Shown here in pieces: positions 1-64,000 of a DNA stretch of 64,000 bases. The notes under the pieces were generated by a model that saw only the letters and a program-made list of their open reading frames with translations, had not been told where the DNA came from and ran no database searches. Position 1 is the stretch's first letter; each line of letters opens with the position of its first letter. This DNA is from Draconibacterium aestuarii (lineage in GTDB: Bacteria > Bacteroidota > Bacteroidia > Bacteroidales > Prolixibacteraceae), in the NCBI GenBank assembly GCA_026671195.1, contig JAPOHD010000007.1:186001-250000 (forward strand). Direction: 5' to 3'. A program made the position numbers and the translations under genes.

Positions 1-65
1 AAAAATAATCCAGGTCCAACTGCACTCAATGCAATCAGAATTTTTTTAGCTATGCTTTTTTTCAT
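1..65 (-). CDS. N terminus of a membrane protein, possibly NRAMP family (cut by window start)
   Basis: An ATG at 65 reads leftward off the window and gives about 21 residues: a basic start (MKKSIAKK), then a hydrophobic stretch ending in SAVGPGLF. A positively charged start followed by GPGL resembles the first membrane segment of NRAMP-type metal-ion transporters, where a GPG motif opens helix 1. It starts 18 bases after the stop of the NagA-like gene on the same strand and is probably the last visible gene of that operon. Too little is visible for a firm family call; another multi-pass transporter is possible. Confidence 0.45.
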   Translation of the reverse strand, partial: MKKSIAKKILIALSAVGPGLF

Positions 66-83
66 AAATAGGAATTAATAGGA

Positions 84-1328
84 TTATTCTGGCGAACTAT
101 ACACCAATTTACCTTTAACATAGGTTCTTTTTACATCCATTTTATAATCGTCGAGAGTAAACACAACCAGGTCGGCACGTTTACCAACTCCTAGTGTGCC
201 GCGGTCGGTTAACCCATATAATTTTGCTGAATTGGTACTGGCCATTTTAATAGCATCGGCGAGCGAACACCCTGTAACCTTCATAACATGACCAACTCCC
301 TTATTGATTGCAGAAGCAGAACCAGCCAACACCTTTTGTGCCGGATACTGCACGATTCCGTCGGCTGTTAACTCCAAATCATCTCCTATCATATTCTTGT
401 AAATGCCGGGTTCTAGGCCTGCAAATTTTGTTACATCCGAGGTAATTATTGTTTTGTCGTAACCTTTTGCCCGGGTAAAAACCTTTATCTCTTCCGGGCG
501 TAAATGAAAACCATCACAAATAATGCTTATCATCAAATTTTCGTTGGCAAGCTGCGGCCACAACGGATTATCGTGCCTGTTAATCATATTGGCGCAACCA
601 TTTCCGAGATGGGTACAGGTTTTAGCGCCATTTTCAACCGCCTCATTAATTTGTTGCGCATTTCCGTTGTGATGTCCCAATGAAACCACAATTCCTTTGT
701 TGTTGCATTTTTTGATAAAGTCCATTGCTCCTTCTATTTCAGGAGCCACAGTAACCGTTAAAATATTTTCATTCGAAGCTTCGTAAAGCTCCATAAATTC
801 TTCCCAGTCGGGTTCCTTAACATACTTCAAAGCATGCGCTCCACGAAATCCGTCAATCGATGAAATATAAGGTCCTTCAAGATGAAATCCGGGGATAGAA
901 CCTAAAAGGGCTTTATCTTCTTTGGCTTTGGCCAAAATGGAAAAGTTCTTCAGTAATAATTTATGATCGCTTGTTACCAACGTTGGGAAATATGTAGTAA
1001 CTCCCCGCTCCCACAACGCTTTGGTTGCCGTTGTTACATCTTCGAGCGTTAAATCGCCGCCACCAAAACCAAATGTTACTCCTTTAAAACCATTCACCTG
1101 ATTATCGATCAGTCCCGGTGCGATGTATTTGTTTTTGTTCTCGGGCGTCAGCCCATCAACACTTTCTATTCTGGTAATTTTTCCATCTTTAATTTCAACC
1201 GAAATCGGTTTCCCGTCGATATATGATAAACCTTCTATTTTTTGTTGAGCATACAAACTGCCTGCAACAAAGAAACAGAACAACGACAGCAATACAACCC
1301 TATTCAATTTTTCAGAAAAATATGACAT
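84..1328 (-). CDS. NagA-like amidohydrolase with an N-terminal Sec signal peptide
   Basis: This is an amidohydrolase-superfamily protein of the N-acetylglucosamine-6-phosphate deacetylase type, 414 residues from the chosen start. Residues 149-154 read HLEGPY, carrying the family's metal-ligand Glu. Putative further ligands are His219 (SLGHH), His240 (THLGNG), His275 (CDGFH) and Asp298 (ITSD). The start at 1328 is chosen because AAGAGGT lies just upstream and a clear signal peptide follows (core VVLLSLFCFFVAG, then LYAQQ); a longer frame to 1415 only runs back into the upstream gene. True NagA is cytosolic, so a secreted form is odd and its substrate may not be phosphorylated GlcNAc. The THLFNAM motif of NagA is altered to THLGNGC. 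It sits 10 bases after the upstream Gfo/Idh gene, probably in one operon. Confidence 0.8.
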   Translation of the reverse strand: MSYFSEKLNRVVLLSLFCFFVAGSLYAQQKIEGLSYIDGKPISVEIKDGKITRIESVDGLTPENKNKYIAPGLIDNQVNGFKGVTFGFGGGDLTLEDVTTATKALWERGVTTYFPTLVTSDHKLLLKNFSILAKAKEDKALLGSIPGFHLEGPYISSIDGFRGAHALKYVKEPDWEEFMELYEASNENILTVTVAPEIEGAMDFIKKCNNKGIVVSLGHHNGNAQQINEAVENGAKTCTHLGNGCANMINRHDNPLWPQLANENLMISIICDGFHLRPEEIKVFTRAKGYDKTIITSDVTKFAGLEPGIYKNMIGDDLELTADGIVQYPAQKVLAGSASAINKGVGHVMKVTGCSLADAIKMASTNSAKLYGLTDRGTLGVGKRADLVVFTLDDYKMDVKRTYVKGKLVYSSPE

Positions 1329-1338
1329 ACCTCTTATT

Positions 1339-2322
1339 TTACAATGAAACGTTTTCAACTTTAACCCAATCTTCTGAAACATATGATTTCTCAAGTGCTT
1401 CAAGAACGGCAACACATTTTAAAATACTCTCGTAACTTCGTGGTTCTTTTCCTGTTCGGAACATCTCCACCATATCAACATTGTTCTTTTTGGGTTCCTC
1501 TTCTGTAATGCGGGATTTTAGTTCAGTGATTCCGTTTTTTGTCTCAGCAAAGGTTTGCCAGCCATAATGATCCTGGTTAAACACAATTGTTGCAAACAAG
1601 CCATTTTTGAATACGAGAGCGGCACTTCCTTTTATTCCGTTCCGGGTGACTTTAACTTTATTTATATCGTCGCCGAACATATACATTAGAGGCTGTACGG
1701 TATGTACACCGTAAAAAAACACATTCCCGTATTTCGATTCAAATTCTCCCGGACCATAGCGCACTACATTCTTTATTTCACCCATTTCGGCAATTTGTTT
1801 TTTAATGTCTTCGGTTTCGGCGGTATGGGCAATTGAGCTGTACGAAGTAACCGGCGTGCCATACTCGCGGGCCAGCCTAAGAAATTTCTTCCCTTCTTCC
1901 AAACGATAACAAAAAGGTTTATCGATAAATGTAGGAATACCGGCTTTTATAAACGGAACAGCCGCTTCAAGGTGATATTTGGGATGACGGTGATCTACAA
2001 TCAGCGCATCAATTTTTCCCAGCATATCTTTGGGATCTTTAACCTGATTTGGAATTTGCCCGTTTTTCATAGTTTTTTTGGCAAATTCATCGGTTTCGCC
2101 CCAAATGTATCTTACCTCAACCCCGGGGAACTGTTTTTTTACGTTAAACATTTTCCCAAATGCGGTGGCATGCGAATTCTCGGCCCCAATTATACCAATT
2201 ACAATATTTTTCTTTTCAGTAGAAACAAGCTGCCCGGCAAAAGCACCGGCAGATGACAGGGCAAAAGTTGACGCTGCAACACCTTTCCCCATGGTATTTA
2301 TAAACTGTCGCCTGGTTTTCAT
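1339..2322 (-). CDS. Tat-exported Gfo/Idh/MocA-family oxidoreductase
   Basis: This is an NAD(P)-dependent oxidoreductase-fold protein, 327 residues from the ATG at 2322. The N terminus carries a twin-arginine signal (TRRQFINTMG followed by an Ala/Ser-rich core ending AFAG), so export as a folded, cofactor-loaded protein is likely. The Rossmann start (GIIGAENSHA) and the family lysine motif as DKP (residues 134-136) are visible. The frame extends upstream to a TTG at 2373 inside the neighbouring gene; I chose the ATG that gives an intact Tat signal. It lies directly after the second Gfo/Idh gene and before the NagA-like gene. The family oxidises or epimerises sugars, or hydrolyses glycosides by a redox mechanism (GH109 type); the substrate is unknown. 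Confidence 0.82.
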   Translation of the reverse strand: MKTRRQFINTMGKGVAASTFALSSAGAFAGQLVSTEKKNIVIGIIGAENSHATAFGKMFNVKKQFPGVEVRYIWGETDEFAKKTMKNGQIPNQVKDPKDMLGKIDALIVDHRHPKYHLEAAVPFIKAGIPTFIDKPFCYRLEEGKKFLRLAREYGTPVTSYSSIAHTAETEDIKKQIAEMGEIKNVVRYGPGEFESKYGNVFFYGVHTVQPLMYMFGDDINKVKVTRNGIKGSAALVFKNGLFATIVFNQDHYGWQTFAETKNGITELKSRITEEEPKKNNVDMVEMFRTGKEPRSYESILKCVAVLEALEKSYVSEDWVKVENVSL

Positions 2323-2354
2323 TTTATTTGATTTGTCAGATGTAATCATTCCTG

Positions 2355-3704
2355 TTATAATTTCATTTCCCAACCTTTTTCATACTCCCTTGACCACAAC
2401 TTTTGAGCTTGTTTGTCTTTCAGAATATGACCGTTTTCAGGATTAATATCAAGCGACCTGCCAACACGTTGCGCAATATTACCCAATTGAACAAGCAAAG
2501 TACTTTTATGCCCCGAATCAATATCTGCTGCTAAACTCTCTCCGTTTTTAATTGCACTGAAAAAATTCTGAATATGAAGTGCATCAAGGTTTTTGGCCGG
2601 ATCGGACACATTTCTGGAATCAGTTTTAAAATCATCTTTTACTTCTTTTACAACCTTCCCTTTTAAGTCGAAAATCTTATAATTGTTTCCTCCCGGTAAC
2701 AACAGCGTTCCTTCTTCGCCATAAAACATCGCCCCCACCGAACTTTCTTCGTTTGGTTTTCCGTTGCAGCTGCGTCCTTCCCAAATCATGGAAATACCTT
2801 CCGCAAAATCAAACCCGATAACCTGCGTATCTGGAGTTTCCCAATCATCGTTATACCGATAACGCCCGCCAACCGAGTTTACTCTTACGGGATAGTCAAC
2901 ACCAAGTCCCCATCGTAATAAATCAACCATGTGCGTACCATTATTCAGCGCTTCACCGGTTCCCCAGTGCCACATCCAATGCCAGTTGTAGTGTACAATA
3001 TTATCGTTAAACGCTTTGCGCGGCGCAGGTCCCTGCCACAAATCCCAGTTCAACCAATCGGGTACCGCCACTTCCTTCCCAACTCCAATCGACTGACGGT
3101 TGTTGGTGTACCAGCCTTTTCCGTAATAGGCCTTACCGATCGCTCCGTTTTTTAACGCTTCGATTCCTTTAATCACATTCGGCCACGATCGACGCTGATT
3201 GCCCATTTGTACCACTTTTTTATACCGGGCCTGAGCTTCACGAAGAATCTCTCCTTCTTTCGGGTTATGGCTGCAAGGTTTTTCAACATACACATGTTTG
3301 CCGGCCTGCATCGCTAATAAACTTGCAGGCGCATGCCAATGGTCGGGCATGGCAATCACAACCGCATCAATGTCTTTTGATTCCAATGACTTTCGAAAAT
3401 CACCTTCGCCGGTGGCTTTAAAACTTTGAACACCATCCACAACATCGAGGCAAGTTTTTATGGCCCTGTTATCTACATCGCAAATATGTAATACATCGCA
3501 GTTGGGCTGGTTGGCAAAATTACCGGCCAACGCTTTACCGCGCGAATTTACACCTACAACCGATGTCCTGATTTTGTCGTTTGATCCAACTATTCGCTTA
3601 TAACTTTCGGCACTAAAAGCAGGAAGAACGCCACCAATTGCCACAGCCGCCGATGCTCCGGCCGCTGTTTTTATAAAATTTCTTCGGGTATTTGTTTTGC
3701 TCAT
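2355..3704 (-). CDS. Tat-exported Gfo/Idh/MocA-family oxidoreductase
   Basis: A 449-residue Gfo/Idh/MocA protein. The N terminus has a Tat motif (TRRNFIKTA) and an Ala/Gly-rich core ending FSAES. The nucleotide-binding loop is at residues 51-56 (GVNSRG) and the family EKP motif at 141-143, in VYVEKPCSHNP. The C-terminal alpha/beta substrate domain includes the His-rich stretch WHWMWHWGTGEALNNG. It is the first enzyme gene after the LacI regulator (32-base gap). It and the next gene form a pair of exported oxidoreductases, suggesting NAD(P)-bound redox or epimerisation chemistry on a sugar in the periplasm. The GH109-like alternative cannot be excluded by reading alone. Confidence 0.87.
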   Translation of the reverse strand: MSKTNTRRNFIKTAAGASAAVAIGGVLPAFSAESYKRIVGSNDKIRTSVVGVNSRGKALAGNFANQPNCDVLHICDVDNRAIKTCLDVVDGVQSFKATGEGDFRKSLESKDIDAVVIAMPDHWHAPASLLAMQAGKHVYVEKPCSHNPKEGEILREAQARYKKVVQMGNQRRSWPNVIKGIEALKNGAIGKAYYGKGWYTNNRQSIGVGKEVAVPDWLNWDLWQGPAPRKAFNDNIVHYNWHWMWHWGTGEALNNGTHMVDLLRWGLGVDYPVRVNSVGGRYRYNDDWETPDTQVIGFDFAEGISMIWEGRSCNGKPNEESSVGAMFYGEEGTLLLPGGNNYKIFDLKGKVVKEVKDDFKTDSRNVSDPAKNLDALHIQNFFSAIKNGESLAADIDSGHKSTLLVQLGNIAQRVGRSLDINPENGHILKDKQAQKLWSREYEKGWEMKL

Positions 3705-3736
3705 AATATGTTGGTTTAAATACTATTCTTATTGTT

Positions 3737-4882
3737 TTAATGAAAATCAATGTAGTAGTCGACATTCTCCTTTACGATAATATCTAACGGTACGTATTGC
3801 TTTTTTATGGGTTCCTTTTTATAAATGAAAAATTCGAACAAGTGCTGAACAGCCCTGAATCCCTGTTGCATGGGACTTTGAGAGATGATGTAATCGATGC
3901 CCCCTTTTTTGATGTGTTTTATATTTTCTTCAACCAAATCGAAACCAATTACTTTGATATCCAAATCGTGTTGCAGATGGAAATTAGAAACCATGTGCGC
4001 CATCGAATTGGTAACAAAAACACCTTTAATAGTTGGATTTTTGATATAGAATTTTGTAAGCTCACGAAAAACCTCTTCTTCTTTTGCCATATGAATTATA
4101 AGTTTTTGGATTTTGAATTTATGATTCAGTTTGTTGGCACTAAAAAATTCAGCAAAACCTTTATCTATCCTTTTAAGTGCCGGTGCATTTAATTCCCCTT
4201 TTGCCACATTCAAAGTCAGTAATTCTCCCTCATCACTCAAAAGCGACTTCATCAGTTTCCCTGCAATATAACCGCTGCGTTCTACGTCTGGCCCCACATA
4301 AGCCATGTGTTCAGTATCCGGAATGTCTGCATCGATTAAAACAACAGGAATATTTCTCTTTTGAAGCTCCGTAAGAAAACTTTTGCTTTCATTTACAAAA
4401 AGAGGTGCAAGAATAACACCTGCCGGATTGTTCGCAACAATTTTAACACACTGTTCTTTGAATGAGGCTACATTAAAAAGATCGTAATGAAATAATTCCA
4501 CTTCAATTCCAAAATCTTTATACGTTTTGCAGGCTTGCAAAATACCCTTTTTAGGGATATCCCAATAACGACTTGTGGATGCTACTGCCGGAATCAGGCA
4601 TGCAATTGAATGTTGAGTTCCAAGTGCAAGTGTGCGTGCTAATAGGTTTGCTTTAAAACCCAACTGCTTTATGGCGTCCTCAACTTTCTGCTTTTTTCCC
4701 GGCGAAACTTTTCCCCGGTTGTGTATAATTCGATCAACTGTACCTGCCGAAACACTTGCCAGGCGAGCAACATCTTGTATTGTAACTTTTTTCTTTTGGT
4801 TCAAAACAGTAATATTTAATCCTCTCTTTTTTAAGATTTGATAAAGATATAAAAAATAGTGTGTGCGCACACATTTAATCAT
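3737..4882 (-). CDS. LacI-family transcriptional regulator with periplasmic-binding-protein-like sensor domain
   Basis: A LacI/GalR-type repressor of up to 381 residues. The helix-turn-helix is at about residues 32-55 (VTIQDVARLASVSAGTVDR), followed by the hinge and a sugar-binding type I periplasmic-protein fold with SIACLIPAV as the first strand. The start is uncertain. The ATG at 4882 (AAGG four bases upstream) puts a perfect 14-bp palindrome inside codons 4-8. A better Shine-Dalgarno (AGAGAGGA) lies further in and would serve an ATT or TTG start near 4813-4804, just before the DNA-binding domain. It heads the minus-strand module with the Gfo/Idh and NagA-like genes and is divergent from the epimerase gene. 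The operator-like palindrome at its own start suggests autoregulation. Confidence 0.9.
   Translation of the reverse strand: MIKCVRTHYFLYLYQILKKRGLNITVLNQKKKVTIQDVARLASVSAGTVDRIIHNRGKVSPGKKQKVEDAIKQLGFKANLLARTLALGTQHSIACLIPAVASTSRYWDIPKKGILQACKTYKDFGIEVELFHYDLFNVASFKEQCVKIVANNPAGVILAPLFVNESKSFLTELQKRNIPVVLIDADIPDTEHMAYVGPDVERSGYIAGKLMKSLLSDEGELLTLNVAKGELNAPALKRIDKGFAEFFSANKLNHKFKIQKLIIHMAKEEEVFRELTKFYIKNPTIKGVFVTNSMAHMVSNFHLQHDLDIKVIGFDLVEENIKHIKKGGIDYIISQSPMQQGFRAVQHLFEFFIYKKEPIKKQYVPLDIIVKENVDYYIDFH
4860..4873. promoter_or_regulatory. 14-bp perfect palindrome, probable LacI-family operator O1
   Basis: TGTGTGCGCACACA is its own reverse complement and has a central CG, as is common for LacI-family operators. 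It overlaps the first codons of the longest LacI reading frame. The flanking 12-mer AATAGTGTGTGC (4855-4866) recurs inverted at 4969-4980. Confidence 0.65.
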
Positions 4883-5283
4883 TCAACCTTACATAACTCC
4901 ATCAAATAAAACGAAATTATTTCCTATAATTTACTAATATTGTTACATTTCAAATAAGACATGTGCAGGCACACACTATTGCTTTTTAAAAGATACTTAA
5001 AATGATCAAAATTTGAGGTATCATATATAAATGAGCATTGAATGGACAACCCGGATTTTTTTTGTTTTTATATATTTTCGAACAGGATGAGTTAAAAATC
5101 CATGTTCTTTGGGCAAAATCTTATTTTGACCGAAACATAATAAAATCGTATTTTCATTGTTTGGGAAAGCTGCTTTTTAAGACCTGAAAAGTCAGTAAAA
5201 AAGGAGCTCAGCATTTATCTTTTGATAACATATAAATTTTAACAAGAATAGAACTCAGATTTCTGATAAAACCAATTTAAAAA
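4883..5283. promoter_or_regulatory. Divergent intergenic region between LacI regulator and epimerase genes
   Basis: This 401-base gene-free stretch carries the leaders of both divergent operons. The only site I can name is O2 (4959-4980). No exact TAnnTTTG -7 element was found for the epimerase gene. The closest is TATCTTTTG near 5217, which has one T too many. No RNA gene or small reading frame stands out. Confidence 0.5.
4959..4980. promoter_or_regulatory. Probable second LacI-family operator O2
   Basis: On the minus strand this site begins AATAGTGTGTGC, identical over 12 bases to the flank and left half of O1, then continues CTGCACATGT, giving TGTGC and GCACA arms around CT. The site centres are roughly 100 bp apart. 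Such a spacing could allow repression by looping or joint control of the LacI gene and the divergent epimerase operon. Confidence 0.5.
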
Positions 5284-6555
5284 ATGATGAACAGAACAGA
5301 AATTAAAAGCTTGCGCGATGAAGCGTATCAACACCTGACAACCGAACTGCTACCCTTTTGGACAACCCGGATGAAAGATGAAATAAACGGGGGCTTTCTA
5401 ACTCATTTTGATAAAGAAGGAAAAGATACCGGTGAGGATGAAAAATCACTGATTGCACAAACACGTTGTCTCTACACTATTGCATCGGCAAATCGTGCCG
5501 GTTATGGCAATGGCGAACTGGCAGAACTAGCTAAACACGGAGTAGATTTCCTGATCGATAAAATGTGGGATGAAAAATACGGTGGTTTTTACTGGATGGC
5601 AGACCGTAAAGGTAAGGTTAAAATTGATCAGAAAATTATTTACGGACATAGTTTTGCTATCTATTCGCTAAGTGAATATACGCTGGCCACAGGTGATAAA
5701 CGTGGAATTGAATATGCTGAAAAGGTGTTTGATATGATTCAAAAATATTGTGTAGACACCCGTTATGGGGGTTACTGGGAAATGTTTCAACGCGACTGGA
5801 CACTTTGTGGACCGGGGAGTCAGGGTGGCGACAGAAAAACGCTGGATGTACACATGCATTTAATGGAAGCACTTACCACGTTGTACGAATATACCGGAAA
5901 AGAAGTACATCGCCGTAAATTACTGGAAGTAATCGACCTGATGTTAAATGTTATCAATCATCCGAAGTACAAAACCGGTATTCCACAATTTTATAAAGAC
6001 TGGTCCATTGCTCCTCAGATAAAATTTGATATCATTTGGGGCTGGGATCGTTTTTCAGAAGAAGGAGAAAAAGGAAACGCCACCGACAATACCTGTTATG
6101 GTCATAATGCTGAATTTGCCTGGCTTTTGATTCATGCTTTTGATATTTTAAAAACAGATCCGGCAACTGAAGCCGAAACATTTAAGATAATTTTTGACCA
6201 CACCATTGACAACGGAATTGATATTGAATACGGCGGAGTTTATGTAGAAGGTCCACACTCGGGAGGAGTTTACGACCGTGAAAAAGAGTTTTGGCAGCAG
6301 GCCGAAGTGCTGATAGGCATGCTTGATGGAGTACTACTATTCAATCATGAAAAATACTGGGAGGCCTATAAAAATGTGCATCGATTTGTGTTCGACAAAG
6401 TAATAAACAAAAGCATTGGCGAGTGGTACCCTTTGCTTTCACGAAAAGGAGAGCCAATCTGGACACACATGGGACATTCCTGGAAAATTAATTATCATAC
6501 GGTACGATCGATGATCCAGAGTATTGAAAGGTTAGATAAATTATTAAACCAATAA
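5284..6555 (+). CDS. AGE-family epimerase (N-acylglucosamine 2-epimerase / mannobiose 2-epimerase type)
   Basis: A 423-residue cytosolic protein of the (alpha/alpha)6-barrel AGE family, which epimerises C2 of GlcNAc/ManNAc or of the reducing sugar of mannobiose or cellobiose. The three histidine motifs known from cellobiose/mannobiose 2-epimerases are present: TLDVHMHLMEAL at 187-198, GHNAEFAWL at 273-281, and WKINYHTVR near the C terminus. The aromatic-rich motif GGFYWMADRKG at 100-110 also fits this family. There is no signal peptide. It starts the plus-strand operon opposite the LacI gene and precedes an SSS symporter, so it likely handles the imported sugar. With alpha-mannosidases elsewhere in the window, a manno-oligosaccharide epimerase is at least as likely as a ManNAc epimerase. 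Confidence 0.88.
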   Translation: MMNRTEIKSLRDEAYQHLTTELLPFWTTRMKDEINGGFLTHFDKEGKDTGEDEKSLIAQTRCLYTIASANRAGYGNGELAELAKHGVDFLIDKMWDEKYGGFYWMADRKGKVKIDQKIIYGHSFAIYSLSEYTLATGDKRGIEYAEKVFDMIQKYCVDTRYGGYWEMFQRDWTLCGPGSQGGDRKTLDVHMHLMEALTTLYEYTGKEVHRRKLLEVIDLMLNVINHPKYKTGIPQFYKDWSIAPQIKFDIIWGWDRFSEEGEKGNATDNTCYGHNAEFAWLLIHAFDILKTDPATEAETFKIIFDHTIDNGIDIEYGGVYVEGPHSGGVYDREKEFWQQAEVLIGMLDGVLLFNHEKYWEAYKNVHRFVFDKVINKSIGEWYPLLSRKGEPIWTHMGHSWKINYHTVRSMIQSIERLDKLLNQ

Positions 6556-6786
6556 AACTAAACCACTATGGATTGGAAATAGATAGGTTTAAACCTCGAA
6601 TGAAATTCGAAAAAAATGAGTATGGACGGAAGACAGAAAAAAAACATTCAACGATTTATTTCGAAACTTCGGTCTCCGGTCTTCGGACTTCCGTTAAAAA
6701 AACAAGTTTCTAGAAACTAAAACTAGCATTCAACGAATACATAATTCCGGATAGCCGGAGAAAAATAACCAGACCAATAAAACTAA
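6548..6786. repeat. 14-bp direct repeats flanking a palindrome-rich segment
   Basis: ACCAATAAAACTAA occurs at 6548-6561, spanning the epimerase stop codon, and at 6773-6786, directly before the symporter ATG. The 211 bases between hold many inverted repeats: AGGTTTAAACCT (6585-6596), CGAAT/ATTCG (6597-6609), TCCG/CGGA (6675-6687), AGTTTCTAGAAACT (6705-6718) and TCCGG/CCGGA (6746-6759). CATTCAACGA also repeats directly at 6645 and 6727. No protein-like frame is seen. This looks like a small inserted or duplicated structured element in a formerly compact operon. Confidence 0.6.
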
Positions 6787-6787
6787 C

Positions 6788-8401
6788 ATGAATCTATCAC
6801 TAACAACGTTCGACTGGACAGTTCTGCTACTGGTAATGATTTCCAGTCTTTCATTTGGATTAATAATGGCGTATCGCAAAAAAGCCGGACAAAACAGTAC
6901 AAACTTTTTCCTCGGCGGACGCGCTATAAAATGGCCCGTAATTGGAGCGTCACTATTTGCAACAAACATTGGAGCCGAACATTTGGTAGGTCTGTCGGGC
7001 GATTCGTACCGGTACGGACTTTCGGCAGGATCGGTGGAATTAACCTGTGCCATAACGCTGGGATTTGCCTGCGCCATTTTATTCCCCTACTACATGAAAA
7101 ACAAGATATACACCATTCCTGAGTTTTTGGAATTGAGGTATAACAAAAAAGCCCGCATCTTTTTCTCCGGATTAATGCTTGTAATCAGCGTGATGACCAA
7201 ACTGGCATTTACTTTATTTGCAGGTGCTCTGGTTATGAACAGCATTTTGGGATGGGATGTAATGACCACTGCCTTTTATATTGGAATGATAGTGGCAGTT
7301 TTTACAATTATTGGTGGTTTTACTGCTGTTGCGTATTCCGACACCATTCAGGTAGTACTGATGATTGTAGGTGCTGCGGCAATGCTTTTTATCGGTCTTG
7401 ATAAAGTAGGTGGATGGAGTGGGCTTATGGACAAAGCACCGGAAATGATGACCATTGCGGCTCCATACGATGATCCGGTATATCCATTCTGGGGAATTTT
7501 AGCCACCGCATTTTATGCCGGAATTTTTTACTGGGGAATCGACCAGGTAAATGTGCAGCGCGTACTTTCTGCACCCGATTTAAAACATGCTCGTTGGGGA
7601 TCGATGTTTGCCGTATTGTTAAAACTATTCCCAATTTTTCTTTTTGCTGTTCCCGGAGTGATTGCTTTTGCTTTGTACCCGGGAGAATTGTCGGGCGAAG
7701 AATCGAAACAAACCTTTGTATTGCTTCTGAATAATTTGCTACCCAGCGGTTTGAGAGGATTAATGCTGGCATCATTGATTGCTGCCCTGATCACCTCTTT
7801 AATTGCAGTACTCAATTCGGTTTCAACACTGGTAGTACGCGATTTTATTGTTGAATTCCGTCCTTCGGTTTCAGAAAAAAAGCAGGTAACACTCGGACGT
7901 TATATTATACTGGTTGTTACCTTACTTGGAATTGGAGCCACCTTTTTGGTTTACAAAAACGAAGAAGGTTTATACAAATACTTGCAAACCATAACAGCAT
8001 ATCTGGTCATTCCGGTTTTTCCAGCCATATTTTTTGGCATTGCAAGTAAAAAAGTCACATTAAAAGGTGCAGCCTACTCTGTTTTGGTTGGTATCGTTTT
8101 ATCCACAATCTTTGTTGTCGACCAGTTACTGGGAGCCGAAGCCGGAAAAGATATCTTTCCGTTTTTGCATCATAAACTCACACTTAACTTTGGTTACCGT
8201 GGACTTTGGGCCGAGATATTCATCACCGGAGTGCTTTTCGGAGTTTCTTATTTTACAACAAAAACAGCCCCCGAGAAACTGGAGAAGACTACCATAAATT
8301 ATTCAAAGCGCGTTGCAAAATTCGAAGGGATAACCGATTGGAGACTTCATCTTACCATTTTATCCGGAATAACCCTCTTCCTTTACATTTGGTTGTCGTG
8401 A
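6788..8401 (+). CDS. Sodium:solute symporter (SSS family, SGLT-like)
   Basis: A 537-residue integral membrane protein with about 14 hydrophobic segments. It is typical of the SSS/SGLT family, which couples uptake of sugars or related solutes to sodium. Family-like stretches include KWPVIGASLFATNIGAEHLVG in the second helix region, KIYTIPEFLELRYNKKAR after helix 3, and GGFTAVAYSDTIQVVLM, where SGLT-type proteins form part of the sodium site. It follows the AGE epimerase on the same strand and probably imports its substrate across the inner membrane. The ATG at 6788 sits right after the second copy of the 14-bp repeat. Substrate specificity cannot be read from sequence; a sugar is the best guess. 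Confidence 0.93.
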   Translation: MNLSLTTFDWTVLLLVMISSLSFGLIMAYRKKAGQNSTNFFLGGRAIKWPVIGASLFATNIGAEHLVGLSGDSYRYGLSAGSVELTCAITLGFACAILFPYYMKNKIYTIPEFLELRYNKKARIFFSGLMLVISVMTKLAFTLFAGALVMNSILGWDVMTTAFYIGMIVAVFTIIGGFTAVAYSDTIQVVLMIVGAAAMLFIGLDKVGGWSGLMDKAPEMMTIAAPYDDPVYPFWGILATAFYAGIFYWGIDQVNVQRVLSAPDLKHARWGSMFAVLLKLFPIFLFAVPGVIAFALYPGELSGEESKQTFVLLLNNLLPSGLRGLMLASLIAALITSLIAVLNSVSTLVVRDFIVEFRPSVSEKKQVTLGRYIILVVTLLGIGATFLVYKNEEGLYKYLQTITAYLVIPVFPAIFFGIASKKVTLKGAAYSVLVGIVLSTIFVVDQLLGAEAGKDIFPFLHHKLTLNFGYRGLWAEIFITGVLFGVSYFTTKTAPEKLEKTTINYSKRVAKFEGITDWRLHLTILSGITLFLYIWLS

Positions 8402-8413
8402 AAAAAGAACCGA

Positions 8414-8438
8414 TAACATTTTGAAACAAAAAATGTTA
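8414..8438 (+). other. AT-rich hairpin after the symporter gene
   Basis: TAACATTTT pairs with AAAATGTTA across a 7-base loop, a 9-bp stem 12 bases past the symporter stop. It has a single G-C pair and no T run, so it is a weak candidate for an mRNA end or processing signal. Confidence 0.3.
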
Positions 8439-8493
8439 GAACGATAATAAAATACGAAATAAAAACGCAGTCAAATAAGGAATAATATCTATC

Positions 8494-9789
8494 ATGAATT
8501 TAAACGTGCGCTATTTTCAGGAATACAGTCACCGGGGGGGCAAATCGCCAATTTCTTTGTCGTGTGCAAACAAGTTATTTATTCCTGTATTCATTCTTTT
8601 CATAATTTTTTCCTGCCAGAAAGAAGAAAAACAGATTAGTTACTACGGAGATATTAATATTTCAAATCAGACAGAGCTGGATGATTTTGCCCAAAAGGAT
8701 TACGAAGAAATTTGTGGAAACTTAACAATATATCATGATGCAAATGATTCTTTGGCGGTACATATTGGTTATTTATCATCATTAAATAGTATACGAAGAA
8801 TTGAGGGAAATCTGAGTATCATCAGTACAGAAATAAATTCATTGAATGGATTGGAAAACCTGGAATATGTTGGCGGTAAATTACTGATAGAAGATAACCA
8901 GTATTTAAAAACTTTTAGTGGATTACAGAATTTGAAACACGTTGGCAGCCTGGCATTTTCAGGAAATACGCACGTTCGTTCATTCGATAATTTTGAACAC
9001 CTTGAATCGATAGACAGCAGTATCGTTATTCGAAATACATACCTTGAAAAGATTACTGAATTTGAAAATATCTCAGAATTAAAAGGAGACGTTGTACTTG
9101 AAAATAATAGCTTCCTCAGTAACCTTTCAGGTCTTAATAATATTGAAAGTATTGGAAGAGACCTGATCATCTCAAAAACGGCTGCGAAATCGGGTTTGAA
9201 CGGATTTATAAACCTAAAAACGATTGGAGGAGATTTTTCAATATCAGGTGATACAAAACTTTCGGATACAACCTTCCGGAACCTCACGACAGTAAACGGG
9301 TATTTTGAATTAAAAAGTAGCGGCATTACAAATGTTGATGGATTTGTAAGTTTAAAGGAAACCGGAGGTGTAATTTTGACGCACATGGAAGAAGTAACCG
9401 GATTTTCAAACCTGCAGTATGTTAGGGGTGATTTTATTCTTAACTGGAACCTTTTTCTGAACAGCCTGGAGGGATTAAATAATCTAAAAACCATTGAAGG
9501 ACTTTTATGGTTTAATTTTAATTACGAGTTGTATGATATTGACGGACTTGAAGGCCTTGAATCGATAGGAGGACTGGACATAAACAATACGCCGCTTGGG
9601 AATCTTAACGGGTTCGAAAACCTTAAAGAAATAAACGGGGATATATTAGTAATATCAATGTCTCTTAAGGATTATTGTGGGATTAAAAATGCCCTTTTAA
9701 ATTTTCAGTACGATTTCCGAATCAACAACACTCTAATTTCGGTACCTGAGTTTTTAGAAACACTTGAAGAAAACTGTCCGTCTGAATGA
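8494..9789 (+). CDS. L-domain / leucine-rich-repeat-like lipoprotein of unknown function
   Basis: A 431-residue protein with a lipobox (FIIFSC, Cys41) after a hydrophobic core, so it is probably anchored to the outer membrane. The mature part is a run of about ten repeats of roughly 24 residues with the pattern GL.NL..IGG.L.I..N, the signature of receptor-L-domain or LRR-like solenoids that usually bind ligands. The 24 residues before the signal core are unusually long. They are encoded across a run of seven Gs (8534-8540), so slippage there would shift the frame before the signal peptide; a TTG at the SLSCANK position could be an alternative start. It lies 92 bases after the symporter, probably co-oriented rather than functionally linked. 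No enzyme motif is visible. Confidence 0.75.
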   Translation: MNLNVRYFQEYSHRGGKSPISLSCANKLFIPVFILFIIFSCQKEEKQISYYGDINISNQTELDDFAQKDYEEICGNLTIYHDANDSLAVHIGYLSSLNSIRRIEGNLSIISTEINSLNGLENLEYVGGKLLIEDNQYLKTFSGLQNLKHVGSLAFSGNTHVRSFDNFEHLESIDSSIVIRNTYLEKITEFENISELKGDVVLENNSFLSNLSGLNNIESIGRDLIISKTAAKSGLNGFINLKTIGGDFSISGDTKLSDTTFRNLTTVNGYFELKSSGITNVDGFVSLKETGGVILTHMEEVTGFSNLQYVRGDFILNWNLFLNSLEGLNNLKTIEGLLWFNFNYELYDIDGLEGLESIGGLDINNTPLGNLNGFENLKEINGDILVISMSLKDYCGIKNALLNFQYDFRINNTLISVPEFLETLEENCPSE

Positions 9790-9837
9790 AGAAGGATGGT
9801 GCACTGAAACACTTCTATTTTCATCTTTCTAAAATTT

Positions 9838-11334
9838 TCATCTTTTAGTAGTGCAACCTACATCCGGCACATATAAATCTTGGGCTTTTTCGGCCGTCAT
9901 ATCGGTTTGTGGAGGTGCCTCATTGTGCTCATTTCTCATTATCAACAATGCCCTTTTCACTATTTGGGGAAAGTCCGCCGCCACATCATTTTCTTCTCCT
10001 ATGTCTTCTGAGAGTTTGTACAGTTCAACAGCCGAATCCGGACTATTTTTTACTGCTTTCCACTGGTCCATCAAAACTGCCTGCTCTAGTGTTTCTTTAA
10101 GAACACCGTACGGCGGCTGCCGTTCATAGTCAGCATTTTCCCAATACAAAAAATCATGATTATCCTGCACGCCTTTCCCTAATAATGTCGGCAAATACGA
10201 TATCCCGTCTATCTTCTCCGGAAGAAATGTTTTGGCATTGGCAAGTTCGGCCAGGGTTGGTAAAACATCAGGAAAATACAGCACATGATCGTTTTTGCTT
10301 TCCGGTTGAATATGTCCCGGCCAACGCGCTATCATTGGAACACGAATACCTCCCTCGTAGAACGAACCTTTTAAACCTTTTAGCGGGCCGTTGGCTTTAA
10401 AAAATTCAGGATCTGGCAGCGGGCCATACGCAGCACCATTATCTGATGTAAAAATAACCAGTGTTTTTTCATCAATATTCAACTCTCGTATAAGTTGCAT
10501 TAATTGGCCAATTCCTTTATCCATGTGCGTAATCATGGCGGCCATTGTTGCCCTGGGTTCAGCGGGCAGAGCATAACCATCGCGCCAATGAGGAATCGGA
10601 TGTTCTTCAAACTTTCCAAGGTATAACTTCATCGACTCCTCAGGAACAACAAACTCGTGATGCGGGATTGCTATAGGCAGGTACAAAAAGAACGGTTCAT
10701 TTTGATTATTTCGTACAAAGTCAAATGCTTTCTCCATTATTAAATCGTGCGAGTAAACACCACAATTGTTATTTGCATTTTCGGGAATGCAATATTTTTC
10801 CTCATTCTGCCATAAAAATTCGGGATAATAAAACTGGGCATGTAACTGGTGCAGATATCCAAAAAACTCATCAAAACCTTTTTTATTCGGAGTTCCGGCG
10901 GTTCCGGTTTCTCCCAATCCCCATTTCCCAAACAATCCGGTTTTGTATCCTGCTTTTTTAAAAATGTCGGCAACAGTAATATCAGCTTCCTGAAGTGAAA
11001 CACCACCACCGTTTCCGCGAACCGAAGTGTGACCGGTGTGCGTACCAGTCATTAAGGTAGAACGTGCAGGGGCACACAACGAACATCCGGCATAAGCTTG
11101 TGTAAATATCATTCCTTCCGTTGCCATCTTATCAATATTCGGCGTTTGGATTAACTGCTGACCGTAACATCCCAGATGTCCGTATCCCAGATCATCGGCC
11201 ATAATAAAAATAATATTCGGATTTTGTTCCTCTTTTTGATCAACTTGACATCCGGCTATCACAAAGATCGATAGGACTACAATACTTATCCGATTGCAAA
11301 TACGGACAACTGATAAATGTTTTAAAATACTCAT
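9838..11334 (-). CDS. S1-family sulfatase lipoprotein (formylglycine type)
   Basis: A 498-residue sulfatase of the alkaline-phosphatase superfamily that hydrolyses sulfate esters on glycans. The lipobox VIAGC (Cys29) points to lipidation. The metal-binding start MADDLGYG is at 45-52. The catalytic signature CAPARSTLMTG is at 87-97, with Cys87 the residue converted to formylglycine. NGAAYGP and the PNI..MA..G region are also typical. It is a Cys-type enzyme, so it needs a sulfatase-maturing radical-SAM enzyme, which is not in this window. It is the last gene of the 24872-9838 minus-strand run, 53 bases after the BNR protein, and converges on the L-domain gene. Its presence suggests that the target glycan is sulfated; which sulfate it removes cannot be told. 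Confidence 0.93.
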   Translation of the reverse strand: MSILKHLSVVRICNRISIVVLSIFVIAGCQVDQKEEQNPNIIFIMADDLGYGHLGCYGQQLIQTPNIDKMATEGMIFTQAYAGCSLCAPARSTLMTGTHTGHTSVRGNGGGVSLQEADITVADIFKKAGYKTGLFGKWGLGETGTAGTPNKKGFDEFFGYLHQLHAQFYYPEFLWQNEEKYCIPENANNNCGVYSHDLIMEKAFDFVRNNQNEPFFLYLPIAIPHHEFVVPEESMKLYLGKFEEHPIPHWRDGYALPAEPRATMAAMITHMDKGIGQLMQLIRELNIDEKTLVIFTSDNGAAYGPLPDPEFFKANGPLKGLKGSFYEGGIRVPMIARWPGHIQPESKNDHVLYFPDVLPTLAELANAKTFLPEKIDGISYLPTLLGKGVQDNHDFLYWENADYERQPPYGVLKETLEQAVLMDQWKAVKNSPDSAVELYKLSEDIGEENDVAADFPQIVKRALLIMRNEHNEAPPQTDMTAEKAQDLYVPDVGCTTKR

Positions 11335-11387
11335 AACAAACTATATAAATCATTCCTTAACGACGAGGCCGGTATAAATTAATGTGG

Positions 11388-12509
11388 TTACGGAATACTA
11401 TCACCATATACCCATCCAAGGTGAAGTCGCGTAATCTGAATGGTTTCCAACCCATTTGATTGTTTTCTGTTTCCGGCACAGTGCCCAAGCAAAACATAAT
11501 CTTCAACAAAATCAATCGCAGTGTAACAATACCAGCCATCCGGGTTACTTTCAAGAGTTTTGGTGTTTATCCAGGTTTTCCCTTCATCTTTTGAAATAGC
11601 AAGGTTAAATGGTGTTCTTTTCCCGCCATTTTTTTGTTCTTCATAATTATTATTCCAAACAAGTAATAAATCATCAGTTTGAGGTATTCGTTTAATCGAA
11701 GCGGGAGAAAGTGGAGATTTGATATTGCTTGGTTCTACAGGTGTCCAGGTTTCACAATTATCCGTAGAATAGGATATGTATTGTGTTCCAGCATCCGTAC
11801 GGCAAAAAAGCAGGATACGATTGTTGGAGAGCTCTATTATCCCCGGCTCCTGCAATTTTATATTGGCCTTGTTGGGAACATGCATGCTTTCTTTCCATGA
11901 CTCACCATTATCGTCGGAATAGTAGCAACTGATTATGCCGGTGTCAAACTTCCTATTTTCAGGTGTATTGTGCTGAGAAACAGGCAAAACTATACGTCCA
12001 TTCTCCAACTGTACAGCTCTGTCATTATTCAAAACGTAATACCCGGGGACATCAATACACGGCTTTGCATTACTCCATGTTTTGGCCTCATCGGTCGATA
12101 TGCGCATCATTGGAAGACAATCTGTTCCCGAGTTTTTCCGAAGATAAAACAGGGCAATTCTGCCATCGTTTAACCTCAACAACGAAACCGACATGATATT
12201 CATATTACCTTCATTGGCAACAACCTCCATATCTGTATTGCTCCAGGTTTTTCCCTGATCTTCTGAATACCGGCTTACTAAATGTGCTGTAGCATGGTCA
12301 CCGGCTCCTCCTGTAAATTTTGTATATACGAATAAAAGACGACCGTCTTTCAAATGAATAAAATCACCTTCGCTGTTTCGGGGATTACCGGGAGTTGGTT
12401 CAAGTCTTAGCACAATTTCCTTACCTGTTTCTTTTGTCTTTGTGATATGCATGATATTGCACCCCAGGAAGAGCACCACAATCAAAAGATATAAAAATGG
12501 ATTTTTCAT
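11388..12509 (-). CDS. BNR/Asp-box (sialidase-superfamily) lipoprotein
   Basis: A 373-residue six-bladed-propeller protein with a lipobox LFLGC (Cys17). Five Asp-boxes are readable: SEDQGKTW, STDEAKTW, SDDNGESW, STDNCETW and SKDEGKTW. An Arg early in the mature part (TPGNPRNSEGD) fits a position used by exo-sialidases, and FCRTDAGTQYISYS resembles another conserved Arg region. This makes it a BNR_2/GH33-like protein. Many relatives are annotated exo-alpha-sialidase without proof, and the gene neighbours (sulfatase, PHP protein) do not point to sialic acid specifically. I would call it a sialidase-fold glycosidase or lyase of unknown substrate. Confidence 0.78.
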   Translation of the reverse strand: MKNPFLYLLIVVLFLGCNIMHITKTKETGKEIVLRLEPTPGNPRNSEGDFIHLKDGRLLFVYTKFTGGAGDHATAHLVSRYSEDQGKTWSNTDMEVVANEGNMNIMSVSLLRLNDGRIALFYLRKNSGTDCLPMMRISTDEAKTWSNAKPCIDVPGYYVLNNDRAVQLENGRIVLPVSQHNTPENRKFDTGIISCYYSDDNGESWKESMHVPNKANIKLQEPGIIELSNNRILLFCRTDAGTQYISYSTDNCETWTPVEPSNIKSPLSPASIKRIPQTDDLLLVWNNNYEEQKNGGKRTPFNLAISKDEGKTWINTKTLESNPDGWYCYTAIDFVEDYVLLGHCAGNRKQSNGLETIQITRLHLGWVYGDSIP

Positions 12510-12544
12510 ATAATAAGTAAATGACTAACAGTTCATTCAGCGTT

Positions 12545-13531
12545 CTACAGATAAATAGGATTTGTCCATGCAGTATTACCATCATAATCTGTCACTTCGC
12601 ACCTTACCCACTTCGGCTTTTTCTTGCTCAGATCCCACTCGGCATTCTGTAAACTTTTTCCATCCTCAGCCATAAAAACTTTACCATTCCCGGCACCACT
12701 TACCCTAAATGCAATTTTTTTAGCTGAAGAACATTCTATTTTTATTTTCATATCCTCACTCAAATGGTAGTCGTTAATTACAGGACCTTTAGTAGCATAA
12801 AAACAGCCATTCCCGATTGCCTCGAGTATACTTCTATCGTCTAATTTGGCAGCCTTTATCATAGTCCAGGCCTTACCTACCTCTGAACTCCGGTGTACAT
12901 CATCAGTTGCCAATCCCGTCAAAACATGTCCTTTATTCAACATCTGATCCCAATATACTTCTGCGTTACTACTATGGGCCCCTTTACAACCATCGTTATA
13001 CACTTCCAATCCAAGATATCCCGATACTTCCGTCATTTCAACATAAGTATGCCCTGTCCACCAGGGATGTGCATAAAAAACCTTTGCCCCTTTACTTTTT
13101 ACATCATCGATCATCTCTTGTGCCGACAACTCTTCCTTGTACTCATACGGATGTGGCAATCCATATGCAAGAAGATGATGTGTTGGGGCCCCTGAATAGG
13201 TTTTTGGATGAAACTCCATACTACTCAGTGCTAAAAAATTCTTGTCTGAATAACCGGATAAATCATTGGTTGTTCGGTGATCGGTAACTGCCACAACATT
13301 AAACCCCAAATCTCGATATTGTTTTAAACGTGTTGGCACATCCACATCTCCATCACTATTCGTGGTATGTACATGCAAGGCAGCCTTATACCATTTCCCT
13401 TTTGTCTCAAAAGGGTTGGTTAATGTATTTTTATTTGCAGGATTTTCTTTTACCTCATGTGCAAAAACATTTGGTACAATTGTAGATACTGCCGATATTC
13501 CTGCCAATCTAAAAAAATTACGTCTTCTCAT
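12545..13531 (-). CDS. Tat-exported PHP-domain metal-dependent hydrolase (CehA/McbA-like)
   Basis: A 328-residue protein with a twin-arginine signal (MRRRNFFRLAG) followed by a PHP phosphoesterase domain. Metal-binding motifs are HVH at 53-55 (ALHVHTTNSDGD) and TDH at 83-85, with later histidines in FYAHPWW and ATDDVH. A short beta-rich tail follows. PHP enzymes of the CehA/McbA type are periplasmic metal hydrolases that cleave phosphate or carboxyl ester bonds. Tat export agrees with loading of metal ions before secretion. It lies between the propeller/toroid gene and the BNR gene; its role in the glycan pathway is unknown. Confidence 0.83.
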   Translation of the reverse strand: MRRRNFFRLAGISAVSTIVPNVFAHEVKENPANKNTLTNPFETKGKWYKAALHVHTTNSDGDVDVPTRLKQYRDLGFNVVAVTDHRTTNDLSGYSDKNFLALSSMEFHPKTYSGAPTHHLLAYGLPHPYEYKEELSAQEMIDDVKSKGAKVFYAHPWWTGHTYVEMTEVSGYLGLEVYNDGCKGAHSSNAEVYWDQMLNKGHVLTGLATDDVHRSSEVGKAWTMIKAAKLDDRSILEAIGNGCFYATKGPVINDYHLSEDMKIKIECSSAKKIAFRVSGAGNGKVFMAEDGKSLQNAEWDLSKKKPKWVRCEVTDYDGNTAWTNPIYL

Positions 13532-13579
13532 TTTGAATTTCTTTTAGGATATTGTCATTCTATTTTATTGATACTAATA

Positions 13580-15718
13580 TTAGTCAAATAAATTGTAATA
13601 TCTCCCCATCCAATAGGGCAACAGAAAATAGGTTCCGCTTCTCTCCTCCATACCGTTCGCACCTGTATCGAATTGGCGGGGATTTGTATTCCAGCGCCAA
13701 ATACCACTTTCCGGAGTTGGAATTGGCTGTGTTGCCTGTCTTTTATTCGACCGATCGCTCAACCTGTCTTCCTGTAAATCCCAACGGTGACTATTTAACA
13801 TTGTCCAATTGATTAGATCAACAGGATATTGTTGGAGTTCTTCAAGTGCAATATGCAAATCACAATTTCTATTCAGTGCAATACTTGTAATGATGTTCCA
13901 AACCGGCATTCTGTCTGGTTGAGATACAGCCCAGGTTCGTTCCAGACTTTTTTTATACGTCGACCAATACTTATCTTGTTTTGCATAACGGTACAGGCTG
14001 TAATAAGAGAAATAAGTTAAAATATCGTCGGAATGACTATTTTCAAAAGGTCCGTACATTTTAGTCTGCAGCGAATTTGCAGCATAGCCGTGTTCATCAA
14101 TTAAATAGTGATAAGTTTTTTCAAACTTCGGATTACCTGTAATATAGTATGCTGCCTTTAAAAATGAAAGGATCTCAAGAGAGTAGAGACCTTTTTCATA
14201 AATCCAGTTTGCTGAATGATTTATTGAATCAGGATGCCAAACTCCCCACCTGGTTGGTTCACCATCGTAATCAATTAAATGAAAATCATTATCAATGATG
14301 TGGTTCATGGTTCGTTCTACCAGGTTCCTGATTCTTATCTTTTGATCATCGTCGGCCACCAGATCATAAAAAAGAGAAATAGCCAGCATGTGTCCCACAA
14401 TTTCGTCAGAGCTGGTATCGTCGAGCCATTGCCAGTTTTTGTCAGGAGATGGACGCCAAACCTTTGGATGTGGTGATTTAGATTGCAGCACACTATCGGT
14501 AGTAAGTGCATATGATCTTGCAGGAAGTCCCGGAATCCCGGTCACTGTTTCGAGTCTTTCCAAAGCTTCAAAAGTACGCATCGCGTATTCCCTGGCTTCC
14601 GGTTCTTTTGTTACTGCATACCTAAAGCACTCTGCAATAAGATAAGTTGCCGTCCACAAGCCATCATTATCCTGGTTTATTGTTTTGCTTGTCGACAAGT
14701 CTCCCGGAACGGATAGACGGGAAGCATTAACCAAACCGCGGCGGTTGTGTCGTTTTTGTACAACTTCCTCATAAATTGCCGCTTTTTGTTCCAGTGTCAT
14801 TTCCACATTCCGGAGCAGACTAATTCCTTTTGGTGTTGCCACCCAAACAGTGTGATCGTCAATTACAAGTACATCATTAACTTTATCATCGGGCAACCAT
14901 CTTTTCCCTAAATAATAATGCCAGGTTGAATCTTTCTTAATCAGCCCTTTATCGGTTCCCATCCAAAGCGCTTTGCCTGATGGATGAATAGTGGTTACCG
15001 GTCCGTACGGGAATCCGTCGGCACCCCGCCAAATCCAATGATTTCCTGCGCCGGAAATACACCCAACCGAATACATACTACCATAAATTATGTCGTTTCC
15101 ATTTTTTTGTTCGGCCAAACTAAAATACGTTCTTTTATTTCCGCTTGCCATCAGGTTATCGTCAAGATTTAACCATATTCCGTTTGCCCGCCTATACAAA
15201 CCATCGTTTGTCGCAAGCCACATTTCATCATCCTTACCTTGTTGTATGGCGGAAACACGAGCTCCTTTTGCAATTTTAGTATCTGTCCATTTTTCATCGT
15301 AAGTCAGCAATCCGTTTGTGGTACCAACATATAGTGTAGTTCCTGTTTTTAACAACGATAAGATTGTATCATGTTTGGCGCTTTCAGGCAAATAAATTCG
15401 TGTTCCAAAATCACTTCGTATTTCATTTTCGGCAGCAAGCCAGATGTGATTATTTTCATCCATACAAGCCGTTCTCCAGTTCTTTCCATTGGTTTTTCCC
15501 TGCCACTCCTTATTCTGCTTTGTATAAATACCATTACTACTTACCACAACTATCTCCCCATCAATATGAAAAAGTTTGATAACATTTTCACCTGATTCAT
15601 CAGGTAATTCTATATCAGATTTTATCTCCTGAAAATAGGTTTTGGTTTCTATTTGAGCACGGGCGGAGTTGGTTGCAAGTACAATTAAAAGAATAAATAT
15701 CAGGTCTTTAAAATTCAT
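13580..15718 (-). CDS. Secreted beta-propeller + alpha/alpha-toroid-like protein (paralogue 1 of 4)
   Basis: A 712-residue protein starting at the ATG at 15718, which gives a clean Sec signal ending NSARAQ; the frame runs back to 15751. Residues up to about 330 form a Reg_prop-like propeller with repeated blades such as LWMGTDKGL and VWVATPKGISLL. The C-terminal half is helical and shares motifs with the proteins at 40348, 42648 and 59128: DNDGLWTATYL, FRYAVT, DTSSDEIVGHM, IDYDGEPTRWGVWHP and the terminal LPYWMGRYYNLFD. Reg_prop blades normally occur in hybrid two-component sensors, but no membrane helix, kinase or DNA-binding part follows. The toroid-like half suggests a glycoside hydrolase or lyase fold, but I know of no characterised member. 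It follows the atypical DapA-like gene. Confidence 0.72.
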   Translation of the reverse strand: MNFKDLIFILLIVLATNSARAQIETKTYFQEIKSDIELPDESGENVIKLFHIDGEIVVVSSNGIYTKQNKEWQGKTNGKNWRTACMDENNHIWLAAENEIRSDFGTRIYLPESAKHDTILSLLKTGTTLYVGTTNGLLTYDEKWTDTKIAKGARVSAIQQGKDDEMWLATNDGLYRRANGIWLNLDDNLMASGNKRTYFSLAEQKNGNDIIYGSMYSVGCISGAGNHWIWRGADGFPYGPVTTIHPSGKALWMGTDKGLIKKDSTWHYYLGKRWLPDDKVNDVLVIDDHTVWVATPKGISLLRNVEMTLEQKAAIYEEVVQKRHNRRGLVNASRLSVPGDLSTSKTINQDNDGLWTATYLIAECFRYAVTKEPEAREYAMRTFEALERLETVTGIPGLPARSYALTTDSVLQSKSPHPKVWRPSPDKNWQWLDDTSSDEIVGHMLAISLFYDLVADDDQKIRIRNLVERTMNHIIDNDFHLIDYDGEPTRWGVWHPDSINHSANWIYEKGLYSLEILSFLKAAYYITGNPKFEKTYHYLIDEHGYAANSLQTKMYGPFENSHSDDILTYFSYYSLYRYAKQDKYWSTYKKSLERTWAVSQPDRMPVWNIITSIALNRNCDLHIALEELQQYPVDLINWTMLNSHRWDLQEDRLSDRSNKRQATQPIPTPESGIWRWNTNPRQFDTGANGMEERSGTYFLLPYWMGRYYNLFD

Positions 15719-15789
15719 AGTAAGATTTAAGTTTTTCTTTTGCAAAGCCATTGATTTCTGTTATTTCATAAGCAGTTGGTTATTTTTTA

Positions 15790-16698
15790 TCACTTGATTT
15801 TTAAGCTGTTTTCTATCTCAATAATTTTATCAATTAACCTGTCGGCTATCTCCTCGTGTACTCTGTCGAACTTAAAAATGGGTTTCCGAACATTTGGAGT
15901 TGGATAAATACCCTGTTTGAATAACAAGCGTTTAAAAAAATGAATGGAAATATCGAGGTGCTGGTTTGAAAATGCCAATACGGGTAGAATCTCATGGAAA
16001 AGCTTTTCTGCTTCACCTGTTCTTCCCTCCATAAAGTTTCTGTAAATGGTGGTATAAATACGATGCATTCCGGTGGGCATAAAAGCATGCACACCCCGTT
16101 TTAGTCCCTCTATCATTTGTGTAACAGCCCAACCTCCGCTAACATTTAACCGTCCCTGCGTTAGTTCCAGAATTCGGGAATATTTTACCCCTGCCGGTAC
16201 CGTTTCAATTTTCAGGCAACGAAAAGCATCTACTTCCTCAAACAAGCTACAAATCAATTCATCAGGCAAGCCATAACCCGACGCATCCCAATCCTGCAGC
16301 ATTATCATTTCGGGGTTGGTTTCTGCCAGAGAATAAAAGTGTCGTTTGAATTGTTGTTCACTTTCGAATGGAATTTGAAAAAGTACATTGTTACCCCCCA
16401 ACTGAATGTACTCTTTCAGCAGCTTTTTACTTCTGCTCTCATTGGTTTCGCCGGCACCGGCAATTACCGGCACTTTATTGCCGGCAAGCTCCAGAACCGT
16501 TGCAACCATTTTGATACGCTCAGATTCCGTTAACTTGTACACTTCTGATGCCATTGCAGGCACCAGAAATCCGGCAACTCCGGCTGTTAGGGCATAATCT
16601 ACATTTTTTTTCAATGCCTTTAAATCAACGGAATTGTCATTCAAAAATGGAGTATTAAGAACTGATACAATACCGTGTAAAGGATATAGCTCCTTCAT
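15790..16698 (-). CDS. Atypical DapA/NanA-superfamily (class I aldolase) protein
   Basis: A 302-residue protein of the dihydrodipicolinate synthase/N-acetylneuraminate lyase superfamily, whose members form a Schiff base between a lysine and a 2-oxo acid. The lysine is kept (Lys163 in CLKIETVP). Two hallmarks are not: the GTTGE loop is replaced by VPAMASE (46-52), and the YNxP motif with the proton-relay Tyr is replaced by MLQDWDASGYG (133-143). It has no signal peptide. It lies between the GH20/GH67-like gene and the propeller/toroid gene. It probably cleaves or makes a 2-keto-3-deoxy acid, but the changed active site makes the reaction unsure. Confidence 0.8.
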   Translation of the reverse strand: MKELYPLHGIVSVLNTPFLNDNSVDLKALKKNVDYALTAGVAGFLVPAMASEVYKLTESERIKMVATVLELAGNKVPVIAGAGETNESRSKKLLKEYIQLGGNNVLFQIPFESEQQFKRHFYSLAETNPEMIMLQDWDASGYGLPDELICSLFEEVDAFRCLKIETVPAGVKYSRILELTQGRLNVSGGWAVTQMIEGLKRGVHAFMPTGMHRIYTTIYRNFMEGRTGEAEKLFHEILPVLAFSNQHLDISIHFFKRLLFKQGIYPTPNVRKPIFKFDRVHEEIADRLIDKIIEIENSLKIK

Positions 16699-16756
16699 TT
16701 TTTATTGAATTATCAGAAATGCAAATTCATTTGTTTTTATATCGTTGTTTACCAAC

Positions 16757-19084
16757 CTATTTCTTTATCAGCCAAACATCCGACACATGCGACTGCTGTG
16801 TCCACCTAATGTTTGATTCTTCCGGCCGATCGAAAGTAACTTTTATAACTCCGTCGCGTGTTAAATGCTGTGTCACCACAAACTCTTTAAATCCACCAAT
16901 TTCTTTGTCGTATATTTCCGGTTCCAGTCGTTCTCCATCAACCCGCAAAAGGGCATCTCCCCTTCCCGAAACACGAATTAAGTAACGACCGTTAAAATCC
17001 AGGTCTTCGTATATTAATTCGGGCTGTGGCTGATAAAGTTGCGAAGAAAGTCTGGTTCTGGAATATCCACTATCCCACCAGGCAACATCACAGGCATCAT
17101 AAGAAGTAGTCAGTACGCTTGGTCCGGTTTCAATATTCGAAACATTATCGTAATAACTACCGGGTCCCGGATTCTCCCAGTTGCGAATAATTTCGAGCCG
17201 CTCAATTTTTTCTTCTTCTGTAGTCATCTTACTCACTTTTTCAAATTCGTCGGCCAACCACCAGCGGTTGTTGAGTGGGTAATTTACAAATTGCCAGATA
17301 CAACTTCGTTGTGAATTGGAAGCCTTGTATTTCTCCACATCAGTTTGATAGCCGCAAGATTCATACATATCATCGCACAATTTCTCTATTTTTTTTAGCA
17401 AATCAATATTTTTCGGATCGGTATCGGCACGGTTTACGATTTCCAAAGTCTGCTTGATTGCTTTATCGGCACCCATTTCACTGACTTTTGCCAGTATCTG
17501 ATATGCCTCCTTCTCAAGTCTTTCTTCGTAAATCTTTCTTCGGCGCTGGTAGGTGTCGTAATAAGCACGGGTAAGCAACATTTGCCAACGCCAGTTGCCA
17601 GCCAGTTGCGGATTTTCTTTTTCAAGTTTTTTCCAGAATTCAAGGTTAATTTCAATACCACCATTTGTTCTTACCGGGCCATTCCAATTTTGCTCCAGTG
17701 CCATTATACCATTTGCCACTTGTACCGCAAGTTTATCGCCAAAAAAGAACCGGCAATAATCTTCCATTATTTCCTGAGGTTCTGAGTCTATGTTCCAGCC
17801 CCGCATGCTCCAGATCACTTTGTTCACATCATCATGACAGCCATCGGAATAAGAAACAAATCCATCGGTAAAAGGCGCATAAGTGGCATGTATTTTCGCA
17901 TAATAATTTGGCATCGGATTTATACCTTCCCTGCCGTAAGTTAGCATGTATGCCTGATCCCAGTTAGTTACCGGGTAATCACAGCGAACATTATGCGTAA
18001 TATCGGGATAATGACGGTGTTTGTATTTTTCGGGTAAACGAAAACGCGTTTCTGAAATGGACGGGCTGCCTGGTCCTGATACCACACCTCTTAACCAGTC
18101 GGGTTGATGTTCTTTGAGGTAAGCATAAAAATAGTCTATTTTTTCGGCACTGAATCCCTGCAACGATATCCAGATTCCTGCGGTGGGATGATATCTCACC
18201 AAACGCTCCTGTAAATTCTTCAGAAATGGCATTACGTCGCGCGGATGGTTATGACCGGGATCACCACCCGGAAAAAATACATCATCAAGTTTGGGACACT
18301 CTTTGTAGAAATTATCGTAATATTCCAATCGTTTCTGGCGAGCCTCCTTATCCGTGAGATCGCAACCGGCAGGTGTCCAAACCCAATAAGCTATGCCGTA
18401 ATCAGCACAAATCTCGCTTACTTTCCTATTCATTTCATCGGGTGGAATCGGCATTAATTCGTTCTGTTTTTCCTCCAGGCCCGGAATCATTTCAATGGCA
18501 TTTGTACCAAAAACAATCAGATCACTTATGTACTGTTCGTATTGATCCACATTCCACGCATCAAGTGAATTATTTGTATTCCGGTATCCAAGCTGATGGC
18601 CCCTGATTAGTTGTTTTGGTGATGTAGCAAAATCGAGCGATGCATCAAACAACACTTTTTTACTACTGAGTTTTGCGGTACGTAAAAACTTTCCAACACC
18701 AAACATTGCTCCACGTTCGTCGGCGCCAACAATCCACACGGTATTTTTTTTGCCAACCGTTTCGATAAAAACACGATAACCTTCCGGTTTTGTTTCCGGG
18801 GCGTTTTCTTTTACTTCAGGAATACTTTTCCCTGCCAGCTGTTTCTCTCCAATCAAAACAATGGCCATGGTATTATTACTACTATCCCAACTACCGGTTT
18901 GTTTCCATACACTGTTGGTTCGTTTATAAATCTCCTCGCTTAAAACACGATAAAGTGTTTCATCAACCGGAGATTTAATATTTTCGGAAATCATTACGGA
19001 TGCTTTTGTTAAATCCAGTTCTTTGGCTTTTGCCTCAAAAATAACTGATACAAAAAGTATAAATAAGATTGAAAACCTCTTCAT
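16757..19084 (-). CDS. GH20/GH67-like secreted glycoside hydrolase of unassigned family
   Basis: A 775-residue secreted protein with a Sec signal (core FSILFILFVSVIF, then EAKAKE). The N-terminal domain looks like the zincin-like domain that precedes GH20, GH67 and GH115 barrels; YRVFIE and VGADERGAMFGVGKF at about 103-133 are typical. A TIM-barrel-like region follows from about residue 165 (IRGHQLGYRN). DDVFFPGGDPGHNHP recalls the HxGGDE motif of GH20, but the Glu is Pro. A beta-rich tail (RYLIRVSGRGDALLRVDGE) ends the protein. It may be an alpha-glucuronidase-like or hexosaminidase-like enzyme; the missing Glu argues against normal GH20 chemistry. It sits upstream of the DapA-like gene and downstream of the metallophosphoesterase. 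Confidence 0.6.
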   Translation of the reverse strand: MKRFSILFILFVSVIFEAKAKELDLTKASVMISENIKSPVDETLYRVLSEEIYKRTNSVWKQTGSWDSSNNTMAIVLIGEKQLAGKSIPEVKENAPETKPEGYRVFIETVGKKNTVWIVGADERGAMFGVGKFLRTAKLSSKKVLFDASLDFATSPKQLIRGHQLGYRNTNNSLDAWNVDQYEQYISDLIVFGTNAIEMIPGLEEKQNELMPIPPDEMNRKVSEICADYGIAYWVWTPAGCDLTDKEARQKRLEYYDNFYKECPKLDDVFFPGGDPGHNHPRDVMPFLKNLQERLVRYHPTAGIWISLQGFSAEKIDYFYAYLKEHQPDWLRGVVSGPGSPSISETRFRLPEKYKHRHYPDITHNVRCDYPVTNWDQAYMLTYGREGINPMPNYYAKIHATYAPFTDGFVSYSDGCHDDVNKVIWSMRGWNIDSEPQEIMEDYCRFFFGDKLAVQVANGIMALEQNWNGPVRTNGGIEINLEFWKKLEKENPQLAGNWRWQMLLTRAYYDTYQRRRKIYEERLEKEAYQILAKVSEMGADKAIKQTLEIVNRADTDPKNIDLLKKIEKLCDDMYESCGYQTDVEKYKASNSQRSCIWQFVNYPLNNRWWLADEFEKVSKMTTEEEKIERLEIIRNWENPGPGSYYDNVSNIETGPSVLTTSYDACDVAWWDSGYSRTRLSSQLYQPQPELIYEDLDFNGRYLIRVSGRGDALLRVDGERLEPEIYDKEIGGFKEFVVTQHLTRDGVIKVTFDRPEESNIRWTQQSHVSDVWLIKK

Positions 19085-19132
19085 TGATTTGTTTTTTATT
19101 AATGTGGACCTACCCGGTCCAGGTATAATTTT

Positions 19133-20044
19133 TCAGTATTGATAATTCTGTTTTAGTCGTTCAGCTTCCCAGCCATGATCAATATATTCCCAAGAAAAAT
19201 CGTCGCCCTTCACCTTAACAAACACAAAGCCTTCCTTTGTATTATGACGCCTGCCTTTCCATCCATTTCCTGCAATCGATCCTCCGGTTATAAAATGGAT
19301 CCGGTCGTTTACAACGCCATATTCTTTCCAGTGAATATGTCCCTGTAAAATCAGTTTTAAGTTGTGGTTTTCCATCAGTTTAAAAACTTCGGCGGAGTTA
19401 CTGACATTTCCTTTTCCATCACTCCCATTTATTTGGGCGCGAGTAGTTAGCATGGGTAGATGAGTAGTTATTACAATGGGGGTTGATTTATCTACCTTCT
19501 CCAAATCACTTTTCAACCATTTCATTTCTTCTTCATTAAATATCCCTGTGTACCTCTTATTTTCGGTTACATCAAGCGAATTGAGAACAATAAAATGCCA
19601 GCCTTTATGATCGAAGGAATAATAGGTATCTCCCAAATACCGCCCAAACATTCCGTATTTATAGTCCGGGTGATCACTGGATTCGGGACTTTCAGCATAA
19701 ATAGCGAACAAATCGTGATTCCCCAAACAATTATAAACGGGCATATTAAAGTTAGTGCTCATTTGTTTGTAGAGTGTAAAAAGTGTGTCGCTGTGTGCCT
19801 GATTGCCGCGCATGGCATCAAAAATCAAATCGCCACCTGTTAGTACAAAATCAGGATTTAACTGATTCACTTTATCGATAGCCATTTGAAAACCCATGGG
19901 GGCGTTCATATCAGGTCTTATATGGATGTCGGTAAGAAATGCAAAAGTAAACGATTCCTCGTTTTGTAAATTCCGATTTTGGCTGACAAGATTTGTCGAA
20001 ATTATCAGCCCTATAAACAATACAAAAAGAAATTTTCGAATCAT
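19133..20044 (-). CDS. Secreted calcineurin-like metallophosphoesterase
   Basis: A 303-residue protein with a Sec signal (MIRKFLFVLFIGLIIS...VSQN) and all classic metallophosphoesterase motifs: FLTDIHI (Asp39, His41), TGGDLIFD, LGNHDLF, THLPML and GHIHWKE. It therefore binds a dinuclear metal centre and cleaves phosphomonoesters or phosphodiesters in the periplasm. It follows the TIM-barrel-like lipoprotein gene by 6 bases, so translation is probably coupled. A second secreted metallophosphoesterase is at 39358. Both stand in glycan operons, suggesting that the substrate carries phosphate groups or that they have a shared accessory role. Confidence 0.9.
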   Translation of the reverse strand: MIRKFLFVLFIGLIISTNLVSQNRNLQNEESFTFAFLTDIHIRPDMNAPMGFQMAIDKVNQLNPDFVLTGGDLIFDAMRGNQAHSDTLFTLYKQMSTNFNMPVYNCLGNHDLFAIYAESPESSDHPDYKYGMFGRYLGDTYYSFDHKGWHFIVLNSLDVTENKRYTGIFNEEEMKWLKSDLEKVDKSTPIVITTHLPMLTTRAQINGSDGKGNVSNSAEVFKLMENHNLKLILQGHIHWKEYGVVNDRIHFITGGSIAGNGWKGRRHNTKEGFVFVKVKGDDFSWEYIDHGWEAERLKQNYQY

Positions 20045-20050
20045 GTTACC

Positions 20051-21895
20051 TTAGTTTTTCAATTCACACCAAATTCGTGAACGTGGAGTCATTTCTACTT
20101 TCAGAACTCCCCCGTTTGTCTCTAATTTATTTCCTGAAAATTTATCAGTAAGAGCAATGTCTTGATTCAATTGAAGCTCAACAGTTGTTTTTTTCTTGTT
20201 GTAATTATGGAGGACAAAACTACCGTCTGCCAACTGTTGAAAAGTGACTCGCGAGGGCGCATTTATTTCCTGCTCATTTCCATAATTAAAAACATTACGA
20301 ATTGTATTTACCCATTCCTTCGGAAATTCAAGCAATCCCAGTTGCCGGGGACAAAGTAAAACTTCGCCAACGGCATCAAAATCTTCTTGTGAAAAGGTAT
20401 GTGTATTCAAAACACAAATATTCTTGTATTTATTTTGAACCATAAATGCACTACTACCGGAATCACCTGCTTGTAAAACTACCGTCGCTCCTTCTTCCGT
20501 TGCAATTTTATAATCCATGAATAACGGGAATGGTAGTGTATCAATTTTCCCCTTGTTGATCACTGATTTTGTTTCTGTTTTTTGTGGTTGTAAAGGCCAT
20601 TTTAGATTTGCCAGTCGAGCCAGTTTTTTGCCACCTTTCGCTTTGCTAAGAAAACCGGTGGTCATTATAATCTTCGCACCATTTTCGAGCGACCGGATAG
20701 CCTTTTCCACTACATCATCGTCTGTTGCTGCTTGGGTTGGCAGAAAAATCACTTTTGCATCTTCCGGGTACTTTGATTCAGGAACCAGCGAGATACCAAA
20801 CATCCCAATGTAATCCATCAAATACAGATCTCCTCCGGCATCGCTGTTTGGAGGTTTGTAACCAACCACGCCCTGAACCGGACTTTTTGCCACGACTGCT
20901 GCGAGGTTTGCCAGCTTTTCAAAATCCTGCCGAAGCAAATGATGACCGGGATGACCGGTTATAAAACTTGAAAAATTAAAGATGACCAACTCCCGGGCAC
21001 CTGCTAAAACCGATTGATAGGCCTGTTCAATAAAATCAAGGTCATCGCAATCGCCATGATCAAACCAGGCTCCGCCAATTTTATCGCCTGCCAACGTTTT
21101 AATCCAACGATAGTTTATGAATCCTTCATAGGGTTGCACAAATCCAAAACGCTGCGTGTATTGACCTCGGGTTTCGGTACCAACCCATACTCCGTCGAAC
21201 AAGGCAGGTGTAGCGGCCACATCGTATCCGAAAAGGTGAAAACGATCGTACCACTGCGGAAATTTAATGATCATCTCAATATCCGGATTTATTGCCTTTG
21301 CCGGCTCTATAAATACAGTTGTAGCCAATTCCGTTAGCAGGGAGCGACGGTATTCCGACCAACTCTGCTCTCCTTTTGCCAGTTTCGATTCCCTGCTGGT
21401 ATCGGCAGTGCATAAAAAATCATCAACAATAAACGTATCAAAAATGGAAGCTGCATCTTCAATAACTTCCCGCAAATCGTTCTGCGTTTTTGGATTTTGC
21501 CAGTTAAACCATCCCAGAGTTCCTTCCTGTTTTACCCCAAAATTACCGCCTGGAACTGTTGCAATTCCGCCAACTACTTCAAATTCATTTTGCTGAAGGA
21601 ACTGAACGCACTCTTTCATAAACTCAGGTGAAATTACCAATCCGCTACGATATACTTCCATGTACACTTTAGTAATCCCATTACAACGAAGCAAGGATAT
21701 TACCTCGCGTTTCCCCTCCTCGGAAGCAAACATTCTATTTACAGTATGTGCAGTGATATAAACACTTAGAGAAAAATCATCCATCCTTGAAAGTGCATAA
21801 TTCCAGACATCGTCATCTCCATTTTTCTCGGAGCTGCAACTTTGAAATAAAATTAATCCAATTATAAAAAGTGCTATGGTTTTTGTTATTTTCAT
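20051..21895 (-). CDS. Lipoprotein with TIM-barrel-like glycosidase fold, unassigned
   Basis: A 614-residue protein from the ATG at 21895, which gives a clear lipobox (LILFQSC, Cys20); the longer frame to 22081 only overlaps the upstream gene. The first 350 residues look like a beta/alpha barrel with acidic strand ends (FIVDDFLCTAD, PDIEMIIKFPQWYD, GGAWFDHGDCDDLDF), as in GH42-like or other clan GH-A-type proteins. Residues 380-480 resemble a glutamine-amidotransferase-like domain (KVIFLPTQAATDDDVVEKA), and a small beta domain ends the chain. I cannot name a CAZy family. It lies 22 bases after the beta-helix gene and 6 bases before the metallophosphoesterase gene. Confidence 0.6.
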   Translation of the reverse strand: MKITKTIALFIIGLILFQSCSSEKNGDDDVWNYALSRMDDFSLSVYITAHTVNRMFASEEGKREVISLLRCNGITKVYMEVYRSGLVISPEFMKECVQFLQQNEFEVVGGIATVPGGNFGVKQEGTLGWFNWQNPKTQNDLREVIEDAASIFDTFIVDDFLCTADTSRESKLAKGEQSWSEYRRSLLTELATTVFIEPAKAINPDIEMIIKFPQWYDRFHLFGYDVAATPALFDGVWVGTETRGQYTQRFGFVQPYEGFINYRWIKTLAGDKIGGAWFDHGDCDDLDFIEQAYQSVLAGARELVIFNFSSFITGHPGHHLLRQDFEKLANLAAVVAKSPVQGVVGYKPPNSDAGGDLYLMDYIGMFGISLVPESKYPEDAKVIFLPTQAATDDDVVEKAIRSLENGAKIIMTTGFLSKAKGGKKLARLANLKWPLQPQKTETKSVINKGKIDTLPFPLFMDYKIATEEGATVVLQAGDSGSSAFMVQNKYKNICVLNTHTFSQEDFDAVGEVLLCPRQLGLLEFPKEWVNTIRNVFNYGNEQEINAPSRVTFQQLADGSFVLHNYNKKKTTVELQLNQDIALTDKFSGNKLETNGGVLKVEMTPRSRIWCELKN

Positions 21896-21917
21896 AATCA
21901 AAATTTTATGGAATTTG

Positions 21918-24872
21918 TTATTTCCCGATTTCAATCTTCCAATCGGTAAATTCAACCCAGTACTGATTTTTATCAGGGCCACCCGCAGCAAGGCCAAGAT
22001 CCACAGTTTCGGCAATTCCCGGAATGTTCGTTGTATGTCTTTCAACAATCCAGTTCTCGCCATCAAGGCTGATATACCCACTAAAACTATTACCGTGTCT
22101 TACAATTTTCAGATAAATTGGCGTTTCTGAATTTTCGGGTAGATTTTCGCTACTGGCTTTGTGCATACATCCATTGGCAAATTCGTCGTATTCGATACCC
22201 GCCCGCCCGGGTGTGGCAAAAACCAAAACAGAACCTTTGCTTCCAGGCTGCACATCAAAACTTTTTGAAATATCGTTACGCACAAATAATCCTGAACGAA
22301 ACCATTCATGCGTACGATTACCGAATTCATTGATTTTTACAGTAGCCACAAAATCACCTTTTATACCTTTTACATATGCTGCCGCGTAAGAATCTTCAGC
22401 ATGGAAAAAGTCGGATCCTCCAGCAGTTATTTTAAAACGATTATTTTTTTTGTCAGCTTCAATTTTATAGGGTTTTGCTTTTGCAGAACAATACTGATAA
22501 ATTTTCTCTTTCGAAATATCAACTTCCTTTGCCTCCAAAACTGAAATATTTTGTACTGCACTATTTTCAATCCGGAGAGTATACTCCCCTGGTTTTGGTT
22601 GAATTTCAAATTTCACTTCACGCGACTCGCCGCCATTAAGATGAACTGTGATACTTTTTTCTTTCGAATTATTTAGATAAAGAGAAGACAGCATTTTCTG
22701 CGGTTCTGATGTAAGATTTACCGCCAATGCATTTACTTCAATTAATTCACCATTCAATATACGATTTGTTGAACAATTTAGATTAGTATAAACAACGGCC
22801 GGCTTTTCACCTTCTACCTGAATCGTTTTATAAGGTGTTGCTCCAACGGCAAAATAGTGTTCCCCCTCATCATAAATACGAACTTCGAATTCAACTTTTT
22901 GGCTATTATTAGTAACCACAGGTAAAAACTTTTCTTCGTAAATTTTTCCATCAACGTAAAGTTGAACCGGTGCAATTCCAGTAGATCCTGAGTTAAAAAC
23001 GTCAGCTGAGATAGTAATAACACTGCCGGCTACAATCTTCCCTGACGAGGTTTGAGACGCAGCCAACACCTTGAGATTGCTTTCTTCAAATACTGGATCT
23101 CCTTCAATAATAATTTCAGGAGCAGAAACAGGTGACTCAATATTGAAATTGTTGCGATAAACATTGTCTTCAATCAGTGCAGCACAGAGTTTCATTTCAC
23201 CTTGTTCAAGGTTGTAAAATATATTTTCTTCTGTAGTCCATCCTGATGACATATTATCAAACCAAAATCCAACATTATCGTTAAAAAATCCGGCGTGTAC
23301 ATTATGGATCAGATTTTTTCTCACAATAGAATTAAATGTAAGTCCTGCAGTTTTTATGGCCCCCGAATCGTCGGCATCTTTCTGCACATCATCCAAATGG
23401 TTGTATTCGACCAGGTAGCCCCCATCAACAGCTTCTTCCTGATTCGACCATCCTCCAACATCAATGGCATACCTCCCGCGGGTTTTGGTAATATAATTAT
23501 GCGAAATGGTAGTCATTAAAGTGTGGGCAGCATAAATATTTATTCCACCACAATCGTAAATTTTATTGTATGAGATCTGAGTTTCACGAATAATTTCTCT
23601 TCCATCGCACGGATTACCAGCCCCGACGCAATGTATCACACCCTGTTCGATGGTTTCAAAATGATTATCTAAAATACGGGGTTGATAGCATCCGGGATTA
23701 ATCTTCACGCCTGCTCCGTTGCACGAACGAACTTCACTTGCAACCAACTCACAGGCATGAGCAAAGGAAAAACTGATGGCACTATTCCCGGTCGTTACTC
23801 CTTCAAAGGTTAAACCGTAAAAACGTAAATTACGAACTGGTTTTTCTAAAGTCCCTTTCACCTCAACCAACTGATTAATTACCGGAACAGATGTTAAAAT
23901 ATCGTTTGGACTGTCGACTTCTTTCGAAGGAATATAACTCAGTTCATTCCTGACTTTATCGAAATACCATTCGCCAGCAGAGTCGAGTAAAGCTTTTACA
24001 TTTTCGATGTAATAGCGTGGTGGTACAATAACTACACCTTCCTGTGGTGATCTAAGCGAAACTACTCCACTTTTTTCATCTACTTTTATAATGGAATTAA
24101 TACCGGTATGCCATCTCAAAAGCATAATTACACGGTTGTGGTCCATCTCCGTCCAGTTTTTAACTTCTGAAGGATTGAAATAAAGCTCATCTGTTTTCTC
24201 GGAAATTGCCGGAGGTACAAAATATCCCATATTCGGCGTTCTTGCCAGTACCTGTTTTTTCCCGTTAACAATCAGCATAGCTGCCGTATCTGCATCATAC
24301 TGCGCGATCCATATATCCCCTTTTTTTTTCCAGTTTGTGACAGGCACACCACCCGAAATTACTGGTTTTTCACCAGGATAGGCAGCATAAGTAACGTAGT
24401 TATCTTTTAATTTATGGTATTCAAAAGCACCGGTAGGAAGATTGGTTTCAATACGTTCTCCTCCATCTTCCGGTTTAAAAATCAATGGCTCTTGTAACGA
24501 ATAAAATCCATTTCTAACCAGAACCAATATATCTCTGCCTTTCCCCAACTCGTGTGGCGATCCAATCCATCTTTTTTCTATAGGAGCATCTTTGGGGGAA
24601 TAAACCACTTCCTTCAATTCTCTTACGGCTTTCTGTGCTCTATTTAAACTGGCAAACGGGCCATCTGTGTTATCTGAATTGGGATCGGGCAAAGTTCCCG
24701 ACCAATTATCATTACCATTTGTAGCTACATAAAAATCGGCCTTTTCAGTAGGTTGAAAACGCTGCCATTTTTCTCCTCTTAGTAACTTCCCATCACGAGA
24801 TATATTTTGAGCAAAAATGTTTGTAGAAAACAATATGCAACATACTAGTAATACAGGACTGATTCTTTTCAT
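21918..24872 (-). CDS. Secreted right-handed beta-helix protein with CARDB and DUF1349-like domains (GH141-like)
   Basis: A 984-residue secreted multidomain protein with a Sec signal ending IFAQN. The N-terminal DFYVATNGNDNWSGT, followed by PFASLNRAQKAVRELK and PVISGGVPVTNW, is the start of a beta-helix of the type seen in GH141 and similar enzymes. The helix runs to about residue 590 with Asn/Asp-rich turns (SYNKIYDCGGINIYAAHT). Residues of about 610-780 hold two beta-sandwich repeats of CARDB type. The last 190 residues are a concanavalin-like DUF1349 domain (EWFRSGLFVRND; YISLDGENW). It opens the 24872-9838 gene run after a 205-base gap. Substrate is unknown; a fucosidase, xylanase or pectin-type role is possible. 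Confidence 0.78.
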   Translation of the reverse strand: MKRISPVLLVCCILFSTNIFAQNISRDGKLLRGEKWQRFQPTEKADFYVATNGNDNWSGTLPDPNSDNTDGPFASLNRAQKAVRELKEVVYSPKDAPIEKRWIGSPHELGKGRDILVLVRNGFYSLQEPLIFKPEDGGERIETNLPTGAFEYHKLKDNYVTYAAYPGEKPVISGGVPVTNWKKKGDIWIAQYDADTAAMLIVNGKKQVLARTPNMGYFVPPAISEKTDELYFNPSEVKNWTEMDHNRVIMLLRWHTGINSIIKVDEKSGVVSLRSPQEGVVIVPPRYYIENVKALLDSAGEWYFDKVRNELSYIPSKEVDSPNDILTSVPVINQLVEVKGTLEKPVRNLRFYGLTFEGVTTGNSAISFSFAHACELVASEVRSCNGAGVKINPGCYQPRILDNHFETIEQGVIHCVGAGNPCDGREIIRETQISYNKIYDCGGINIYAAHTLMTTISHNYITKTRGRYAIDVGGWSNQEEAVDGGYLVEYNHLDDVQKDADDSGAIKTAGLTFNSIVRKNLIHNVHAGFFNDNVGFWFDNMSSGWTTEENIFYNLEQGEMKLCAALIEDNVYRNNFNIESPVSAPEIIIEGDPVFEESNLKVLAASQTSSGKIVAGSVITISADVFNSGSTGIAPVQLYVDGKIYEEKFLPVVTNNSQKVEFEVRIYDEGEHYFAVGATPYKTIQVEGEKPAVVYTNLNCSTNRILNGELIEVNALAVNLTSEPQKMLSSLYLNNSKEKSITVHLNGGESREVKFEIQPKPGEYTLRIENSAVQNISVLEAKEVDISKEKIYQYCSAKAKPYKIEADKKNNRFKITAGGSDFFHAEDSYAAAYVKGIKGDFVATVKINEFGNRTHEWFRSGLFVRNDISKSFDVQPGSKGSVLVFATPGRAGIEYDEFANGCMHKASSENLPENSETPIYLKIVRHGNSFSGYISLDGENWIVERHTTNIPGIAETVDLGLAAGGPDKNQYWVEFTDWKIEIGK

Positions 24873-25002
24873 TTTAATGATATATCCGATTCATTTTCTA
24901 TTTCAGGATTCCCTAGCACCGGTTTATAATAAGTAAGTTTAGCAACCAGCCAATCTGAAAACAGCACAATAGAATAAAAAATACAGGGAATAGTTTTTTC
25001 AT
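24873..25002 (-). pseudogene. Possible small gene or decayed gene remnant before the beta-helix gene
   Basis: An ATG at 25002 opens a 29-codon frame beginning MKKLFPVFFILLCCF, which looks like the start of a signal peptide and stops at 24913. A different frame stays open across the same DNA. It encodes SIVLFSDWLVAKLTYYKPV and then NPEIENESDISLK, and its TGA overlaps the ATG of the beta-helix gene (ATGA). One shift between the frames would make a single short protein. It may be the remnant of a small membrane protein, or chance. Confidence 0.3.
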
Positions 25003-25077
25003 AACGCCAGACTTTTCAATTTTCAATAAATGAAATCAAGCAGATAGAAATATTACATTCAACACTTTAATTTCAAC

Positions 25078-26187
25078 CTAATTACTTTGTAGTTTTTGAT
25101 ACAATGCCAGTAAAAAATCGCGGTTATCGGCTGTTAGGTAATGCATCTCACCTCCCATTCGGTTAAATGTTTTACAGTAGCGTAAATAGTAGGCCGGATT
25201 ATCCATTGGCGGCTCCCCATCTTTGTCCCAATCCCAATCCGATTCAGCCAAATCAACAATTAACATGTAGTGGTTATCAATATGACTTCCATTTTTAATT
25301 TCTACATTTTGCGACATGGAAAGTGATTTTTCGAAAATCATTGGCGACATAACTGCCGATCCAACCGACATGTACACACCATTTCCCAGGTTACTCACAC
25401 TTTTGGCAAAACTGAGAAAATCATTTAAAGCCGTTCTCCCAATTGCCGCACCATGGTTCATTGGATGATTGTAAATGATATCGTGCCCGAACATAGGATG
25501 CCCCGTAAACGGAATTTTTAATGCATAAGCGTTTCCCTGCACCGAATACTTTTTATAGGGATGCGGAATTTTCATAAATCCGGGAGTAAGATTGAACTTT
25601 TTAATTACTCCAGCCAAATCAATTGCTGCTGCAGCCATTTCCGGCTCGCTCTCCATCTTTTCCTTTGCCAGTTCGTAAAGCAGCGAAGGTTCAGGAATTT
25701 GTAATCCTTCCAAATGGATCATTTTGCCGACTGCTTCGCCATACCCCAATCCTTCGTATGCACCAACAACAATTGCCAGGTTAATGTAAAAGCCGGTGTC
25801 GTCCCAAATTCCAAATTGACCGAGGTAAACATTTTCGCGAACATCCTCGCTCGATTTACCCTGAAATGCAAATTCCCAGTCGTGAATTATACCGGCGCCA
25901 TTTGTTGCCAAGTGGGTTACCCAGCCTTCTCTCATCAAAGCAATCAGTGTAGGTGCCATTCCATTTTTAATTGTGTGTGCACCAAAAGTGAGCATACACG
26001 AGCGGTTTTCGGCCTTTGCCTGTTGCACGCGCTTTACCGTTCTATCGATAAGCGAACCGGCCTGTTCTGAAAACGGATGCGGAGAATGATTTTCCGGAAT
26101 ATGATCTTTTTCGATATAAACCTTGTTTTTCCTTTCGGAAAGCTTTTTTATGTCGAGCCCTGTTCTGTCGAATTTTGGATATGGCAT
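25078..26187 (-). CDS. Deoxyhypusine-synthase-like (DHS-like NAD/FAD-binding fold) protein, function unknown
   Basis: A 369-residue cytosolic protein. FGAHTIKNGMAPTLIALM and HLATNGAGIIHDWEF resemble the NAD-binding core of deoxyhypusine synthases and related bacterial proteins, where a GH-K and an N/TGAG motif frame the nucleotide. The catalytic-lysine motif of true deoxyhypusine synthase (EAVSWGK) is not seen, and bacteria lack the eIF5A target, so another NAD-dependent reaction is likely. It follows the PfkB-HAD fusion gene with a 5-base gap, a strong sign of a shared operon and a joint pathway. The family call rests on motif memory and is moderate; what it acts on here, sugar phosphate or amine, is open. 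Confidence 0.55.
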   Translation of the reverse strand: MPYPKFDRTGLDIKKLSERKNKVYIEKDHIPENHSPHPFSEQAGSLIDRTVKRVQQAKAENRSCMLTFGAHTIKNGMAPTLIALMREGWVTHLATNGAGIIHDWEFAFQGKSSEDVRENVYLGQFGIWDDTGFYINLAIVVGAYEGLGYGEAVGKMIHLEGLQIPEPSLLYELAKEKMESEPEMAAAAIDLAGVIKKFNLTPGFMKIPHPYKKYSVQGNAYALKIPFTGHPMFGHDIIYNHPMNHGAAIGRTALNDFLSFAKSVSNLGNGVYMSVGSAVMSPMIFEKSLSMSQNVEIKNGSHIDNHYMLIVDLAESDWDWDKDGEPPMDNPAYYLRYCKTFNRMGGEMHYLTADNRDFLLALYQKLQSN

Positions 26188-26192
26188 CTGAT

Positions 26193-28097
26193 TTAAGCTT
26201 TGATGTTTAAAAGTTCAAGCAACTTTGGAAGTTGCGAAAAATCGGGAATAATTACATCTGCACCTGCTTTAATCAAGCGGGTACGTTTACTTTCGTTCAA
26301 ACTGTAACGTTTTACTTCGTTACTGGCAATACCAACTGTACTTCCACCTCTTTTACGGGTTTCGCGAATTTCAACCGGGCCATCACCAAATGCAATCACC
26401 TGTGCGTTGTTCGAATCGCCAATATCATTTAAAATACGGTCGAGAACCATTTTCTTTGCTTCCTTGGTAACATCGCCAACAGCACCATAAATTCCACCTT
26501 TAAACAGATGATCGTAACCCAGAATACGGGCTTCATTTTTCACATCTTCCTCGTCGGTACCGCTTGCCAGATAAAGTGTTACACCGGCCTCAAATAAAGT
26601 TTCCAACAACTTAACGGCATTTTTTAATGTAAAATCCTCCAGAGCCAGTTCTTTGCGTTCTAATTTTGCTTCACGCTCCCTGACCATTTTTAGCAACTCG
26701 TTGTTATAAATCTCTTTATAGCCAAATTCATCCAAAATTTTCTCCTCATCAACCAATCCAAATTCTTTCACCAGGTCAACCAAACCTTTCATTTGAACCA
26801 GTGTCTGGATTCCGGTTGTTTTATCAATAAACTCAACTACCCGGGTATGAACTTTATGGTAAAGTGCCTCGTCGGCAACGTGAAAATGTTCACCTAAAAT
26901 GGCTTTCATCATCATGGGCTGCATAATATATTCCCAGCCTTCACGCAACGTTGAAATTGTTCCATCGTGGTCGAAAATGGCGTGACTTATCTGTGGCGCC
27001 TTTGCAAATTCGTTGATGATTTCGATTTCAGAATCATTCCAATATGCAGCGTGACGGATATCTTCAGCCAACTCAGGTGTATAAATAAAGTCGGGGTCGG
27101 TTCCAATCTGAAGAATTTCTTCTGCCGACGCCGTGCCGGTTTGAAACAGTTTTTGAACCGTAACACCTGCCACGTAGCTCCCCATTTCGGCTGCTTCTTC
27201 CATCGAATATCCGGCTGCCAGCGTTGAGGCTGCACCTGCAAGATAGCTATCTCCGGCTCCAACCGTATCCACTTTCGAGATAATCATTAATCCGTAAATG
27301 TCTTTTACACCGTTTGCATCAACGATTATCGATCCTCTTTCACCGCGTGTAATAAATAAGGGTTTTCCAAACTGCTCAAACAAGGCAAGAGCTGCATTTT
27401 TCACCTCAGAATGCAGAACAACATCAGTAACATCTTTCTCAAGACCAAATAAGCGTGCGGCCTCCGTATCATTCATTTTCCGATAGGATCCATCGTAAAA
27501 GTCATTGTAATTACGACTGTCAGTGATAAATATCTTTTCCGGGAAAAGCTGAATAACTTTCACCAACTCTGCTTTAAAATATTCGGTATGAATTCCGGAG
27601 AGGACTTGCTGATTGATAATTACTACGTCAACCTCAGCAACATCTCTTTTCAGTTTTTGAATGAGCTGATCGGCTGTATTTACTGATAACTGGTTAAAAT
27701 TACCAAAATCAATACGTCCTTCTTCAAAGTCACCCACATACGGTTTTGTGTAAACATGTGTCGACCAATCTTCTTCCTGAATCAACAGATTATCAGGATT
27801 AATGCCGGCTTCGCGCATAATTTTCACCATCTCATTTCCATACGGATCGTTTCCGATTACACCATAGGCCCAAACATCTTTTATGCCCATTGCTGCCAAA
27901 TTGTTGGTAACATTTCCGGCACCTCCCAACGAGTATCGTTGTTGTTTTACGGGTCTTGTTTTTTGGCCGGTTTCTATCGAAATTTCACTTTTTGATTCGT
28001 CAATGAACCAATATGCATCGAGACAAAAATCACCAACCACAGCAATTTTTACGTTGCTTATATCTTTCAGTACTTTTTCTAATTGTTCTTTCTTCAT
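26193..28097 (-). CDS. PfkB-family sugar kinase fused to a HAD-family phosphatase
   Basis: A 634-residue cytosolic fusion. Residues 1-335 are a ribokinase/PfkB kinase close to the HldE/RfaE kinase type. They show VGDFCLDAYW at 21-30, SLGGAGNVTNNLAAMG at 56-71, and the catalytic anion-hole motif DTVGAGDSY at 277-285 (Asp283 as base). Residues 370-634 are a HAD hydrolase with motif I FDHDGT at 375-380, a helical cap, motif II LASGT and motif IV AFGDGPVEI. One polypeptide could thus phosphorylate a sugar and remove a phosphate from the same or a downstream intermediate, as HldE and GmhB do in heptose synthesis, although this HAD has a large cap unlike GmhB. It lies between the GH92 gene and the DHS-like gene, near a GmhA-like isomerase. 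Confidence 0.85.
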   Translation of the reverse strand: MKKEQLEKVLKDISNVKIAVVGDFCLDAYWFIDESKSEISIETGQKTRPVKQQRYSLGGAGNVTNNLAAMGIKDVWAYGVIGNDPYGNEMVKIMREAGINPDNLLIQEEDWSTHVYTKPYVGDFEEGRIDFGNFNQLSVNTADQLIQKLKRDVAEVDVVIINQQVLSGIHTEYFKAELVKVIQLFPEKIFITDSRNYNDFYDGSYRKMNDTEAARLFGLEKDVTDVVLHSEVKNAALALFEQFGKPLFITRGERGSIIVDANGVKDIYGLMIISKVDTVGAGDSYLAGAASTLAAGYSMEEAAEMGSYVAGVTVQKLFQTGTASAEEILQIGTDPDFIYTPELAEDIRHAAYWNDSEIEIINEFAKAPQISHAIFDHDGTISTLREGWEYIMQPMMMKAILGEHFHVADEALYHKVHTRVVEFIDKTTGIQTLVQMKGLVDLVKEFGLVDEEKILDEFGYKEIYNNELLKMVREREAKLERKELALEDFTLKNAVKLLETLFEAGVTLYLASGTDEEDVKNEARILGYDHLFKGGIYGAVGDVTKEAKKMVLDRILNDIGDSNNAQVIAFGDGPVEIRETRKRGGSTVGIASNEVKRYSLNESKRTRLIKAGADVIIPDFSQLPKLLELLNIKA

Positions 28098-28132
28098 CGG
28101 TTTACTCTTGATTATTTTGGGTTATGTAGACA

Positions 28133-30463
28133 TTATTTTGACATTGATGGAGGAGTAGCCGTCGACTTGCTTCCCCAGTTTTTATTTGGCTCTGCTCCCA
28201 TCCGGAAACAGATTTTACTTCCGTTGCTGATTTCTTTGTGGTTAAACCACGCCTGATTTAAAGTAGCTCCATTGATTGTGGCAGATTGAATATATCGGTT
28301 GTTCTTGGAATTATTTTCTGCTTCGATACTGAAAACATCAGCGTTGTAATATTCTTTATCGAGATGTATGGTTACTTTGCAAAACCCGGAACTACCTATA
28401 TTATATACGTTTTGCCCCGGTGCAACCGGATAAAATCCCATTGAACTTAGCACGTACCAGGCAGACATTTGTCCCATATCTTCGTTTCCACATAAACCAT
28501 CCGGACCGGTATGATACAATTCGTCCATGACTCTTCTTGCCATGGCTTGTGTTTTCCAGGGCTCGCCGGCATAATTATACAGGTAAAGTGTATGATGACT
28601 GGGTTCATTCCCGTGCGCATACTGTCCAATTAATCCGGTAACATCGCTGGTTGTTTCCTGCACCTCCGAGCTAATTGTAAACAAGGAATCGAGTTTGTTC
28701 AAGAAAGGTTCTTTTCCACCTTCCATTTCGATCAGTCCCTGCACATCGTGAGGAACAAACCAGGTATACTGCCATGCATTTGCTTCGGTGTAATGTCGTT
28801 CATCGCCATGCCCGACAAAAGTTGGATTAAATGGCGTCAACCATTTTCCTTTATCATCTTTTGGGCAGGCAAAACCTGTTTCACGATCAATTATATTTTT
28901 ATAATTGGCAGCTCTTTTCAGAAACAGATCGCGATCACCGGCTTTCCCAAGCGCATCGGCAAACTGAGCCACACACCAGTCGTTATAGGCATATTCAAGC
29001 GTACGCGAAACTGATTCCCGAACCTTATTATAGGGTATATAATTATATTCCTTGTAGTAATCCAAGCCGATTCGGCCTCTTGATTGATGATTGGACGGAG
29101 GAATTTCCATGGCATTCTTTCTCACAGCTGCGTATGCTTCTTCTGCATCAAAATCATCAATTCCTTTTTTGTAAGCATCTACAATGGCAGCCACCGGATG
29201 ATCCCCAATCATATCGTTGGTATAGCTGTTTCCAAACTGTTGTGGCGTTGGCAGCCATCCACCCTGTTCATACTGAGCCAACATTGTACGGATGGAATTT
29301 ATGCTTCTCACGGGATCTACAATCGTATGCAGAGGCATTGCTGCACGATGCGTATCCCACAAAGAAAAGTCGCTTAAATAGGTAAAGTCTTCGGCTATAT
29401 GCACCTGGTTGTCCAGTCCCATGTATTTGCCGTCTACATCACTGTATGTGGCAGGGAAAAGCATGGCATGATACAGAGCAGTGTAAAAAGTAATCTTTTT
29501 GTTGCGATTGTATAACTCATCGTTTGCCTCGGGAACCTCAATCTCAATTTTACTTAAAACATTATTCCACTTTTGTTTTGCATTTTGTTGTACTTCATCG
29601 AAATTCCATCCCGGAATCTCGGTATCAAGATTTAAACGCGCCTGCTCGATACTAGTGTACGAAATACCAACCTTCACTTCAATTGTCTCATTTTCGGCAG
29701 TTTTATAATTTACAAAAGCTCCCACATAAGAACCTGAATCTTCTTTTGAACCTGTTTTTATATTGTCATCATTCCAGGTTCCACTGGTATCAAAAGGTCG
29801 GCTAAAACGGGCACAGAAATACACGTTTTTGTGTTTTACAAATCCGTGAGAATAACGGTGTCCAACAATTTCAGTATCGCTAACAATTTTTACTTCACTG
29901 TTACGTCGATAAGCATTACGAATACCATGTCCTGCATCTAGTACGATATGAGAAGGTCCGGCCTTGGAAAAAGTATAACGGTGAAAACCGGAACGATCTG
30001 TCACAGTAAGTTCTGCTTCAACTGAATAATCGTCTAAATAAACCGAATAATACCCGGGTGAAGCAGTTTCATTATCATGCGAAAATCGCGAACGATATCC
30101 TTCATCCGGATTTTCTTTACTTCCGGGTACTACCTGAAGTTTTCCGGTAGTTGGCATAAGAAGAATGTCTCCCCAGTCGCCGGCCCCCATGCCGCTGCGA
30201 TGTAAATGACTAAATCCCATTAACGAGTTGTCGCTGTAATGATACCCCGAAGACCAGTCCCAGTTCTCAGTCCCGTTGTCGGGACTCAACTGTACCATCC
30301 CTCCCGGAAGCGCTGCACCGGGGAAAGTATGCCCGTGATAATCTGTTCCGATAAACGGATCGACAAAATCCGTATAGTTAACGGCAGCATCTTTTGTTTT
30401 ACAACCTGTTCCAAGAATAATTCCTGCTGCAAATACTGCTACTATTTTTAATTTATTAATCAT
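28133..30463 (-). CDS. GH92 alpha-mannosidase lipoprotein
   Basis: A 776-residue GH92 protein, a calcium-dependent inverting exo-alpha-mannosidase family. The ATG at 30463 is preferred over an in-frame TTG at 30469 and gives a lipobox LGTGC (Cys21). Family hallmarks are FVDPFIGTDYHGHTFPGAA near the N terminus, GMVQLSPDN, FSLWDTHRA, HYTEANAWQYTWFVPHD with the likely catalytic Glu, and GNEDMGQMSAWYV. It lies between the GH38 gene and the PfkB-HAD gene in the operon led by the LacI gene at 35811. Working with GH38, it points to an alpha-mannoside such as N-glycan or fungal mannan as the target. Confidence 0.95.
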   Translation of the reverse strand: MINKLKIVAVFAAGIILGTGCKTKDAAVNYTDFVDPFIGTDYHGHTFPGAALPGGMVQLSPDNGTENWDWSSGYHYSDNSLMGFSHLHRSGMGAGDWGDILLMPTTGKLQVVPGSKENPDEGYRSRFSHDNETASPGYYSVYLDDYSVEAELTVTDRSGFHRYTFSKAGPSHIVLDAGHGIRNAYRRNSEVKIVSDTEIVGHRYSHGFVKHKNVYFCARFSRPFDTSGTWNDDNIKTGSKEDSGSYVGAFVNYKTAENETIEVKVGISYTSIEQARLNLDTEIPGWNFDEVQQNAKQKWNNVLSKIEIEVPEANDELYNRNKKITFYTALYHAMLFPATYSDVDGKYMGLDNQVHIAEDFTYLSDFSLWDTHRAAMPLHTIVDPVRSINSIRTMLAQYEQGGWLPTPQQFGNSYTNDMIGDHPVAAIVDAYKKGIDDFDAEEAYAAVRKNAMEIPPSNHQSRGRIGLDYYKEYNYIPYNKVRESVSRTLEYAYNDWCVAQFADALGKAGDRDLFLKRAANYKNIIDRETGFACPKDDKGKWLTPFNPTFVGHGDERHYTEANAWQYTWFVPHDVQGLIEMEGGKEPFLNKLDSLFTISSEVQETTSDVTGLIGQYAHGNEPSHHTLYLYNYAGEPWKTQAMARRVMDELYHTGPDGLCGNEDMGQMSAWYVLSSMGFYPVAPGQNVYNIGSSGFCKVTIHLDKEYYNADVFSIEAENNSKNNRYIQSATINGATLNQAWFNHKEISNGSKICFRMGAEPNKNWGSKSTATPPSMSK

Positions 30464-30503
30464 TATCAATGGTTTATACTATTAAATGCATAACAAAAAG
30501 TTA

Positions 30504-33074
30504 TCACACTTCTTCTTCCAAAAGGTTAACTTCTTTAATTGTTCCCTTTTTATTAATTCGAAGTGTTTTTATTTCGAACGGACCAAAATTTCCAGTCCAT
30601 TTGCGGTTTATAAATTTCATGTCAAGTGTAGCAGAAACTGTGGAACCTGAGGTTTCAACCAATCTTATGATAGTATCTTCTCCATTTTCCGATTTCTTTA
30701 CAGCTGTAACAATTACATCAGGATTATCGACAGAAAGTAAGGAGGCTGATTTAGGTAACGAACCGTCATGAATTCCCTGATAGATAGATAATGCTGGCGC
30801 CATAAACTCTTCTGCAGTCCTTGCAACCTGATTTTCCTTCCAAGTTCCTGAATGTGGAAGGAGCATCATTTTAAAAGTTTGTATCCCCTGGTCCATCCAC
30901 GAATGTTCAGTATTCATATCCAAAACCCTTGGCCTGTGATGTGCATATACCGCAGAACGGACAACAGATACACGCATATCATTACCGTGTACACTGTATC
31001 CATATTTGGCATCATTAAAGACTGTTAATCCGCAGGTTTGTTCACCTTTATGGCCGGCTAAATCTATCCAACGCTGTCCCGGATCCTCATCGCCATTGGC
31101 TTCACGAATAATGTGACCATAAGATGTTTCGTAAGTTGGCACCGGTGATTCAACATCAACCGGGAATGAGAATTTCAACATTTTGAGGCGCTCGTGCCAG
31201 TCGAGTGTAACTTTTGCTTCAATCTTACGACTTCCGGCACTAAGCGACCAATCAATCGACAGCGTAGAATTTCCATAAGAAGTTGTTACACGGGTTGTTG
31301 CACGAACCAGCCCATTTTCAAGTATTTTTATGTCGGCTCTGCTAAAATGACCAATTTCTTTATCAAATGTTTCAACGCCATGACTCCATGTATCGCTTGG
31401 GTCATCAATTATAACCGCTTTACAGCCAGCCTGACCACCTTCAAAAATTTCCTTCCCGGTTTCTTTATCGAAAATGCTAAGTGTACCGTTCGACGAAAAA
31501 CTTAATCTGTAGAATTCGTTTTCGATTCTGTTTTCTTCAGCTTTCACCCCGGTTTTCTTCATCCCGGAATCACCATCATGCAACCTTATCTGGCGGTATC
31601 CCATTGCAGGAACAGATGCTTTAATAATCAATTTCTTACGACTACCGGTTTCTGTTGAACCTGCAGTCCACTGATGTTGAAGCGGATTTCCATTTTCATC
31701 TTCAACCCTGGAACCATTATGCTGCTCATTCCAGTTAAAATCGTATTCAATATTTCCTTTAACTTCCCATGCGTGAGGATTAAAAACTACCAGATATTCT
31801 GATTCAGGATCTTCTGAAGCAATTTGCCATTCCAGTTTCTGAATGGCCAGATATGCTGCCTGATTCGCTGTGTCGAGAGCAAAGCCGTATCCTTCCTTTG
31901 CAGTTTCAGAATGTTCAACCAAAGAAGTACCTGCCATACTATCATGGAATTGTAAGAATAAAACTCTTTGCCATGCAGTGGTTAATTCCTCTTTGGGATA
32001 ATGAGCTCCCCACCCATGACTACCAATTGTTACAACTTTTTCAGCGGTAATCAGAGCAGCTTCCGACTGACGATTTCCTTTTTTAATTGCTGATTCTACG
32101 GAGTAACAACCCGGAGCGTGATGTTGCAAATCGTCTTTGACAATGGGTAAATCAAGGATTTTGTCGTTATTAATTTCGTCAAAATACCTTTCCGGAGTGC
32201 TATACACCATCTGTGGAGCTCCCTTTTCAACTTTGAGCTCTTCGATCGATTTAATATTTTCCTTAGTAGCACCGCCGCCATGGTCACCTGCACCATAATA
32301 GTACATCAGGCTTTTCATAGGTTGCTCAGTAGCATACTCCACAACTTTTTTAATTCGCTCACCAGTCATTCGGGTGTCGTTATAACTTTGCTGAATGCGA
32401 TAAGTCAAAACCTTTGTCCCGTCTGCTCCTTCCCACCAGAAAAGATCGGCCGGCAACATTTTTTCGTGAGGTCCCGGACGCATAAAAATGTAATGATCCA
32501 TTCCCTGCTTCTTAAGAATCTGCGGCAAAGTACCTGTATGTCCAAACGAATCGGGGTTAAAAGCCACTTTTGCACGACGGCCAAACAAATGTTGAAAAGT
32601 AAGCTGCCCGTATAAACCCTGTCTTACCATTGCTTCTCCACCAGGGATATTTACATCAGGTTCAACCCACCATCCACCAACAATGTTCCAGCGACCTTCG
32701 TCAACCCGTTTTTTTATTTTCTTCATCATCTCGGGGTCATTTTGTGCGACCCAATGATAGAATTGAGCAGAGCTTGAGATAAAACAAAAATCGTCTCTTT
32801 CATTCATACGGTCGAGCGCTGCCTGAAACGTACTGTGAACAATTGACACACCTTCTGTCCACGGCCATAACCAGACCGGATCGATATGGGCATGACCAAT
32901 CATATGAAACTTGTATGCATCAGAATTGGCAGGCCAGGGAATAACTTCAGTAAAATCTTTCGCTAAAAGATTATAAACCGGAGCCATTGCCAGTAAAGTA
33001 GTTCCGGCTGCAGCACGTCCAATAAACATTCTTCTGGAAAGAAGCTTGTCTTGTTTGGTTTTTGACTTTTTCAT
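30504..33074 (-). CDS. GH38 alpha-mannosidase with Tat-like signal
   Basis: An 856-residue GH38 protein, a zinc-dependent retaining alpha-mannosidase family. The zinc site and substrate motif GHAHIDPVWLWPW is at 60-72 (His61, His63? and Asp65). The nucleophile Asp175 is in AFNPDSFGHTG. GAGDHGGGATKE and QFHDSMAGTSLVEH further on are also typical. The N terminus has a twin-arginine-like signal (LSRRMFIGRAAAGTTLLAM), so export of a folded metalloenzyme is likely, whereas many GH38 enzymes are cytosolic. It follows the SIS isomerase gene and precedes the GH92 gene, so the two mannosidases probably trim one glycan. Confidence 0.94.
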   Translation of the reverse strand: MKKSKTKQDKLLSRRMFIGRAAAGTTLLAMAPVYNLLAKDFTEVIPWPANSDAYKFHMIGHAHIDPVWLWPWTEGVSIVHSTFQAALDRMNERDDFCFISSSAQFYHWVAQNDPEMMKKIKKRVDEGRWNIVGGWWVEPDVNIPGGEAMVRQGLYGQLTFQHLFGRRAKVAFNPDSFGHTGTLPQILKKQGMDHYIFMRPGPHEKMLPADLFWWEGADGTKVLTYRIQQSYNDTRMTGERIKKVVEYATEQPMKSLMYYYGAGDHGGGATKENIKSIEELKVEKGAPQMVYSTPERYFDEINNDKILDLPIVKDDLQHHAPGCYSVESAIKKGNRQSEAALITAEKVVTIGSHGWGAHYPKEELTTAWQRVLFLQFHDSMAGTSLVEHSETAKEGYGFALDTANQAAYLAIQKLEWQIASEDPESEYLVVFNPHAWEVKGNIEYDFNWNEQHNGSRVEDENGNPLQHQWTAGSTETGSRKKLIIKASVPAMGYRQIRLHDGDSGMKKTGVKAEENRIENEFYRLSFSSNGTLSIFDKETGKEIFEGGQAGCKAVIIDDPSDTWSHGVETFDKEIGHFSRADIKILENGLVRATTRVTTSYGNSTLSIDWSLSAGSRKIEAKVTLDWHERLKMLKFSFPVDVESPVPTYETSYGHIIREANGDEDPGQRWIDLAGHKGEQTCGLTVFNDAKYGYSVHGNDMRVSVVRSAVYAHHRPRVLDMNTEHSWMDQGIQTFKMMLLPHSGTWKENQVARTAEEFMAPALSIYQGIHDGSLPKSASLLSVDNPDVIVTAVKKSENGEDTIIRLVETSGSTVSATLDMKFINRKWTGNFGPFEIKTLRINKKGTIKEVNLLEEEV

Positions 33075-33105
33075 ATCGATTTAATTGTTAGGTATTTTAG
33101 AACGA

Positions 33106-33741
33106 TCAAAATAATTCCTTCTCAACGATCATACATATTGTATGATAAATGGGTAGATGTAGTTCCTGCACGAAAGCAGTACGCTTTTCGGGAACATTGA
33201 TCAGCACATCGCAAACATCCTTCATTTTACCTCCCATTTCGCCTGTCATACCAATGATTTTTAGCCCTTTCGCCTTGGCTACAATTAAAGCATCCACTAC
33301 ATTTTGTGAGTTTCCCGATGTACTCAAACCAAGTAATACATCACCTCTTTGCCCATAACCGATAACCTGCTGGGCAAAAATCATATCGCCGTCAATATCG
33401 TTGGCAATAGCAGTAATCAGGGCATTATGAACGGTTAAAGAAATAGCAGGTAATCCCTGTTGTAATTTTTCTGCCAGTTGATTTCCTCGTTCAGGTGAAA
33501 TTTCCAATAATCTTTCCTGAAGTTCGTTATCAAGAGGCCGATGTCCTTCGAAGCTTTTCATTAACTCACCCACTATATGGTCTGCATCGGAACAGCTTCC
33601 ACCGTTTCCACAAACCAGTACTTTTCCACCATTTTTATAGGTTTCAATTATCAGATTCGCTGCATTTCTTATAGCATCTTCCAGATGGGCAAGTTGGCTA
33701 TATCGGTTTAGCAATTGTTCTAAAAAAATATTCTCCTTCAT
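33106..33741 (-). CDS. SIS-domain sugar-phosphate isomerase, GmhA-like
   Basis: A 211-residue cytosolic protein of the phosphoheptose-isomerase (GmhA) type, which interconverts ketose and aldose 7-phosphates. The phosphate-binding motif VCGNGGSCSDADH is near residue 44-56, LSTSGNSQNV further on, and the C-terminal metal-type motif QELHLPIYH close to the end. The start at 33741 is chosen because AGGAGAG lies 8 bases upstream; a longer frame to 33771 overlaps the ROK gene. It follows the ROK kinase gene. With the PfkB-HAD fusion in the same operon it forms an isomerase/kinase/phosphatase trio like the first steps of ADP-heptose synthesis. The mannosidase context argues for a catabolic or modified-sugar role. 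Confidence 0.85.
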   Translation of the reverse strand: MKENIFLEQLLNRYSQLAHLEDAIRNAANLIIETYKNGGKVLVCGNGGSCSDADHIVGELMKSFEGHRPLDNELQERLLEISPERGNQLAEKLQQGLPAISLTVHNALITAIANDIDGDMIFAQQVIGYGQRGDVLLGLSTSGNSQNVVDALIVAKAKGLKIIGMTGEMGGKMKDVCDVLINVPEKRTAFVQELHLPIYHTICMIVEKELF

Positions 33742-33754
33742 CGTTCTGTCTCTC

Positions 33755-34738
33755 CTAAAACTCATTTTCATATAATGCTACACAAAGGGCTGCAAAATCG
33801 CCGATTGATTCACCAAGTTGTGCAGGCTTTATCTGGCAAACTTCCACTGCCGACGGAATAGCTTCTTCCTGTAAAATGTGATCGACATGCGGTTTAAATA
33901 ACGATTCGTTTCTGGCATAAATGCTTCCAATTACAATACACTCAGGATTAATTATATCAATAAGAACCGCAAGTCCACGTCCCAGGTATTCACCCGATAT
34001 TTTTATGATTTCGTTCGCCACTTTGTCGCCGTTGTTAGCAGCAATTGCTACTGTTCTGGCTGTTAACTGATTAGCTTCTTCAACCGTTGCACAAAAAGCA
34101 ACTGGTTCCCCTTTGTCAAGTTTATCTGTAACCACAGTTTTAGCAAGCTGAGCAATTCCACCTCCGCTGCAAAAGCCTTCGAACGAACCCGCTTTTCCAA
34201 AACCGACAGGACCATCTTTTGCCAAACGAATATGCCCGACTTCACCACCTAAATCATTGGTGCCGGCATAAAGTTGCCCGTTTATTATAAGGCCAGATCC
34301 CATTCCGGTTCCAAAAGTCAGGAATATCATATTTTGTGTTCCATTTCCTGCCCCCATCAACCATTCGGCCAATGCACAAGCATTTGCATCATTTTGTATG
34401 GCAGTAGGTACGCCATATTTTTTTCCGAAAATCTCAACTATCGGAACATTATCCCAGCCCGGAAGATTCGGCGGTGAATAGATTATACCTTTTTTTGAAT
34501 CGAGTGGTCCACCACAGCTAATTCCAATACGTTTAAGATTCTCTTTTGGATACTCCAAAAACAGTTTTTCGATATTCCGGTGAAATTCATCTAAAATATC
34601 ATCATATCCACGTTGCTCAGTCTTCGTGTCAAACTGCACTTTTCGATGGATTTTAAATTCTTTATCGCCAATAACAATGGCACATTTTGTACCTCCAATA
34701 TCTATACCTATAAAATATTCATGAAGTTCCGTTCTCAT
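33755..34738 (-). CDS. ROK-family sugar kinase
   Basis: A 327-residue cytosolic ROK kinase. The ATP-binding start FIGIDIGGTKCAIVIGD is at 9-25, the catalytic Asp is probably in IQNDANACALAEW, and the second phosphate motif is LTFGTGMGSGLIING. The usual zinc motif CxCGxxGCxE is missing: the aligned region reads GFGKAGSFEGFCSGG, with Gly, Ser and Phe at the cysteine places. It follows the LacI gene by 47 bases and precedes the isomerase. It likely phosphorylates a hexose released by the mannosidases (mannose, glucose or an N-acetyl sugar). Confidence 0.9.
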   Translation of the reverse strand: MRTELHEYFIGIDIGGTKCAIVIGDKEFKIHRKVQFDTKTEQRGYDDILDEFHRNIEKLFLEYPKENLKRIGISCGGPLDSKKGIIYSPPNLPGWDNVPIVEIFGKKYGVPTAIQNDANACALAEWLMGAGNGTQNMIFLTFGTGMGSGLIINGQLYAGTNDLGGEVGHIRLAKDGPVGFGKAGSFEGFCSGGGIAQLAKTVVTDKLDKGEPVAFCATVEEANQLTARTVAIAANNGDKVANEIIKISGEYLGRGLAVLIDIINPECIVIGSIYARNESLFKPHVDHILQEEAIPSAVEVCQIKPAQLGESIGDFAALCVALYENEF

Positions 34739-34785
34739 TTCTACACATTTCTTTGTTAAACCGATTTAGCAAAAATCGAAAAAAA

Positions 34786-35811
34786 TTATTTAATACTCGA
34801 ATTCCGAATTACAAATTTTGTTTCCAATACGATTTTATGCAATTCCTTCTTCTTACTTTTATCTGTCATTGCCTCCAATAAAATTTTTACAGAATGCTTG
34901 CCAATCTCTTCCAGCGGTTGAGCAATGGCTGTTATTGATGGACGGCTGATCTTATATGCATCCAAATCATCAAAACTTACCACCGCAACATCTTCGGGAA
35001 TCTTCAGATCTAACAAATGAAGACACTGGATTCCCATCACTCCCACCTTGCTTGTTGTAAATAAAATCGCATCTATTTTGTTCTCATCCAAACTTGTCAA
35101 TTCTTTGATGGCCTCCATCACATCTTTAATTTCATGCGAAAAAGGCAATATCTTAATCAGGTTCTCATCTACTTCCAGTGCCGCATCGGTCAATGCCTTT
35201 TTATAGCCATCCAGCCGATTGTCCATGTTTAGCATTCCAGGATTGGTAGTGATACAGGCAATTCGTTTGCGCCCGTTTTTAATGAGGTGTTCCGTTCCTT
35301 CGCATGATGCTTTTAAGTTGTCAACCACCACGCAGTTCGATTCAATTTCGGGGAAATACCGGTCGATTAAAACAAAAGGAGTTTTACTATTTTTAAGTTG
35401 TTTAATTTGTTCTTCGCTGCCATTGGGAGGCGAAATAATAAAACCATCGACCTGTCCCTGCTGCAACATTTCTATCTGGAGCTTTGCATTTTCCGCCTTC
35501 TCATCGGAGCTACAAAACATTACCCGGTAACCATGAGAGGCAGCTTCGCGTTCTATTTCGCGTCCTAATTTACCGAAAAACGGGTTGGCAATATCGGCAA
35601 TAATTAATCCAATGGTATTTGTTTTTCCGGTGCGTAAACCTTTAGCAATCTGGTTTGGCTTGTAATTTAGTTTCCTGGCCAGCTCTTTCACTTTTTTCTG
35701 AATATCTTCACTAATCCGATACTCATTACCCTTGCCATTCAGGACAAGAGAAACCAGTGTTTTCGAAACACCCAACTGTTGAGCTATATCGTTTAACGAA
35801 GTTTTTTTCAT
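34786..35811 (-). CDS. LacI-family transcriptional regulator
   Basis: A 341-residue LacI/GalR regulator. The start at the ATG 35811 has AAGG upstream, while the frame reaches a TTG at 35826. The helix-turn-helix is at 4-24 (TSLNDIAQQLGVSKTLVSLVL). The hinge region contains PNQIAKGLRTGKTNTIGLI, and the sugar-binding fold contains DGFIISPP and VAVVSFDDLDAYK. It heads the ROK-SIS-GH38-GH92-PfkB/HAD-DHS-like operon and probably represses it until a mannose-type effector binds. No palindrome like that of the other LacI gene was found upstream. Confidence 0.93.
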   Translation of the reverse strand: MKKTSLNDIAQQLGVSKTLVSLVLNGKGNEYRISEDIQKKVKELARKLNYKPNQIAKGLRTGKTNTIGLIIADIANPFFGKLGREIEREAASHGYRVMFCSSDEKAENAKLQIEMLQQGQVDGFIISPPNGSEEQIKQLKNSKTPFVLIDRYFPEIESNCVVVDNLKASCEGTEHLIKNGRKRIACITTNPGMLNMDNRLDGYKKALTDAALEVDENLIKILPFSHEIKDVMEAIKELTSLDENKIDAILFTTSKVGVMGIQCLHLLDLKIPEDVAVVSFDDLDAYKISRPSITAIAQPLEEIGKHSVKILLEAMTDKSKKKELHKIVLETKFVIRNSSIK

Positions 35812-35843
35812 ATTTTGCCTTGCCAATTTTACGTATAAGAAAT

Positions 35844-35851
35844 CAAAAATA
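35844..35851 (-). promoter_or_regulatory. Putative Bacteroidota -7 element for the LacI-ROK operon
   Basis: The minus strand reads TATTTTTG, an exact match to TAnnTTTG, 33-40 bases before the regulator ATG. A TTG-type -33 box at the usual distance is not evident, so this is a modest call. Confidence 0.35.
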
Positions 35852-35907
35852 GCAAATTAAACAAAAGTACACTTCATAAAAATTCGCTATACCTAATAAC
35901 ATATTAC

Positions 35908-38900
35908 TCATTTTACCTGAAATAGTTTTATTGCAGGAATCTCTTGTTTTTCAATATCTGGTCCGGCATACTGCAATCTGAGGAACAAACCACCTCCCGC
36001 CTGAAAATATTTTAGCAGAATGGGATAGAATCCCTTTTCAAGATAAATTTTACCGGCTTTCTCCAGCTCGGCTCCATGCAAGCCATCGTGGTCAACAACC
36101 AGTTGATTATTTAGGTACAAACAAGTTCCATCATTCGAATTTATAAAGAACTCGTATTCTCCTGATTTGTCGATCTTAATTTCACCTTCAAAAAGCAGGG
36201 CGAATTCATCTTTTTTAGCATTAATTTTATCTAATCCACATTCGTAAACAATCCCCGACTTCTGATGTTCTATGGAAGAAAAATCAGGGAGTTTCGTCCA
36301 GACACCTTCGTAATAGTAATAACGTAATCCGTTAATTTCGGGATCGATAAAATTAATCGTATTTGTTTTTGTAAAACCGTTATTGTATCCTTCGGCTACC
36401 ATTTTTGCTTTAATCACTGTATTTTCAGCAATAAAAAACGGAGCTGTATACAAAGTTGATTTGTTATCCGGTTCCGAATTATTTAAGGTATAATAAATGG
36501 TTGCGTCTGCTACCGTCGATTTTATTGAGACTTTGACTGAGTCTCCTTTGTAAAGAGTTTTATCGCCCGGATAAATTAACGGTGTCGGTAAAACAGGCTT
36601 TGCCAACATTGATTTACAGTCTTCAGATAAAAATTGATATGTCCCGGAACTTACTTCAAACACAGCATTATTTCCTTCCATTTTAAGGAATCGGATTTGA
36701 TCGTTTCGTGAGACTGACTTTCCGCCTTCGGTTACAGAATCCCGGTTTTTAGCCAAAACATGCACGGCTGCAGTTGTATTGGCAGGAACAGTTACCTGCA
36801 GCAAATAATCATTGTTGTTCCAGTTCCATTCTGTTATAATATCGCCGTATAACGAAGGATAATTTGCCATAACAAAATTTAAACTTCGAACCGGGAAAGG
36901 TTTGATAATACTGTGTTTAAACCCGGGATTGTTATCGTCGGGAGCTATTCCGGCAAGATACTGATAAAACCACTGACAAACACTTCCAAACATGGGGTGG
37001 CTGTGTGAAGCATCGCCTTTCCAGGTTTCCCATATGGTTGTAGCTCCTTTTTCAATCATATAACCAAATCCCGGAAAATCGCGTTGTGCCATTATCGTAT
37101 AAGCAAGATCTGCTCTTCCAAAATCGGAAAGTACATCGAGTAATAATGGAGTAGCCAGAATTCCTGTGTCAAAATGAATTTTATTTTTGACTACATTTTC
37201 GATCAAACGCTTAAAAACGAATTCAGCATCATCAGGATTAGTAATTCCAAAACCAAGCGGAAAGATATTAGCTCCCTGCCTACCGATTGAATACGATGAA
37301 TTTTCGGTATTAAACCAGTTTGTATTTATCGTTTTTTGTGCATCCAAAGCAAGATTCTCAAAGTAATTTTTATCGGAAACTTTCTCTAAAACTGTAGCTA
37401 CTTTGGTCATTAAATCGCAACAGTAGAAATAATAACAGGTATTTACAAAATCTGCCGGAATCTCAACGGTTTCGGGAGGTACCCACTCTCCAAGCCCCTG
37501 GTCTCGTAATATTCCACCCTCATCTAATTCACTTGCCAGATAATCCATCCAGTGCAACATTCCCTGATAATGTTCTTCCAGAATACGAACATCGCCATAA
37601 TATTGGTACATATACCAGGGAATTATGGCATAGGCAGCGCCCCAACCTGTTCCGCCACCTCCATCCTGATAGGGTGTTGTATTGGGAACATAACCGGTTT
37701 TATGATTTTGGGCATCGCGTATATCGCGTAACCATTTGGTGTAAAACGTTGCCATATCGAAGTTGTAAATGGCTGCCTTTGCAGAAATCTGACCATCACC
37801 GGTGTATCCGCGACGTTCGCGGTGGGGACAATCGCTTGGAATGCCGCCATGCAAATTTCCGGTTTGTGTGGATTGGTAATTTTTAAGAATACGATTTAAC
37901 AAGGTATCCGAGCATTCAAAACTCCCGACGTTTTTTACATCTGTATGCACAACACGTCCTTCAATACTTTCAAGCGCAAATTCAGCCGGCGAACCACTCA
38001 CCTCAACATACCGGAATGCATGCCAGGTAAAACGAGGTTCCCAAGCTTCAGTACCTACTCCCTTTAAAATATAGGTATCGGTTTGTCCGTAAGCCGGGCC
38101 CAATTCCTCAATAAACCGAAGTTTTATTTCTGTCCCCCTTTCACCTGATATTTTTATCCGTGCCCAACCCGAAAACATTTCGCCAAAATCATAACGATAT
38201 ACTCCCTTATCAACCTCGCTAATCGAGACTGGTTGAATCGTTCTTGTTACCCGGTCAGGAGGAGACATTTGTGCTTTTAATGTTCCTGTTGGCGGGCGTG
38301 CGACAGTTGCGTTTTCCCAGTTCGAGTCATCGAAACCAGGCTCATTCCAACCTTCCTGCTCTAATCGGGCATCGTAAATTTCGCCGCTGTGCAATCCGTT
38401 GTATTTTACAGGACTGACAGAGTTTTTCCAGGTTTCATCACTTGTAATCCATTGTCTGGTTCCATCCTCAAATACAATTTCAAACTGAGCAATAAAACGC
38501 GGAGTATCGTACCATAACGATTTATCATTTGGGCGATCGGCCTGAATATACCAGCCGTTTCCAAGAATCACTCCCAATGCATTTTCCCCCTCATGCACAT
38601 CATTGGAAATATCGTAAGTCTCATATAAAACCGTCGTGGTCATATTCCCAATCCTGGGCTCGTCCCATTTCTCAACATCCCGTCGGTCATAATTTGTTTG
38701 GTTGGGAGAAAGCACGTGATCGCCCACTTTTTGTCCGTTTATATACAACTCATAGTAACCTAACCCGGAGATAAAAACGCGCGCCTTTTTAATTTTCTTT
38801 GAGAACCGGACCTCTTTGCGGAACAGCGGTGAAGGTAATTTCCATGCTTCTTTTGAGAGGAACTCCGAAGCACCGATCCACTTACTTTGCCAGTCTTCCT

Positions 38901-39336
38901 TTTTCAAAAGTCCCATCTCCCACTTTGCCGGCTGACTCCATTTCATCACTTTTCCGTTTTCACCCCAAACCTGAACTCTCCAAAATACGCTTGTTCCCGA
39001 GTTCAATGAATTTCCCCGGTATTCTATTTGAATTGATTGATCTGATTCTATTTTCCCGGAATCCCAGAGATCGGGTGTTTCACTCTCAAGCAACGCTATA
39101 CTAGTTGCTGCCTGTATGCGGTATGCTGTTTGCGCCGCTCCCCGTTCTTTGCTTTTCATTTTCCACGAAAGGTGAGGATTAAGTACATCTATTCCAATCG
39201 GATTATTGAGATATTCGCAACGCAGGTCGATCGTTTCCGGTTCTTCTTTTGACGATTGACAGGAAGAGAGAATTAGTATAATCAATATAATAGATAGAAG
39301 CTGAAACTTGTATGTTACCATCGGTTGCGTTGTCAT
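35908..39336 (-). CDS. GH78 alpha-L-rhamnosidase lipoprotein with C-terminal chitobiase-like and PA14 domains
   Basis: A 1142-residue GH78 protein that releases alpha-L-rhamnose. The lipobox is LILSSC (Cys26). The N-terminal beta-sandwich regions include ARVFISGLGYYELYINGQKVG, the (alpha/alpha)6 barrel includes PSDCPHRERRGYTGDGQ and ATTIWETWKGDASHSHPMFG, and the closing beta domain includes LPANTTAAVHV-like sequence. Beyond the usual end, about residues 905-985 form a chitobiase/hexosaminidase C-terminal (Fn3-like) domain (TIYYTLNNSEPDNKSTLYTA). Residues of about 995-1140 form a PA14 domain (EFFINSNDGTCLYLNNQLV), which often binds carbohydrate. The ATG at 39321 is an alternative start. It lies 21 bases after the metallophosphoesterase gene and is the last gene of the run from the AraC gene. 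Confidence 0.92.
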   Translation of the reverse strand: MTTQPMVTYKFQLLSIILIILILSSCQSSKEEPETIDLRCEYLNNPIGIDVLNPHLSWKMKSKERGAAQTAYRIQAATSIALLESETPDLWDSGKIESDQSIQIEYRGNSLNSGTSVFWRVQVWGENGKVMKWSQPAKWEMGLLKKEDWQSKWIGASEFLSKEAWKLPSPLFRKEVRFSKKIKKARVFISGLGYYELYINGQKVGDHVLSPNQTNYDRRDVEKWDEPRIGNMTTTVLYETYDISNDVHEGENALGVILGNGWYIQADRPNDKSLWYDTPRFIAQFEIVFEDGTRQWITSDETWKNSVSPVKYNGLHSGEIYDARLEQEGWNEPGFDDSNWENATVARPPTGTLKAQMSPPDRVTRTIQPVSISEVDKGVYRYDFGEMFSGWARIKISGERGTEIKLRFIEELGPAYGQTDTYILKGVGTEAWEPRFTWHAFRYVEVSGSPAEFALESIEGRVVHTDVKNVGSFECSDTLLNRILKNYQSTQTGNLHGGIPSDCPHRERRGYTGDGQISAKAAIYNFDMATFYTKWLRDIRDAQNHKTGYVPNTTPYQDGGGGTGWGAAYAIIPWYMYQYYGDVRILEEHYQGMLHWMDYLASELDEGGILRDQGLGEWVPPETVEIPADFVNTCYYFYCCDLMTKVATVLEKVSDKNYFENLALDAQKTINTNWFNTENSSYSIGRQGANIFPLGFGITNPDDAEFVFKRLIENVVKNKIHFDTGILATPLLLDVLSDFGRADLAYTIMAQRDFPGFGYMIEKGATTIWETWKGDASHSHPMFGSVCQWFYQYLAGIAPDDNNPGFKHSIIKPFPVRSLNFVMANYPSLYGDIITEWNWNNNDYLLQVTVPANTTAAVHVLAKNRDSVTEGGKSVSRNDQIRFLKMEGNNAVFEVSSGTYQFLSEDCKSMLAKPVLPTPLIYPGDKTLYKGDSVKVSIKSTVADATIYYTLNNSEPDNKSTLYTAPFFIAENTVIKAKMVAEGYNNGFTKTNTINFIDPEINGLRYYYYEGVWTKLPDFSSIEHQKSGIVYECGLDKINAKKDEFALLFEGEIKIDKSGEYEFFINSNDGTCLYLNNQLVVDHDGLHGAELEKAGKIYLEKGFYPILLKYFQAGGGLFLRLQYAGPDIEKQEIPAIKLFQVK

Positions 39337-39357
39337 TTTTTAGTTAAATTCGATCAA

Positions 39358-40329
39358 CTACTTCAACTTAAATTCTAAATATCTGTCTGAAATTGCCGGT
39401 CTTAAATATTTTTTCATTCTTTCCGGAAATCCTACCTCAAAAGGTGACGGGCCAACCCATTCCGTTTTTTTGCCTTTTATTTTGATGTAACCTTGAGTTG
39501 ACACCTCAACGACTCCGAATAAGGGTTCTTTAAAAGGTGCTGTATATTTTATCCACCTGTAATTTTCATCCACCGCCTCGCTGTAACGAATATGCTGGTA
39601 ATCATCACCCAGCCAGTGATAGGCCATAGACGTAATCGTAACGTAATGTATTCCGTTAATTTCTTCCGCATAATCCCAATGCGAATGCCCGTTAAAGCAG
39701 GCAATCACTTTATTCGCAGGATTCGCTGCACTGTGATTTTCCAGAATCTGTTGTATTTGTTTGTAATTCTCAACTCCATAGTTTTCGTTGGCCCCTTTAT
39801 ACATCTGCAAACCCTGATGCGAAAAAATGATAACGGGATGAGTAATTTCTTCCAGGTCTTGTTTTAACCATTCCACCTGTTCAGGCCCAATGTACTGCTT
39901 ATACCCTTTTGCTTCCTGACTTTTTTTGTCGTTGCCGTCCAAAACAATCATATGAAATCCGTTTTTATTGAACGAATAGTATGACTTTGTCATATGACGA
40001 TAATCAACTGCAGCCTGACGCGAGGTACCTCCATCCATTTCGTGGTTGCCAATTACATGGTATTTATCACCATCAAACGAATTCCAGATGTCAAAATACG
40101 GAGCACACTGCTCTTTGGGAATTCCAAAATCGCCTAGTTCGATAATAAAATCGGGTTTTGCGCTATTCATACTATCAATAAATGTTTGAATCCGATATTC
40201 CGAATCGTGCATGGTGGGAAGATGGACATCGGAACATATTCCAAAGCTTATTTTGTCGTACGACTTTTTTTCGGTGCAACCTGATAAAGCAATAACCAAT
40301 AAGATAAATAAATAATATACTCCTTTCAT
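39358..40329 (-). CDS. Metallophosphoesterase lipoprotein
   Basis: A 323-residue lipoprotein (lipobox ALSGC, Cys18) with the full set of calcineurin-like motifs: CSDVHLP (Asp34, His36), ELGDFG, VIGNHEMDG, IFSHQGL and NGHSHWDYA. It should hydrolyse phosphate esters at the cell envelope using two metal ions. It sits between the second propeller/toroid lipoprotein and the GH78-PA14 gene, with 18-21 base gaps. It is similar in layout to the Sec-exported enzyme at 19133, including HW after the last GH motif, so the two are probably distant paralogues recruited to separate operons. Confidence 0.9.
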   Translation of the reverse strand: MKGVYYLFILLVIALSGCTEKKSYDKISFGICSDVHLPTMHDSEYRIQTFIDSMNSAKPDFIIELGDFGIPKEQCAPYFDIWNSFDGDKYHVIGNHEMDGGTSRQAAVDYRHMTKSYYSFNKNGFHMIVLDGNDKKSQEAKGYKQYIGPEQVEWLKQDLEEITHPVIIFSHQGLQMYKGANENYGVENYKQIQQILENHSAANPANKVIACFNGHSHWDYAEEINGIHYVTITSMAYHWLGDDYQHIRYSEAVDENYRWIKYTAPFKEPLFGVVEVSTQGYIKIKGKKTEWVGPSPFEVGFPERMKKYLRPAISDRYLEFKLK

Positions 40330-40347
40330 AAGATAACCTTGTTAGAT

Positions 40348-42606
40348 TTAGTTTTCAATAATTCCCAGATAACGCGCCATCCAGTAGGGCCACAACCAAA
40401 ATACAGGCTCCCGAACCTGGGCCGGGTTACCGGATGTTGCTGCCCACGGATTCTTATCCCAACGTACCGTGGCTCGTTCGCTTGGTAATGGCAGCGCAGA
40501 AATCTGAACTTCTTCAAAAATTGGAGTGCGGACAATTTGTACATCCTCGCGCAACGTATGATCTATTCTCCAATCAACCAAATCTAAAGGAGTATCCTTT
40601 AAGAAGTTGATGGTTTGTTCTACATTTACTTTTTTGCCCATGCAAATTGTATAGGCAAGGTTATTTATCAGGTTTTCTCCTGCAGTTTGTTTGCTCATCC
40701 ATTCTTCGGCAAGATCTTCATAAAAAGCTTTTAATTCAGGATTCTTCTCGTATTTCAACAAAATTGGAAACAAATAACCTTCCATTGTCAGGTCGAAATA
40801 AATTTGCCAGGCCGGATTCTTTTTGTTTAACAAAGAGGCATTTTTAAGGTAATTTTCTTCATTAATCAAACGTTGATATTCCTTTTCGTATTTTTCTTCG
40901 CCGGTAATGCCTGCAGCGAACTTTAAAAAGGCCAGCAATTCAAACGAATTAAGGAACTTTTCCGACGACCAGTCCGGATCGCCATTTAACTGCGAAGAAG
41001 ACCAAACTCCCCAGCGGGTATGCTTTCCGTCAATATCAACCAGGTTATAATCGTTCTTAATCATTGCATCCATTATACCGGCCACATGCGAACGGATCTT
41101 GGCTTGATCTTCAGGTTGAGCAGCGTATTCGTAAAAGAAAAAATAGCTCATCATGTGTCCACACATTTCGTCGCTGCTGGTATCTCCTTTCCAAAGCCAC
41201 TTTCCATCCGTAGTTTTTCGCCATCTTTCTTCAACGGGCTTAAACCTTGGATCTCTTACTGCTGCATCTGCCAACTGTTGTTCTGTATACGTACGATTCG
41301 GATCGTGAACATGTTTCCAATCTACCGGAACAATTGTACGGGCAAATAAATCCTCGGTGCCGGTTACTTCCCGCAACTTGGTCAAAAATCCAAAAGCTTT
41401 ACGTGCTTTTATCAGGGCATCTTCATCTTTGGTAACAGCATACCTAAAACTTTCCATGGCCAGGTAACCTCCTGTGTATTCTCCATCGTTATCGTCATCA
41501 GAGTTTCGCCAGGTAGAAGTGTCACCGGGAACTTCCAAACGCAAATTCCCACAAATCCACGGTTCACGAATATGTTTTGTCATCAGCTCGTTGTAAAAAT
41601 AATGCTGTTTTTCTGCCAGGGTTATTATTTTGCGCTTAATGGCACTTACACCGTTGGAAGTAGCCACCCAGGCGTTCCCTTCTTTATCGAATGCGACATC
41701 GTTTACGTGGTTGTCGGTCAGCCAACGCTTGCTAAAACGAAGCGAATGCGAACCATCTTTTTCAAAACGAACCACACCAACACCAGTTCCTATCCACATC
41801 ACTCCATCGGGCGACTGGCTAACGGAATTTACAAAGATGGAAGGAATTCCTTCTTTGGTCGTTAAATTTTTTACCAGCTTATTCTCTTTTCTGATGGATA
41901 CTCCACCCATTACACCTGCCCAGATCTCGTTTCCGGGAGCAAACGAGAGTGCCGATGCATAGCAGGTAATCAACTCATCGGTATTCTGAAAAAGTGTTGA
42001 TGTTCCTTTATTACATAAATAAACTCCGGCATCGGTGGCTACCCATAAACTTCCTTTTCCATCCGTAATGGCATCACGCACTGATCGGGCAATTTTATAG
42101 TCCTGGTAATCCCATCTGGTTCCGTTTGCCTGCCAGATACCCAAAGGGCCAAGTGCATAAACCTCGTTCTCATTTGCACAAATTACAGAAACAGGTTGTT
42201 TCACACCTTCCTCTTTTGAAAGCTTATTATTTGAATAGCGGTAAACACCATTCCAGGTTCCCATTACAATGTCACCGTTATTAATAACCCTTACAGAATA
42301 GGCAGGTCCCCGGTCTTCGCCGGTAATCACAGGTTTCCATTCTCTTGAATCCTTGCTTTTGCAAAACATCCCTGACGCAGTTGCGATCCAAACATTGGAG
42401 GCATTATCAACTGCAATGTTGCGTACTTCATTGTCACCTTTGTTATCACTTATAATATATGCGTCATGATATTCCTGAACAAATGGTTTATCGGAATAAA
42501 CGACTGCATCCGGTTGTTGAGATTGTTTTGTTTGTTCAATGTTATTATTACAGGAGATAACAAAACTCAACACTAAAATAATTGACAATAATTTTAAATA
42601 TTTCAT
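40348..42606 (-). CDS. Beta-propeller + alpha/alpha-toroid-like lipoprotein (paralogue 2 of 4)
   Basis: A 752-residue lipoprotein (lipobox FVISC, Cys19). A PFVQEYHDAY segment opens the mature domain, followed by about seven Reg_prop-type blades up to about residue 330 (NVWIATASGMF, LWVATDAGVYLC, MWIGTGVGVVRF, AWVATSNGVSAI). The helical C-terminal half carries DDNDGEYTGGYLAMESFRYAV, DLFARTIVP, WLWKGDTSSDEMCGHM, LVDIDGKHTRWGVW and a final WPYWMARYLGIIEN. It is closely similar along its whole length to the next upstream gene, so the two arose by tandem duplication. The acidic and His residues of SSDEMCGHM and the Trp-rich DG..T.WGVW motif are candidates for a catalytic site; no function is known to me. 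Confidence 0.75.
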   Translation of the reverse strand: MKYLKLLSIILVLSFVISCNNNIEQTKQSQQPDAVVYSDKPFVQEYHDAYIISDNKGDNEVRNIAVDNASNVWIATASGMFCKSKDSREWKPVITGEDRGPAYSVRVINNGDIVMGTWNGVYRYSNNKLSKEEGVKQPVSVICANENEVYALGPLGIWQANGTRWDYQDYKIARSVRDAITDGKGSLWVATDAGVYLCNKGTSTLFQNTDELITCYASALSFAPGNEIWAGVMGGVSIRKENKLVKNLTTKEGIPSIFVNSVSQSPDGVMWIGTGVGVVRFEKDGSHSLRFSKRWLTDNHVNDVAFDKEGNAWVATSNGVSAIKRKIITLAEKQHYFYNELMTKHIREPWICGNLRLEVPGDTSTWRNSDDDNDGEYTGGYLAMESFRYAVTKDEDALIKARKAFGFLTKLREVTGTEDLFARTIVPVDWKHVHDPNRTYTEQQLADAAVRDPRFKPVEERWRKTTDGKWLWKGDTSSDEMCGHMMSYFFFYEYAAQPEDQAKIRSHVAGIMDAMIKNDYNLVDIDGKHTRWGVWSSSQLNGDPDWSSEKFLNSFELLAFLKFAAGITGEEKYEKEYQRLINEENYLKNASLLNKKNPAWQIYFDLTMEGYLFPILLKYEKNPELKAFYEDLAEEWMSKQTAGENLINNLAYTICMGKKVNVEQTINFLKDTPLDLVDWRIDHTLREDVQIVRTPIFEEVQISALPLPSERATVRWDKNPWAATSGNPAQVREPVFWLWPYWMARYLGIIEN

Positions 42607-42647
42607 ATCTGATTTCTAGTTTTTCGTCTATTCAGGTTCTATGAAAT

Positions 42648-44942
42648 TTATTCAATAACACCTATGTATTTCCCCATCCAGTATGGCAGCAGCCAAAAAA
42701 CGGGTTCTCTTTCGACGCGTCCGCTTCCACCTTTAATCTCCCATGGATTTTTATCCCACCTTACAGTAGCCCTTTCGCTTGGAGGTAATAAAATACTGGT
42801 TTGAACATCTTCAAGTACCGGATAACGGAATGTTTTTATATCTTCTCTTTTTGTCTGATCAATATTCCAATCAATCAAATCAAGCGAAACATCTTTTAAG
42901 AAGAAGATCGATTTATCCACATCATAACTTTTGCCCCTCAGGTAAGTGTACATAAAGTTATAAAACGGACTCTCATCTTTTCTGAAATTCTGGTACCAGG
43001 TATCAAGAATATTATTGTATTGCTTTTTCAGATTTTCATCCTCTTCGTATTTAAACAGAGGAGGATAGGTAAGAAAAAGCAATTCGGGATCAATATAAGT
43101 GGTCCATGCTGCGTTTGAGGTTATTATCCTTTTGGCATTTTCAAGATAGCCCTCTTCGTTGATCATTCGTAAATATTCTTTCTGATATTTTTCTTCGCCG
43201 GTGAAATGGTAGGTTAGTTTAAGATACGAAAGCAGTTCCAGGGAATTTATTCCCTTTTCAGGTGCCCAGTCAGGTGTTCGGTTCAATTTATCAGGCGACC
43301 ATACTCCCCAGGTCGTGTGCTTCCCGTCAACATCAACCAGGTTATAATCGTTCTCTATCAGATTATCGATTATCTTTTTTACATGGTTCCTTACCAGTTC
43401 TTTTTCTGCTTCGTCGGCAACGTACTCATAATAAAAATAGTAGGCAGCCATATGCCCGCACATCTCATCGCTGCTGGTATCGCCTTTCCATATCCATTTC
43501 CCATCGCTTGATTTGTGCCAGCGTACTTCAACGGATTTAAACCTGGCCTGATTCACCATAACCTCAGCAAGTTGTTTCTCGCTATATGTCCTGTTACCAT
43601 CAAAAACGCGTTCCCCCCAATCCGGAGGAACAATTGTTCTTGCAAAAAAGCCTTTGGTTTCTGTTATCGTTTGCAGTTTAATAAGAAAATCAAGAGCTTT
43701 CCGTGCCTTTACCCTGGCATCTTTGTTTCCGGTTGCGGCATATCTCATGGCTTCCATAGCCAGGTACATAGCAGTATACTGCCCGTCATTATCATCATCA
43801 ATGCTCATCGACGTAGTTGTATCTCCTTCTACATTCAAGGCTGTTAAGTGAGCAATCCACGGTTCACGGATATGCCTTCTCATCAGGATATCATAAAAAT
43901 AACTCTCCTTATCGGCCAGTGTCATATCCTTTTTCTTAATGGCACTAACACCATTTGCAGTTGCTATCCATGCATTTCCCTCTTTATCAAAGGCTACTTC
44001 GCGAACATTATCGTCCATCAACCACCTTCTGCTGAATCTTAAAGAATGATTACCATCTTTATTTAATCTGACAACTCCAACCTCTGTTCCAACCCACATT
44101 GTCCCGTCTGGCGATTTTGAAATGCTGTTAACATTTACTGAAGGGATGCCATCCTCTGGGGTAAGCGTTCTAATTTTTTCGGCACCTTTACGAACAGTCA
44201 CACCTCCAAGCCCGCCGGCCCACAGATTTCCTTCTGAATCGAAACCTAAACCTTTCAGATAACAGCTTATGAGTTCTTTATCATCTTGATACAATACTGA
44301 TTTACCGTTACTGCAGTGGTATAGCCCAACATCGGTAGCAATCAATAAACCACCCATGCTATCCGACTTTGCATCGCGAACAGAACGGGCAATCGTATAA
44401 TTCTCCGATTTCCAGGTTTCTCCGATATACAACCATATTCCTTCAGGTCCTAAAGCATAAATACCCTCTTCGGCAATACATATTTGCGATACAGGAGTTT
44501 TTAGCCCCTCAACTTTAGAAAGCTTATTTTTTTCGAATTTGTATACTCCGTCCCATGTTCCCATCCAGACATTACCTTTACCATCAATTGTAACGTCAAA
44601 GGAAGGACCTTTCTGCTCCCCTGTTATTACAGCTTCCCATTCACGCGAGTTTATTTCTTTTTTAAATATCCCGTCACCTGTGGCTATCCATACATTTTCA
44701 TTATTGTCAACAGCAATACTACGTACGTTATTCTCGGCATTGTCGGTACTTACAACATAACCATCATGATACTCCTGAATAAAAGGAGCATCTTTATAAG
44801 TGTCAACAGACGAAGACTCTTCTTCCTTCTTAGATTCCTGTTTACAGGAAACGAAACTAACAACCAATAAAAAGATAAATATTTGTAAAAATGATTTCGT
44901 GAAATACTTATAAATCCTGGTTATTTTCAGGTTTGATCTCAT
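42648..44942 (-). CDS. Beta-propeller + alpha/alpha-toroid-like lipoprotein (paralogue 3 of 4)
   Basis: A 764-residue lipoprotein from the ATG at 44942 (lipobox VSFVSC, Cys33); the frame continues to a TTG at 44969 that I consider unlikely. The layout matches the neighbour at 40348: PFIQEYHDGY, propeller blades (NVWIATGDGIF, LWAGGLGGVTVR, MWVGTEVGVVRL, AWIATANGVSAI), then the helical domain with DDNDGQYTAMYL, GFFARTIVP, WIWKGDTSSDEMCGHM, LVDVDGKHTTWGVWSP and LPYWMGKYIGVIE. The 41-base gap to paralogue 2 and the same order suggest co-transcription. It follows the DUF1349-like gene. The role is unknown; a surface glycan-processing or binding protein is the most natural reading in this operon. 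Confidence 0.75.
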   Translation of the reverse strand: MRSNLKITRIYKYFTKSFLQIFIFLLVVSFVSCKQESKKEEESSSVDTYKDAPFIQEYHDGYVVSTDNAENNVRSIAVDNNENVWIATGDGIFKKEINSREWEAVITGEQKGPSFDVTIDGKGNVWMGTWDGVYKFEKNKLSKVEGLKTPVSQICIAEEGIYALGPEGIWLYIGETWKSENYTIARSVRDAKSDSMGGLLIATDVGLYHCSNGKSVLYQDDKELISCYLKGLGFDSEGNLWAGGLGGVTVRKGAEKIRTLTPEDGIPSVNVNSISKSPDGTMWVGTEVGVVRLNKDGNHSLRFSRRWLMDDNVREVAFDKEGNAWIATANGVSAIKKKDMTLADKESYFYDILMRRHIREPWIAHLTALNVEGDTTTSMSIDDDNDGQYTAMYLAMEAMRYAATGNKDARVKARKALDFLIKLQTITETKGFFARTIVPPDWGERVFDGNRTYSEKQLAEVMVNQARFKSVEVRWHKSSDGKWIWKGDTSSDEMCGHMAAYYFYYEYVADEAEKELVRNHVKKIIDNLIENDYNLVDVDGKHTTWGVWSPDKLNRTPDWAPEKGINSLELLSYLKLTYHFTGEEKYQKEYLRMINEEGYLENAKRIITSNAAWTTYIDPELLFLTYPPLFKYEEDENLKKQYNNILDTWYQNFRKDESPFYNFMYTYLRGKSYDVDKSIFFLKDVSLDLIDWNIDQTKREDIKTFRYPVLEDVQTSILLPPSERATVRWDKNPWEIKGGSGRVEREPVFWLLPYWMGKYIGVIE

Positions 44943-44971
44943 AGATGTAGAATTAACCTTATTCTTCAAGT

Positions 44972-45571
44972 TTATTCATGTTCTTTATATTCCGGCCACT
45001 CGCACGAACCCATTTTAAAATCAGAAAAGTTTGCACGGAAGTTTGATGTTAAGGGACTGCAGGCATAAACTCCCACGCTTGCTTTATCGAAATATTTATG
45101 CATATGCAACATGCGCATTTGTTTAAAATCTTTTCCATCAACTGAATTTTCTATATAAAAATCCTGCCCACGGCGGCTTAACCTGTACCACATTTCAGAA
45201 ACTCCTGCCGGAATATCGGTGGTTGCCCAATCGGAATAACCCAGATTGGTAACTACTGCCCCCAGCCGGGCAAAATCTTCATTTTCATATTCAACTGAGA
45301 TTTTCACCCAATTTTCACTGTCTATATACATTAACACTCCGCACTGATCGTATAAATGAACGGCATCTTTAAATTCTGTTTTCACCTGAAATGAGAAATC
45401 TCCTTCAATGTCTGTTAAAAACGCCGGGGCATTGTCATTCTGAAAACCATAATAAGTTCGCTGCCACAAATCGGTGCCCGGTTCTGTTTCAATCGATAAT
45501 TTATCATTTTCTATCTCAAATTTCTGTGGCTGGTTCAGCCACCGATAATCGTTAAAAAATAAATTTCCCAT
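44972..45571 (-). CDS. DUF1349-type beta-sandwich protein without signal peptide
   Basis: A 199-residue protein with no export signal. It resembles the concanavalin-like DUF1349 family: LSIETEPGTDLWQRTYYG, DQCGVLMYIDSENWVKISVE and FYIENSVDGKDFKQMRML are typical strands. Members are thought to bind or act on carbohydrate, but no enzymatic activity is established. It lies 10 bases after the GH92 gene and 29 bases before the paralogue 3 ATG, inside the operon. A related, exported DUF1349-like domain forms the tail of the beta-helix protein at 21918. Being cytosolic, it may act on an imported sugar. Confidence 0.8.
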   Translation of the reverse strand: MGNLFFNDYRWLNQPQKFEIENDKLSIETEPGTDLWQRTYYGFQNDNAPAFLTDIEGDFSFQVKTEFKDAVHLYDQCGVLMYIDSENWVKISVEYENEDFARLGAVVTNLGYSDWATTDIPAGVSEMWYRLSRRGQDFYIENSVDGKDFKQMRMLHMHKYFDKASVGVYACSPLTSNFRANFSDFKMGSCEWPEYKEHE

Positions 45572-45581
45572 TCTTTTCGGT

Positions 45582-47900
45582 TTATTTAGTTTTATTGGTC
45601 ATTTCAAATTCAAGTGTACCACCTTGCTGTAGTTCGTTGTATGTAACATAAGGTCTTTCCAGCGTAACACCATTCAGTTTAGCTTCTTTGATATAAATAT
45701 TATCTGACGAAATATTTTTTGCGATAACCGTAAATGTTTTTCCATTGGGGAGTTCCATTTCGGCCTTTTCGAATTGCGGGCTACCAAACCAATATTTCCC
45801 GTTAACCGGATTAACCGGATAAACGCCCAGTGCACTAAAAACATACCAGGCCGACATCTGTCCACAGTCTTCATTGCCACAAAGTCCTTCCGGCGTATTC
45901 AGGTAAAGCTCGTTAATGATTTTGTTGGTAAAATATTGTGTTTTTTCAGGCTTGCCAACAAAATTGTACAAGTAAGCAACATGGTGACTGGGTTCATTGC
46001 CATGTGCATATTGCCCTATCAAACCAGTTACGTCCTCTGTGTCTTCGCCCAAAAGTTCTGAAGTTTGATTAAACAGACTATCGAGCATCATTTCCATACC
46101 TTTTTCACCTCCCATCAATTCAATCAGACCAGGCATATCGTGCGGAGCAAAAAATGAATATTGCCATGTATTACCCTCCACACAATGCGGATTTCCATAC
46201 TCAGCAAAACGTGGATGAAAGGGTTCGTACCAGCTTCCATCGCTGTTCTTCCCCCGAAATAAATGATATTCAGGATCGAACAGATTTTTATAATATTGCG
46301 ATCGCTCCAAGTATTTTTTGTACTCCTTCTCTTTTCCCAAAGTTTTTGCCACTTGAGCAATACACCAGTCATCAAAAGCATATTCAAGGGTTTTCGAAAC
46401 GGTACCACTTTTTTCCTCGTCGGTTGGTACATAATGAAATTCGCGATAAAATACCAAACCTTTACGATCGCGTTCTGATACATCTGTCAAAGCATCAAAC
46501 AGTTCTTCCAGGTTGTAGTTACCAATTCCTTTATTCACCGCATCGGCCATTAACGATGCTGCATGATATCCAATCATCGATCCGCCTTCATTCCCTGAAA
46601 TTTCCCAGTAGGGCAATTCACCGGTTTGTCGGAATTTAGCCAGCATCGAATGAATTATATCTTCTTCAACTTGTGGTTGCATAAGCGACAACAATGGGTT
46701 CAGTGCCCGAAAAGTATCCCATAACGACAACAATGTGTAATGTGTGTAATCCTCTGCCTTTCCGGTTTTGTGGTTAAAGTTTTTGTAATTTCCATCCACA
46801 TCAGAAAAGCGGTAAGGTGCAATATAACTGTGGTACAGTGATGTGTAGAAAATCGTTTTCTTTTCTAAGTCTGAACCCGTAATTTTAATTTTCGACAATT
46901 CATCATTCCATTTCTCACGATTGGCTAGATACATTTTATCAAAATCGAATCCCATTGATTCAGCTGTTTTTAGGTTCGCCAACGCACCTTCCTCGCTTAC
47001 CGAAGAAATGGCAACTTTAACAATAAGCTCATCACTTTCGTTGTCGTCGAACAAAAATGCAACGCAGGTTTCTTTCCCTTTTGCTAAAATATTTTCTTGT
47101 AATTCTTCATTCAGATAAAACTGATGATTTTTCACGCCGCGCGAAAATTGCATGGCAAAATACACACGCTGCACACTGGCTTTCCCGGTTGAAAACCGAT
47201 AACCGGTAAACAACTCCGGTGAACGGTAACGCACCATTGCATCGGTGGTTTGGTCGGAGTTTGTAAAACCAAGGTTCAGAATTACACTCTGGCCATTTGC
47301 TTTTTGATTAAAACGATAGCGATGCATGCCCACAAACTCACTGGCGGTTAATTCTACATCTATATCGTCATCTTTCAGGTTCACCCGATAATATCCGGGC
47401 GATGCTTTTTCTTCATCATGAGAAAAGCCTGAGCTGTATTTTAACAGGAAATGTTTATCGAAAGGCCCCGGATGTCCGTTCCGTCGAATAAAACCACGGG
47501 GATTTAGTCCCCGTTCTTTAATGATTTTATTCACGGTTTCATCTTCCTGTACAAAATATTTCTTTTCGATTGGTTTAGTAGTTGGCATCAGCGAAATGTC
47601 GCAAAAATCAGCAACGCCGGTACCGCTTAAGTGGGTATGCGAAAATCCAACAATGGTACTGTCGGCATAACGGTAGCCAGCACAATACATCCAACTGTGG
47701 CCACCATTATCAGGACTCAGCTGAATCATTCCAAAAGGATAGGCTGCTCCCGGAAACATATTTCCAAATCCAACTCCCATTTCGCCCCCGGTTCCAATAA
47801 ACGGATTGACAAAATCAACCGGGTCTTGTTCTTTTAAAGCCTTATCCGGCGACTGACAAGCTGTTGCAAGGAACAGTATAAAAATTACAATGTACTTCAT
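45582..47900 (-). CDS. GH92 alpha-mannosidase lipoprotein
   Basis: A 772-residue GH92 protein with lipobox LATAC (Cys15). Hallmarks are DFVNPFIGTGGEMGVGFGN, GMIQLSPDNGGHSW, SLWDTFRALNPL, HCVEGNTWQYSFFAPHD with the likely catalytic Glu, and GNEDCGQMSAWYVFSALG. The N-terminal insert around residues 110-150 is longer than in the GH92 at 28133, and sequence differences suggest a distinct linkage preference. It lies 4 bases after the GH78 gene, which argues for tight coupling and a glycan bearing both rhamnose and mannose-type linkages. GH92 specificity (alpha-1,2, 1,3, 1,4 or 1,6) cannot be read by eye. Confidence 0.95.
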   Translation of the reverse strand: MKYIVIFILFLATACQSPDKALKEQDPVDFVNPFIGTGGEMGVGFGNMFPGAAYPFGMIQLSPDNGGHSWMYCAGYRYADSTIVGFSHTHLSGTGVADFCDISLMPTTKPIEKKYFVQEDETVNKIIKERGLNPRGFIRRNGHPGPFDKHFLLKYSSGFSHDEEKASPGYYRVNLKDDDIDVELTASEFVGMHRYRFNQKANGQSVILNLGFTNSDQTTDAMVRYRSPELFTGYRFSTGKASVQRVYFAMQFSRGVKNHQFYLNEELQENILAKGKETCVAFLFDDNESDELIVKVAISSVSEEGALANLKTAESMGFDFDKMYLANREKWNDELSKIKITGSDLEKKTIFYTSLYHSYIAPYRFSDVDGNYKNFNHKTGKAEDYTHYTLLSLWDTFRALNPLLSLMQPQVEEDIIHSMLAKFRQTGELPYWEISGNEGGSMIGYHAASLMADAVNKGIGNYNLEELFDALTDVSERDRKGLVFYREFHYVPTDEEKSGTVSKTLEYAFDDWCIAQVAKTLGKEKEYKKYLERSQYYKNLFDPEYHLFRGKNSDGSWYEPFHPRFAEYGNPHCVEGNTWQYSFFAPHDMPGLIELMGGEKGMEMMLDSLFNQTSELLGEDTEDVTGLIGQYAHGNEPSHHVAYLYNFVGKPEKTQYFTNKIINELYLNTPEGLCGNEDCGQMSAWYVFSALGVYPVNPVNGKYWFGSPQFEKAEMELPNGKTFTVIAKNISSDNIYIKEAKLNGVTLERPYVTYNELQQGGTLEFEMTNKTK

Positions 47901-47904
47901 AGAA

Positions 47905-50649
47905 TTATTTTTCGGCTTTAAACTGGTACTGTCCTGAATTTACGAGAAGTTGATGTCTTCCCTCAGAGTATCCATGGTATTTCACTCCCTCAACTTCATT
48001 AATTTGATTTTCAGCTTCAGTTATTTTTGCGCCCTCTTCAGCCGGAAGATAAACCGTTGCCGAAGTATTAAATGGTACTTTCACTTCCAATGTTAAGGTG
48101 CCGCCTTCGTTTTTCCATTTTGAGGAAACCAGACCTCTCATTGTTTCTGTTTTTGCTTCGGCATAAGAAAGCCCGTCGAGCAAATAGGGTTTTATTTGAA
48201 AGGCTGCATACGCCGGATTATCTTCGTCGAGTTGAATACCTGCAATGTATTTATAAAACCAGGCATCGATACTTCCCATCATCACATGGTTTTTCGATTG
48301 TTTTAATGTCCAGAATTCACAAACTGTTGTGTATTTTTCCATCATGCTGTTCCAACTCGGGTAAGTGGTTTGGTTAATCAGGTTCCAAACAACATCGGTG
48401 CGGCCAAAGGCAGCCAGTGCCTCCGGCATATATTTGGTACCAATAACTCCTGTGGTTAGGTGATTATCGTTTGTCACCTCGATATCGTACACAAGATTTT
48501 CCTGAACTTTCTCTACAGAGCGCTCAGGAACCAGGCCTAAGAAAAGCGGGAAAGCATTTGACATTTGACAGCCATTTGTATAGTTGCCTGTTTCGGCATT
48601 AAAATAATTTTTATTGTAAGCTTCGCGAATATTGGCAGCAAGCTCTTCAAAATGTTGTTGATCTGCTTTTTTATCCAGAATTGCCGCAACTTTTGATAAA
48701 ATGGTTGCATTAAAGTAATAAAATGCCGTTGCAGTAGCATCCAGTTCTCCTGCTCTGCGGTCTTTCACCAAACTTCCCCAATCACCGATCCAACTTCTGG
48801 GTGCAATAAAATCGGTTGAAACATTATCCAAAAATTCCATGTAACGTTTCATCGACAAGTAATGCCCGGCCAAAATACGTTTATCGCCGTAATAGCGGTA
48901 ATAATCCCACAACATGGTAATGTATGTACTGCTCCATTCCACACCTTCATCAAGAATATAAGGTTGAGGCGAAATGATCGGAATATCACCGGTTGCTTCA
49001 TCCTGGTTATCCCGAATTCCTGCAAACCAATTTTCGTAGAAAAGTGGCATGTTAAAGTTAAACATCGCTTCTTCTGCAGTTACCTGAGCATCTCCGAACC
49101 ATCCCAAACGTTCGTCGCGTTGCGGACAATCCATAGGATACCCCAACATGTTACTTTTTTGCGACCACACTGTTGCCCTGTGCAATTTATTCACCAGTTC
49201 GTTATCGCATTTAAAATCGCCAACAAGCTTGTTATCGCTGTAAACAACACAACCTTCAATATTTTCCAGATCCAAAGATCCGTTCTCGGCAGTCACTTCC
49301 ACATATTTAAAGCCAAAGTAGGTAAACTTTGGTTCGTAGCTTTCCACTCCTTCACCCTTCAAAATAAATTCGGCACTTGCTTTTGCCTGTTCTGTACTGG
49401 TTACGTCAATGGTTCCATCTTCATAGATATCTTCTGAAAAGCGCATTCTAATTTTTGTGCCTTTTTTACCTTTTGCTTTTATGCGTACCCATCCGGAAAA
49501 GTTCTGTCCCATATCGAAAACACGCATGTTTTCTTTTTCCACCTTAATTTCATCAGGTTTTATAGTTTGAATGACCCTCATTGGGGGCATGGTTTCCGAA
49601 ACAAGTCGTGAATCAATTGAATTAAAAACCGTTACTGGCTGCCATTTTGAAGCGTCAAAACCAACTGAATTCCAGCCCCGCTGGTCGAGACTGGCATCAT
49701 AAACCTCACCATCATATACACAACTGAAGGTAATCGGACCATCTGACTGCAACCAGCTTTCGTCGGTTTTAAGTACCTGTTCGGAACCGTCGGTGTATGT
49801 AACATGTACCTGAGCAATTGCCTTTTTATGACCAAACCACTGCATGCGGTATTGTTGCCACCAGGGTTTATAGGGATTGTACCATCCGTTACCAACGTGC
49901 ATACCCAGTGCATTTTCGCCTTGTCTCAGCATAGTTGTAACATCGTACGTGTTATAAAGAATATTTTCGTGGTAAGGTGTTTTTGCGGGAGCCAAAACAT
50001 GGTCTCCAACTTTTTGGCCATTAATATAAAATTCATAAAATCCCAGCCCGGTAACAAATGCTTTGGCCGACTCTATTTTCTTTGACAGATTCACTTCTTT
50101 TCGCAATAAAAGAGATTGCCCCGAATGATTTACGGTATCCTTCATCGTAGCCTGTTCGTCGCGATGAGTGATAAATCCTTTTTCTGGCAGTGCTTTAAAT
50201 TCCGGTGTTTTACCTATCCATTTGGCCTGCCAGTCGCTGGCATTAAACAACGCTGTTTCAAATGTTGCCACCGGACTTTCCGAGGCATTTTCCTTTTCAT
50301 CCCAAACAATTACTTTCCAAAAATATTTTTGATTGGATTGAAGAAAAGTCTCTCTCAGTTCATGCTGAATTGTTTCTGCCGATACAACTTTTCCTGAGTT
50401 CCACACATCGGCCGTTTTCGCTTTCAATTTCTTTTTTTCAGTGGCAACCAGAATTTGATAAGCCGTTTGCTGTTTGTTACGCTCTGAAGAATTAATAATC
50501 CAGGAAAACCGGGGATGCTGTTCATCAATGGTGATCGGATCTTCGGCATATTCGACCAATAATCTTTCGAAAGTAAGATTTGACTGCTGTTTTACAGAGC
50601 AGGCTACAACGGCCAGCGTTATAAATACAATTAAAAATGGTCTGTTCAT
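47905..50649 (-). CDS. GH78 alpha-L-rhamnosidase lipoprotein
   Basis: A 914-residue GH78 protein with lipobox AVVAC (Cys17). It has the usual order of beta-sandwich domains (AKAFVTGLGFYEFYINGQKVG), an (alpha/alpha)6 barrel with the family motif PMDCPQRDERLGWFGDAQ and acidic/aromatic sites such as PRSWIGDWGSLVKD, and a closing beta domain (VPFNTSATVYLPA). It lacks the extra chitobiase-like and PA14 tail of the GH78 at 35908. It follows the aldolase gene by 19 bases and precedes GH92. Together with the HpcH/HpaI aldolase it fits L-rhamnose release and use. Confidence 0.94.
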   Translation of the reverse strand: MNRPFLIVFITLAVVACSVKQQSNLTFERLLVEYAEDPITIDEQHPRFSWIINSSERNKQQTAYQILVATEKKKLKAKTADVWNSGKVVSAETIQHELRETFLQSNQKYFWKVIVWDEKENASESPVATFETALFNASDWQAKWIGKTPEFKALPEKGFITHRDEQATMKDTVNHSGQSLLLRKEVNLSKKIESAKAFVTGLGFYEFYINGQKVGDHVLAPAKTPYHENILYNTYDVTTMLRQGENALGMHVGNGWYNPYKPWWQQYRMQWFGHKKAIAQVHVTYTDGSEQVLKTDESWLQSDGPITFSCVYDGEVYDASLDQRGWNSVGFDASKWQPVTVFNSIDSRLVSETMPPMRVIQTIKPDEIKVEKENMRVFDMGQNFSGWVRIKAKGKKGTKIRMRFSEDIYEDGTIDVTSTEQAKASAEFILKGEGVESYEPKFTYFGFKYVEVTAENGSLDLENIEGCVVYSDNKLVGDFKCDNELVNKLHRATVWSQKSNMLGYPMDCPQRDERLGWFGDAQVTAEEAMFNFNMPLFYENWFAGIRDNQDEATGDIPIISPQPYILDEGVEWSSTYITMLWDYYRYYGDKRILAGHYLSMKRYMEFLDNVSTDFIAPRSWIGDWGSLVKDRRAGELDATATAFYYFNATILSKVAAILDKKADQQHFEELAANIREAYNKNYFNAETGNYTNGCQMSNAFPLFLGLVPERSVEKVQENLVYDIEVTNDNHLTTGVIGTKYMPEALAAFGRTDVVWNLINQTTYPSWNSMMEKYTTVCEFWTLKQSKNHVMMGSIDAWFYKYIAGIQLDEDNPAYAAFQIKPYLLDGLSYAEAKTETMRGLVSSKWKNEGGTLTLEVKVPFNTSATVYLPAEEGAKITEAENQINEVEGVKYHGYSEGRHQLLVNSGQYQFKAEK

Positions 50650-50668
50650 TTTGATTTAGGTACTGATT

Positions 50669-51478
50669 TTATATGGTAATATTTCCGGTTGACTGATGAG
50701 AAACATCGCCAATACTATTCCTTATTTTATTAATATCTTTACTTAATTGCTGCGAGAAAATGGCAATATCGGAGCTGTGAATAACAATGTTTGCTCCTTC
50801 CGAAATCCATTTCACTTGCCTTTCGGGCGACTCAGAAAAATGTATACCTACTGCAATATTATTTTCCCTGCATTTTTTTATGATAATGGCAACTACTTTT
50901 TCAAATTCGGGATGGTCGTACATTTCCGGTAGTCCCATATTAACCGACAAATCATGCGGACCAATAAAAACACCATCCAATCCGGGGACTTTAAGCAGCT
51001 CATCAAGTTTTTCAACCGCCGGAATACTTTCAATATTTATAATACACAAATTTCCGCGGTTATACGTTTCCACATATCCCTTTAAATCAGGCTCTATAGT
51101 TTTCGGATGCTCCAAAATGGCTTTGAGTTTTTCACCTTTTAGCGGTTTGTATTTAAGCGCTCCAACCATATCTTTTATTTGTTCCTCCGACTCAACATAA
51201 GGCGCAACAATACCTTCTGCACCCGCATCAATCATTTGGCAAGCTTTATACGGATCGGGCGAAGGAATACGAACAATTGGTGCAATTCCCTGTGCTGCAT
51301 ATAACTGACACATGGCTGCCACTTCCATGCGTTCCAAAGGAATGTGTTCTGTATCGATAAAAACAAAATCAAGCCCGGCATTGCCAACAGCTTTTGACCA
51401 AAGCGGAGCCATCGACGACACACAGGTTCCGTAAATTGTGTTACCTTTCTCCAGTTTCAGAGATAATAGTTTTGACAT
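50669..51478 (-). CDS. HpcH/HpaI-family class II aldolase, possibly 2-keto-3-deoxy-rhamnonate aldolase
   Basis: A 269-residue cytosolic aldolase of the HpcH/HpaI family, which splits 2-keto-3-deoxy acids (or 4-hydroxy-2-oxo acids) to pyruvate and an aldehyde using a divalent metal. Typical residues are His45 in IDTEHIPLER, Arg70 in PIVRIPSPDP, a metal Glu in CIINIESIPAVEKLDEL and Asp in GVFIGPHDLSVN. The GAEGIVAPYVES loop is also characteristic. It stands directly before a GH78 rhamnosidase, so the non-phosphorylated L-rhamnose pathway (2-keto-3-deoxy-L-rhamnonate to pyruvate and lactaldehyde) is a reasonable inference. The dehydrogenase and dehydratase of that route are not in the window. 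Confidence 0.88.
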   Translation of the reverse strand: MSKLLSLKLEKGNTIYGTCVSSMAPLWSKAVGNAGLDFVFIDTEHIPLERMEVAAMCQLYAAQGIAPIVRIPSPDPYKACQMIDAGAEGIVAPYVESEEQIKDMVGALKYKPLKGEKLKAILEHPKTIEPDLKGYVETYNRGNLCIINIESIPAVEKLDELLKVPGLDGVFIGPHDLSVNMGLPEMYDHPEFEKVVAIIIKKCRENNIAVGIHFSESPERQVKWISEGANIVIHSSDIAIFSQQLSKDINKIRNSIGDVSHQSTGNITI

Positions 51479-51499
51479 TGGTTTATGGTTTAAATGTTT

Positions 51500-52165
51500 T
51501 TAGATATTCTGATTTAAAAAATCTTTCAAAGTTGAATAATCATTTATGATAATGTCGGCCTGGCTCTGATCCTGATTTTCGGCGGCAACACCATTGTACG
51601 CCACGCAGTACATTCCGGCTGCTTTGGCCGCTTTAATACCATTTTTTGAATCCTCGATAACGATACAGTTTTTGGGCACAACACCTAACAAATGGGCGGC
51701 ATGTAAAAATACATCCGGTTCAGGTTTACTTTTACCCACCTCACTGCTACTCACCACGTGTTGAAAATACGTTTTCAAACCCGATTTCTTGAGTATTATC
51801 CGAATGGTCTCCTTATCAGAAGAAGAAGCGACTGCCATTGGAATTCTCCGGGCAACACACTTTTGCAACAATTCTTCAAGTCCCGGCATGGGATCAATTT
51901 TTTCAAGGCTATTAAAAAAGGGATGTGCTTCGGCAATGGTAAGCCGGGTCATTTCATCAACATCGAATGAAAGATTTCTGCTACTTTTTATTTCCGTCCA
52001 CATCACATCAGTGGCTGTGCCCATATAACGGGCATGTTCTTCATCAGAAATATCAAGTCCTGCTTTTTTAAACATTCGTTTTTCTATTTCAATATGCAAT
52101 GGTTCGCTGTCAACCAACACACCATCCATATCAAAAATGATTGCTTTTACCTTTTCCAACTTCAT
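51500..52165 (-). CDS. HAD-family phosphatase/phosphomutase (beta-phosphoglucomutase-like)
   Basis: A 221-residue cytosolic HAD hydrolase of the beta-PGM/DOG phosphatase type. Motif I is FDMDGVLVDSEP at 11-22 (nucleophile Asp12, acid/base Asp14), motif II is AVASSS, the motif III Lys is in GKSKPEPDVFLHAA, and motif IV is CIVIEDSKNGIKAAKAAG. The alpha-helical cap lies between motifs I and II. It probably dephosphorylates a sugar phosphate or interconverts hexose 1- and 6-phosphates. It is the first gene of the operon after the AraC regulator, with a 257-base leader. Confidence 0.88.
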   Translation of the reverse strand: MKLEKVKAIIFDMDGVLVDSEPLHIEIEKRMFKKAGLDISDEEHARYMGTATDVMWTEIKSSRNLSFDVDEMTRLTIAEAHPFFNSLEKIDPMPGLEELLQKCVARRIPMAVASSSDKETIRIILKKSGLKTYFQHVVSSSEVGKSKPEPDVFLHAAHLLGVVPKNCIVIEDSKNGIKAAKAAGMYCVAYNGVAAENQDQSQADIIINDYSTLKDFLNQNI

Positions 52166-52227
52166 CTAATCCTAATTATTAAATATTGACGATTTTCAAC
52201 TGTTTAAATCCCAAAGAAGACTTATAG

Positions 52228-52249
52228 CATCAAAATAACATCAAAGTAA
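52228..52249. promoter_or_regulatory. Tandem 11-bp repeats, possible AraC-type binding site
   Basis: CATCAAAATAA is followed directly by CATCAAAGTAA, about 63 bases before the HAD start. An 11-bp period puts both copies on one face of the helix, as expected for the two DNA-binding motifs of an AraC protein. The rest of the 52166-52422 gap shows no other clear site. Confidence 0.35.
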
Positions 52250-52422
52250 CGAAGTGAGCAGAACTATAACCACACATTTGTTAGCACATTTCAATAGATT
52301 TTTGACCACAACACGACTCAGAATATTGTGAATTAAACACTCTCAGACCTGTAATGAACAACAAAAGCGCTGAAACTCAGGCACGAAGATTTCAAAAACT
52401 GCAAAACCGATTTAGCACACGG

Positions 52423-53280
52423 CTATTTTAAATCTTTTCTGTATTCCGAAGGAGTTTTATTCATAATTACCTTAAAATAATAATTAAAATTGGCCAAATT
52501 ATTATACCCGCATTCGTAGCAGATTTGAGTAACCGGCTTATCCGTTTCGGCCAGTAAGCGGGCAGCAATACCAATTCGAACCCGTTTTACATATTCCATA
52601 AAGGTTTGATTGGTTTTCTTTTTAAAATAGCGACAAAAAGAACTTGGCTCCATATAAACCAATTTTGAGGCTTCCTTTAAGTTTATCCCCTCCTGGATGT
52701 TCTGAAAAACGTATTCGTAGATTTTATTTACCTGGTCGCGATCTTTGTCGTGCGCGTCAGGTAACGAAGATGGTAAGGCCAGATATTCTCTTTCTTCCCC
52801 TTCTATTTTAAGTAATAAATTAAAAACCTTCAGCAGGCCAATGTAACGCTCCAGCCCCTTCAAATTAACCATTTTCTTTAAGGTTGATGCCACCTGGCTT
52901 GTTTTTGATCCCTTAAACAATATACCACGGTCAGCTTTTTTCATTAATTCTCCCACATTTTCCAGTTCAGGAATATTAAAGAAGTCGGAAGTAATTATGT
53001 TTTCATAAAAATGAGTTACAATACATTCGGGCTCGCTATCTTTTGCCGTTTCCAGCACTTCCCAACAATGCGAAATATTTGGCCCAAGTAGTACCAAGTC
53101 TCCCGGTGAGTAACTGGAAATGTGATTCCCAACAATTCGTCTGCCAGAACCCGAGGTGATCAGATTCAATTCAAAATTCTTATGCGAATGCATCTTATCT
53201 GAATCCGGATCCATTTGAAGTTTTCGGGTAATAAATGAATGTTTGTGAGGAACGAAAATCTTTTCATATACAAATTCCAT
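52423..53280 (-). CDS. AraC-family transcriptional regulator
   Basis: A 285-residue AraC/XylS-type activator. The N-terminal cupin sensor carries MHSHKNFELNLITSGSG and YSPGDLVLLGPNISHCW, typical of sugar-binding cupins of this family. The C-terminal domain of about 100 residues has two helix-turn-helix motifs (LKEASKLVYMEPSSFCRYFK and PVTQICYECGYNNLANFNYY). It stands between the long minus-strand operon (HAD first) and the divergent aldolase gene at 53440, so it probably activates one or both in response to a sugar. The start at 53280 has AAAGG upstream. Confidence 0.93.
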   Translation of the reverse strand: MEFVYEKIFVPHKHSFITRKLQMDPDSDKMHSHKNFELNLITSGSGRRIVGNHISSYSPGDLVLLGPNISHCWEVLETAKDSEPECIVTHFYENIITSDFFNIPELENVGELMKKADRGILFKGSKTSQVASTLKKMVNLKGLERYIGLLKVFNLLLKIEGEEREYLALPSSLPDAHDKDRDQVNKIYEYVFQNIQEGINLKEASKLVYMEPSSFCRYFKKKTNQTFMEYVKRVRIGIAARLLAETDKPVTQICYECGYNNLANFNYYFKVIMNKTPSEYRKDLK

Positions 53281-53305
53281 AATACACTTTTTTAACCTTT
53301 CGGAT

Positions 53306-53313
53306 CAAATATA
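53306..53313 (-). promoter_or_regulatory. Putative Bacteroidota -7 element for the AraC gene
   Basis: The minus strand reads TATATTTG, an exact match to TAnnTTTG, 26-33 bases before the AraC ATG. A TTG lies 14 bases further upstream, closer than the usual spacing, so the -33 box is uncertain. Confidence 0.42.
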
Positions 53314-53439
53314 GAATTAAATTGGAACAATTCGGGATAAAATTCAATGTAAATCAAACAAGATACAATTAACAACTTGCAGCATAATAACTTTCCTTTG
53401 TATATAGTAATAAGAACTTAAAAAATATTTTTATACCAT

Positions 53440-54360
53440 ATGAAAACAACAGCATCTTTGCATGGAATTATTCCTCCCATGGTAACACCCTTGCTAAGCA
53501 ATACTGAGATCGACGAAGAGGGTCTTATAAAATTAATCGAACATATTATTTCAGGAGGAGTGCACGGTATTTTTCTACTGGGTACAACCGGCGAAGCACC
53601 GCACCTGAGTTATGAACTTCGTAAAGAGTTCATAAAAAAGGCCTGCTCTGTTATTAATAAAAGGGTTCCGGTTGTTGTTGGAATTACCGACACATCAATA
53701 ACAGGTTCGTTAGAAATTGCCCAAACTGCAAGTGATGCCGGTGCCGATGCAGTTGTTATTTCTGCTCCTTATTATGTTTCCATTTCTCAACAGGAAATGG
53801 TTGAGTACCTGGAATATCTTGTTCCTCAACTGCCTCTGCCTTTTATGATGTACAACATGCCGTCGTGTACAAAATTACACATGTCGGTTGAAACAGTAAG
53901 AAAGGCAAAAGAATTGGGAGCACTTGGAATTAAAGACAGTTCGGGAGATCTGGCCTATCTGTATGCATTGATGGATGAGTTTAAAGATTCGCCTGATTTT
54001 TCAATTATTGTGGGTACCGAATTATTTATTCCTGAAACAATCATAAACGGCGGACATGGAGCTGTTCCGGGTGGAGCAAACATGTTTCCAAGATTATTTG
54101 TAGATTTATACGAAGCATCAAAAAAAGGAGATATTACCAGAATTGCCGAGCTTCGCGAAAAAATCATTCAAATTGATAATAAAATTTACAGTATCAGCAG
54201 CGAAGGATCGAAATACATAAAAAGTATTAAATGTGCCCTTTCAGAAATGGGGATCTGTAATAATTTTGTATCTATGCCTTTCACTCCATTCGGCGCAGAA
54301 AAACAAAATGAAATGAAGCAAAATATAAGTGAAATAGATTTTTTAGAAATAAATAAATGA
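53440..54360 (+). CDS. DapA/NanA-family class I aldolase
   Basis: A 306-residue cytosolic protein of the dihydrodipicolinate synthase/N-acetylneuraminate lyase family with an intact active site: GTTGE at 48-52, Tyr138 in MYNMPSCTK, and the Schiff-base Lys165 in GIKDSSGD. Such enzymes cleave or make 2-oxo acids such as sialic acid, 2-keto-3-deoxygluconate or dihydrodipicolinate. The location at the head of a catabolic operon with an SSS symporter and a BNR protein argues for sugar-acid or sialic acid breakdown rather than lysine synthesis. It is divergent from the AraC gene, the likely regulator. Confidence 0.88.
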   Translation: MKTTASLHGIIPPMVTPLLSNTEIDEEGLIKLIEHIISGGVHGIFLLGTTGEAPHLSYELRKEFIKKACSVINKRVPVVVGITDTSITGSLEIAQTASDAGADAVVISAPYYVSISQQEMVEYLEYLVPQLPLPFMMYNMPSCTKLHMSVETVRKAKELGALGIKDSSGDLAYLYALMDEFKDSPDFSIIVGTELFIPETIINGGHGAVPGGANMFPRLFVDLYEASKKGDITRIAELREKIIQIDNKIYSISSEGSKYIKSIKCALSEMGICNNFVSMPFTPFGAEKQNEMKQNISEIDFLEINK

Positions 54361-54441
54361 TACCATAATCGAAGAAAAACATAAAGCCTGTAAAGAGTGC
54401 GATCCGTCAACAAAAGAAAGATAAACTTCTTTTATAAATGT

Positions 54442-54466
54442 CCTGTCTGCCATCAATGCAGGCAGG
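54442..54466. repeat. Strong GC-rich hairpin between aldolase and symporter genes (REP-like)
   Basis: CCTGTCTGC and GCAGGCAGG form a 9-bp stem with one G-T pair and a 7-base loop, in the 142-base gap before the symporter. No T run follows, so it is not a classic terminator. CCTGCCTG-type palindromes are frequent interspersed repeats in Bacteroidota; an mRNA-stabilising or processing role is possible. Confidence 0.5.
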
Positions 54467-54502
54467 CATCCTTACCTTAATCAATAAAACAAATTTACTT
54501 AG

Positions 54503-56002
54503 ATGAAACTACCGGTAACAGATCTCATAGTATTTATAATTATTACTCTTGGAAATGTAATTTTTGGAGCTAGTTTTTTTATTCGGAACAAGACTTCCGA
54601 TCAGTTTACATCAGGAGGGGGGAAATTACCGGCTTGGGTTGTCGGAATGTCTATTTTTGCCACTTTCGTGAGCAGCATCAGCTTTTTGGCATTACCCGGC
54701 AAAGCCTACGTAAGTAACTGGAATGCACTGGTATTCAGTTTTGCCATTCCGATTGCAGCTATAATGGCTTCAAAGTTTTTCGTTCCCCTTTACCGAAACC
54801 TGGGTAGCATTTCTGCCTATAATTTTCTTGAAGTACGATTTGGTGCCTGGGCTCGTATTTATGCATCGCTTTGTTATATTTTAACCCAGTTAATGCGTAC
54901 CGGAGCCATTCTTTTATTGCTTGCCTTACCGCTAAACGCACTTTTTGGGTGGAACATTAAAACAATAATTATTATAACCGGAATTGCGGTAATCGTATAT
55001 TCCATGATGGGAGGAATTCAGGCAGTAATCTGGACCGATGCAATTCAGGGAATCATCCTGATTGTTGGAGCACTGGTTTGTGCTGCCATATTAACTTTTA
55101 ATATGCCCGAAGGACCAGCGCAGGTCTTCGAAATTGCCTCGGCCAACCACAAGTTTAGCTTGGGAAGTTTTGGAGCTAGCCTAACCGATTCAACATTTTG
55201 GGTAGTTCTCATTTACGGATTATTTATTAACCTTCAGAACTACGGAATCGACCAAAACTTTGTACAAAGATACATGACTACCAGCTCGGAGAAAAAAGCA
55301 AAATCTTCAGCGCTTTTTGGCGCTCTGTTATATGTACCTGTTTCGCTTGTTTTCTTTTACATCGGAACTGCTTTGTTTTCGTATTATACGGCCCAACCCG
55401 ATTTATTACCCGGAGAATTAAAAGCTGCAGGAATGGGAGACAAAGTATTCCCACATTTTATCGTGAACGGATTACCAACAGGAATTACCGGATTACTGAT
55501 CGCATCGATATTTGCGGCAGGTATGAGTACCGTTTCAACCAGTATTAACAGTACGGCAACCATTATTCTATCGGATTATTACCAACGTTACTTCAATAAA
55601 AATGCAAGCGAAAAATCGTCGATGAAGGTATTGTATATTTCATCGGTAATTTTTGGATTCCTTGGTATTACTATTTCACTTGCCCTGGTGGGAGTTGAAA
55701 GTATTTTGGATGCCTGGTGGTCGCTGGCTTCTATTTTTAGCGGTGGTATGCTTGGCCTGTTTTTGCTGGCATTTTTATCAAAAAAAGTGCGAAATATCGA
55801 CGCAGCAGTCGGTGTTATTTTGGGTGTTGTGGTAATCGCCTGGATGAGTTTATCACCACTTTATTTTACCGAAGGAAATGCACTGGCTTTTAAAAGTCCG
55901 TTTCATACCAACCTGACGATTGTTTTTGGTACACTTGTCATCTTCCTGGTAGGTTTTATAAGCATGAAATTTTTCGCAAAAAAAGAAACACAATCCAACT
56001 AA
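54503..56002 (+). CDS. Sodium:solute symporter (SSS family)
   Basis: A 499-residue membrane protein with about 13 hydrophobic segments. SSS-type motifs include FTSGGGKLPAWVVGMSIFAT in the first loop/helix, SAYNFLEVRFGAWARIYAS after helix 3, and MGGIQAVIWTDAIQGIIL. It would import a sugar or sugar acid with sodium. It lies between the class I aldolase and the BNR protein, a nanA-nanT-like order, so sialic acid or a keto-deoxy sugar acid is a candidate substrate; the aldolase may act on the imported compound. It is only distantly similar to the longer symporter at 6788. Confidence 0.93.
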   Translation: MKLPVTDLIVFIIITLGNVIFGASFFIRNKTSDQFTSGGGKLPAWVVGMSIFATFVSSISFLALPGKAYVSNWNALVFSFAIPIAAIMASKFFVPLYRNLGSISAYNFLEVRFGAWARIYASLCYILTQLMRTGAILLLLALPLNALFGWNIKTIIIITGIAVIVYSMMGGIQAVIWTDAIQGIILIVGALVCAAILTFNMPEGPAQVFEIASANHKFSLGSFGASLTDSTFWVVLIYGLFINLQNYGIDQNFVQRYMTTSSEKKAKSSALFGALLYVPVSLVFFYIGTALFSYYTAQPDLLPGELKAAGMGDKVFPHFIVNGLPTGITGLLIASIFAAGMSTVSTSINSTATIILSDYYQRYFNKNASEKSSMKVLYISSVIFGFLGITISLALVGVESILDAWWSLASIFSGGMLGLFLLAFLSKKVRNIDAAVGVILGVVVIAWMSLSPLYFTEGNALAFKSPFHTNLTIVFGTLVIFLVGFISMKFFAKKETQSN

Positions 56003-56019
56003 TTATAAAATTGAGTATT

Positions 56020-57105
56020 ATGAAACTTACAATAATAATTCTGGCTCTTTTCTTTTCGATGAACAGTTTTGCCCAAACGCCTTTTAAGGGCGACCAGGCC
56101 ATTGTAAAATCGGAATATATCTATTCTAAAAATGATGTTTGGTTTCCGAGTTGCCATGCTTCAACAATAGAAGAAACCGATGAAGGACTTATTGCATCGT
56201 GGTTTGGCGGAACCGCCGAGAAGAACACGGATGTGGGTATTTGGGTGAGCCGTTTTGTTAACGGCAAATGGACCACTCCGGTTGAAGTGGCCAATGGTAT
56301 TCAGCATAAAGATTTGCGATACCCAACCTGGAATCCCGTACTTTTTAATACAGGTAACGAAATACAGCTTTACTATAAAGAAGGACCAAATTGTTCCGAC
56401 TGGTGGGGTGAACTAATCACTTCGCCGGATAATGGAAAAACCTGGTCGGAACCAACTCGTTTACCCGAAGAAATATGGGGACCGATAAAAAACAAACCTG
56501 TTCTTCTTGCAAATGGCGAATTGCTTTGCCCATCGAGCACCGAACTAACTGGCTGGCAAATACACATGGAAATTACTCCCGACATGGGAAAAACCTGGGA
56601 ACGTACAAAATCGTTAAACGACGGGAAAAAAACCGGCGCAATTCAGCCAACCGTTTTTCTTCATAAAAATGGAAAACTACAGGCATTGAACCGTAGTAAA
56701 AACAAAATGATACTTTCAACCTGGTCGGAAGACAATGGCAGAACCTGGACAAAACTGGAACCTATCGAGCTGCCAAATCCAAATTCAGGAATAGACGGTG
56801 TTACCTTAAAAGACGGCCGACACGTACTGATTTATAACCACGTAAAACCGGTAAAAACCTGGGGCGACCGTAACTTGCTGCAGTTAGCTGTTTCTGAAGA
56901 TGGCATTAACTGGGAAGCAGGCATATTACTCGAAAACGATCCGAATATTGATACGGAATACTCCTACCCTGCTGTTATTCAGACAAAAGATGGAATGATA
57001 CACATTACATTCACCTGGAACCGGGAACTCATTAAACATGTGGTTGTCGATCCGGCGAAAATAAAAACCAAAGCCATTAAAAATGGCAAATGGCCAACTA
57101 TGTAG
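56020..57105 (+). CDS. Secreted BNR/Asp-box (sialidase-superfamily) protein
   Basis: A 361-residue secreted protein from the ATG at 56020 (signal MKLTIIILALFFSMNSFAQ); an upstream in-frame TTG at 56011 is less likely. It is a BNR_2 propeller with Asp-box motifs SPDNGKTW, TPDMGKTW and SEDNGRTW. The conserved stretches FPSCHASTIEETDEG, YYKEGPNCSDWWG and HITFTWNRELIKHV belong to a widespread uncharacterised sialidase-like group. Its place after an aldolase and a symporter makes a nan-type operon tempting, but this group also occurs with rhamnosidases and pectin enzymes, so true sialidase activity is not shown. Confidence 0.8.
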   Translation: MKLTIIILALFFSMNSFAQTPFKGDQAIVKSEYIYSKNDVWFPSCHASTIEETDEGLIASWFGGTAEKNTDVGIWVSRFVNGKWTTPVEVANGIQHKDLRYPTWNPVLFNTGNEIQLYYKEGPNCSDWWGELITSPDNGKTWSEPTRLPEEIWGPIKNKPVLLANGELLCPSSTELTGWQIHMEITPDMGKTWERTKSLNDGKKTGAIQPTVFLHKNGKLQALNRSKNKMILSTWSEDNGRTWTKLEPIELPNPNSGIDGVTLKDGRHVLIYNHVKPVKTWGDRNLLQLAVSEDGINWEAGILLENDPNIDTEYSYPAVIQTKDGMIHITFTWNRELIKHVVVDPAKIKTKAIKNGKWPTM

Positions 57106-57137
57106 TTTTCAGTTCTAAACATTTAACCTAGACTGTT

Positions 57138-59096
57138 ATGATCAACAAAGGAAATTTCACCCTGCTATTTTTACTCATAACATTCCATACGAGTACTGCA
57201 CAAAATGAGGAATCGAATGAACTTGTTCGGATAAAATACAACAATCCTTCTATATCGGCGGATTTAGGCGTCGGGCTTTGGGCCTGGCCTTTCCCTGTTG
57301 ATTATGACAACGACGGTGATCTGGATCTTCTGGTAAACTGCCCCGACAAACCTTTCAACGGAATCTGGCTTTTTGAAAATACATCGGGTGATAAAAATCC
57401 GGTTTTAAAACCACCGGTTAAATTGGCTGACAGCAAAAGAAACCTTCAAATCTCGTATGTAAATGGAGAATACATTACCATGACTCCGGGTGTTGTTTAT
57501 CGCAATTTCATGACAACTTTTTTTGAAGAGCCTGATACGATTTTTAAGGAAGAGTTTTACAGTAATCTTATAAAAAAAGCACGTTTTAACTTGTGGAAAA
57601 TGGTGGATTACGATGGAGACGGAGACCTGGATTTTGTGTTTGCCATTGACGACTGGAGTGAATACGGCTGGGACAATGCTTTTAACGAAAAAGGAGAATG
57701 GACAAACGGTCCCTTGCGTGCAAAAATATATTTTGTTGAACAAACAGCGACTGGAGTTTATGCCGACCCAAAAGCCATTCAGGCCAATGGAACAGACATC
57801 GATAATTTCGGAATTTCGGGGGTTTGCCTCAAGGATTTTGACAACGACGGCGACCTTGATATGATTATCAGTGAATTTGTAGATCGTTTGTCGTGGATTG
57901 AAAATATTGGCACCCAAGCTAAACCGATTTACGCCGAAAGTAAATTCATAAAAGTTGATGGAGAAATACTTCACCTGGATTTGGAAATGGTGGTACCAAC
58001 TGCAATAGATTGGGACGGAGACGGACTGGTAGATTTGATTGTTGGTATTGAAGACGGCCGTGTTGTTTTTATGAAAAATACAGGCAAAAAGGATGAGAAC
58101 GGGCCTGTTTTTGAAAAGCCGGAATACATTCAGCAGGAGTCGGAGTTTTTAAAATTTGGTGCACTGGTTACGCCTTACAGTGTTGATTGGGACAATGATG
58201 GCGACGAAGACCTGATTTGCGGGAACACTGCCGGATACATTGGTTTTATCGAAAATCTGGGAAACAATGAAAATCCGAAATGGGCCAAACCTGTGTACCT
58301 CGAAGCTGATGGAGAAACCATTATGATTCTGGCCGGAGAAAATGGTTCTATTCAGGGACCTGCCGAACGTAAATGGGGTTACACCACTTTGTCGGTGGTA
58401 GACTGGAACGGAAACGGCCTGCTCGATATTGTTTGTAATTCAATTTGGGGGAAGGTGGAATGGTACGAAAACATTGGTACCAAAACAAAAACGCGTTTGG
58501 CGGCTGCAAAACCCATTGAAGTGGAATGGGAAGGCACAAATCCCAAACCCGCCTGGAACTGGTGGAATCCGGAAGGTAAAAACCTGGTTACACAATGGAG
58601 AACTACTCCGCTGGGTTACGACTGGAATAAAGATGGTTTAATGGATTTAATTATGCTCGACCATGAAGGATATTTATGTTTCTGGGAACGATACGAAGAA
58701 AATAATACGCTTAAACTAAAACCCGGAGAACGTATTTTTACTGCTGAAAAAAACAGTAAATTCAACGATAAATTCACCAACGACGAAAACGGACTTTTAC
58801 GCTTAAACACCCGTGAAGCCGGTGGCTCGGGCCGACGTAAATTCTGTATCGTCGATTGGGATCGCGACGGACTTCCCGACCTACTGGTGAATAGTGAGAA
58901 TGTAACTTTTCTTAAAAACAAAGGAACCAGAAACGGACTCACAGTCCTCGAAAACAAAGGTCCCCTTTCTGATGTAAAACTGGCAGGCCATTCAACCTCT
59001 CCCACTATTGTAGACTGGGATAAAAACGAGATACCCGATTTACTGATAGGTGCAGAAGACGGTCATTTCTATTTCATGAAAAATCCCAATGATTAA
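57138..59096 (+). CDS. Secreted FG-GAP/VCBS-repeat calcium-binding propeller protein
   Basis: A 652-residue protein with a Sec signal (FTLLFLLITFHTSTAQN) and at least eight calcium-type loops of FG-GAP repeats: DYDNDGDLDLL, DYDGDGDLDFV, DFDNDGDLDMI, DWDGDGLVDLI, DWDNDGDEDLI, DWNGNGLLDIV, DWNKDGLMDLI and DWDRDGLPDLL. This forms an integrin-alpha-like propeller, usually a binding rather than catalytic module. Some polysaccharide lyases and binding proteins of Bacteroidota share this fold. It lies between the BNR protein and paralogue 4 and may present glycan to the enzymes; a lyase role cannot be excluded. Confidence 0.82.
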   Translation: MINKGNFTLLFLLITFHTSTAQNEESNELVRIKYNNPSISADLGVGLWAWPFPVDYDNDGDLDLLVNCPDKPFNGIWLFENTSGDKNPVLKPPVKLADSKRNLQISYVNGEYITMTPGVVYRNFMTTFFEEPDTIFKEEFYSNLIKKARFNLWKMVDYDGDGDLDFVFAIDDWSEYGWDNAFNEKGEWTNGPLRAKIYFVEQTATGVYADPKAIQANGTDIDNFGISGVCLKDFDNDGDLDMIISEFVDRLSWIENIGTQAKPIYAESKFIKVDGEILHLDLEMVVPTAIDWDGDGLVDLIVGIEDGRVVFMKNTGKKDENGPVFEKPEYIQQESEFLKFGALVTPYSVDWDNDGDEDLICGNTAGYIGFIENLGNNENPKWAKPVYLEADGETIMILAGENGSIQGPAERKWGYTTLSVVDWNGNGLLDIVCNSIWGKVEWYENIGTKTKTRLAAAKPIEVEWEGTNPKPAWNWWNPEGKNLVTQWRTTPLGYDWNKDGLMDLIMLDHEGYLCFWERYEENNTLKLKPGERIFTAEKNSKFNDKFTNDENGLLRLNTREAGGSGRRKFCIVDWDRDGLPDLLVNSENVTFLKNKGTRNGLTVLENKGPLSDVKLAGHSTSPTIVDWDKNEIPDLLIGAEDGHFYFMKNPND

Positions 59097-59127
59097 TGAA
59101 ATTAATTCCTAAATCAAAAATCTTAAA

Positions 59128-61398
59128 ATGACATTAAATCGATTTATAATCTTTTCGATCCTTCTAACACTTTTTAGTTGTACTCAAAAAACCGAGGTAA
59201 AAACGGCCACTGCAACCAATGCTAAAGGACAGGTGTTTCACGCCGACAAACCCTATATTCAGGAATACAGCATTAGATATTACCTTTCAGAAGATCAAAC
59301 AAACCAAAAAATTTCAGCGGTTTCTGCCGACCGAAACAATCACATTCATGTACTGAGTAACCATGAAATTCTGGTACCCGATAACGGACAACTTTTTTAT
59401 TCGGGACAACTAATAAGGGATTTGGCTTATACGCCAATGCTGGCAAAAAAAATTTCAGCTATTACCACGTATAAAAATCATACGGTTTACCTCGATAACA
59501 AACATGTATTTAGCAATTCCTGGGCCGGAAAAATTCAAATTGATCATGGATTACCAAAAGCTCAATTCCTGGCAGCCGGAAAAGATTTTCACTTTCTGGT
59601 TTCGGATGGAAACAATCTGGTTTATGTGAATGCAGATGGAGAACAACTATGGAGTGGAAAATTCGCCGATTTAAAAGAATTGAAGTACCACGAAGCAAAA
59701 AACAGGTTCATCCTGGTTAGTTCGAAAGAAGTTGCCGAATTTCTTCCTTCAGGAAACATAAAAAGCATTTATAAGGGGGCAGCAATTACATGTGCCCAAC
59801 CACTTTCACAAACGGATAAGATAGCCATTGGTACAACTAACGGATACCTGATTTATCCGGAGAATAAACGGATCACGAAAGTTCCTTGTCCAGAAATTAC
59901 ATGTATTAATGAAATTGAAGGAGAACTCTGGTTTGGATCTGCCTTTGGTGCTTTTAAGTTAAACAATGATGGAAAATACCGTTACTACGCGGGCGAACGC
60001 TGGTTACCCGGAAACGAGGTTTCGGCTCTGGCAAAGGGTCCAGAATCAAGTATACTGGTAACAACCAATAAAGGTTTGGCGAAAATCACTTTCGAAGAAA
60101 TGACTTTGGAAGAAAAAGCACTATTCTATGAAAAACAAGTCCGGGAAAAGAACATCCGTTACGGATTCAACTGTTGTGTAAGCCAACTTCCAAACGGATA
60201 CTCAACAGCCACAATGACAGCACAGGCCAGTGATAATTTGTGGACCGGGATGTACCTGGCCAGTCAACTGTTCAGGTATAAAGTTACCGGCGACGAAAGT
60301 GCCAGGCAAAATGCATACGAAGCCTTTGAAGCTATGGAAAGATTGCACACGATAACCGGAATTGATGGTTTATTTGCACGAGGTTTTGAACGCGATTATA
60401 AAGTGGAAAACACAAAAACAGAAGGCTGGGAAGCCCGAGAATTAAAAACCGGAAGTCCGGCAACCATGTGGCTGCGCGGAAATGATCACCCAAACTGGAC
60501 ATGGCGATCAACAGTTAGCAGCGACCAAACTGTTGGGCAGGTTTTTGCTTTAACATTAATACTGGAACTGGTTGAAGATGAAGACTGGAGACACAGAGCC
60601 TTAAAATACCTCGATGATTTGATGGGATACATTGTTGAAAACGACATGTATATTATTGATGTTGACGGAGAACCAACATTATGGGGAAAATGGAATCCTG
60701 ATTATGTAAACGGCTTTCCTACAAATGTTGGTGACAGAAGACTTTATTCGTCCAATATTATTGCTTTTCTGCAAACAGCTTACAAATATACGGGCAAAGA
60801 AAAATATAAAGACAAAGCTTATGAATTGATGAATGAATACGGCTACCTGGAAAACCTGGTTCGCCCGATTTCAGAAATAGGACCATCGAATGCCGATGAA
60901 TGGAGTAAGCACCTGTCGGAAGAATGGAACCACTCTGACGATGAAATGTACTTTTTAGCTTACTGGAGCCTTTACCCCGATGCTTTTACCCCGGAGTTAA
61001 AAACCAAATTTGAAGCGGCTATAAAAGATCACTGGGAAATAGAACGACCGGAGAAAAATGCACTTTGGAATTTTTGTTATTCCATGACCGGTGCCAAAGA
61101 TTTCGATTTGGACGAGTCGATCGAATTCCTGCAACAGTATCCGCTCGACCTAAGACATTGGGGCATGAAAAATTCGCAACGCCAGGACGTTGAATATCTT
61201 CCCGACAACTTTCGCGGGCAAACAACAAAAGAACTTCTGCCACTACAGGAAATACCTCTTTACCGTCACAACGGACAAATTTTCAAGTTAGACTGTGAAG
61301 GCAACGGAAGTTCATTAGTCAGCGCCGGCGACACCTGGCTTCTTCCCTACTGGATGGGACGTTACCTGGGAGTTATAAGTGCGCCTCAACCGAAATAA
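59128..61398 (+). CDS. Beta-propeller + alpha/alpha-toroid-like lipoprotein (paralogue 4 of 4, divergent)
   Basis: A 756-residue lipoprotein (lipobox LTLFSC, Cys18). It begins PYIQEYSIRYYLSE like paralogues 2 and 3. Its propeller blades are degenerate: WIGT-type signatures are mostly lost, with LWFGSAFGAFKL the clearest blade. The helical half still aligns: SDNLWTGMYLASQLFRYKVTG, GLFARGFE, IIDVDGEPTLWGKWNPDYVN and LPYWMGRYLGVIS. The shared SSDE..GH motif has become SSDQ..GQ (60517-60540), so if those residues are catalytic this copy may be inactive or have changed chemistry. It follows the FG-GAP gene by 31 bases and precedes the YdjC deacetylase gene. Confidence 0.7.
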   Translation: MTLNRFIIFSILLTLFSCTQKTEVKTATATNAKGQVFHADKPYIQEYSIRYYLSEDQTNQKISAVSADRNNHIHVLSNHEILVPDNGQLFYSGQLIRDLAYTPMLAKKISAITTYKNHTVYLDNKHVFSNSWAGKIQIDHGLPKAQFLAAGKDFHFLVSDGNNLVYVNADGEQLWSGKFADLKELKYHEAKNRFILVSSKEVAEFLPSGNIKSIYKGAAITCAQPLSQTDKIAIGTTNGYLIYPENKRITKVPCPEITCINEIEGELWFGSAFGAFKLNNDGKYRYYAGERWLPGNEVSALAKGPESSILVTTNKGLAKITFEEMTLEEKALFYEKQVREKNIRYGFNCCVSQLPNGYSTATMTAQASDNLWTGMYLASQLFRYKVTGDESARQNAYEAFEAMERLHTITGIDGLFARGFERDYKVENTKTEGWEARELKTGSPATMWLRGNDHPNWTWRSTVSSDQTVGQVFALTLILELVEDEDWRHRALKYLDDLMGYIVENDMYIIDVDGEPTLWGKWNPDYVNGFPTNVGDRRLYSSNIIAFLQTAYKYTGKEKYKDKAYELMNEYGYLENLVRPISEIGPSNADEWSKHLSEEWNHSDDEMYFLAYWSLYPDAFTPELKTKFEAAIKDHWEIERPEKNALWNFCYSMTGAKDFDLDESIEFLQQYPLDLRHWGMKNSQRQDVEYLPDNFRGQTTKELLPLQEIPLYRHNGQIFKLDCEGNGSSLVSAGDTWLLPYWMGRYLGVISAPQPK

Positions 61399-61449
61399 AC
61401 CTTTCAATCTGATAAACCAATAAAATGTCTAACTATAAAAGTTCAACAC

Positions 61450-62427
61450 ATGTTTACAAACAACAAGTCAGGAGAAATCTTCCGTGTTAGTTTACTTTTG
61501 TTTTCTGTATTTTTTGCAGGTCACACTATTGCACAAAACGGAATCACCAACGCTGAAAAATTAGGTTTCCCAAAAGGGGAAAAAGTACTACTGTTACATT
61601 GCGACGACGCCGGGATGTGTGAAGAAGCTAATATTGCAGTTCAATCCTATTCGCTAAAAGATCACGTACAGTCTGCCGCGGTTATGATGCCTTGTCCGAA
61701 TGCAGAAGAAATGGTTGAATGGGCAAAAAAACATCCAAAGGCCGATATTGGTGTTCACCTTACTTTGACCAGTGAGTGGAAGAAATATCGATGGGCACCA
61801 CTTACAAAAGCAGGCAAAGTTCCCGGATTAATCGATCCGGAAGGAAAAATGTGGCATGAAGTACCGGGTGTTGTAATGCATGCTTCAGCGAAGGAAGTAG
61901 AAACAGAAGTGCGCGCTCAGATAGACAAAATGCTAAAAATGGGCTACACTCCATCGCATATCGATACGCACATGGGAACTTTATACGGATCGGCTGATTT
62001 TGTAAAAGTATTCTTAAAAGTGGCCCAGGAGTACAAAATTCCGGCAAATGCTATTGATCTTAACGATCCCGAAGTAGTTGAATTTTATAAACAAGCCGGC
62101 TATCCGATAACCGATGAAGTTATTGCTTTGCTTGCCGACTATACATTACCCAAACTTGATAATTTTGGGAGTGTACCTAACGGGAAAAGCTATGAAGAAA
62201 AGCGCCAAAATTTTTTCAATCTGGTAAGCAATTTAAAACCCGGATTAACCGAAATTATCTTTCATCCGTCTATCGAAACAGATAGTCTGAAAAGTATCAC
62301 CGGCTCGTGGCAACAACGTGTATGGGAAGCCAAAATGTTTTCCGATCCTGTGGTTATCAGTTTCTTTAAAGAGAACGATATTGTATTAACCAATTGGGGT
62401 GAAATAATGCAAAAATTTAACCAGTAA
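61450..62427 (+). CDS. Secreted YdjC/ChbG-type carbohydrate deacetylase
   Basis: A 325-residue protein with a Sec signal (FRVSLLLFSVFFAGHTIAQN) and a YdjC/ChbG domain, a family that removes N-acetyl groups from chito-oligosaccharides. Motifs are LLHCDDAGMCEEAN (Asp-Asp), DIGVHLTLTSEW, the metal-type HIDTHMGTLYG and IIFHPS near the C terminus. ChbG is cytosolic in E. coli; here the protein is exported. It follows paralogue 4 and precedes the GH28 gene, so it may deacetylate N- or O-acetyl groups on the target glycan. Confidence 0.88.
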   Translation: MFTNNKSGEIFRVSLLLFSVFFAGHTIAQNGITNAEKLGFPKGEKVLLLHCDDAGMCEEANIAVQSYSLKDHVQSAAVMMPCPNAEEMVEWAKKHPKADIGVHLTLTSEWKKYRWAPLTKAGKVPGLIDPEGKMWHEVPGVVMHASAKEVETEVRAQIDKMLKMGYTPSHIDTHMGTLYGSADFVKVFLKVAQEYKIPANAIDLNDPEVVEFYKQAGYPITDEVIALLADYTLPKLDNFGSVPNGKSYEEKRQNFFNLVSNLKPGLTEIIFHPSIETDSLKSITGSWQQRVWEAKMFSDPVVISFFKENDIVLTNWGEIMQKFNQ

Positions 62428-62429
62428 AA

Positions 62430-64000
62430 ATGAAATTTTTTCTTCGACATAACTATTTTTCAATACCAGGGCTTGCTGTTATAGCGGCCCTTTTTATTTC
62501 GGGCAGTGTTTTTACCACTGAATATTTTTCGAAAGAATACGATTTAAAACAATTCAACATTACCGATTTTGGGGCAGTGTCCGACACTACTGTTTTAAGC
62601 ACAAAAGCCATTCAAACCGCTATAGACGAATGCAGTAAAAATGGCGGAACAGTTGTTATTCCTGCAGGTAATTACAAATCGGGAACTTTGTATTTTAAAG
62701 ATAATGTCACACTTCAAATTGATAGGGGAGCCACTTTATTTGGCAGCCTCCATTTAAAAGATTATCCTGAAAACAATCCGGATTACACCTTTTTTAGAAA
62801 AGGAACACTTAAACGCGCACTTATTTATGCTGAAAAATGTACAAACATTGCGATTACCGGCGATGGAACAATTGATGGTCAGGGCGCGAAATTTTGGATT
62901 CCAAAGGGAGCAAAAGTAAATTCATACTCGGTCCGTCCCTATGTTATTTGGATGATTAAAAGCCGCGATATTCGAATTGAAGGGGTAAGACTACGCAATT
63001 CGCCTTTGTGGATGCAACATTACCTTGCCTGCGACAACCTGTATATACACAATATCGATGTCTTTAACCACAGTAACAAAAACAACGATATGATGGACAT
63101 TGATGGTTGCCACGATGTAAGAATATCGGATTGTACCGGTGATACCGATGACGACGGGATTACATTCAAAAGTACTTCGGGCAGAGCCAATAAAAATGTG
63201 GTAGTAACCAACTGTATTCTCAGCAGCCATTGTAATGCCATAAAAATGGGAACAGAATCGAACACCGGATTTAAAAATTTCGCTATCTCGAATATTGTTA
63301 TCCGGCCCTCGAAAGTAAGCGACAAATACATTTACGGAAGACCCGAAGGAATTGGTGGAATTGCGTTGGAAACGGTTGACGGTGCAGAAATCGACGGTGT
63401 AGTAATTTCCAACATTCGTATCGACGGAACTTTATGTCCCATCTTTCTTCGTCTGGGTAACCGGGCGCGCAAATATTTCGACGAACAAAGTATTGAACGG
63501 CCGGGTGTGTTGCAAAATGTATCGATTAACAATGTGGTTGCAACTGGCGCCCAACAAATTGCCTGTTCGATCTCCGGACTTCCGGACTACCCGGTTGAAA
63601 ATATTAGTTTAAGCAACATCAGTGTTGAATTTGAAGGCGGCGGCACGCTGGAACATATAAACAGAGAAGTACCTGAAGAAGAACAGTCATACCCCGAATT
63701 CAATATGTTTGGCGAACTCCCCAACTACGGTTTCTTTATCCGCCATGCACAAAACATTAATTTTTCAAATATTCGCTTATTTACAAAAAACAGCGATTTG
63801 CGACCGGCTCTTTTTCTTTCCGATGTTCAAAAGTCTGATTTTAGAGACATAAACATGGATAGTACGGAAGGAAACAACTGCAATATAGTAGTCGAAAACA
63901 GTCAACACATTCTGTTCAGCGGATGCCGAGTAAACGGCCCGTCGTCAAGTTTTATTCGGTTTAAAGGAAACGAAAATCAAAATATTTATATTCAGAACAA
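62430..64000 (+). CDS. GH28 polygalacturonase-family protein (3' end beyond window)
   Basis: An open frame from the ATG at 62430 runs to the window edge, over 520 codons. It starts 2 bases after the deacetylase stop. A hydrophobic N terminus (FSIPGLAVIAALFISGSVF) suggests export. FNITDFGAVSDTTVLSTKAIQTAI and TIDGQG are typical GH28 beta-helix openings. The catalytic region has NSPLWMQHYLACDNL, DMMDIDGCHDV (NxD type), TDDDGI (DD type) and SSHCNAIKMGTES (H and K-type positions). GH28 enzymes cleave galacturonic acid-containing polymers or terminal sugars of rhamnogalacturonan, which fits the two rhamnosidases in the window. The true end is not visible. Confidence 0.87.
   Translation, partial: MKFFLRHNYFSIPGLAVIAALFISGSVFTTEYFSKEYDLKQFNITDFGAVSDTTVLSTKAIQTAIDECSKNGGTVVIPAGNYKSGTLYFKDNVTLQIDRGATLFGSLHLKDYPENNPDYTFFRKGTLKRALIYAEKCTNIAITGDGTIDGQGAKFWIPKGAKVNSYSVRPYVIWMIKSRDIRIEGVRLRNSPLWMQHYLACDNLYIHNIDVFNHSNKNNDMMDIDGCHDVRISDCTGDTDDDGITFKSTSGRANKNVVVTNCILSSHCNAIKMGTESNTGFKNFAISNIVIRPSKVSDKYIYGRPEGIGGIALETVDGAEIDGVVISNIRIDGTLCPIFLRLGNRARKYFDEQSIERPGVLQNVSINNVVATGAQQIACSISGLPDYPVENISLSNISVEFEGGGTLEHINREVPEEEQSYPEFNMFGELPNYGFFIRHAQNINFSNIRLFTKNSDLRPALFLSDVQKSDFRDINMDSTEGNNCNIVVENSQHILFSGCRVNGPSSSFIRFKGNENQNIYIQN

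Follow-up and report, generated by a model that had tools for sequence, protein, structure and literature searches.

Four proteins encoded in the window (i.e., the whole 64,000-nucleotide stretch of Draconibacterium aestuarii DNA that was analysed) combine a propeller of the Reg_prop type with a helical C-terminal half predicted to form an (alpha/alpha)6 toroid, and on balance they are probably exported, mostly lipid-anchored hydrolases acting on carbohydrates, with the toroid as the catalytic domain and the propeller as an accessory. A carbohydrate-active enzyme is favoured on several grounds, namely the fold prediction, the links by profile, the leaders, and the invariant Asp and Arg residues, as well as the slower evolution of the toroid, the existence of a clade in which the toroid stands alone, and the many enzyme genes nearby. 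We infer catalysis, hydrolysis, the roles of individual residues, and the substrate from this evidence, and hydrolysis is weakly preferred over lyase or epimerase chemistry. The proteins probably constitute a family that is new within a known class of folds and unusual in its domain partner.

The four open frames, named A to D here, were found at the expected window coordinates (Table 1) and, as proposed in the initial annotation, have one layout. All six pairs were matched by BLASTP with E values of at most 9e-59 in a four-sequence database, which is far beyond chance, and the toroid halves have three motifs in common: a first motif around SSD (SSDEIVGH in A, SSDEMCGH in B and in C, and SSDQTVGQ in D), a second of the form D.DG..T.WG.W (DYDGEPTRWGVW, DIDGKHTRWGVW, DVDGKHTTWGVW, and DVDGEPTLWGKW in A to D, respectively), and a C-terminal one (PYWMGRYY, PYWMARYL, PYWMGKYI, and PYWMGRYL, in the same order). 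Judged from their sequences, A, B, C, and D are homologues, with 54.5% identity between B and C and 24–35% in the remaining five pairs. A signal peptide or lipobox had been ascribed to each protein, and by eye a lipobox-like Cys ends the leaders of B, C, and D and an ordinary signal peptide precedes A; read in this way, the leaders point to export of all four, and three of the four would be lipid-anchored. The genes are spread over three gene runs, again as first described, with A in a minus-strand run (9838–24872), B and C in a second minus-strand run that begins after a gap of 205 bases (25078–52165), and D within a plus-strand run starting at 53440.

Table 1. Coordinates of the four proteins, their domains, and selected neighbouring genes in the window
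Feature	Coordinates	Strand	Remarks
Protein A	13580..15751	-	723 aa; signal peptide; propeller ~14798-15649, toroid ~13583-14797
Protein B	40348..42606	-	752 aa; lipoprotein-like leader; member modelled with AlphaFold2
Propeller of B, residues 39-328	41623..42492	-	single, 7-bladed; AlphaFold2 secondary structure, Foldseek match 4a2l
Toroid of B, residues 329-752	40351..41622	-	(alpha/alpha)6, predicted; two AlphaFold2 models, inner/outer from helix order
SSDE of B, residues 477-480	41167..41178	-	start of inner helix 2
Protein C	42648..44969	-	773 aa; lipoprotein-like leader; in tandem with B; toroid ~42651-43922
Protein D	59128..61398	+	756 aa; lipoprotein-like leader; toroid ~60103-61395
GH78 alpha-L-rhamnosidase with PA14	35908..39336	-	in the B/C run
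Metallophosphatase	39358..40329	-	downstream of B; relatives in 10/49 loci
DUF1349 protein	44972..45571	-	relatives in 12/49 clustered loci
GH92	45582-47900	-	upstream of C
GH78	47905-50649	-	upstream of C

For the N-terminal half, about seven blades of the Reg_prop type had been proposed. The blade type was borne out by Pfam, in which Reg_prop was the sole family above its cut-off in A, B, and C, and by Foldseek, in which the full-length model of B (AlphaFold2 with 45 relatives; pLDDT 92.2, pTM 0.89) ranked Reg_prop sensors first (4a2l, E 2.1e-14 over 365 columns). The strand order of this model gives seven four-stranded blades with the ring closed by the strand at residues 42–50, so that the blade count holds for B, the one model from which it was taken; D had no Pfam match at E ≤ 1, and its propeller is assigned by alignment because Pfam recognises none of its blades. 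Seven blades cannot be present in every propeller-bearing member, because some have a short part before the toroid (~198 residues in L137 and L122, and ~163 in L138 and L123). Reg_prop blades normally form the sensor of hybrid two-component systems, with two propellers in each. The proteins described here are like such sensors (BT4663, 4a2l; BT4673, 3ott) in blade sequence and N-terminal fold, and both are extracytoplasmic, but they have a single propeller and carry a C-terminal toroid in place of the sensor's kinase parts; Pfam found no Y_Y_Y, HisKA, HATPase, or regulator domains in A–D. PorZ, a Reg_prop-type propeller protein without a kinase, is a possible precedent for such propellers outside sensors, and its NCBIfam profile matched C and B over the Reg_prop blades of the propeller half only, far below the cut-off (44.5 and 30.3 of 260 bits, respectively).

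Foldseek also matched the propeller of B to virginiamycin B lyase (2qc5, E 8.5e-12), as would be expected if the propeller were catalytic as in that lyase and the toroid were the accessory domain. We consider this highly improbable and rejected the propeller as catalytic domain, as its conserved columns are mainly blade-forming and far fewer than those of the toroid: over 44 rows, 22/287 propeller columns were at least 90% conserved (mostly Gly, Trp, and Thr of the blades plus the R294-W295-L296 loop), compared to 76/424 toroid columns, and toroid-only relatives exist that have no propeller. The toroid was likewise the more conserved half in 372/372 distant pairs, and the identities of the two halves were correlated (r 0.97 over 946 pairs, with the leader included in the N-terminal part); these comparisons used 44 of 46 rows, with L009 and the cut-off L042 row dropped. 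Under the preferred hydrolase reading, the propeller would stay attached permanently as an accessory domain, shaping the cleft or binding the glycan, as it is constant in its clade and has no conserved surface residues except in one loop.

The C-terminal half had been called toroid-like, and no characterised member was known for the proteins; both statements are consistent with our results. Modelled alone, this half of B reached a pLDDT of 93.1 and a pTM of 0.93, and the helix order in both B models reads as six inner and six outer helices; by this order, the inner helices were assigned to residues 374–392, 478–494, 544–568, 603–619, 646–656, and 735–746. Domains built as such helical rings often cut or reshape sugars. 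Foldseek gave no match to the C-terminal half at E ≤ 0.001; the best matches were epimerases (best E 3.7e-3, TM 0.45), and the 50 best rows were mostly cellobiose/GlcNAc-2-epimerases, GH146, GH88, GH76, GH8, GH9, and GH48. Together, the models support the toroid fold class with no family assigned. Neither Pfam nor NCBIfam matched the C-terminal halves of A–D at E ≤ 1, and two PDB sequence searches found nothing significant (best E 0.29 and 0.7). The best reading is that the family is undescribed as judged against Pfam, NCBIfam, and PDB sequences, in which some recent CAZy families may lack entries.

Remote relationships were sought with hhalign, using comparison profiles of 29 GH88, 29 GH127, and 23 AGE (GlcNAc/cellobiose 2-epimerase) fragments. 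A 39-row toroid profile gave 91.1% for GH127, 88.7% for AGE, and 21.5% for GH88 in local mode and 89.0, 84.0, and 6.1 in global mode, while a 46-row profile gave 88.3, 79.1, and 35.4 (local) and 82.5, 77.4, and 3.1 (global). The three families scored 94–97% against one another in both modes. Five control families (GH38, a putative SusC family of ~1100 aa named by length only, DHDPS, metallophosphatase, and SSF) scored at most 0.4% against the toroid profile, their alignments being smaller (4–13 rows vs 23–29 in the test families), and four reversed-profile comparisons scored at most 0.3%. GH78 and GH92 are toroids as well and scored 0.1% each against the toroid profile (0.5% at the most against AGE), which means that some true relatives escape this test. 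At the level of sequence profiles, these scores show a remote link of the toroid to two enzyme families, GH127 and AGE. The initial annotation had pointed to GH88/GH105 for comparison, which stood as regards the toroid class, but GH88 itself was weak (3–35%) and GH127 and AGE were the closest by profile.

Membership was considered and rejected for GH127 and AGE, and appears unlikely for GH88. The unsaturated glucuronyl hydrolases of GH88/GH105 are toroids too and gave weak Foldseek matches; they use a catalytic Asp pair, to which an Asp-based site here would be similar. GH88 had no Pfam match in A–D in addition to its low hhalign scores. The beta-L-arabinofuranosidases of GH127/GH146 include the best profile link (91%) and some of the Foldseek matches (GH146), and the SSDE motif aligns beside the YTLHK stretch of GH127, which we take to touch the substrate; the local alignment ends before the GH127 Glu. 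GH127 enzymes have a conserved Cys site with a catalytic Glu, whereas the family here is without a widely conserved Cys (only one toroid column had Cys in at least 20 of 73 rows, with 32), and A–D had no match to PF07944 at E ≤ 1. The toroid of L009, a further copy in the same genome, matched PF07944 below the cut-off (E 0.048; 13.1 of 24.9 bits). For AGE, the cut-off of PF07221 was not reached.

The closeness to AGE bears on a further reading, in which the toroid is an enzyme other than a hydrolase, i.e., a polysaccharide lyase or an AGE-like sugar epimerase/isomerase. We regard it as unlikely, although epimerases provide the best Foldseek matches (TM ~0.45) and, with AGE (89%), one of two strong links by profile, R423 (73/73 toroids) and Y741 would suit a uronic-acid lyase, and DHDPS-family and HpaI-family aldolases are encoded nearby. 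AGE epimerases have a catalytic His pair and are known mostly from inside the cell, whereas the proteins here have exported leaders and a propeller, and no His pair is kept across all clades: the best-kept His residues, H345 and H484, were found in 66/73 and 58/73 rows, respectively, and H484 in 0/8 toroid-only rows.

Conservation was then mapped over 73 complete, non-duplicate frames, whose proportions are not frequencies because the second-phylum loci were hand-picked from the match list. Among 44 positions examined, K333 (in an outer helix), R423, S477, D479, G527, and T530 were invariant in 73/73 toroids. D524 was kept in 63/64 propeller-bearing rows, 5/8 toroid-only rows, and the single toroid-FGE fusion (1/1), D688 in 64/64, 5/8, and 1/1, and Y741 in 63/64, 8/8, and 1/1, respectively; D526 was kept in 4/8 toroid-only rows. 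In the proposed hydrolase, D479 of the SSDE motif would be the likeliest acid/base residue, with D524 and D688 assisting in the propeller-bearing clade, and R423 may hold the sugar by an acidic group. The active site would lie at that end of the ring from which loops lead into the inner helices. In a set of 39 diverse toroids, conservation was higher for inner helices than for outer ones (0.47 vs 0.38; one-sided p 8e-7, with columns and sequences not independent), and 36 of the top 45 conserved columns fell in inner helices or their entry loops, where 32 were expected from length. Mean conservation had no excess in loops entering inner compared to outer helices (0.35 vs 0.36) and was equal at the N- and C-ends of the inner helices (0.47 each). 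Twenty charged or amide columns were conserved to at least 80%; of these, 17 fell in the inner-entering loops or the first four inner-helix residues, which make up 231/428 columns (~11 expected), and one in the outer helices; a narrower definition of the mouth, with limits set post hoc, held 9/20 against 5 expected (p 0.035). We take this pattern of polar columns as modest support for the active-site end of the ring.

The count of four is correct for the window, but the genome (6.37 Mb, 69 contigs) holds nine C-terminal-half copies (eight listed, with the ninth taken as L009): four in the window, one 4.2 kb to its right (L093:4193-6322), and four on contig C64. L009 (1348-3300, on C64) encodes a toroid followed by an FGE-sulfatase domain, without a propeller. 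To the right of the window (L093:4193-9759), the fifth copy is followed by a kinase with Reg_prop, Y_Y_Y, HisKA, and HATPase domains, so that sensor-type and toroid-linked propellers are neighbours. In wider searches, a full-length profile matched 172/296 genomes of the phylum, covering propeller columns only beyond the first 12 listed matches; because the full-length matches mostly covered propeller columns among the matches listed, the C-terminal-half profile was adopted. With this profile (some of the proteins searched had themselves gone into the propeller and toroid profiles), the family was detected in 42/120 sampled genomes of the window's family, with up to 10 copies per genome, and in 7/395 genomes sampled from the window's phylum. 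In the phylum to which G514, the genome carrying L050, belongs, it was detected in 32/199 sampled genomes at E ≤ 1e-5, 16 of them at E ≤ 1e-30. We infer that the phylum of G514 differs from that of the window, as every genome listed for it was new to the sampling. The 34 family loci include Algoriphagus, Maribellus, Mariniphaga, Draconibacterium, and Telluribacter. On plasmids, tblastn with B matched 6 records, with the best places inside the propeller.

Among the 73 complete frames, 64 were propeller-bearing, i.e., had an N-terminal part that matched the propeller profile, 8 were toroid-only (L133 was counted here because it had no such match), and one was the FGE fusion. The toroid-only rows all came from the phylum of G514, with a lipobox-like leader seen by eye in 6/8, and formed one clade in the tree (100/100), a pattern for which a single gain or loss of the propeller suffices, L009 apart. 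Proteins A, B, C, and D were on separate branches, with C sister to a group containing B, and the placement of L009 is unsure because the tree joins several long branches, that of L005 with that of L009 being one case. In the phylum of G514, two toroid-only genes adjoin related genes that are 60% identical (L126:2089-3057 and L127:10160-11245), and Pfam assigned the neighbour at L126 to the family 2 glycosyltransferases; these neighbours hint at a different role in that phylum.

The conserved toroid residues could serve binding alone, and a non-catalytic role was weighed, in which the proteins are glycan-binding or sensing lipoproteins with a toroid that is an enzyme fold in a degenerate state. 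The match of the propeller to ligand sensors, the Reg_prop histidine kinase beside the fifth copy, the number of copies per genome (up to 10), and the modest support for an active-site mouth would all fit this role. It is nonetheless quite improbable in our judgement, given that several charged residues are invariant across all 73 toroids, that constraint is stronger in the toroid than in the propeller, and that a toroid-only form exists.

Recurrence of the family in glycan loci, as initially suggested, was evident from its GH78, GH92, and GH38 neighbours over 49 loci (34 family loci, the window, and 14 fetched stretches). Neighbour clusters were found for GH78 at 19 loci, BNR2/YdjC at 14, DUF1349, DHDPS, and GH92 at 12 each, AraC at 11, metallophosphatase at 10, and GH38 at 5, counts that are descriptive because many contigs were short, several genomes were close kin, and there was no background rate. 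The sugar-acid aldolases nearby belong to the DHDPS and HpaI families. Genes of the B type and the D type lie within ~5 kb of each other at L042, L045, L046, L047, and L095, which suggests that the two types act on a common substrate. If the proteins are hydrolases, the paralogues would divide linkage specificities in a rhamnose- and mannose-type acidic glycan, possibly a phosphate-bearing one.

Several other features of these loci were observed. A GH92/GH38 alpha-mannosidase run on the minus strand (26193–34738) also encodes a GmhA-like isomerase, a fusion of PfkB (rfaE-like) with HAD, and a ROK kinase, and may be a heptose-type sugar route, as read from NCBIfam matches below the cut-off (GmhA-like, 167 of 209 bits; rfaE-like, 128.5 of 345 bits). 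In Telluribacter (L046 and L047), the B homologue has relatives of the PfkB-HAD fusion immediately upstream. A minus-strand frame of 676 aa (20051–22081), which overlaps the 21918 frame by 164 bases, had no Pfam match at E ≤ 1. BNR_2 sialidase-like proteins are encoded at 11388–12509 (minus strand) and 56011–57105 (plus strand), and their relatives recur at family loci in other genomes.

No description of a Reg_prop-toroid protein was found in the literature searched, which left most subscription journals outside it. A more specific proposal, which we hold to be rather doubtful, is that a single capture of a sensor-type propeller gave a toroid enzyme a fixed specificity module, and that the resulting family of glycoside hydrolases or lyases, a new one, expanded to as many as 10 copies per genome and specialised for a phosphate-bearing glycan of bacterial type (rhamnose, manno- or heptose-type sugars, and 2-keto-3-deoxy acids). 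More generally, should the toroid prove to be an enzyme, the proteins would establish a family that is multi-copy in environmental Bacteroidota and in an apparent second phylum, and that is visible to Pfam through its Reg_prop blades only, or invisible. A propeller of the sensor type would then have been reused within an extracellular enzyme, and the unexplained steps of these GH78/GH92 loci would become testable.
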